Assembly: GCA_012520035.1 (NCBI GenBank)
Contig: JAAYOY010000163.1
Location: 1 to 36,168 of the forward strand
Origin: Bacillota bacterium
GTDB taxonomy: Bacteria > Bacillota > Dethiobacteria > DTU022 > UBA8154
Direction of reading: 5' to 3'
Length of the DNA stretch: 36,168 bases
Shown here: piece after piece, positions 1 to 36,168 of the stretch
Layout of the letters: every line of letters starts with the position of its first letter
Position numbering within the stretch: the stretch's first letter is position 1
Made by a program: the position numbers and the translations under genes
Notes under the pieces: model-generated
Seen by the model: the letters and a program-made list of their open reading frames with translations, nothing else
What the model was told of the DNA's origin: nothing
Databases searched by the model: none

Positions 1-182
1 ACTTTATGCGGGACAACCCTGCGCAGGCGCATCCCGATCAGGGTGATAATGCCGATGCGCACCCCCGCTGCCAGGGCAGCGATCCACAATCTTAAGGGTA
101 TAAAACTGAATAAAACCGAAAAAACGATAATTATTAGAACAAATAAAACCAATAAAGGCAAAAGAGCATCCAAAAATATCAT
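1..182 (-). CDS. floA: Flotillin-like protein FloA (YqfA), N-terminal part, runs off window edge
   Basis: Reverse-strand translation from ATG at 182: [60 protein letters not shown]...; FloA-type N-terminus, directly downstream of nfeD. Confidence 0.8.
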
Positions 183-243
183 CCTTTCCTATTTAATATA
201 TTATTGTTATTATCTTCAAGGCATTCCAGATTCATACAAATCG

Positions 244-330
244 CTCTATTATGGCTTTGAACGGATCACAACGAAGCGATTATGAACGGGTATTTTACTT
301 CCTCTATTATGACTTTGAACGGACCACAAC
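244..330. repeat. 29-bp direct repeat duplicating the nfeD 3' end
   Basis: ctctattatggctttgaacggatcacaac (244-272) and ctctattatgactttgaacggaccacaac (302-330), 27/29 identical. Confidence 0.85.
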
Positions 331-1629
331 CCTTCTTCCTTCAACCTTAATAACCTCTATCTCAACCCCCGCAGGGATATAAGTGCCCTCGCTAACCACA
401 TCCAATCTGGAGCCCTCGATCTCCGCTATTCCGGCAGGTCTCAGAGGAGTAACACTTTTACCGGGCTTTCCTTCTAAATAGCTTAAATCTGCAGAAGAGC
501 TATAACCCTCTTCCTTGGTAGCAGCGTCATATAGAATAAAACGCCTTAATACACCCTTGCGCTGAAAATATTTAAAAGCAAGGTAACCGGCAACAATGGA
601 AACTGCGATAGATATGATGAGCATTTTAAGGCCCGCTCCGGCAGAGGCCGCCGACAGGACAATAGAAGCGAAAACAGAAGCAAGCCCGACCAGCCCGAAA
701 ATGCCAAAACCCGGGATAAAAGCTTCCACCAGGAGCAGCACAATACCCAGGACAAAAAGAAATATCGCCGGCCAGCCGCTCATCCCGGTGAAAAAATGCC
801 CGCCAAAATAGAGCCCGAAGCAGAGAATGCTCAAAAGCCCGGCAATGCCAAAACCCGCCGTGAGAACCTCCAGGATCAGAAAAATAAAAGCAAGAGAAAG
901 AATAATTGTAGCTACATAGGGCTTGATCAGCCATCCCGACAGCTTTTCCCATCCGGTAGGCGAAAGCCTGACAATCCCGGCACCTTCCTGGCCGATCATT
1001 TCAAGCAGCTCGTTTATATCGGCAGCCGTGCCGTCGCTAAAACCGAGGCTTTCCGCTTGCGCAGCCGTAAGCGTGAGCAGCTCTTCCCCGGATACCACGC
1101 CTTCAATCTCTATCTCCCTGCGCACCATTGCTGCCGCCAGCTGGGGGTCTTTGCCCTGTCTTTCGGCCGCCCCTCTCATATCCGCCTCCCAGGCGGAAAC
1201 CAGTTTTTCATCCGTAACTTCCGAACCCAGGATCCTGGGTTCGGCAGCTCCGATCGTAGCGCCCGGCGCCATATAAATACCATCGGTACACAGCGCCAGA
1301 TAAGCCCCTGCAGAAAGAGCGTGAGGTTTAACATAAGCATATATTGGACTTGAAAAATCTCTCAAAAGTTCTCCGGCGCTCTGGGCGGTATCGATATACC
1401 CCCCCGGCGTATTCAATTCAAGCACCACTGCTGCGGCATCTGCCTCTGCAGCTTCCTCCAGGGAACGCTCAAGAAAATGCTGCCATCCCGGATCAATTTC
1501 ACCCTTGACGGGGACAATGTAAACAGATGAAGATACGGAAAATACAGCGGAATAAGATAAAAAAGACGATAAACATATCAAAAACAGAAGAAAAAAAAGT
1601 AGAAATTTGGTATTCCTGAACAAAAGCAC
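307..1629 (-). CDS. nfeD: NfeD family membrane-bound serine protease (ClpP-class)
   Basis: 440 aa; signal/TM N-terminus, ELNTPGGYIDTA and SAGAYLALCTDGIYMAPGATIGAAEP protease motifs, TM block, C-terminal OB-like domain. Confidence 0.9.
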   Translation of the reverse strand: MLLFRNTKFLLFFLLFLICLSSFLSYSAVFSVSSSVYIVPVKGEIDPGWQHFLERSLEEAAEADAAAVVLELNTPGGYIDTAQSAGELLRDFSSPIYAYVKPHALSAGAYLALCTDGIYMAPGATIGAAEPRILGSEVTDEKLVSAWEADMRGAAERQGKDPQLAAAMVRREIEIEGVVSGEELLTLTAAQAESLGFSDGTAADINELLEMIGQEGAGIVRLSPTGWEKLSGWLIKPYVATIILSLAFIFLILEVLTAGFGIAGLLSILCFGLYFGGHFFTGMSGWPAIFLFVLGIVLLLVEAFIPGFGIFGLVGLASVFASIVLSAASAGAGLKMLIISIAVSIVAGYLAFKYFQRKGVLRRFILYDAATKEEGYSSSADLSYLEGKPGKSVTPLRPAGIAEIEGSRLDVVSEGTYIPAGVEIEVIKVEGRRVVVRSKS

Positions 1630-1664
1630 TCCTCCATAAGGGAAAAACTTGGTTAGCCCAAGTT

Positions 1665-2114
1665 TTACCCGAGTAATTCTTCTACAACTTTTTTAACCAG
1701 AGAACCATCAGCTTTTCCCTTAACCCTGGGCATTAGATAACCCATCAACTTTCCCATCTCTTTCTTGGAGGAAACCCCAAGCTCGGTTATGGCCGCGCTG
1801 ACCATCTCCTTGATTTCGCTTTCAGAAAGCTGTGGAGGGAGATACTCTGACAGGATTTTGATCTCTTCTTGCAGTTCTTCCACAAGATCAGGCCTGTTAG
1901 CTTTTTCATAATCCAACAGGGCTTCTTTCCTTCTTTTAAGCTCCCTTTGTACTACCGCTACCGCTTCACCCTCATTCAGGGGTTCCTTCCTGGCTATCTC
2001 CGCATTCTTTAGCTCGCTTCGCAGAAAGCGTATCACGCTCAGTCGAAGCTTCTCGCCTGCTTTCATAGCCCTTTTTTGATCATCAAGTAACCTCTGCATA
2101 AGTTCCACAGGCAA
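1665..2114 (-). CDS. yqeY: GatB/YqeY domain protein
   Basis: 149 aa, LRFLRSELKNAEI..., GKLMGYLMPRVKGKADGSLV; next to rpsU. Confidence 0.9.
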   Translation of the reverse strand: MPVELMQRLLDDQKRAMKAGEKLRLSVIRFLRSELKNAEIARKEPLNEGEAVAVVQRELKRRKEALLDYEKANRPDLVEELQEEIKILSEYLPPQLSESEIKEMVSAAITELGVSSKKEMGKLMGYLMPRVKGKADGSLVKKVVEELLG

Positions 2115-2131
2115 CTCCCCCTATCCGGGTA

Positions 2132-2314
2132 TTATCTGTAAAACCTCTTTTTTTTACGTGCAGCCTCAGCCTTTTTTTTACGACGAACGCTTGGTTTTTC
2201 ATAATGCTCTCTTTTACGAACTTCAGAAAGTATGCCTGTCCTCGCACACTGTTTTTTAAATCTTCTAAGAGCATTATCAAGACTCTCGTTTTTTCCGACT
2301 TTAACTTCAGACAC
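2132..2314 (-). CDS. rpsU: 30S ribosomal protein S21
   Basis: 60 aa: [60 protein letters not shown]. Confidence 0.95.
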
Positions 2315-2671
2315 ATGTTTCCCTCCCCTCCGCCCTGAACCTCAAATCGAAGGACCTTCAGAAACCATACAGTTTATTATACCTTTTAGGCAGTACACTG
2401 TCAATGAAATGAAAAAGCGTTAAAAGTGTTGCAAAAAATCGCTTCAAGCAACTTCTTCCCCAAACCCGGCTTACTATGGAACAAGCTTAATATTAAAGAA
2501 TTGCAAGTGCAAAAAATAAAAAAATATTTCAGGTAACAATTAAAGGCCTAAAGGCCAACCCAGGCGCCCCCGACCGGCTATGAAAAACTGCTATGACAAA
2601 CTGTGCGGCAGGCATCCTCCGGGGCTGTCTGCAGCCGCCTGCCCAGCCCTGCCTGCCATTGCGCGGCAGGA

Positions 2672-3019
2672 TCAGCCGGTTGCTATATCACCCAGCGGCC
2701 TGCCTCCTATAAGATGGGCGTGAAGGTGCTGCACTTCCTGGCCCCCGTCCTCTCCGCAGTTTATAACAAAACGGTAGCCCTTTTCATCAACATTATATTG
2801 CCGGGCAAGATTTTTGCATACCAGAGCCATTTGCCCCAGGAGAGCCTTTTGCTCAGGGCCAGTATCGTTTAATGTCGAAATATGCGTGCGGGGAACAATC
2901 AGGATATGTACCGGGGCAATGGGATTAATGTCATGAAAAGCAAAAACAAATTCATCTTCATAAGCAACTTTGGACGGAATTTCACCGTTAATGATTTTAC
3001 AGAAGATACAGTTATCCAA
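2672..3019 (-). CDS. HIT family (histidine triad) protein
   Basis: MDNCIFCKIINGEIPSKVAYEDEFVFAFHDI...HLHAHLIGGRPLG; HIT motif. Confidence 0.95.
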   Translation of the reverse strand: MDNCIFCKIINGEIPSKVAYEDEFVFAFHDINPIAPVHILIVPRTHISTLNDTGPEQKALLGQMALVCKNLARQYNVDEKGYRFVINCGEDGGQEVQHLHAHLIGGRPLGDIATG

Positions 3020-3194
3020 AGCGACTACCTCCTTGAAGTGAAACTTTGCGGATCTATTAAATGTAAATGTCCTTAATTATTGTCATTATAACATTTCTTG
3101 TTTACTTTTCAAAACAAATATTTAATAATTTGAACCTGTCTCGGGTCATCTGCTATAATAGGGAAATAAGCAATGAGAAAGGATTTGTATAAAC

Positions 3195-4271
3195 ATGGGC
3201 GGAGAGATCACAGTCAAAGAGGCTCTGGAAATAACAAACCCCGTTTTTATCGACCTGCGCTCCCCCCATGAATTCAGCCAGGGTTCGATTCCGGGGGCAG
3301 TAAATGTTCCGCTCTTTAACGATGAAGAAAGGGAAATAATCGGCCTGATTTATAAAGAAGATCAGGACAAAGCCCGCATGAAGGGGTTATCTTTTGTTAC
3401 CCCGAAACTCCCCGGTTTTGTTGAGAAAATAAAAATTCTGGGGCAGGAAAAAACACCCGTCCTTTACTGCTGGAGAGGCGGCATGCGCAGTAAAAGCGTG
3501 CAGGATCTCCTGGAGACACTGCAGATCCCTTCCCGCAGGTTGAAAGGCGGCTATAAATCCTACAGGCGTTTTATTCTCGATCGTTTAAACAGCTATCAGC
3601 TAAAAAAACCCATTTATGTCCTGAACGGATTAACGGGGACCGGCAAAACGGAAGTGCTGCATCTGCTTGAAGAAAAAGGTTGTCCTGTTATAGACCTCGA
3701 AAAACTGGCCTGCCACCGCGGATCTCTCTTCGGTCACCTGGGAATAAAAGAACAGCGTCGCCAAAAAGATTTCGACGCCCTGCTCTGGGTCAGCCTGGAA
3801 AAACAAAAGGATGCCCCGTACCTGCTCATCGAAGGTGAGGGTAAAAGAATAGGCTCAATTTACCAGCCTGAATTTCTTTACAGGGCTATACAGGAAGGAA
3901 AGCATATCCTGCTGAAGGCACCGCTGGAAAACAGGGTTGCCAGAATCCTCAAGGAATATACGCCGGGTACGCCGGAGGAAATCGAAAAAGTAAAAGAAGC
4001 GATACTGCTCCTGGAAAAGTACCTGGGCTCCAATACAATAGCGGTACTCCTCTCACTGTTGAAGGAAGCTAAATATGATCAACTGGTAAGCCTGCTTTGC
4101 CGGCAATACTATGACCGCTTATACAGTGAATCAAGGAAAGAAAAAAATGAATATGTACTCATCGTGGACAGCAGCAACCCCGAAAGAGCGGCAGAAAAAA
4201 TCCGCTGCTATCTGGCCGGGGCTATAAAAGAACCGATAGCAGGTATTGACCGGCGTTTTCCTGAACTGTAA
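3195..4271 (+). CDS. mnmH: tRNA 2-selenouridine synthase
   Basis: Rhodanese domain with CWRGGMRSKS, then P-loop GLTGTGKTEVL; 358 aa; SelU/YbbB architecture. Confidence 0.93.
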   Translation: MGGEITVKEALEITNPVFIDLRSPHEFSQGSIPGAVNVPLFNDEEREIIGLIYKEDQDKARMKGLSFVTPKLPGFVEKIKILGQEKTPVLYCWRGGMRSKSVQDLLETLQIPSRRLKGGYKSYRRFILDRLNSYQLKKPIYVLNGLTGTGKTEVLHLLEEKGCPVIDLEKLACHRGSLFGHLGIKEQRRQKDFDALLWVSLEKQKDAPYLLIEGEGKRIGSIYQPEFLYRAIQEGKHILLKAPLENRVARILKEYTPGTPEEIEKVKEAILLLEKYLGSNTIAVLLSLLKEAKYDQLVSLLCRQYYDRLYSESRKEKNEYVLIVDSSNPERAAEKIRCYLAGAIKEPIAGIDRRFPEL

Positions 4272-4303
4272 AATAGTACATATCCAAGAAAGGAGAAAAA
4301 GGT

Positions 4304-4720
4304 ATGAACATCTATGACCATGCCCATGCCCTGGCAAAAGCAATTAGGCTATCCCCTGAATTCAGGGATTTTAAAAAAAGCCAGGAAAAACTGGAAAACG
4401 ATAAAAGCGCTAAAGAAATGCTGAATGATTTCCGTAAAAGCCAGTGGGAGCTGCAGCAGCAAAAGATGTCCGGCGTTGAAGTCGCCCCTGAACAGGAAAA
4501 GCGCCTTGCACAGGCCCTGGAAATTATCAATCTCAATCAGGTTGTAAAGGATTACCTCGAAAAAGAGTACCGCTTCAGCGTAATGCTGGCCGATATTCAA
4601 AAAATTATTGCATCCCCGCTCGAAGACCTGATTGCCCAGGAAATAGCCGAACAACAATCCCCCGGGTCCCGGCAGAAGGAAGAGCAACAGACGGCAAAGC
4701 AGCAGCCGAAGGAAGAGTAG
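4304..4720 (+). CDS. YlbF family regulator
   Basis: 138 aa helical protein MNIYDHAHALAKAIRLSPEFRDFKKSQEKLENDKSAKEMLNDFRKSQ..., typical YlbF/YmcA. Confidence 0.85.
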   Translation: MNIYDHAHALAKAIRLSPEFRDFKKSQEKLENDKSAKEMLNDFRKSQWELQQQKMSGVEVAPEQEKRLAQALEIINLNQVVKDYLEKEYRFSVMLADIQKIIASPLEDLIAQEIAEQQSPGSRQKEEQQTAKQQPKEE

Positions 4721-4784
4721 CCCTGATAACCCGGGGCGCTTTTTCCTTCGCTGCCTGTTAATCCTGAAGCATAATGCCGGGGGG

Positions 4785-5339
4785 CTACTTCATCACTACT
4801 TCTTCCTCTTCCTCTTCTTCATCCTCTTCGCTGTCTACCTGCCAGAAAGGAACTACCCTGCTTAACACCCGGTCCTCAGCGTCAACAAATTTCCATACTG
4901 CATCTTCGAAATCTACGGAGGCCCTGTCTACAGTTATTACATGATAATAATTGTCCTTTGGTTCAACCAGCACCTTAATCTCCATTTCTCCAAAGCCGGG
5001 ACCCACGTCCATACCTTTAATTTCGCTGTTGACGGCAAAAACGGCTATTTCTTCAGCAGCATTGAAGGGATAATCGGGGAGGGCCATCCCCATCTCCTGC
5101 GATATCCTGAGCCACTCATCGTAATCCGCTACCAGGCTAAAAGAAGTCGGCGAGATAAGGTTCCCCCAGTCCATGGTGGTAAAAGCTATACCGTCCGCTT
5201 CGCTTTCAGGCGATCCGACTGTTGGCTCCACGCGAAAAAAGTTGTCATATACCGTGAGTCCTATAAGCAATACCAGTAAAAAAATAAGTGGAATAAGACG
5301 ACGTGCTTCAACTACAAAAAATTTGCCCCTTTTTTTCAT
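4785..5339 (-). CDS. Membrane-anchored hypothetical protein with acidic C-terminus; possibly PrcB-like
   Basis: Start placed at MKKRGKFFVVEARR (track ORF extends to 5375); single N-terminal TM, C-terminal DSEEDEEEEEEEVVMK. Confidence 0.6.
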   Translation of the reverse strand: MKKRGKFFVVEARRLIPLIFLLVLLIGLTVYDNFFRVEPTVGSPESEADGIAFTTMDWGNLISPTSFSLVADYDEWLRISQEMGMALPDYPFNAAEEIAVFAVNSEIKGMDVGPGFGEMEIKVLVEPKDNYYHVITVDRASVDFEDAVWKFVDAEDRVLSRVVPFWQVDSEEDEEEEEEEVVMK

Positions 5340-5402
5340 GGATCTTCCCCCCTGAACACTTTTCTTCAAGATCATATGCAGGGGGAAAACTTAATATTCC
5401 AG

Positions 5403-5468
5403 AAAATTTAACCGGAGTAAGACTTAAAATATTTAAAAATTTAACCGGGGTAAGGCTTGAAATATTTA
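5403..5468. repeat. Two 33-bp tandem units
   Basis: aaaatttaaccggagtaagacttaaaatattta and aaaatttaaccggggtaaggcttgaaatattta. Confidence 0.85.
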
Positions 5469-5504
5469 TTAGAGAAGCAATTAGAAGACGATTAATAATG
5501 TAAG

Positions 5505-5605
5505 CCTGATCCCCGCTGATTTACTCACTTATGCAATTATTCAAACCTGATTATACATACCTGATCCCCATTGATTTACTCGCTTATGCAATTATGCAAG
5601 CCTGA
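5505..5605 (+). repeat. Two 46-bp direct units (55-bp period) of the dispersed repeat family
   Basis: cctgatccccgctgatttactcacttatgcaattattcaaacctga (5505-5550) and cctgatccccattgatttactcgcttatgcaattatgcaagcctga (5560-5605). Confidence 0.9.
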
Positions 5606-6926
5606 CACCGGTGAGGTAGTCGCCGGCGTTTTTTTTGATCAAGACCTCCCTGATTTGGCCGCGCAAATTGCCCAGTCCCGGAGCCCTTACCCGCAGGTAA
5701 TTTGAAGTTAAACCCTCCAGCAGTCCTTCTGCAGCAACTTTGCCCCCGCTGTTTTCAGCCGGAAGCACCTTTTCAAAAAGGACCTCCAGCCTGCGACCAA
5801 TAAACTTTTCCTGATAATTCCCCGCCAGTTCTTTGCCCAAGCTTATCATCTCACGGCTGCGGGCTTCCTTAATCTCCGGCCTTACCTGGCCCGCCATGGC
5901 AGCCGCCTTTGTCCCGGAGCGCGGCGAATATTTAAAAACATGCAGGCGGCTGAAGGCACACTCCCGGACAAAATCAATCCCCCGGCGAAACTGTTCCTCG
6001 CTTTCCCCGGGAAACCCCACCATGATATCGGTGCTTACCGCCAGATCCGGAAGCGCATCCCTTAACCTCTTCAACAGCCCCCTGTAAAAGGAGGTATCGT
6101 AAAGACGCCCCATTTCCTTTAATATGCGGTCATCGCCGCTTTGCAGTGGAATATGCAGGTGCCGGCAGATTTTTTTATTCTCTTTTATCACTTCTATAAG
6201 CTTATCCCCAAAATCCCAGGGCTCGATTGAGCTGAGCCGCAACCTTTCTATCCCCTCAACGGCGGCAGCCCTCTCCAAAAAGGAACCCAAATCTAACGGG
6301 GGCTGCAGGTCTATGCCGTATAAGCCCAGGTGGATCCCGGTAAGAACAACCTCTTTATAACCGGAGCGGCTGATCTCCTGTAAGTATTCCAGAGCTTTCT
6401 GCAGAGGAAGGCTTCTAAGCGGCCCCCGCGCCCGGGGGATTATACAGTAGGTGCAAAACTGCCTGCAGCCGTCCTGGATCTTTAAAAAGGCCCTGGTCCT
6501 TTCCCCTTCGCCCACCCAGGGAAGCTCTTCAAAGGCCGCTTCCTTTCCATACGCGTCAATCCCGGTAAGAACATCCTCTCCGGCCAGTTTCTTTCTTACC
6601 ATCTCCGGTATGGCAAGCCGGCCTGCGGTTCCGGTTACCAGATCGACTTGCCCGAGGGAAGATATATCCTCCGGGCTTACCTGTGCATAACAACCGGTGA
6701 CGGCCACCAGCGCTGACGGATTGCGCCTTTTCGCCCTGCGAATAATCTGCCGCGATTTACGCTCTGCCAGGTGGGTAACCGTGCAGGTGTTAATTACATA
6801 CACATCGGCAGGTTCTTCAAAATCTACGACCTCGAATCCTGCCCGGCGGAATTCCCCCTTCAGCGCCTCCGATTCATAATAATTCACCTTACAACCCAGC
6901 GTGTGAAAGGCCACCTTTAACGGCAT
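5592..6926 (-). CDS. mtaB: tRNA (N6-L-threonylcarbamoyladenosine(37)-C2)-methylthiotransferase MtaB
   Basis: HTLGCKVNYYESEAL, radical-SAM CxxxCxxC (CRQFCTYC), TRAM-like C-terminus; start MPLKVAFHTLGC preferred over the upstream Met. Confidence 0.93.
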   Translation of the reverse strand: MPLKVAFHTLGCKVNYYESEALKGEFRRAGFEVVDFEEPADVYVINTCTVTHLAERKSRQIIRRAKRRNPSALVAVTGCYAQVSPEDISSLGQVDLVTGTAGRLAIPEMVRKKLAGEDVLTGIDAYGKEAAFEELPWVGEGERTRAFLKIQDGCRQFCTYCIIPRARGPLRSLPLQKALEYLQEISRSGYKEVVLTGIHLGLYGIDLQPPLDLGSFLERAAAVEGIERLRLSSIEPWDFGDKLIEVIKENKKICRHLHIPLQSGDDRILKEMGRLYDTSFYRGLLKRLRDALPDLAVSTDIMVGFPGESEEQFRRGIDFVRECAFSRLHVFKYSPRSGTKAAAMAGQVRPEIKEARSREMISLGKELAGNYQEKFIGRRLEVLFEKVLPAENSGGKVAAEGLLEGLTSNYLRVRAPGLGNLRGQIREVLIKKNAGDYLTGVRLA

Positions 6927-7138
6927 CCCAAGCCGCCTCCTTCCAAGCAACATTCATCGACATGACCCTCTAAACTCAAAACTTAATAAATATCCCGCTC
7001 TGAAGAGCGCCTGTTAATCCCTGCAAATGGCGCAATGGTTGAAATCACGATTTTACGGTATAGTAACGGTTTTGAGTTTGGTTTAGTATTGCGAGTTTTT
7101 TACCAATGCTGCCGGCTGCAACCGGCAGCGGCCTTTTA

Positions 7139-7891
7139 CTACCCCCCCAGGTCTCCCCAGAGATACATGACTATGGAAAGGACGGCCAGAGGAGCCGTCT
7201 CCGCCCTCAAAATACGCGTCCCCAGGGTTACAGGGCGCACTCCCCGGCATTGCCTTAATTTCTCCATTTCCGAAGGGGAAATTCCCCCCTCCGGCCCGGT
7301 GAAAATTGCCAGTGCGCGCGGCGGCTCCGGAAAATCCCGTGCAAGCTGCGCAAAGCCCCTCTCCTTTTCTCCCTCCCAGGGGATAATAATTATTTCTTCC
7401 CGCCCGGAAGCCAATTCATGCAACATATCATCAAAGCTAAGAGGCCCCTCCACCCGGGGGACAAAACGGCGCCTGCACTGTGACGCTGCAGAAAAAGCTA
7501 TCTTCTGCCAGCGCGCGGCCTTTTCACGCCCCTTTTTCTCCGAATATTTTACCACCGACCTCCCCGTCAATACCGGGGCGATCCTCCTTACACCCAGCTC
7601 CACCGCATGCCGGATAACTTCATCCAGCTTCTCCCCCTTGGTAATACCCGGGTAAAGCGTCACTTCAAGGGGGGGCTCCACCTCTGTCTCTACCTCGCCT
7701 AAAAGCGAAGCAGCGGCATCCTCTTTGCGGATATAATCCAAACGGGCATAGAATGCCCGCCCTTCTCCGTCGGAAAGAACGATAATATCACCCGCTTTCA
7801 GGCGTAAAGCCTTCAGGTGCTGCAGAATATCCCCGGGCAAAACAACCCTTTCCTGAAAAGACTCTGGAGAAAGAAAAAACCAGAAAGACAT
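7139..7891 (-). CDS. rsmE: 16S rRNA (uracil1498-N3)-methyltransferase
   Basis: 250 aa; IFTGPEGGISPSEMEKLR and LGTRILRAETAPLAVLSIVMY motifs. Confidence 0.93.
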   Translation of the reverse strand: MSFWFFLSPESFQERVVLPGDILQHLKALRLKAGDIIVLSDGEGRAFYARLDYIRKEDAAASLLGEVETEVEPPLEVTLYPGITKGEKLDEVIRHAVELGVRRIAPVLTGRSVVKYSEKKGREKAARWQKIAFSAASQCRRRFVPRVEGPLSFDDMLHELASGREEIIIIPWEGEKERGFAQLARDFPEPPRALAIFTGPEGGISPSEMEKLRQCRGVRPVTLGTRILRAETAPLAVLSIVMYLWGDLGG

Positions 7892-7995
7892 TGATTATCA
7901 CCCTAAAACGTCAAAATATATAAAAAATACAGCCTTGAAATACGAACACCAGTACGGTATAATTTCATGGAATACTACAAAAGGAGTTTTCATCT

Positions 7996-8613
7996 ATGAG
8001 ATGTAATCTGGAAGAAATGAAAAAAGAAATAGCGGCACTTATCCCCGCCTCCCATCCACAGGGAGGGGAGGCCACCCTGCTGATTACCGTTAAGGGTGAA
8101 AAGATCCTGGACAGGCGTTCAATAAACTGGATCATCAGGCGCCTGGCGGAATATCATAACATAGACCTCCGCGCAATCAAAAAAAACTACGGGCCGCTTC
8201 TGGGTAAAAAGAGGTTTATCCCTCTTCCTCTATCCCAAAAGCTTGTGTATCTCCCCTTGACATTGAAAACCGATACCATCCCCGTAGACAAAAGAATGGC
8301 TTATATCTCCCTTGAGCAGATCCGTGGAGTCGAAAGAAAAGAAAACGCAAAAGAAAGCACGGTAAATATATTGCTGCGCTGCGGCATTGAGCTTGCATGC
8401 TGCAACGCTTTAACCACAATAAGAACCAGGATCCGGGACAGCAAGTTAATACAAAAAATTATCCTGAGCGAACAGGAGGAAAAAGGGAAATATGTCTTAA
8501 ACCTGGAAGGCGGGCCCGCTTTCATTGCGGAAAACGGCCCAGAGCAGGACGAAATAGCCCGTTTAACGGCTGCATTGCTTTACTTCAGCAAGTGCCACAG
8601 CCGTTATAATTAA
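7996..8613 (+). CDS. Hypothetical protein, possible distant ComK-like regulator
   Basis: 205 aa with good RBS (aaaggag); ILDRRSINWIIRRLAEYHNIDLRAIKKNYGPLLGKKRFIPLPLSQKLVYLPL pattern resembles ComK (PF06338) by eye only. Confidence 0.6.
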   Translation: MRCNLEEMKKEIAALIPASHPQGGEATLLITVKGEKILDRRSINWIIRRLAEYHNIDLRAIKKNYGPLLGKKRFIPLPLSQKLVYLPLTLKTDTIPVDKRMAYISLEQIRGVERKENAKESTVNILLRCGIELACCNALTTIRTRIRDSKLIQKIILSEQEEKGKYVLNLEGGPAFIAENGPEQDEIARLTAALLYFSKCHSRYN

Positions 8614-8618
8614 TAATC

Positions 8619-8660
8619 CGGCGCAGGCCGCTAAGAGGAAAAGGGGAAAGGCCTGCGCCG
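8619..8660. terminator. Long inverted repeat (11-bp perfect arms) between convergent genes
   Basis: cggcgcaggcc (8619-8629) / ggcctgcgccg (8650-8660), 20-nt polypurine loop; no clean T-tract on either side. Confidence 0.5.
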
Positions 8661-8711
8661 TCCAAAAAACAGTATTCGAGGATATTTCATGTCCGGATAA
8701 CTATAAAACCG

Positions 8712-9857
8712 TTACTTTCCGCCTCCAAGGGTTTCTTTTACGCGGCTGATAAAGCCCTTGTCCTCCTGCGGTTCAACAAGTTTCAACCCGCTGGCCTCAG
8801 CAAATTCGCGAAGAATTTTTTTCTGGCGGGAGTTTAGCTTGCGCGGAACATCCACTTTTATCCTAACCAGCTGATCCCCTTTGCCGAAACCCCGCAGGGA
8901 AGGCACCCCTTTACCTTTCAGACGGAATACAGCGCCCGGCTGAGTTCCTTCGGGAATGCGCAGTTTCGCCTTGCCATCCAGGGTAGGAACCTCGATTTCC
9001 GCCCCCAGGGCGGCGTAAACAAAATCAAGATCAATTTCGCAAATAAGGTTGTTATCCTGCCGTTTAAATATTTTATGAGGACGCACGTGAATAACAACAT
9101 ACAGATCGCCGGGAGGCCCTCCCCTTGTCCCGGCCTCGCCCTCGCCGGATACGCGCAACTTGGAACCGCTGTCCACCCCTGCCGGGATTTTAATCTCGAT
9201 TTTCCTTTCCACAAAAACCTTGCCCTCGCCGTTGCACCTGGAGCATTTTTCCTGGATAATACTCCCGGTACCTCCACATTTCACGCAGGGATGCACGCTG
9301 ACAAAACGTCCGAAGGCGGTGTTTTTGACAACCTGTTGCTGCCCGCTGCCACCGCAGGCGCTGCAGGTAACCGGTTCTGTGCCTTCTTTGGCACCCGTGC
9401 CTTTACACCGCGGACAATTTTCTGTGCGGGGTATTTTAATAAAAGTATCCTTCCCCTTGACAGCTTCTTCCAGGGATATCTCCAGGTCATAGCGCAGGTC
9501 AGCCCCGCGACGGGGCGCATTGGACTGTGACCTTTTCCTCCCGGAAAAGCCGCCGCCGAAAAAAGAGTCGAAAATATCCTCAATCCCAAAATCGCCGAAA
9601 CCGCCTCCAAACCCTCCAAATCCCTGAAATGCTTCATCCTGGTGACCGAAACGATCATAATTTTCCCTTTTGACAGGATCGCTGAGAACATCATAAGCTT
9701 CCTTAACTTCCTTAAACTTGGCCTCGCTCTCTTTATCCCCGGGGTTAACATCCGGATGATACTTGCGGGCGAGATTCCGGTAAGCTTTCTTGATCTCATC
9801 CTGGCTGGCATCCCTGCTTACGTTAAGAACCTCGTAGTAATCTCTTTTATCAGCCAT
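8712..9857 (-). CDS. dnaJ: Chaperone DnaJ
   Basis: [22 protein letters not shown] region, four CxxCxGxG zinc repeats. Confidence 0.98.
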
Positions 9858-9891
9858 ATTTATTCATTCGCCCCTTTAGAAACAAACGGCC

Positions 9892-11748
9892 TTATTTTTT
9901 TTCTTTATCATCATCGACTACTTCATAATCGGCATCCACCACATTTTCATCCTGGCCGCTTTGCGGACCTTCCTGTCCGCCAAAACCCCCGCCCCCTCCA
10001 GCCTGCTGTTGCTGCTTTACCTGCTCGTAAAGTTTGGAGGATATCTCATGGAGAAGACCGCTCAATTTTTCAGAGGCGTTTTTGATTTTACCGATATCTT
10101 CACCCGCCATCGTATCTTTTAACTCTTTTATGGCCCCGTCTATTTTTTCTTTAATACCGCTCTCAACCTTATCACCCAGATCGCGGAGAGTTTTCTCTGT
10201 GGAATAGATGAGCGAATCAGCCTGGTTCCGTGCATCGATCAATTCCTTGCGCTTCGCATCCTCCGCAGCATGCTTTTTGGCATCTTCGACCATTTTTTCT
10301 ATCTCTTCATCGCTCAATCCGGAAGTAGCCGTAATGGTTACCTTCTGTTCTTTTCCCGTGCCGAGGTCTTTGGCCAGCACATTGACAATGCCATTGGCAT
10401 CAATATCAAAGGAAACCTCTATCTGGGGCACCCCTCTGGGGGCAGGGGGTATACCGTCCAAAATAAAACGGCCCAGGGTTTTATTTCCCGCCGCCATTGG
10501 GCGCTCACCCTGCAGGACATGGATTTCAACGCTGGTCTGATTATCGGCCGCGGTAGAAAAGATTTGTTTTTTGGATGTGGGTATAGTCGTGTTTCTTTCA
10601 ATAATTTTTGTAAACACCCCGCCGAGGGTTTCAATACCCAATGAAAGGGGAGTTACATCCAGCAGCAGGACATCCTTGACTTCACCTGCCAGAACCCCTG
10701 CCTGTATAGCCGCCCCCATTGCGACCACTTCGTCTGGGTTAACGCCCTTGTGAGGTTCTTTCCCAAGGATATCTTTTAACATCTTTTGGACCAGCGGGAC
10801 CCTCGTGGACCCTCCCACAAGGATTACCTTATCAATATCCGCGGCAGTAAGATTGGCATCGGATAGTGATTGGCGCACAGGCCCGGCCGTCTTCTCTACC
10901 AGATCGCTGATCAGATCTTCAAACTTGGCCCTGCTGAGAGTTACATCGAGGTGCTTGGGGCCGTCGGCTGTAGCTGTAATAAAGGGAAGATTGATATTGG
11001 TACTTGTAACGCTGGAAAGTTCGATCTTTGCCTTTTCGGCAGCATCCTTCAACCTCTGGGCGGCCATTTTGTCCTTGCTCAGATCAACCCCGGTCTCTTT
11101 TTTAAATTCGGAGATCAGGTATTCCGTAATACGCTCATCGAAGTCATCACCGCCGAGACGGTTGTTGCCGCTGGTGGCTTTCACCTCAAAAACCCCATCC
11201 CCCAGCTCCAGGATGGAAACATCAAAAGTTCCCCCGCCAAGGTCATATACCAGAACAGTTTGCGCATCACCATTGTCAAGACCGTAAGCCAGAGCTGCTG
11301 CAGTCGGTTCGTTAATTATCCGCAACACTTCAAGCCCGGCAATCCTGCCGGCATCCTTGGTGGCCTGCCTCTGGCTGTCGGTAAAATATGCCGGAACAGT
11401 AATAACGGCTTTATCGACTTTTTCTCCCAGATAGCTCTCCGCGTCGGCCTTGAGTTTTTGTAAAATCATCGCCGAAATCTCCGGCGGGGAATATTCCTTG
11501 TTATCAATTTTCACCTTATAACTTGTTCCCATTTCTCTTTTTATAGAAAGAATAGTACGATCAGGATTGGTGATAGCCTGTCTTTTGGCAACCTGGCCTA
11601 CCATTCTTTCCCCCTCTTTGGTAAAAGCTACAACCGAAGGGGTTAATCTACTGCCCTCCGCATTTGGAATTATCTCCGGCGCCCCGCCTTCCAAAACAGC
11701 AACAGTAGAGTTGGTTGTACCTAGGTCTATACCCACCACTTTTGACAT
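9892..11748 (-). CDS. dnaK: Chaperone DnaK (Hsp70)
   Basis: [22 protein letters not shown]..., [21 protein letters not shown]; start at MSKVV rather than the track Met. Confidence 0.98.
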
Positions 11749-12003
11749 ATTTCCAGCCTCCTTAAATTGGATCAGTATATTTTTAAAACAGTACATTAAT
11801 ATTTAAAAAGCTTAGCCTTGCAGGAAACATACTCATGCGTGCTAAGGAATAATAACTTGCTTAATGGTTCACAACCTAATAAAGTATTTTTAAAAATTAG
11901 CCTTTATATTCCCATATACTCTTATACTCTTTTATTCCGTTTGCGCTATACAGTTAAAATAAGCTTTAGGAAATAATAGCTTTTCAGGGTGAGCGCCTTG
12001 GGT

Positions 12004-12696
12004 TTATTCAACAGAGACTTTTACCATACTTGCCCTTAATACCCTGCCGTTCATCATATAACCCTTTTGGAACTCATCTAAAACGGTATTGGCAGGATAA
12101 TCATTACTTGCTTCCGTTGCTACCGCTTCATGACAGTTCGGATCAAAAGGCTGCCCCATGCAATCAATGGGGGTAACTCCTTCCTTCCTCAAAATTTCCA
12201 GCAAATTTTTTAATATCAACTCCAGACCCTCAAGAATGCCCTTTGGATTTGTATCCGGAGCGGAACAGGCCCTCTCCATATTGTCTATTACCGGGAGCAG
12301 CTTTTGAATAAGATTATAATTTGCATATTGCGTTAGCTCTTCTTTCTCTGCGCGAACCCGCTTCCTGTAGTTGTCAAAATCAGCCTGCAAACGCAGAAGC
12401 CTGTTCATCAGCTCACTATTCTCTTCTTCCAGGGCAGCAATTCTATGTTTGAGTTCTTCCGGCGCCGCCTCAGGAGATTCCCCACCGTCGGCCGCGTCTT
12501 CCGAACACTCTTCAGGTTCGCCGGACTCGCCGGGAAGAGGCGATTTTTCACCCTCCTGCCAAGTAACAGGTTCATTTATACCATGAGCAGCAAAGGCCTC
12601 TTTGTCCTGCGACATTTCTTCTTTTTGATTTAAACGCTGTTGTTCCTCACCGGCAGGCTGCTCCATATTCTTTTTTTCTTCTTTTTCTTCCGCCAA
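12004..12696 (-). CDS. grpE: Nucleotide exchange factor GrpE
   Basis: LLRLQADFDNYRKRVRAEKEEL...GYMMNGRVLRASMVKVS. Confidence 0.95.
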   Translation of the reverse strand: MAEEKEEKKNMEQPAGEEQQRLNQKEEMSQDKEAFAAHGINEPVTWQEGEKSPLPGESGEPEECSEDAADGGESPEAAPEELKHRIAALEEENSELMNRLLRLQADFDNYRKRVRAEKEELTQYANYNLIQKLLPVIDNMERACSAPDTNPKGILEGLELILKNLLEILRKEGVTPIDCMGQPFDPNCHEAVATEASNDYPANTVLDEFQKGYMMNGRVLRASMVKVSVE

Positions 12697-12725
12697 TTAA
12701 GCTCACTCCTTGATGCTCTTCTTCG

Positions 12726-13754
12726 CTATAATCTTCCCAGATGATTGACCACCTGCTCAATCACGGCAACCGTTTTTGCATAATCCATGCGTGTCGGCCC
12801 CAGAACACCTATAGTACCCGCCACTTCTTTACCCAGGCAGTACGTCGCCATAACAAGGCTGCAATCATGCACTTCTTCAAGAATATTTTCCCTACCTATC
12901 TTGATTACTATTCCCTTTACACCCGCTACCGGCCTTGAAAGTAGAGTTGCCAGTAAAGAGTTTTGTTCAAAGAGAGATAGTAGGGATTTAACCTTCTCAA
13001 TATCTCCGAACTCCGGCTGGTTGAGAATGTTTGTTGTACCGCCAAGGAAAACCCTTCTTTCATCTTCGGCCAGACTGTCCTGGAGCAGCGTAAAAGTATC
13101 TTCGAGAAATTGAATATGATGGTAAAGATCCCGGCGAAGCTCAACGATGAGACTGGAAGTGATTTTATCGATGGTCAAGCCATCCAGCCGCATATTGAGG
13201 TAGGACACAATGCGGTTGAGCTCACCCGGAGAAAGGGTCTGTGGCAGATTAATTACCTTACTTTTTACAAAACCTGTATCGGCAACAAGCACCAGCAGCC
13301 CTCTTTGATGATCGACCGGCATAATCTGCAGCTTTTTAAAAGCGCTTTTCTTCAGCTGCGGACCCAGAATTAAAGAAGTATAATTAGTAAGCAAAGATAA
13401 AAGGTTTGAAGTATGCTTGATAATCTCTTCGATCTCCTTCAATTTTTCGAAATCGTAAACCTGCCTGATCTTGTCTCTTACCTCCTCCTCCAGGTCAGGT
13501 GCCTCCATCAGATCATCTACATAATAACGGTATCCTTTCTGTGATGGTATTCTCCCTGCAGATGTATGGGGCTGGATCAAAAACCCTAATTCTTCAAGGT
13601 CTGCCATTTCATTGCGAATGGTTGCAGGGCTTAAACCCACTTTGTAGCGCCTGGCAAGGGTGCGAGAGCCGACAGGTTGTGCTGTCCTGATATACTCTGT
13701 TATTATTGCATGCAGAATTTGTTTTTTCCGCTCACTGAGCGCCATCCCTTTCAC
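12726..13754 (-). CDS. hrcA: Heat-inducible transcription repressor HrcA
   Basis: LSERKKQILHAIITEYIRTAQPVGSRTLARRYKVGLSPATIRNEMADLEELGFL; real start may be MALSERK. Confidence 0.96.
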   Translation of the reverse strand: MKGMALSERKKQILHAIITEYIRTAQPVGSRTLARRYKVGLSPATIRNEMADLEELGFLIQPHTSAGRIPSQKGYRYYVDDLMEAPDLEEEVRDKIRQVYDFEKLKEIEEIIKHTSNLLSLLTNYTSLILGPQLKKSAFKKLQIMPVDHQRGLLVLVADTGFVKSKVINLPQTLSPGELNRIVSYLNMRLDGLTIDKITSSLIVELRRDLYHHIQFLEDTFTLLQDSLAEDERRVFLGGTTNILNQPEFGDIEKVKSLLSLFEQNSLLATLLSRPVAGVKGIVIKIGRENILEEVHDCSLVMATYCLGKEVAGTIGVLGPTRMDYAKTVAVIEQVVNHLGRL

Positions 13755-13766
13755 CCCTTTTTAAAA

Positions 13767-13793
13767 TTAGCACTCCAACATTGAGAGTGCTAA
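13767..13793. promoter_or_regulatory. CIRCE element (HrcA operator)
   Basis: TTAGCACTC-N9-GAGTGCTAA, perfect inverted repeat just upstream of hrcA. Confidence 0.98.
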
Positions 13794-13872
13794 CCATCCA
13801 TTTTTACCATACCACCCGCTTTTTAATTTGTCAAGTTTAATCTTGGTTCCATTAATAATTATTGTATATTTT

Positions 13873-15651
13873 TTAGGCAAAAAGTTTCAGAAAATACTCT
13901 ACCAACTGCGGATCAAACTGGGTACCGGAACAGCGTTTAATCTCGGAGATCGCCTCCTCATGGCTGAGCGCCTTCCTGTAAGGCCGCTCGCTTGTCATGG
14001 CGTTATAAGCCTCAACTATGGCGACAATGCGACAGGGTAAAGGTATTTCATGGGCTTTCAGGCCGTTAGGGTATCCTCCGCCATTCCACCACTCATGGTG
14101 AGAAAGAATATAGTTTGCTACTACTTCAATCTCTGAGGATGAGAGGGCAATATGCTGACCGATTAATGGATGCTTCTCCATAACTTTTCTTTCCTGGGGA
14201 AGCAGGGCTCCTTTTTTATAGATAATGTTATCGGGAATTGCAACCTTTCCGATATCATGCACCAGCGAGAGCACGGCTACGGCAGCAATATCTTCCCGTC
14301 TCAGGCCCGCTTCCTTTGCAAGGGTGACCGCCATCGACTGCATATTATTTCTATACCCGGGAGGTATGGATAATTTCTCATGGACATTGTTGAGCAAGGA
14401 ATAGACCACGGCACTTTTCGAACAAGCATTTATCTTATTGTTGTACATATCGCTGTCGGCTTCCTTAAATGTTTCAACGAGCGGGATGTCCGGATCCGTA
14501 TTGGTGCTTACCCCCAGCGAAACACTCAGCGGCAGTTCGGGATTTTTACGGTTGTACTCTTCGATAGATTCATTTATGCGCCGGCATGCTTCTTTCGCTA
14601 CATCCATGGAGGTAAGAGGCAAAAGAATTACAAACTCATCGCCTCCAATCCTGGCAATCACATCTGAAGAACGAAAAGGAGACTTAATCGTCTCTGCAAC
14701 AGCTTTTAAAAGGCTATCCCCCTTGCCGTGTCCAAAGGTGTCATTAATCAGTTTCAGATCATCTACATCGCATACGATAATGCTTACCGGTCGGAAACGC
14801 GGGTTCTCCAGCCTGCGCATTTCCTCCTCAAAATAAGCTCTGTTGTATATGCCGGTTAGCGGGTCATGCGTGCTGAGGTACTCCAGGCGTTCCTCCACCT
14901 TTTTCCTTTCCGTAATATCCATCTCCATACGAATAGCCTCCAGGCAGCGCCCTCCTTCAAAAACGGGAAACATGCTGGAATAGACCCATCTTTTTTCCCC
15001 ATTTGCGGTATTAATGGCAAATTCCCTATTTTCAACCGGAAGGCCTCTGTCAAAGACCCACTTAAGATCATTTAAAAATTTTCTCTCTTCTTTACCTTTT
15101 AGGAATAGCTTATGAAAAGGTTTCTCCAACACCTCTTTTATGCTCATTCCATACAGCTTTTCCGATACCGGATTCCAGTGGTAGATACAGCCGTTGGCAT
15201 CAAAGCCCTGAACCGCAACCATCGGGGTATGCTTGATAATGGACTCGAAGCGCCCCATGGCTTCGGTCAGGGCCTTCTCCATCCTCTCGCGCTGGGTATA
15301 ATCTCTGCAAATCCCCACCACCCCTTCAGGTTTCCCATCCCGAAAATAAACGGCATTACGATATTCCAGAAGGCGCTCCTGTCCCTTTTCGGTAAGGACA
15401 ACTACAACCCCGGTAAGATACTTTTCTCTTTTTATAGACTGCAGATAATGCAAGTATTTTTCCTTATACCTGTTAGGCAAAAAATTCAGGATAGATTTGT
15501 TAAGGACGTCATACGGGGAATAGCCGAGCAATTTTTGTACATAACGATTAATATAACGAATGCGTCCCTCAAGGTTATGGACAATAATCAGGTCCTCAAG
15601 AAGCTCAAATAGTTCCGGTTCCGGAGTAAAACTTACAATGCTGTTTGCCAT
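13873..15651 (-). CDS. PAS-PAS-GGDEF-HD-GYP signalling protein
   Basis: Two PAS domains, IGGDEFVILLP with upstream RxxD (RSSD), VHDIGKVAIP and HHEWWNGGGYPNGL HD-GYP motifs. Confidence 0.93.
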   Translation of the reverse strand: MANSIVSFTPEPELFELLEDLIIVHNLEGRIRYINRYVQKLLGYSPYDVLNKSILNFLPNRYKEKYLHYLQSIKREKYLTGVVVVLTEKGQERLLEYRNAVYFRDGKPEGVVGICRDYTQRERMEKALTEAMGRFESIIKHTPMVAVQGFDANGCIYHWNPVSEKLYGMSIKEVLEKPFHKLFLKGKEERKFLNDLKWVFDRGLPVENREFAINTANGEKRWVYSSMFPVFEGGRCLEAIRMEMDITERKKVEERLEYLSTHDPLTGIYNRAYFEEEMRRLENPRFRPVSIIVCDVDDLKLINDTFGHGKGDSLLKAVAETIKSPFRSSDVIARIGGDEFVILLPLTSMDVAKEACRRINESIEEYNRKNPELPLSVSLGVSTNTDPDIPLVETFKEADSDMYNNKINACSKSAVVYSLLNNVHEKLSIPPGYRNNMQSMAVTLAKEAGLRREDIAAVAVLSLVHDIGKVAIPDNIIYKKGALLPQERKVMEKHPLIGQHIALSSSEIEVVANYILSHHEWWNGGGYPNGLKAHEIPLPCRIVAIVEAYNAMTSERPYRKALSHEEAISEIKRCSGTQFDPQLVEYFLKLFA

Positions 15652-15680
15652 TTTGTACTATTTCCCTTCATAATAATTAC

Positions 15681-15810
15681 CGGGGGCAGGCTTGCATTTT
15701 GCTTTTTCCAGTATAACTTATCTTTCAACTTTATTTCTTTATACTAATGAATGAAATGCCGTATAATTATTAATAGCACAAAATGTAATAGATCCAAGCC
15801 TAACCCCATT
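15681..15810. repeat. Inverted pair of the GGGGTCAGGCTTGCAT family (about 130 bp, MITE-like)
   Basis: Left cgggggcaggcttgcattttgc (15681-15702); right gatccaagcctaaccccatt (15791-15810), inverted. Confidence 0.6.
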
Positions 15811-16055
15811 TTCCCCCAATGATTTATTATACATTATACCATAAACTATCCAATTATCTTAATATTTTATTATATCTTTGCATCTGCATGGCATTAAAGG
15901 AACTAAATGAACAAAAGGTTATCTGAGTATTTGAGGGTTCTTGAAAAGAATTTACAGTGGTTTGACACGATCATAACTGTTTCTATAATTTCTATAGGTT
16001 CGGGTTTATGGTATAGTAATTATAGCAGTTACATTTTACTAATACACCTGATGGA

Positions 16056-16496
16056 TTGGAGCAACAATTTATGTTTATGTATGTCTTTTCAATTATACTT
16101 ATAGTAGCATCAAATATCCTATACAATATTTCTCAAAAATCAATTCCGGAAAATGCCAACCCCTTTACTGCATTGTTCATGACATATTTAATTGCAATGC
16201 TATTAACGATTGTGTTTTTTTTATTTAACAAAACTGATAAAAGTTTTCTCCAATCATTTAAAGACTTAAACTGGACAAGTATAGCCCTTGGCATTTCAAT
16301 TGTTGGTCTCGAGTTCGGATATTTAATGGCCTACAGGGCAGGCTGGAAAATAAGTTTAGGATCTTTAGTAGCAAATATTGCTCTTGCCCTAATGCTTATT
16401 CCAATAGGATTATTTTTTTATAATGAAGGGCTTGATGTATACAAGATAATTGGAGCGATTTTTTGTTTAATTGGATTAATACTAATAAATAAATAA
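16056..16496 (+). CDS. EamA/EmrE-like small multispanning transporter
   Basis: 146 aa, 4 predicted TM, GDV..GAIFCLIGLILINK C-terminus typical of EamA half-transporters; AT-rich; true start may be internal Met. Confidence 0.7.
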   Translation: MEQQFMFMYVFSIILIVASNILYNISQKSIPENANPFTALFMTYLIAMLLTIVFFLFNKTDKSFLQSFKDLNWTSIALGISIVGLEFGYLMAYRAGWKISLGSLVANIALALMLIPIGLFFYNEGLDVYKIIGAIFCLIGLILINK

Positions 16497-16585
16497 TACT
16501 ACTAGAAACATACCCCTTCATAATAGTCATACAGTTAAGATCAAAAGAGAAGGGAACCATGTATTATCGTTACATATTGATATGA

Positions 16586-16858
16586 TTAATAGTGCCGATA
16601 TTGTTGATATAGCCAACATGAAGGAACGAATCGAAAGATATGCAATAATGCAAGCCTGACCCCATAGCGTTTGCCGCCAAAGATTATCGAGATACCCTTA
16701 TCCGTAATTTCGAATTGCATAGCCTGGGAAGGACCTTCCAGCGCCAGGATGTGACAGATACCTTTTTCCGCAATATTTAACCCCCAGTAGATAATAAATA
16801 TAAAGATCATTATCCCTAAAATAAATAAGGCTAAAGGTTTTAAACTCAAGGCGGTCAT
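16586..16858 (-). CDS. Small single-TM hypothetical protein with C-terminus altered by the dispersed repeat
   Basis: MTALSLKPLALFILGIMIFIFIIYWGLNIAEKGICHILALEGPSQAMQFEITDKGISIIFGGKRYGVRLALLH...; GVRLALLH is encoded by the repeat. Confidence 0.5.
   Translation of the reverse strand: MTALSLKPLALFILGIMIFIFIIYWGLNIAEKGICHILALEGPSQAMQFEITDKGISIIFGGKRYGVRLALLHIFRFVPSCWLYQQYRHY
16641..16664 (+). repeat. Dispersed repeat family copy
   Basis: tgcaataatgcaagcctgacccca; near-consensus copy. Confidence 0.75.
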
Positions 16859-16932
16859 CCTTTCTTATACCTTTAGCCATACTCTTAACAAAAAAATATT
16901 TTTTATGCCTTTTACTCCCACGCAAGGCCCCT

Positions 16933-18078
16933 TCAGTCAAAAGCACAGGCCACCGCCTCCGCCAGTAAAGGAATAGCCCTGCGCACTTCTTCGGAGGTGT
17001 TTTCATGACCCCCTATCTCCACAAGCAAGCTCCGGGGATGCAGGTCCTGGTTGTAAACACAGGGATATCTCCGAATTCCACGGGAAAGCCCGGGATATTT
17101 GTCATCCAGAAGCGTTTGCATGAACAGGTTAAACCGGAGGTTTTCAGCCCAACCGTTGTGGCGGGTTCCGACAACAAATAAGATCCGCCCTGTTTGGTGC
17201 CCCCCGATGTTTCCGGTAGTAATCCCCCTGGGGACACCATCGCGATGCAGATCAATTACCACCTCGATCTGCGGGTTTTGTTTTATTATCTGTTCGATGA
17301 CGGGCCGGGCCTTTTCATAAGCGCCCTCACGAACCTTATCAAACACCTCTCTATGATGCAAAACAGGTATGCCGTAATTATTTTCCAAAAGGTTTTTAAG
17401 GTAATCACCAAGATTCACGACCGTTTTCTTAAGATCATCAGAATAAGCCTTACCCGAAATCGGAATAAACGACTCTGAAGCATGAGTATGGTAGATCAAT
17501 ATAAGCGGCTTATCATTATTGAGGACCAGCGGACGTTCCCCGGGCGTTTGCGGATTTCGATCTACTAAAAATGATAACCTTTCCTCCCTTTGCAGGGAGA
17601 AATCATCAGAATAATTTTGTTCATTATTAATATGATTATCGTCAAATTTCTCCATATCGGAGGGCGTATTGACTCTTGAAATACCGGCAGCCTGAAAGCC
17701 GGCTATTTCGTTAATTAAGACCAGATGCGGGTAGCTCTGAAAATGCTTAATCAAACCCGCTGAATTCTCCGGGGAAGGCGCGGCATCTCCCCGCTCGGGC
17801 TTCATCCCGGGCAGCGACTGATAAAAAAAGGTAAGGTAATCCAAACCCCGGCCTTCAAGAAAAACAAGAGGGGAGCCTCCGGCAGGGATTATATTACCGG
17901 CATTGAAGAGAAAGGGGAAAAACAATAATAATAATATGGATATTATAAAAATAATTGCTGCGAGATCCCCGGCCAAGATAAGCCTTTTTTCCGAACGAAA
18001 GCGGTAGGGCACTCTGCGTCCGCCCGGACCGCGGCACCTTGAAGCAGACATAATAATCCCCCCTTTTAAATACCGCAT
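16933..18078 (-). CDS. spoIIP: Stage II sporulation protein P
   Basis: PLILIYHTHASESFIP, VIDLHRDGVPRG, VGTRHNGWAENL, LLVEIGGHENTSEE; start may lie slightly downstream at MSASRCRGPGG. Confidence 0.92.
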   Translation of the reverse strand: MRYLKGGIIMSASRCRGPGGRRVPYRFRSEKRLILAGDLAAIIFIISILLLLFFPFLFNAGNIIPAGGSPLVFLEGRGLDYLTFFYQSLPGMKPERGDAAPSPENSAGLIKHFQSYPHLVLINEIAGFQAAGISRVNTPSDMEKFDDNHINNEQNYSDDFSLQREERLSFLVDRNPQTPGERPLVLNNDKPLILIYHTHASESFIPISGKAYSDDLKKTVVNLGDYLKNLLENNYGIPVLHHREVFDKVREGAYEKARPVIEQIIKQNPQIEVVIDLHRDGVPRGITTGNIGGHQTGRILFVVGTRHNGWAENLRFNLFMQTLLDDKYPGLSRGIRRYPCVYNQDLHPRSLLVEIGGHENTSEEVRRAIPLLAEAVACAFD

Positions 18079-18132
18079 TGATAATAATATGCTAAGGGGG
18101 GAACAAAATATGCTTTGATATGGTTATATGAT

Positions 18133-18510
18133 TTAAGGGATGTTATTCTTCTCCTTGTAATCTTTAATAGCGTTATGAAGGGCATCCGCAGCAAGGTTGG
18201 AGCAGTGCAGCTTGGCCGCCGGCAACCCGCCCAGTTCTTCAGCTACATCGTTGTTGGTTATGGCAAGGGCCTCATCTATTGTTTTATTTTTAACCATTTC
18301 TGTCAGGACACTGCTGCTGGCAATAGCCGCCCCGCAGCCAAAGGTTAAAAATTTAATATCCTTAATAATGTTATCTTCAACTTTGATATAAATTTTCATT
18401 ATATCCCCGCACCTCATGTTGCCCACTTCACCGACACCGCTTGGGGAGTCTATTTCCCCTACATTGCGCGGGTTTTGAAAATGGTCCATAACCTTTTCGT
18501 TATACATCAT
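18133..18510 (-). CDS. iscU: Fe-S cluster scaffold NifU/IscU-like
   Basis: MMYNEKVMDHFQNPRNVGEID...GNMRCGDIMKIYIKV...FLTFGCGAAIASSSVLTEM. Confidence 0.95.
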   Translation of the reverse strand: MMYNEKVMDHFQNPRNVGEIDSPSGVGEVGNMRCGDIMKIYIKVEDNIIKDIKFLTFGCGAAIASSSVLTEMVKNKTIDEALAITNNDVAEELGGLPAAKLHCSNLAADALHNAIKDYKEKNNIP

Positions 18511-18549
18511 ATTCTATCTCCCTCCCCCCATAAGTTATTGCTTCTGCCA

Positions 18550-19710
18550 TTACTTCTTTAAAACCGGAGACATCTTTCTCAGCCTCTCCACTATTTCCTT
18601 CAAACATTTTACCGTATAATCTATTTCAGCAACCGTATTGCTTTTCCCCAGGGATAAACGCAATGAACCCTGGGCAGTCTGATGATCGAGCCCTATCGCC
18701 ATAAGCACATGTGAGGGATCTAAAGAACCGGAAGTGCAAGCTGAACCGCTGGAAGCGGCTACACCCTTTAAATCCAGGTCCAGAAGCAAAGACTCGCCCT
18801 CCACGTAAAGCACGCTGACATTGACATTTCCCGGAAGCCTCTTTTGCGGATGGCCGTTCAGCCTGATATCCTCGATCTCCAGCAGCCCCCGGATGAGGCG
18901 GTCCCGCAATGCTGCGAGGTTTCTGCTCCTGTTTTCAATATCTGTGGTGGCAAGCTCGATCGCCCGGCCAAGTCCCACTATTCCGGGCAGGTTCTCCGTC
19001 CCCGGCCGTATTTTTCTCTCCTGCGCGCCGCCAAAACAGAGCTGCCTTATTTTAGTTCCTTTACGGCAGTATAGCGCGCCTATCCCCTTGGGGCCGTAGA
19101 ATTTATGGGCGGAAAGAGAAAGCATATCCACGGGCTGTTCCTTTAAATTAAAGGGCAGATACCCTATAGCCTGCACCGCGTCCGTATGGAAGTAAACACC
19201 TCTTTCGCGACAGATTTCGCCAATTTTTTCGAACGGCTGGATAGTTCCGATTTCGTTGTTCGCCGCCATGATAGAAACGAGAATAGTATCTTCGGTAATA
19301 TTCTCCGCCAGCTCGTCCGGATCAACCATGCCGTATTGATCCACAGGCAGAAAAGTTACTTCAAAGCCAATCTGGCCGAGATATTTCACCGTATCCAGCA
19401 CCGCATGGTGCTCGATTGAACTGGTTATGATATGTCTCCCCCTGGAGGAAAGGGCCCTTGCCACCCCCTGGATGGCGATATTATTTGACTCGGTTGCGCC
19501 GGAGGTGAAAATAATCTCCTCCGGAGAAGAAGCGCCCAGCGCTGCGGCAACTTTCTCCCTAGCCTCATTAAGGCCTTTCCGCGCTTCGCTGCCGAAAACA
19601 TGCACGCTGGAAGGATTTCCATGTATCTCTCTCAGGTAAGGAAGCATTACCTCCAATACTTCCTCATCCAGAGGTGTTGTCGCACTATGATCCATATATA
19701 TTCTCTGCAC
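18550..19710 (-). CDS. iscS: Cysteine desulfurase NifS/IscS
   Basis: IYMDHSATTPL, SAHKFYGPKGIGALY, SSGSACTSGSLDPSHVLMAIGL. Confidence 0.96.
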   Translation of the reverse strand: MQRIYMDHSATTPLDEEVLEVMLPYLREIHGNPSSVHVFGSEARKGLNEAREKVAAALGASSPEEIIFTSGATESNNIAIQGVARALSSRGRHIITSSIEHHAVLDTVKYLGQIGFEVTFLPVDQYGMVDPDELAENITEDTILVSIMAANNEIGTIQPFEKIGEICRERGVYFHTDAVQAIGYLPFNLKEQPVDMLSLSAHKFYGPKGIGALYCRKGTKIRQLCFGGAQERKIRPGTENLPGIVGLGRAIELATTDIENRSRNLAALRDRLIRGLLEIEDIRLNGHPQKRLPGNVNVSVLYVEGESLLLDLDLKGVAASSGSACTSGSLDPSHVLMAIGLDHQTAQGSLRLSLGKSNTVAEIDYTVKCLKEIVERLRKMSPVLKK

Positions 19711-19777
19711 ATTAAAGCCTCCTTCACACTAAAGCCCATACTGGAACCCATCCACAACATCTATAATCCAATCTTTG

Positions 19778-19908
19778 TTACCTGCGTTACCCGCGCTACC
19801 TGCGCTTATTACCGCACCTTCCTGTATTTTTCGGCAATTATATCCACTTTCCTGCACTTTTTTATACTTTTCTGCATTTCTATCCTGCATTTTTTTATTA
19901 TACTTTTT
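19778..19908. repeat. Low-complexity direct repeats between iscR and iscS
   Basis: Three 9-bp units (ttacctgcg/ttacccgcg/ctacctgcg, 19778-19804) and ctgcaytttttt(at)tatactttt units at 19852-19871 and 19885-19908. Confidence 0.7.
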
Positions 19909-20353
19909 CAAACTCCGTATTTTTGCTTTCAATACTCCAATCGAGCATATCCTGAAGAGAGATATTATCCAACAAATTATCGATGTGCTCCCTGAGCTTT
20001 TCCCAAACATTCCTTACCAGGCAATCTTCTGTTTTATTGCAGCGGCGGTTTTTATCCACCTGCCCGCCCTCTGCCAGACAGTCCACCGGGAAAAGAGGGC
20101 CTTCCAGCACCCGGATAATATCGCCTACATAGACATGTTGCGGCTGTTGTGCCAGCATATAGCCTCCCTTGACGCCCCTGGTGCTTTTTATCAGGCCACC
20201 ACGCCTGAGTGTGGCAAAAATTTGCTCCAGGAAATATTGAGAGATATTTTCATTTTGGGATATTGAGCTGAGAGGAACGGGGCCGTTCTCATAATTTAAG
20301 GCCAGATAAACCATCGCCCTGACACCGTATTCTCCCTTTGCCGACAAACGCAC
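19898..20353 (-). CDS. iscR: Rrf2 family transcriptional regulator (IscR-type)
   Basis: MRLSAKGEYGVRAMVYLAL, YLEQIFATLRRGGLIKSTRGVKGGYMLA, three Cys in CLAEGGQVDKNRRCNKTEDCLV. Confidence 0.92.
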   Translation of the reverse strand: MRLSAKGEYGVRAMVYLALNYENGPVPLSSISQNENISQYFLEQIFATLRRGGLIKSTRGVKGGYMLAQQPQHVYVGDIIRVLEGPLFPVDCLAEGGQVDKNRRCNKTEDCLVRNVWEKLREHIDNLLDNISLQDMLDWSIESKNTEFEKV

Positions 20354-20879
20354 TTCATCACCACCTTGTTAAACAGCTAAAATTTCACGCTTTTACTTCT
20401 TTGTGCTCATAATTGCTAAATATTGAGGAGCTTTATTTTGAAAAGCTGAATGTTAAAACTTATACCGGAGGAAGAGACTGATTCGGCTGCCATACCGGAA
20501 AGGATATTAATCCAGAGCAATTTACTCAGGATTTAACTAAAAACAAAATCCCTTTGTAGATTATCACTGATATACTGCCGGATTGTAAAATGCTGCACTT
20601 GCTCTGATTCACTTAATCCTGACTTGGCAGGTCTATTATTTCTGATATAGAAAGATTATCACGAAATCCTTGTGGCGTCAAGAAAAATTTGCTTGCAAAA
20701 AAACAAACCGCCAACAGCCGCCAGGCCACTCCTGCAGGAGCTTGAACGCGTTTAAAAAACCTATAATCATCTTTATTTTATTCCGCTTTTCCTATAATAC
20801 AATAAAGCTTTATTGCAAATAACTATTTAATATTGCCGCCTTTTCAATTATAATTGAATATAGCTGGAGGTGTAATAAA

Positions 20880-21929
20880 ATGTCCGAAGAAAAACTGCGT
20901 CTGACAATGATGACTTCGAGCTCGGGGTGAGCAGCCAAAATAGGCCCCGGGGCTCTGGCACAGGTGCTGTGCCGATTACCTCTAAGCGATGACCCTAACT
21001 TTATCAACAAGGACCAGCACTTTGCCGATGCCGGAATATACCGCATATCGGAGAACCTCGCGCTGGTTCAAACTGTGGATTATTTCACCCCCGTTACAGA
21101 TGATCCATATCTATTCGGGCAAATCGCCGTTGCCAACTCGCTGAGCGATGTTTATGCCGTGGGAGGAAAACCGCTCACAGCGATGAATATTATCTGTTTC
21201 CCCTGCAAAAAGCTTCCCCTGGAGTATATGGAGGCGATCCTGCAGGGAGGGCTCTCCAAGATGCTGGAGGCCAATGTAACGCTGGTCGGAGGACACAGTG
21301 TCGATGACCTTGAGCCCAAGTACGGCCTGTCGGTCACCGGCATAGTTGATCCGGGGAAAATGATCACCGGCTCCGGAGCGAAGCCGGGGGACTCCCTGGT
21401 TTTAACCAAACCCCTGGGGACGGGGATCATTGTAACCGCCCTGAAGGGGGATTTCCTGAGCCCACAGGAGGCTGCCGATACGTTCCAGGGCATGGCAACG
21501 TTAAACGCCGCCGCATCCAGGGCTATGGTTCGGGCAGGGGTTTCCGCCTGCACGGATGTAAGCGGGTTTGGCCTGGTGGGACATCTCCAGGAGATGCTCA
21601 TCTCAAGCAAAGTCGGCGCACGAATTAATTTGAAAGCATTGCCGCTCTACCGGGGTGTGGCTGAGATGTCCGCGCAGGGACTTATTCCCGGCGGCGATTA
21701 CCGCAATCTGGAGTATTACAAAAAAGACCTAATCTTTGAAGCGGAAGAAAGCGAACTGCAGGAGAGTATGATATTGCTTGCGGATGCCCAGACATCCGGC
21801 GGCCTGCTTATGGCCGTTTCCCCTACGCGCCTGGAGCAGCTATTGGCCGAACTGTATAAAGAAGGCTCGCAGGGATATGTTATCGGTGAAATTACCGCCG
21901 GACCGGAAGGGAAAATAGCAATATATTAA
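20880..21929 (+). CDS. selD: Selenide, water dikinase SelD containing selenocysteine (in-frame TGA at 20928-20930)
   Basis: ATG at 20880 after tggagg RBS: MSEEKLRLTMMTSSSG-U-AAKIGPGALAQVLCRLPLSDDPNFINKDQHFADAGIYRI...; frame continuous with track ORF 20964-21929. Confidence 0.95.
20957..20973 (+). promoter_or_regulatory. SECIS-like hairpin in the selD mRNA
   Basis: ggcacag-gtg-ctgtgcc perfect 7-bp stem; apical GTG starts 33 nt after the TGA. Confidence 0.8.
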
Positions 21930-22034
21930 CGCACTATTTGCGCTTTGTTAGCGCTAAACGCCAGGCCGCAATCCGGTTATTAAATACAGGTATTAAACAG
22001 CTATATACTGTGGAGATACTATCGAAGGTGAGTT

Positions 22035-22733
22035 ATGAAAAACAAGCTGGACTATGATTTTACTTCCCTGGAGGGAATTTTTCAGAGGCCGGAACCTCTC
22101 AATGTTTTTGCCCTGGAGAGAATGGGTGCGGTTAAAGACCTTTTAAGGGATAGAGAAAGCTATAGCTGCCCCCCATCCTGCCGGCAGTGCTGTTACGGTT
22201 CTATCCTGATGTCGTATACCGAGTTTACCTATATCATGCTTTACCTGCAGGAAAGCTGGTCATGGGAAAAGATCTTCGCCTTGTTCCGGACGAGAGTCGG
22301 CCTGCTGACGGATAACGATGGTACCGGTACATTGCTCTGCCCATTCCTGCAAGAAGATGCTGAGAAAGAACACTGCAGCATCTACCCGGCAAGGCCGCTC
22401 ATCTGCCGCGTTTTTGGGACCACAGCAGCGCCCTGTGAAGAACCCATCAACCCTTCGGCCATGGAGGAAAGCCTTTTCTACCGGGCCTACGATCTTCTTT
22501 ATTATGGCCACGGCAGGGAAAACTTCATTGCCCTCAATCTTCATAAAAATTGGGCAGTCTATGAAGCACCTTTCGCCCTGTGGTGCCTGGCCGACAACAG
22601 TAAAGAAACAAGGATATACCTGTATAATTTGATTGCCGGGCAGAAAAATTCCTTTAACGCTGTTCTTTACGACCGGGAAAAATGTAATTTTTTTGTTTAC
22701 CGCAGCGGTTACAAAACAATACTGAACCAATAA
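22035..22733 (+). CDS. YkgJ-type cysteine cluster protein
   Basis: CPPSCRQCCYGSILMS and CPFLQEDAEKEHCSIYPARPLICRVFG motifs. Confidence 0.85.
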   Translation: MKNKLDYDFTSLEGIFQRPEPLNVFALERMGAVKDLLRDRESYSCPPSCRQCCYGSILMSYTEFTYIMLYLQESWSWEKIFALFRTRVGLLTDNDGTGTLLCPFLQEDAEKEHCSIYPARPLICRVFGTTAAPCEEPINPSAMEESLFYRAYDLLYYGHGRENFIALNLHKNWAVYEAPFALWCLADNSKETRIYLYNLIAGQKNSFNAVLYDREKCNFFVYRSGYKTILNQ

Positions 22734-22851
22734 TACCGGGCAACAATCCCGACCTCAAAAGCTTGATTCTAAAAAAGGGTTAAATATTTCCTGTTTCACT
22801 TAAAAAGAGAACATGTTATATTATATTAAACTTTAACCGGAGGAAAATCGT

Positions 22852-24147
22852 TTGCAACATTTTTTTATGTTGATATTTTTTTCCTTTTGGGGAGGAGTCT
22901 TGCTAGCATATATTCCTCTTTACAAAAGGCCAACCCTGTATTTTTTTGCAGAATTTTTTAAAGGAGTTGCTGTTGCCGCTGCAGCACTTTTTTTTGTTGG
23001 AACACCTACTGCCCTTGTAGTAGCCGGTTTTGGACTGCTGGCCGGGAATTTGTGGTTTCCCCTTCCGCATTGGAAAAAGAGAGAATCGATATATGGCAAT
23101 GTATCCGGATTACTTCTGTTTTTAGCCCCAGACCTTTTTCTGCTTTTTGTATCCTGGGTAATAATCATTTACCTGCTGCGACAGGAGCCGGTAAATGAAA
23201 TATTTATGTCATTCTACCTCTTATTACCCCTGCTTATGCTCTTAACAGGGAAGAGCGATATCTATATTCTCTTTAGCACCCTAATTTTAATCATTGTTTT
23301 AATAGATAATCTAAAAAGGCTGGAAGACGGGCTAAAAATTGCAATCAAAAAGGCCGGATGGAAAATCCTCTGTAACCGGCAGCCTGTTTTGTCACCCGCA
23401 TGTAGGAAAAACCTGCGTCGTGTAGGGTACGTTTCAGTGGTACTCCTCCTGTTGCTGGCTTTTTTTCTCAACCGCTATGTTTACCGCGGCTTCGGGATGC
23501 AGGTAGAGCTTTTTCGCAGCGGGCCCAAAGAGCTCAAGGTCGTCGCATTGACATTTGATGACGGGCCGGATCCGCGCTTTACTCCTTTAATTCTCGATAT
23601 TTTAGAAGAGTACGATATCAAGGCAACTTTTTTCATGGTAGGCAAACACGCGGAAAAATATCCCCATATAGCCCGTCTGGTAGAAGAAGCAGGCCATGAG
23701 ATCGGCAACCATACTTACAGCCATGCCAATTTGTTGCAGGCTTCAGCTTACCGCATCTCAAACGAGATAACCAGGGGAGAAGAGGCGATCCTAAACTCTA
23801 CCGGAAAACGTCCTTCTTTGTTGCGCCCACCCAGGGGGTTGTATAATCCCACGGTGAAGGAGAAGGCACGGGAAATGGGCTATACCATCGCCCTCTGGTC
23901 TCTTTCCTCCAATGATTGGCTGGAGTTGCGCCCGTTGGATATTACACGCAGAATTCTGCGAAACGTATCCAACGGCGACATCATCCTCTTCCATGACAGC
24001 GGTGATCTGATTAGGTCCGAAGGCGGGGACCGTCTGTCTACGGTACTCTCCCTTAAACCCATTATTGAGGGATTAAAGGAACAGGATTATATTTTCGTTA
24101 CCATTACTGAAATGATGATCCTCTCCGGGCTGAGCGGGGATATTTAA
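22852..24147 (+). CDS. Polysaccharide deacetylase (NodB domain) with multi-TM N-terminal domain
   Basis: VVALTFDDGPDPRFTPLILDIL, ATFFMVGKHAEKYP, EIGNHTYSHANL, LRPPRGLYN; N-terminal ~180 aa multi-TM. Start is TTG (ttgcaacat). Confidence 0.9.
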   Translation: MQHFFMLIFFSFWGGVLLAYIPLYKRPTLYFFAEFFKGVAVAAAALFFVGTPTALVVAGFGLLAGNLWFPLPHWKKRESIYGNVSGLLLFLAPDLFLLFVSWVIIIYLLRQEPVNEIFMSFYLLLPLLMLLTGKSDIYILFSTLILIIVLIDNLKRLEDGLKIAIKKAGWKILCNRQPVLSPACRKNLRRVGYVSVVLLLLLAFFLNRYVYRGFGMQVELFRSGPKELKVVALTFDDGPDPRFTPLILDILEEYDIKATFFMVGKHAEKYPHIARLVEEAGHEIGNHTYSHANLLQASAYRISNEITRGEEAILNSTGKRPSLLRPPRGLYNPTVKEKAREMGYTIALWSLSSNDWLELRPLDITRRILRNVSNGDIILFHDSGDLIRSEGGDRLSTVLSLKPIIEGLKEQDYIFVTITEMMILSGLSGDI

Positions 24148-24252
24148 CTCAACTCCTGGAAAATTAGAAAAAGGACTTCAGTTGAGCCATCGAATAAAGC
24201 AACAGCAGAAAACAAAAAAACATGCGGCAAAAAAAAGAGGAGGTAAGAAAAG

Positions 24253-24885
24253 TTGAAATGGCAGATTCGGCCCGCTTCGCCTGAAGATTTGAATCAGGTA
24301 GCGGCTCTTTTTCTGGAATCATTCGAAGAAACCATTGGGCACTTCTTTAAAGACGGCCCACCGCCTGCGGCAGCCCTGGAGGATTTCTTCTGTTTTCTCT
24401 TAAAAGAAGAACCCGAAGCCTTCTGGGTCGCCCGGCAGGAGGAAAAAGCTGCAAAAAGCATCCTGGGGTACATTGTTGTTGTCGCCGATCTTCCCTTTTT
24501 ATGGCGCCGTGCCTTCCTGGGAGGTTATGTTTTCCACTGGGCCAAGCGCTTCCTGCAGGGTGTTTACGGCGTTAATATCAGGGTTGCCTGCCGCATTTTG
24601 CAGAATAAGTTTGCCTTTTGGCGCCATTCACGTTCTATGCCCCAGTACTGCTCACAAATCCTCTCACTGGCTGTAACCGGGAACTGCCGGGGAAAGGGCC
24701 TCGGCCGAAAACTGCTGGAAAACGGCATTCTCTATTTACATAAACGCGGGAAAAAGAACATTAAGCTGGAGGTACGCCCCTGGAACAAGACCGCTCTGGG
24801 ACTATACAGCAGTATCGGCTTTAAACCCGCAGGAACTACCAGGGACAGCCAGGGGGAATGGCTGGTAATGGTAAAAACCTCCTGA
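24253..24885 (+). CDS. GNAT family N-acetyltransferase
   Basis: SLAVTGNCRGKGLGRKLLENGILYLHKRGKKNIKLEVRPWNKTALGLYSSIGFKPAGTT; TTG start. Confidence 0.88.
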   Translation: MKWQIRPASPEDLNQVAALFLESFEETIGHFFKDGPPPAAALEDFFCFLLKEEPEAFWVARQEEKAAKSILGYIVVVADLPFLWRRAFLGGYVFHWAKRFLQGVYGVNIRVACRILQNKFAFWRHSRSMPQYCSQILSLAVTGNCRGKGLGRKLLENGILYLHKRGKKNIKLEVRPWNKTALGLYSSIGFKPAGTTRDSQGEWLVMVKTS

Positions 24886-24895
24886 CAAGCTGTTA

Positions 24896-24923
24896 ATAAT
24901 TGAATAAATCGGGCCTGCCCCCG
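24896..24923 (+). repeat. Dispersed repeat family copy (degenerate)
   Basis: aataattgaataaatcgggcctgcccccgt. Confidence 0.55.
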
Positions 24924-24926
24924 TCT

Positions 24927-25412
24927 TTAGCCTGAAAATATACTGAACAGGCCATAACTTACAGTCGCAATAATAATGGCTGCAATCATATTACCGAAAA
25001 ATATGGCCGGCAACGCCCATTTGATTCGGATATCAAGAAGTGCTGCAATAAGACTTCCGGTCCACACACCCGTACCGGGCAAAGGAATAGCAACAAAGAT
25101 GAAAAGACCCCAGGCCCCATACTTTTGCACTTTATGCGCTTTGCCATTCCCCAGCGTTCTTTCCGTTAATTTTTCCACCGGTTTCTTAAAATACCTGGTG
25201 GTTCTTAGGTACTTGAAAAGAGGCCTGACTGCATACAGGATCAGAGGTGACGGAACCATGCTGCCGATAAAAGACAAAAAAGTAGCATGCAGTGGGGATA
25301 ATCCAAGGGAGATGCCCACCGGGATCGCACCTCTAAGCTCTATTACCGGGAGTGCTGCAGTTAATAACACCGTAAATTCTACCGATAAAAAATTAAGGAA
25401 TTCAGTCAGCAA
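24927..25412 (-). CDS. Small multi-drug export protein (COG2426/PF06695-like)
   Basis: LPVIELRGAIPVGISLGLSPLHATFLSFIGSMVPSPLILYAVRPLF...GLFIFVAIPLPGTGVWTGSLIAALL; TTG start. Confidence 0.88.
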   Translation of the reverse strand: MLTEFLNFLSVEFTVLLTAALPVIELRGAIPVGISLGLSPLHATFLSFIGSMVPSPLILYAVRPLFKYLRTTRYFKKPVEKLTERTLGNGKAHKVQKYGAWGLFIFVAIPLPGTGVWTGSLIAALLDIRIKWALPAIFFGNMIAAIIIATVSYGLFSIFSG

Positions 25413-25431
25413 AAAATATATACCACCATTT

Positions 25432-25562
25432 CGGGGGCCGGGCTTGCATTATTACTATTAATTAATCGCAATTTGCTCCAAAGCTGTTTTGCGCTACACC
25501 CTCAAAAATGTTCCATGAAAATTTCTAACAATAACGCAATTAATGCAACCCTGACCCCATTA
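25432..25562. repeat. Inverted pair of the repeat family (about 130 bp, MITE-like)
   Basis: Left cgggggccgggcttgcattatt (25432 on); right acgcaattaatgcaaccctgaccccatta (25534-25562), inverted. Confidence 0.65.
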
Positions 25563-26762
25563 CTGTTTCCCATGCACATAATAATACAAAATAACAGACA
25601 AGAGCACAACAATAGCCAGCGTCAGATACGTCCCGCGAAAATCTACCAACTGAACAATTATCCCCGTTAGATACGGCCCAATCCCCATGCCCCCGTCCAT
25701 GCAAATAAAAAAGGTTGAAGTAGCTAATCCAACCCGTAACTTCGGTGATTTTTTAATAGCAATCGCCTGCGAACAGGACATCAGTGTCCCGAAACCAAGT
25801 GCAACCAGCGCCCCTGCCAATAGAAGGATGAAGCCGTTATAAGCATAGCTAAGCAATAACAGGCTCAATGAAAATAATAATATTGACGGATAAATAACGA
25901 AATTATCCCCTTTGAGATCCAGCAACCTGCCTGTAAACGGCCGAGAGATAAAAAGAAAAATGGCATACACAATAAAAAAGAAACCGGCTGCATCCTGCAG
26001 TTGTATTTGGATTGCATATGAATTAAGAAAAGAAACGATGCCTGAATAGGCTATGCCCATTATCACCATCATAATTGAAATGGAGAAGGCCTTTTTTTCA
26101 AAGAAATCCTGTATTCCAAACCCTCTTTTCAACGCCCGGCGTTGTTCTTCGGTTAAATTCGCTTCAGGGATTTTGGAAAATAATATAATAACAAGGCTAA
26201 TCGCGGAAAATAAAGTGCAGGCAGCAAAAATCATCTTAAAATCTGCACGCTGCAAAATAAAAAGACCGATAAAAGGCCCAAGCGCTGTCGCGGCAGTTGG
26301 GCTTAACGAAAAATAACTTGTCCCTTCCCCTTTCCGCTCATCGGGAATCAGATCCATTGCGGCAGTTGCCGCGGTTGTAGTCGCAATGCCAAAAGCAACC
26401 CCGTGTATAAAACGAACCGCCAGCAATAGACCCAAGCTATTGGCCGGAAAGTATAACAGCGTGGCAATCAAAAACAATAAAAGGCCTGCGTAAAGCAACT
26501 TCCTGCGCCCAATTACTTCAATATATCTGCCCGTTAGCAGGCGTGAAAAAAGTGATGCAATAATAAAAATGCCGGCAGCAAGACCGGCCTCGCTCTGTGA
26601 AGCGCCAAACTGCTCAACCACATAAACAGCCAGGGTGGTCATTAATATGTAAAAATTAAGAGCAATAAAGAAAGCCACCAAAAGTATAATAATGAAATCC
26701 TTCGTCCATAAGCTAGATTTACTCAATTTGTTCAATTCCGTTACCTCGTGCAAAGCTTGCAT
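25560..26762 (-). CDS. MFS transporter
   Basis: 12-TM profile, GRYIEVIGRRKLLYAGL loop motif; 400 aa. Confidence 0.9.
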   Translation of the reverse strand: MQALHEVTELNKLSKSSLWTKDFIIILLVAFFIALNFYILMTTLAVYVVEQFGASQSEAGLAAGIFIIASLFSRLLTGRYIEVIGRRKLLYAGLLLFLIATLLYFPANSLGLLLAVRFIHGVAFGIATTTAATAAMDLIPDERKGEGTSYFSLSPTAATALGPFIGLFILQRADFKMIFAACTLFSAISLVIILFSKIPEANLTEEQRRALKRGFGIQDFFEKKAFSISIMMVIMGIAYSGIVSFLNSYAIQIQLQDAAGFFFIVYAIFLFISRPFTGRLLDLKGDNFVIYPSILLFSLSLLLLSYAYNGFILLLAGALVALGFGTLMSCSQAIAIKKSPKLRVGLATSTFFICMDGGMGIGPYLTGIIVQLVDFRGTYLTLAIVVLLSVILYYYVHGKQ

Positions 26763-26771
26763 TTTTGCTTT

Positions 26772-28598
26772 CTATATTTTGGGAGTATATTCCTTAAACC
26801 CCAATAACAGGCCGAGATCGGTCCCCACTATTTCCGAAAGACTGTTCAGCTCCTTTAAAACATCCTCCTCGCGAAGCCGGGTATCGGGAGCGATATAGAT
26901 GCGCTCATGCTTAGTTTTCATAAAGTTTTCCCTGTCGCTGAAAAGCTCCTCGCAAAGCTTTTCTCCCGGCCTCACGCCGGTTAGCTTAATCTCGATATCC
27001 TTCCCCGGCTGCAAACCTGACAAAAGGATCATATCTTTTGCCAGATCCATAATCTTCACCGGCTCGCCCATGTCCAGGATAAAGATCATACCCTTTTCGC
27101 CCAGCGCCCCTGCCTGGATTACCAATTGCACCGCCTCGGGTATAGTCATAAAATAGCGGGTCATCTCCGGGTGAGTCACCGTCAACGGCCCTCCCCTGGC
27201 TATCTGTTCCTTGAAAAGGGGTACCACGCTCCCACGGCTTCCCAGAACATTGCCGAAGCGAACGGCACAAAAGATACAATTTCCGTTTTTGCGTGCCCGG
27301 TGCTGCATATAGATCTCCGAAGCCCTTTTTGTTGCTCCCATTACACTGGCAGGGTTTACCGCTTTATCAGTGGAGATAAAAACAAACCTTTCAACACCGT
27401 AACGTTCGGACAGGTCCACCAGATTTTTTGTCCCCTGCACATTATTTTGTACCGCCTGCCTGGCGTTTGCCTCCATCAAGGGTACATGTTTGTGGGCTGC
27501 CGCATGAAAAACAACCTGCGGCCGATAAGCTTGAAATACCTCCTCCAGACTCTTAAAGTCCTGTACATCCCGCACCAGGGGATACACTTTGAGCTCAGGA
27601 TTTTTCTCCGCCAGCTCCCTGTTTATGTAAAATATACCGTTTTCGTCATGATCGAGAAGCAGCAGTGCCTGCGGCCCCAACAAAGAAACCTGCCGGCAGA
27701 GCTCCGAACCGATAGAGCCGCCGGCTCCTGTAACCATAATAACTTTCCCGGACAAATAGCCGGAGATCTCCTGAATATCAACCTGCACCTGCTCCCTTTT
27801 TAAAAGGTCCTCGATCTCTACTTCCTTCAGGTGGGTGAGGTTCACCTGCCCTCCCAACAGCTCAAAGATGCCGGGGATAATTTTCAACTTCACCGGGAGC
27901 TCTTTGCAAAGGTTGATAATTTTCCGCTGCTCGCTATAGGCAGCCGAAGGCATGGCGATTACGATTTCCTTAATCCCCTTTTCCTCTACAATTCCGGGAA
28001 GATCATCCCTTGTTCCCAGCACAGGAAGCCCGTGGATAACCTGCCCCCGTTTATTGGGATCATCGTCTATAAAACCTGCCAGCCTTGCCCCCAGGGTGGA
28101 TTCGTGCTTTTTCAGCTCCCGGGCAGCCATGGCACCTGCATCCCCTGCTCCCACAATTAAAACCGGCCGCCGCCCGTTGTTATTGCCGTTTATCTTCTTC
28201 AGATACTTCGCCAGCACCCTCAGCGAAAAACGGGAGCCGCCAATAAAAAAGAGTAATAAAACCCCATAGATAATATAGACACTGCGCGGAAGCATGAGCT
28301 CAAAATACCAGCTGTAAAGCAAGCTTACCGTAGAGCCTGCCCCAACGGTAAATACGATGAGTAATAGCTCGTCCACGCTGGCATATCGCCACAGGCGCCG
28401 GTAAATGCCAAAAAAAATAAATATCAGGATTTGCATAGCAATTACCGGCCAGAGAAGGCTCTCAAAATTATTCGTATATACCGATGGTATACGACCCTCA
28501 AAGCGCAATACCAAAGCAATAAACAGGGACGCACCGATCATAACAGCATCTAATAAAGCCAGAATAATCTTCTTAAAAGTATTATTTATTCCCAACAA
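26772..28598 (-). CDS. Nucleoside-diphosphate sugar epimerase/dehydratase, CapD/FlaA1-like membrane protein
   Basis: 4 N-terminal TM, VLIVGAGDAGAMAARELK, VMVTGAGGSIGSELCRQV, AAAHKHVPLMEANA, SVMGATKRASEIYMQ. Confidence 0.95.
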   Translation of the reverse strand: MLGINNTFKKIILALLDAVMIGASLFIALVLRFEGRIPSVYTNNFESLLWPVIAMQILIFIFFGIYRRLWRYASVDELLLIVFTVGAGSTVSLLYSWYFELMLPRSVYIIYGVLLLFFIGGSRFSLRVLAKYLKKINGNNNGRRPVLIVGAGDAGAMAARELKKHESTLGARLAGFIDDDPNKRGQVIHGLPVLGTRDDLPGIVEEKGIKEIVIAMPSAAYSEQRKIINLCKELPVKLKIIPGIFELLGGQVNLTHLKEVEIEDLLKREQVQVDIQEISGYLSGKVIMVTGAGGSIGSELCRQVSLLGPQALLLLDHDENGIFYINRELAEKNPELKVYPLVRDVQDFKSLEEVFQAYRPQVVFHAAAHKHVPLMEANARQAVQNNVQGTKNLVDLSERYGVERFVFISTDKAVNPASVMGATKRASEIYMQHRARKNGNCIFCAVRFGNVLGSRGSVVPLFKEQIARGGPLTVTHPEMTRYFMTIPEAVQLVIQAGALGEKGMIFILDMGEPVKIMDLAKDMILLSGLQPGKDIEIKLTGVRPGEKLCEELFSDRENFMKTKHERIYIAPDTRLREEDVLKELNSLSEIVGTDLGLLLGFKEYTPKI

Positions 28599-28851
28599 TC
28601 GCTACTGCATCCCCCTTAACCGCCACGGCAAATCAGCTGGTTTGGCCGGAATCCCTTATATTTTCAAACGAGATACTACCGGCACTCAACAATTTTTATA
28701 CATAATTCTTCAATTTAAGAGAAAATCCTGCTAAAGTTGGAAGAAAAGATAATAAACCTGAAGACAAGCTCCAGGTTTATTCTTGTTGCCATTTTTTACA
28801 TCTTCTCAATCCGAACTTTTACTTCAGCAAGTTTCCGGGAAAGTAGTTATT

Positions 28852-28886
28852 GTTAATAAGTGAATAATTTAAGCCGGACCCCAACC
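28852..28886 (+). repeat. Dispersed repeat family copy (degenerate)
   Basis: gttaataagtgaataatttaagccggaccccaacc, immediately 3' of the desulfoferrodoxin stop. Confidence 0.6.
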
Positions 28887-28891
28887 ATTAT

Positions 28892-29272
28892 TTACACATT
28901 TGCCTTCCATAAGCCGTGAAGATTGCAGTATGCATAGACATCGGCGTTTTCTGCCTTTTCGCAGAAAACTGCTTTGGGTTCATCCCCCGGAGAAAGGGAT
29001 ACTCTCTCGATGCTATTATCCGTTACTACCGCAATCCACTCAATGTAATGCTCGTCAAGCATCGGATGAATCACAGATCCAATATCAACATATATTTTCC
29101 CATCTTTTCTTGTTGCAGCGGGGACATGCTTTTCATGAGATGCATCGACAGTATTGGCCTCAAGTTTGATCATTGGTTTACCGCAGCACACCAGCTTCCC
29201 ACCGCCATTTCTAATCAACTCCACAATATTGCCACACACCTCGCAACGATAAAATGTAACTTCTGTTTTCAT
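28892..29272 (-). CDS. Desulfoferrodoxin (superoxide reductase)
   Basis: MKTEVTFYRCEVCGNIVELIRNGGGKLVCCGKPM ... SHEKHVP ... EHYIEWI ... AYCNLHGLWK. Confidence 0.95.
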   Translation of the reverse strand: MKTEVTFYRCEVCGNIVELIRNGGGKLVCCGKPMIKLEANTVDASHEKHVPAATRKDGKIYVDIGSVIHPMLDEHYIEWIAVVTDNSIERVSLSPGDEPKAVFCEKAENADVYAYCNLHGLWKANV

Positions 29273-29458
29273 CTTCAAGACCACCTTTTTATAGAATAGT
29301 TTTCGGTTAAATAATATTAAATGATAATGCATGTTAAATAATATTAAATACGGGATGAATTGTCAATCTTACAGATACCGCATTTTTAAGGTATATCCCT
29401 ATGTTTTATCCGATTTATCACCTCATGCCTTCAAGGGCGTTGTTTTCCAGGTAAGTGT

Positions 29459-29502
29459 AAATATTTCAAGCCTGATTGCAATAATGCAAGTCTGAGCCCC
29501 TT
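29459..29502 (+). repeat. Compound dispersed repeat copy
   Basis: aaatatttcaagcctgattgcaataatgcaagtctgagcccctt: two core motifs in direct orientation. Confidence 0.7.
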
Positions 29503-29534
29503 TTCTTTTGTTGCCAAAGTGGTATAATTTGAAC

Positions 29535-30287
29535 ATGGAAAGAACACTACTTCCGGAGATACGATACTCCCCTCAGGATATTAATCAAAAAAGGGCTCAA
29601 GTACGCCGGGAACTCATTGACCGGTCCCCAAACGTTACCGGTGGAAAGCTACAACGTTTGGCAAACTCCGATTTAAAATTGCTCTTCCAGCTGTACGATT
29701 CAATTTTTCTGGGAAACTATTTTCAAAACCGTTTCCAGGGTGAAATAATTTTCTCGCTTTCCACAAGGATGACCGCTAACGCCGGAAAATTGATCTTCTC
29801 GAAAAATATAAAAAACGTAGAAACGACGAAAGAAAAATATGAACTGAAAATAGGGATTAATTTTTTCTTTAAATATTATCATTTAAACCGGGAAAAAAAG
29901 GTCAACGGCATTAAAACTGCAGATTCATTACAGGCACTTCAACTGGTTTTCGAACACGAACTCTGCCACCTTATTGAGCTGCACTGTTTCAAAAAATCCA
30001 ACTGCCGCCAAGAACGCTTTAAAACTATAGCCCAAAATATCTTCGGACATACAGAGAGTTACCACCAGCTACCCACAGACAGGGAAATAGCCGCCACCCA
30101 ATACGATTTTCGTATTGGAGATCGGGTCTGCTTTACCTACGATAATATAAAATACACAGGTATTATATACAACATTAATAAACGTGCTACAGTAATGGTG
30201 CCGCAGGAAAAAGGTATTTACCAGGATAATAAGGGGAACAGGTATAGCAAATGGTATGTCCCCCTCCCCTCTTTGAACAAAGAATGA
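29535..30287 (+). CDS. SprT-like zinc metallopeptidase
   Basis: HELCHLIELH (HExxH), C-terminal GDRVCFTYDNIKYTGIIYNINKRATVMVP; start MERTLLPEIRYS preferred. Confidence 0.85.
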   Translation: MERTLLPEIRYSPQDINQKRAQVRRELIDRSPNVTGGKLQRLANSDLKLLFQLYDSIFLGNYFQNRFQGEIIFSLSTRMTANAGKLIFSKNIKNVETTKEKYELKIGINFFFKYYHLNREKKVNGIKTADSLQALQLVFEHELCHLIELHCFKKSNCRQERFKTIAQNIFGHTESYHQLPTDREIAATQYDFRIGDRVCFTYDNIKYTGIIYNINKRATVMVPQEKGIYQDNKGNRYSKWYVPLPSLNKE

Positions 30288-30305
30288 ACCGTGAGAAGGA
30301 ACAAA

Positions 30306-30475
30306 ATGGCCAGGGCCAAAAAAACGGTAAAACCTGATGGGGAAATGCCTGGATCGATGCCCTGGAAAAAATTGATATTAACACCAACAGGCTCCCCGGG
30401 GAAAATCCTATGCCAATACAGGCGAAGTAATAGAAGTCCCGCGAAGAATATGCAACGGCCCAGTCTGCTGAAGGA
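30306..30475 (+). pseudogene. Decayed SWIM zinc-finger-protein-like N-terminal fragment
   Basis: MARAKK..., then in another frame (T)*WGNAWIDALEKIDINTNRLP, then after a 1-bp shift RGKSYANTGEVIEVPRRICNGPVC*; nonsense plus frameshift. Confidence 0.6.
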
Positions 30476-30849
30476 GTAGTCGAGTATCCGCCTCTGGCAT
30501 GAAATCTATCCCCCCCACACCAGAAAGAGCTGTAGCGTACGGCTGAAACAGCCCACCGCGTTTCAACCCGCTCCTCCGGCACTTCCGGCTGCCCTCTCCC
30601 TATCCCGGCCAGCACATTGCTCTGCCGATAGTAATTATCCGCGTCCATCCCGTTATCGCCAGCTTGATCCAGCCTTCTTATTTACCTTTCGTTGCATCTT
30701 TCCACCTGGTATGGTAGCGTAGGCCTTGGCCCCACCAAGCCTATGTGATTTGCAATATCATACCATACATGGCATCTATGATTACTTGTAATAAATGCCA
30801 TTGCTGATTAATCTTTCTAAAGTCCTTCATTTTCATTGTCACTTCATTT

Positions 30850-33800
30850 TCAATATCGACCAATAAAGCGGACACGAAGGTTTTTTGATCTATATTCTTC
30901 TACCAACCCTTCTTTTATCAAGCGATTTAACGATCTACCGATTTTTCTTTCTAGCCTGGTGCGGGGTGTGCCTCTGGTAATAACACCGTATCTTTTGCAA
31001 ACAAATTTTACAATGTCGTTCTTTTTAGCTGTGCGATGGGGGCGCTCTTTCAGTACTTTACAAATTATTTTAGCCAATTGCTGCTCGCTTTGTCCCAGCA
31101 ATTCCTCTACTGTCTTTATCTGTGGCCCTGTTTCCTCTACATCATTATGGTTTAAATGTTTTCCATCGCTACCCCCAGGCTTAGCCCCGTGCCACACCTC
31201 TATACCAGGTGCAGGATTTTCAGAGCTAACAACTTTTCTTTCATATGGCACCGTAGTTGCCTCTGCAGTTGCTTCTTTAGTTATCTCCCCGGCAGGCTGG
31301 GCTTTTACCTCGAAGTCCCCGATCATCTCCCATAAGGGAGCCAATGCAGCAACAGGATCCCGGTAGTAGCTGCTGCCCCGCACCCGGAAAAACTCCCAAC
31401 CGCAACGTTCCAGTTGTCTCTGCCGGCGCAGGTCCTCTTCAAAACGTTCCGGACCATGCCACAAGTCCCCGTCACACTCCACAGCAAGCTTACGGGCTCC
31501 TCCTACGATAACCAAATCAATATAGTAACCGATAGACTCAAACTGAGGTATAACTGTGTAACCCCGAGAGGCAATATCCAAATAGACATCCACCTCAAAC
31601 CAACTGTCAAAGGGCCGCGGCGGCTTCTCCACGCTGCGCTCCGCCCGGTGCGCAAGTACCCGCAAATCAGAAATGCTTGGGATATCTGGGGAAAGAACCA
31701 AACCTTCCTCTATTGGTTTGTTCATATACTCAAGCAATTCTCGGCGAAGACATTTTAGGCTTAACTCATCCGCCCGAACAGAATGGAAAAGATGAACTTG
31801 ATCCCGCGCTCGGCTCATAGCTACATTAAAACGTCGCTTTGCTTTTTCATCAGCAAGAGTCCCGATACGCCATTTTTCACTGGGCGCTGATACCATGCTT
31901 AAAAAAATTACGTCCCGCTCATCTCCCTGAAAGTCATATGCATCTCCACAAACAATATTTCTTGCATCGATCTCTTCCGGGGGCAGCTTTTTTAACAGCA
32001 ACCCTTCTATCAACCTGTCCTGAGGAGTACTGCTCAACAAGCTTATGACCCCGAAAGTTTTCCCTTTATAAGCTGGATCCTGACAGCACTTTACAATAGT
32101 GTCCACAATCTGCTCGGCTTCCGGCGGGTTTGCCCCTCTGCTCTCTGTTTGATAGCCATTTTCGACATAACGCACACACAGTACTGGCGACAACCGATCA
32201 CGCCCGAACTGGCGCAAAGGGATCAAAGGTTGATCCTGATAGCTAAGTTTGTTGGAAAAAGCAATGATCTCAGGCATACACCGAAAATGCTCGCGCAGCC
32301 GTATCGCATCGCCAAAGCGAACCTCTGCAATGCTAAAAAAACTTTCTGTAGAACTAAAAATATCCCATTTTGGAATTTTCTGCAGATAGCGTCGCTGAAG
32401 TTCATAAACCTGGCTGCGATCAATAAAGGCATTTTCCGGCCTAATCTGCTGGTCGTCTCCCACTACCACTATCTTTTTCGCTAGATAACATAATATCAGA
32501 GCCTCCAAACCGGACTGGCTGGCCTCGTCAACAATAACCACGTCAAAAATCTCCGGAGCGACAGAAATATTGTCCAGCACTTTATAAAAAGGCATAACCC
32601 ACGCCGGAATCGCCTTTCTGCACTCTTCAAGCCGTTCCTGCGCAATCCGCCGATCCAAGGAGGCATATTTACCTGTATATTTACCCCCCCTCCCCACGGC
32701 CTTCTGCCAGGCTTTCAAGCTCTGCAGGTCTTCCTCGGATAACTGGCTGAGACATTGCTCCCAAGCCAGCTCCCCAGCCAACTGGGATAGAGTTGCTGCT
32801 GCTTCCTTCTGGTAACGCCTGATCTGTTCGGCTAACTGCCTGTCCAACCCCACAGCGCTCATTTCTGCAAGCCAGCGGTCTGCACAGACCCATTTCCAGG
32901 CCTCCTGTAGACGGGGCAGGCGTTCATCCCAAACGGCATCCGTATATGTTATAAAAAGACTTTTTATTAGCTCCGGCAGTTCTTTTGCTATCTCGTCGGC
33001 CAATTCATCGCATTCCTTTTTCTTTTGGCGCCATTGCCATAATATACTAAGCTCTGTATACGCCTGCCGGTATTGCTCCAACGAGCGTCCGGCCATAGCT
33101 TTACTCAAAGCTTGGTTTTCTGGCGCTGCCTTCTCTGCATCAGAAACGCCGCTATACAGATAGCCGCCAATATACTCTTCAAGAGCAGTTATAGCCCCGG
33201 CGGCTTTGTTCAAACGCCGCTCGTTTAATAGAGCACCGATCAAGTTGTAAAAAGAGACAACTTCTTCATATTCGTGCCACAAACACACCTGTTCAGGGGA
33301 GATAGCACGAAGACGGCGGGCCAGCTCATCTGCAAGATCCCCCAATTTAAGCACCGCTTCCATATGTTTTTGGCACTGCTCATAAAAGCTAATCTTCTGG
33401 TTCAAAGGCCATTTAGCGGCAACAGGGCCGGTTATCGATTTCCACTGTTCATCCAGCCTGCGGATCACCTCCATTACTTCGATCCAGCCAATAAGCTTTT
33501 CCACGGTTTCAACAGAATTACAAGGCCTATTGTTGACCCTTATTTCTTTCAAGAGAGATAATCCTTTTTTAACTATTTTTGGACGAAATATCCAAAAACC
33601 GGTTTTCCCGCCCTTAGATAAATGTGCATAAAACTCATGCGCTCCCTCAAGCACTGCCCCGAAGCTCTCTTCCCCTAACCCCTGTATATCCAACTCCAAA
33701 AGTTCGGGGGGCTTATCCTTTATTTGGGATAGCAGGTTGCCACTTGTTTGCAGCACTTCCTGCCAAAAAACAGCGTTGCCTCTCAAAACCTGCCGCGCCG

Positions 33801-35829
33801 CATTCAGAGCCCACTCCTCTCCGCGGGTACTAAGCTCCTGCCAGCAACCGAGGAATTCCCGGAAAGCAAGCAGCAATTCCCGGAGCGTCCCATCATCAGC
33901 AACACCCATACTCTCCCAAGCAGGGTGATTAAGGTAATGACTGCTTCGCTCGAATTCACGGCGTGCAGCATTCTCCTCCGCCACCATCTCAGAGAACTTT
34001 TCCGGCTCAGGAATGTTTTGCAAAGGCACTAGTCGAAGTAAGGCGTGCCTACTCGTTTCAGAGTCAAGGCTGCGTAGAAGATGGAGCAGCTCCTGCAACT
34101 TTTGCGAATCAACGGGTAAAGGAGGCGCCTCATTTTCTAAAAGCGATATCTCTTCGGGCAAGCGATCTCGGAACCACCCAAATCGTTCTCCGTCCCGCCT
34201 CACCTGAACAGCTATTTGGGCAAGCGTCCCGCTGTAATTTTCAAAAACCCGTTCGTGCTTAAAAACCTCTTTCTCACGCAAGGCGATGAAATTTTTGTAA
34301 GCTCTGGCTTCATGTTCTTGCAACTCCTTCAGTTGCTCCCGTAACAAAGAAATTTTCTTAGAAGATACTACGCGTTGCCACCGGTCACGTCGGGAAGCAA
34401 TCTCCCCCACAGAACCCCTCAATAAATTCTGCTCCTCGCTCCCCTCACCGAGTACCATTACACAGAGCGACGCTACTTCGGGGGCTTGCTTATCCAGAAA
34501 CTTCTTCAATACCCTTAAAGCAGGAGCTTTTTGGCTGGTAACCAGAATGCGGTGTCCAGTGGCTAACAGGTGACAGATCAGGTTGGCGATAGTTTGCGAT
34601 TTTCCAGTTCCCGGAGGACCCTGAACAAGAACAGTGCTTTGATGCCGCAACCTTTCAATTATGCGTTTCTGCTCGTCATTACAGGGTAACGGGAAATAGA
34701 TCTCCCCCTCTCCGGAACAAACATCCACCGTTTCCTCCTTCTCTCCCTCTTGCCTTTGCTCATCTACACCTAATTCGCCAACAACCTTTCTAATAGCTGG
34801 CGATAGTCCTCCTTCACCCACTTCCAAATCCTTCATAATGCTTTCGCAGACAGCAATAATATTGCGCTGGCTGCGCCGCCGCACTATTAGAGCAGGAGAA
34901 AAAGATACTACTGGTTTTTCAGGAGCAACGCCGGTTACCTGGCTTATATCGTCACGGAAAACTCCCTCCGGATGCAAACCCTGGACAAAAGCAGTAAGCA
35001 GGCCTTTTGCCTCCGGGTGAAAAAGATTATCACCCAATTCCCGGCATCGCTCCTCCGCTTCTTTTATAATATGCTGTGGGGGCTGTTCCTCTACCGAAAG
35101 CATATCGTGCTCCAGCTTTACCTCTTCCGCTCCTCCTGCTGCACCTGCCGCCGTAACGACTGAAACCACTGCCCCCTCAGGATCAAAGTCCAGCTTAACA
35201 GGTAACACTAAAAGGTGCCTCTTTACAGCGTTGTCGGAAGATGATCTCCAATGCAAGCAACCGGCAACCAGTAAATATTCATATTGTTCGCCCATAACGA
35301 GCTGTGTGCGGTGCATACTAAAAAGCCGGTTATAACATTCCCGTACCCGAGTTTTCTTACGATCCACCTCCGCCCATTCCCACCACTTATCTGCTACATA
35401 GTCATCCCAGGCTTTGCTAATATCGGGAAAATCTTTTATCTTAAGAAACTTAGGTATATTTTCCGGGGCATTCACATCCCATTGGGGATTTAATATCTGC
35501 GGTAAGAGTTCGGGATAGTCAAGCTCTGAATTAAGCCATTGACGCATGTCCACCCAATCCCTGACATTAATTGGCGCTTCAGGGGGTTCCTTATACTCAG
35601 GGCGCTTTATTGTCAGCCAGACATCATCCGCCTTGCCAAAATCATTTTGTGACATTTCCTGCCAGAAATAACAAAAACATTCCGGTTGCTTTGGCACCTG
35701 GTCCAACCAAAAAACATCAATATAGGAATCCACAGAATAAACTGGCTTCTGCTTTAGCCGTGCAAATTCCCGAATAAACTCAAAAAGATTAATAACCAGG
35801 CCCTTGGAAAGAAGCCCATTCGGAGACAT
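30850..35829 (-). CDS. Large SF1-type (COG1112-like) helicase with C-terminal Vsr/MTES_1575-like endonuclease and winged-helix tail
   Basis: Walker A VLVQGPPGTGKSQTIANL, Walker B VVIVDEASQSGLEAL, VVGDDQQIRPE, LREHFRCMPEIIAFSN, NVAMSRARDQVHLF; then AVECDGDLWHGPERFEEDLRRQRQLERCGWEFFRVRGSSYYRDP nuclease; 1659 aa. Confidence 0.92.
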   Translation of the reverse strand: MSPNGLLSKGLVINLFEFIREFARLKQKPVYSVDSYIDVFWLDQVPKQPECFCYFWQEMSQNDFGKADDVWLTIKRPEYKEPPEAPINVRDWVDMRQWLNSELDYPELLPQILNPQWDVNAPENIPKFLKIKDFPDISKAWDDYVADKWWEWAEVDRKKTRVRECYNRLFSMHRTQLVMGEQYEYLLVAGCLHWRSSSDNAVKRHLLVLPVKLDFDPEGAVVSVVTAAGAAGGAEEVKLEHDMLSVEEQPPQHIIKEAEERCRELGDNLFHPEAKGLLTAFVQGLHPEGVFRDDISQVTGVAPEKPVVSFSPALIVRRRSQRNIIAVCESIMKDLEVGEGGLSPAIRKVVGELGVDEQRQEGEKEETVDVCSGEGEIYFPLPCNDEQKRIIERLRHQSTVLVQGPPGTGKSQTIANLICHLLATGHRILVTSQKAPALRVLKKFLDKQAPEVASLCVMVLGEGSEEQNLLRGSVGEIASRRDRWQRVVSSKKISLLREQLKELQEHEARAYKNFIALREKEVFKHERVFENYSGTLAQIAVQVRRDGERFGWFRDRLPEEISLLENEAPPLPVDSQKLQELLHLLRSLDSETSRHALLRLVPLQNIPEPEKFSEMVAEENAARREFERSSHYLNHPAWESMGVADDGTLRELLLAFREFLGCWQELSTRGEEWALNAARQVLRGNAVFWQEVLQTSGNLLSQIKDKPPELLELDIQGLGEESFGAVLEGAHEFYAHLSKGGKTGFWIFRPKIVKKGLSLLKEIRVNNRPCNSVETVEKLIGWIEVMEVIRRLDEQWKSITGPVAAKWPLNQKISFYEQCQKHMEAVLKLGDLADELARRLRAISPEQVCLWHEYEEVVSFYNLIGALLNERRLNKAAGAITALEEYIGGYLYSGVSDAEKAAPENQALSKAMAGRSLEQYRQAYTELSILWQWRQKKKECDELADEIAKELPELIKSLFITYTDAVWDERLPRLQEAWKWVCADRWLAEMSAVGLDRQLAEQIRRYQKEAAATLSQLAGELAWEQCLSQLSEEDLQSLKAWQKAVGRGGKYTGKYASLDRRIAQERLEECRKAIPAWVMPFYKVLDNISVAPEIFDVVIVDEASQSGLEALILCYLAKKIVVVGDDQQIRPENAFIDRSQVYELQRRYLQKIPKWDIFSSTESFFSIAEVRFGDAIRLREHFRCMPEIIAFSNKLSYQDQPLIPLRQFGRDRLSPVLCVRYVENGYQTESRGANPPEAEQIVDTIVKCCQDPAYKGKTFGVISLLSSTPQDRLIEGLLLKKLPPEEIDARNIVCGDAYDFQGDERDVIFLSMVSAPSEKWRIGTLADEKAKRRFNVAMSRARDQVHLFHSVRADELSLKCLRRELLEYMNKPIEEGLVLSPDIPSISDLRVLAHRAERSVEKPPRPFDSWFEVDVYLDIASRGYTVIPQFESIGYYIDLVIVGGARKLAVECDGDLWHGPERFEEDLRRQRQLERCGWEFFRVRGSSYYRDPVAALAPLWEMIGDFEVKAQPAGEITKEATAEATTVPYERKVVSSENPAPGIEVWHGAKPGGSDGKHLNHNDVEETGPQIKTVEELLGQSEQQLAKIICKVLKERPHRTAKKNDIVKFVCKRYGVITRGTPRTRLERKIGRSLNRLIKEGLVEEYRSKNLRVRFIGRY

Positions 35830-36030
35830 AAGCCCACCACCGTCGTCATTGTTATATCCGAAATCTTCCTCTTATCTGAATTCAGTTTACAAAAACTATC
35901 TACTTATGAAAGCAGCGTTATCAACAGGTAATTCCTGCCCCTTTAGCCGAATTCCAAAGATGACAACTATCTTTTATCCAAGATTAGAGATATAAGCCTA
36001 GCCAAGTTAAATATTCCTTTCAATCTAAAG

Positions 36031-36168
36031 TTAAACGGCTTCTTCCGCAACCCCCACCAGCTTTCTCAAATAGACTTGCAGCCCCTCAAGGCTTGTAAAG
36101 ACCTGGTAGCCGGCCTGGCTTAAGGCATTCACTTGGTCCGCTCTTCCAGAAAGCGCTAAGGCCACAGA
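36031..36168 (-). CDS. Partial hypothetical CDS, C-terminal end only
   Basis: ...SVALALSGRADQVNALSQAGYQVFTSLEGLQVYLRKLVGVAEEAV*; open to window edge. Confidence 0.5.
   Translation of the reverse strand, partial: SVALALSGRADQVNALSQAGYQVFTSLEGLQVYLRKLVGVAEEAV

Follow-up and report, generated by a model that had tools for sequence, protein, structure and literature searches.

A dispersed repeat family in a Dethiobacteria genome that probably represents worn terminal inverted repeats of TIRYT/TIRtron-type elements

TIRYT elements and TIRtrons were defined with a GGGGWSAS consensus and moderately abundant terminal inverted repeat (TIR) families (Di Nocera et al. 2013, PMC3733652), and they correspond to TnpA_REP subclass 2.1 (Quentin et al. 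2018, PMC6006769). For this subclass, REP-like sequences were not found, and GGGG(A/T)(C/G)A(C/G) was noted not to resemble a DnaA box; it was suggested that the C-terminal tail either ignores the end or evolved a new target (PMC6006769). The describers of TIRYT left open who moves what and the role of the helix-turn-helix (HTH) tail. Here, we analyzed a repeat family in a stretch of 36,168 nucleotides (the window) from a Bacillota bacterium. We conclude that its copies are very probably the TIRs of miniature non-autonomous TIRYT/TIRtron-type elements, now worn relics, whose cognate transposase would have been lost from this genome or left unassembled (assembly 90% complete).

The 28-base unit GGGGTCAGGCTTG(C/A)ATTATTKMATTATT is present at seven places in the window, far above chance, and GGGGTCAGGCTTGCA with at most two mismatches gave 9 matches in 36 kb vs 0.11 expected from shuffles. 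Searching with a 28-position profile built from 24 ends (own and related copies), we identified 13 half-units. Because this profile was partly trained on window copies, the statistical weight rests on the shuffles and on control genomes. Throughout the window's genome (G000), there were 21 matches with at most two mismatches compared with 1 for the reversed pattern, and profile hits at E ≤ 0.01 numbered 14 in G000 and 20 in the sister species (G001), compared with a total of 1 across eight same-family genomes without a motif match, which served as controls. The motif is found in some same-family genomes and is absent from most. These repeats, which we refer to by their outer sequence GGGGTCAGGC, are a real family that is limited to some genomes. 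An Rfam scan of the window gave no match, and when the GGGGTCAGGC string was searched in the literature, the titles among the matches listed pointed to unrelated work.

An earlier note, made from the sequence alone, had listed a dispersed repeat family in both orientations, mostly at gene 3' ends or in intergenic gaps, and had proposed a genome-wide scan against chance. The motif was present at every place listed, and half-units were detected on both strands. The exact 29-base core given in that note matches only once within 3 mismatches (16638-16666), and it is the 28-base unit that recurs; the longer extension described as common to some copies, ATTTATTCAMTTATTAACA, does contain TTATTCACTTATT, the inner half of the A-type terminus. 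The elements in the window are as follows.

5414..5609: compound element with ends at 5414 (+), 5447 (+), 5513 (-), ~5550 (-) and 5609 (-); profile half-units 5417-5440 (+), 5447-5470 (+), 5492-5513 (-), 5529-5550 (-) and 5585-5609 (-)
15682..15807: miniature element of 126 bp, ends facing inward, 30 bp upstream of the GGDEF/HD gene 13873-15651 (-); profile half-units 15682-15705 (+) and 15781-15807 (-)
16638..16663 (-): single end, the sole exact GGGGTCAGGCTTGCA copy in the genome; profile half-unit 16638-16663 (-)
24896..24922 (-): degenerate A-type end, weaker, seen by direct alignment
25434..25558: miniature element of 125 bp, ends facing inward; the MFS gene 25560-26762 (-) has its stop 1 bp away; profile half-units 25434-25458 (+) and 25541-25558 (-)
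28855..28882 (-): single end of the A type; the desulfoferrodoxin gene 28892-29332 (-) has its stop 9 bp away, and gene order relative to G001 breaks here; profile half-unit 28855-28882 (-)
29458..29499 (-): two tandem ends pointing the same way, between the divergent genes 28892-29332 (-) and 29508-30287 (+) and upstream of both; profile half-units 29458-29474 (-) and 29475-29499 (-)

The window thus contains three inward pairs, namely 15682-15807, 25434-25558 and a 68-bp pair within the compound element (5447-5514), while the remaining ends are single or tandem. All copies are intergenic or cover just the last 18 bases of a gene, with the exception of 16638-16663, which sits within an unproven 90-aa ORF. 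The 18 bases are those of the MiaB/MtaB-like gene 5592-6953 (-), supplied by the outer end of the compound element. A stop codon is overlapped or lies within ~10 bp in four of the seven elements; 15682-15807 and 29458-29499 are upstream of genes, and the copy at 24896-24922 lies where a GNAT gene and a small multidrug export gene converge, between their 3' ends. This 3'-end placement, together with the strong RNA hairpins predicted for several paired copies at gene ends, would also fit a site for a regulatory protein or a terminator that was kept by selection and not spread by mobility. We consider this explanation highly improbable: complete transposons in several Bacillota genomes have these termini as their ends, gene neighbours vary, the copies are worn, most same-family genomes are without the motif, and the motif also turns up in named genomes of Bacillota and Desulfobacterota and in a betaproteobacterium (some of these being metagenome bins). 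A secondary terminator role of the copies is possible, and the distribution of the motif across phyla suggests horizontal spread.

In an alignment of 138 ends, conservation starts sharply at the first G and extends for ~28 bases, and the bases outside are nearly random. The consensus is GGGGTCAGGC, followed by TTG(C/A)ATTA-TTKMATTA-TT, and GGGGTCAG fits GGGG-W-S-A-S. As the ends were picked by their first 23 positions, conservation there is partly by construction; TTATT at positions 24-28 and the lack of outside conservation are independent of this selection. Among 40 distinct neighbouring end pairs, 36 face inward with GGGG outermost, enclosing 30-300 bp (mostly 61-103). The smallest unit seen is a 30-bp perfect palindrome, GGTGTCAGGCTTGCATGCAAGCCTGACACC, at 6128-6157 of L051, which consists of two fused ends with zero spacer. 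We do not claim a DnaA-box match for the inner end, in which A-type TTATTCACT is near TTATNCACA and C-type TTATTGCAT is not.

Short, paired, inward units near gene ends combined with a RAYT-like enzyme are also features of the classical GTAG-type REP/REPIN system, in which hairpin REPs are moved by a TnpA_REP that reads GTAG and the stem-loop, and the C-type unit contains TGCA-TTAT-TGCA, which is able to pair. However, the GTAG/CGTC tag is absent from the aligned ends, which open with GGGG (GGGGTCAGGC), the inner variation can be read as tandem 8-base direct repeats no less readily than as a hairpin, and the enzyme carries the subclass 2.1 HTH tail. Testing the end units of related sequences, we obtained a hairpin score of 367 (shuffled maximum, 344) and a direct-repeat score of 273 (shuffled maximum, 216); both were compared with arm shuffles, and kinship among the ends makes neither decisive. 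Overall, a GTAG-type origin appears unlikely, and the sharp boundary at the first G, the inward pairs and the match to GGGGWSAS plus a DnaA-type tail support the TIRYT type.

That the repeats are termini is supported by G006 (same family), Pelotomaculum UBA3103 and Desulfocucumis palustris, which carry complete RAYT elements with these ends. In each, ~1 kb lies between near-identical inverted ends, and the single gene encodes a Y1/HUH (RAYT-like) transposase, with the motif DNHVHLI in the G006 protein. The inverted ends of RAYT elements were recovered de novo. The cognate enzymes match Pfam Y1_Tnp above its cut-off and the NCBIfam REP-associated tyrosine transposase model under its cut-off, and their three tails match Bac_DnaA_C (DnaA domain IV) with E values of 2.8e-5, 0.0011 and 0.04, all below Pfam's curated cut-off. 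The features of TIRYT elements were accordingly distributed as follows: a Y1/HUH RAYT-like gene between the repeats was found in relatives and not in the window's genome; a C-terminal HTH (Bac_DnaA_C, HTH_23 or HTH_28, subclass 2.1) was found with sub-cut-off matches; and dispersed non-autonomous TIR copies were found. In the relatives, the GGGGTCAGGC end is confined to the closest RAYT homologs; others have GGGGACGGTTCT, GTGTCAGACAC and more, and these end types largely follow the tree. Being short and having terminal inverted repeats, the elements could also be taken for MITEs of a DDE transposase, but a Y1/HUH enzyme is the only gene found between these ends and the three complete elements showed no target-site duplication, leaving this origin with a very small probability.

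These data are consistent with a TIRYT-type element whose autonomous form, as seen in relatives, would be ~1 kb long with one Y1/HUH RAYT-like gene between two inward-facing GGGGTCAGGCTTGCATTATTGCA copies. The HUH domain would nick single-stranded DNA at or near the outer edge of GGGG, and the DnaA-like tail may aid recognition of the end. Gene-less short pairs and single or fused ends would have been moved in trans or left by decay. The earlier suggestion of a non-autonomous, trans-mobilised family was right in kind, given the RAYT-like elements with the same ends in relatives. Its link to RAYTs likewise stands insofar as the same sequence is the TIR of a RAYT-like element, but the repeat is of the TIRYT type and not a classical GTAG REP.

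In agreement with the earlier note, we found no Y1 transposase in the window and no transposase of any kind among the 20 products scanned. The 90%-complete G000 assembly contains two RAYTs. One, on contig C87 (L214), is bracketed by GGGGACGGTTCTT at C87:10739-10751 and 11816-11828, and this end has 119 copies in G000 within 1 mismatch, 26 of them exact and many closely paired. The other, on contig C229, has no detectable terminal repeat. The GGGGTCAGGC family comprises ~16 elements and 21 mostly worn copies, one of them exact, and we detected no cognate transposase for it in this assembly. The resident RAYTs were ruled out as its mobilisers, as the C87 ends are GGGGACGGTTCTTG and C229 is without detectable ends; the idea of a mobiliser elsewhere in the genome thus did not hold for either. 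Because the GGGGTCAGGC copies are worn and this assembly contains no cognate enzyme, they are probably relics. The simplest reading is that a family that has its enzyme remains numerous and fresh, whereas one that lacks it decays. This contrast, 119 copies of an enzyme-linked end vs 21 worn orphan copies, supports the TIRYT-type interpretation, and a population without an enzyme, next to one that has its enzyme, provides a natural control within a single genome.

To compare tails and ends, we ran 26 RAYTs against Pfam and used a local tail profile on all 49. A DnaA-like tail was called in 11 of the 49. GTCAGG(C/T) was present in the terminal repeat of all 10 tailed RAYTs with a detectable repeat and in none of the 38 RAYTs without a called tail; the nearest case is L182, whose tail scores weakly (25.7 bits) and whose repeat contains GTGCCAGGCACC. 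In a tree of the catalytic domain, the tailed RAYTs form two separate groups (one clade in 0/200 bootstrap trees; AU p, 0.053). The correlation amounts to about two independent groups, with classes that were set after seeing the data. Going beyond the published record, the match between tail and GTCAGG(C/T) among the 49 RAYTs suggests that the tail reads the end, and it favours the evolved-new-target option of PMC6006769 over no recognition. Tentatively, the DnaA-like tail might be a module that reads the GTCAGG(C/T) box, with tail and end changing together, although we would not yet bet on it. The lineage supplies matched enzyme-end pairs and a testable claim about the enzyme part responsible for reading the end.

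Contig C42 of G001, which is collinear with the window, shares several element sites with it: a 137-bp element (C42 24799-24935) lies at the site matching the compound element, for example, and the copy at 24896-24922 aligns with a counterpart at C42 1790 (+). Because G001 C42 is occupied at the same sites, several insertions probably predate the species split; sites occupied in both species give no sign of recent movement in this lineage and, like the lack of a cognate transposase in the G000 assembly, count against the explanation preferred here. We sought clean empty sites in same-genus genomes using elements of G017 and G016 and recovered none, these genomes being too divergent; therefore, movement of the elements is inferred. 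The inner part of an end is shared between C42 1797-1827 and window 28845-28875; past it, G001 runs into the exporter-gene block (window 24891-25453), placing the breakpoint inside a repeat copy. Worn relics may persist at gene ends, and repeat copies can mark rearrangement breakpoints. Seven of the ~16 elements (an approximate total) are on this 36-kb contig, which is 1.7% of the assembly (random-placement probability, ~5e-9), and the orthologous G001 contig likewise holds many (6 of 20 profile hits).

Several further observations concern these contigs. A third palindromic family, GGGACAGGTCCC...GTCCCA, is present at other G001 junctions (L210, C42 about 5290-5400; L212, C99 1-35 and 1816-1846), and RAYTs in L192 and L193 have similar ends on both sides. 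G001 C71 (L213, C71 1-6000) is 99.9% identical to window 29580-35580, and C99 carries a 95% version of part of it; these two versions reflect cross-binning or recent transfer. Window 30850-35829 (-) encodes a 1659-aa AAA helicase plus MTES_1575 nuclease protein (PADLOC PDC-S37 and Hhe-like) and is a candidate phage-defence gene.

Judged by sequence, the GGGGTCAGGC family belongs to the known TIRYT/TIRtron class and has a new end sequence. As in TIRYT/TIRtrons, GGGGWSAS terminal inverted repeats enclose the gene of a RAYT-like Y1 enzyme whose C-terminus carries a DnaA-like HTH, and dispersed TIR copies are moderately abundant and form dimers or clusters. Unlike the published examples, its end consists of GGGGTCAGGC plus two TTGCATTA-like repeats, its host range is new, and an orphan worn population lies beside the GGGGACGGTTCTT family with its enzyme in one genome. 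REP/REPIN-RAYT systems (REPtrons) likewise have a related Y1 enzyme and short units in inverted pairs close to gene ends, whereas the GGGGTCAGGC family is without the GTAG tag and an established hairpin and its enzyme has the extra HTH tail. With IS200/IS605 it shares the Y1/HUH transposase fold; those enzymes read subterminal secondary structures at the ends (PMC6006769), whereas the GGGGTCAGGC ends are near-perfect inverted repeats.
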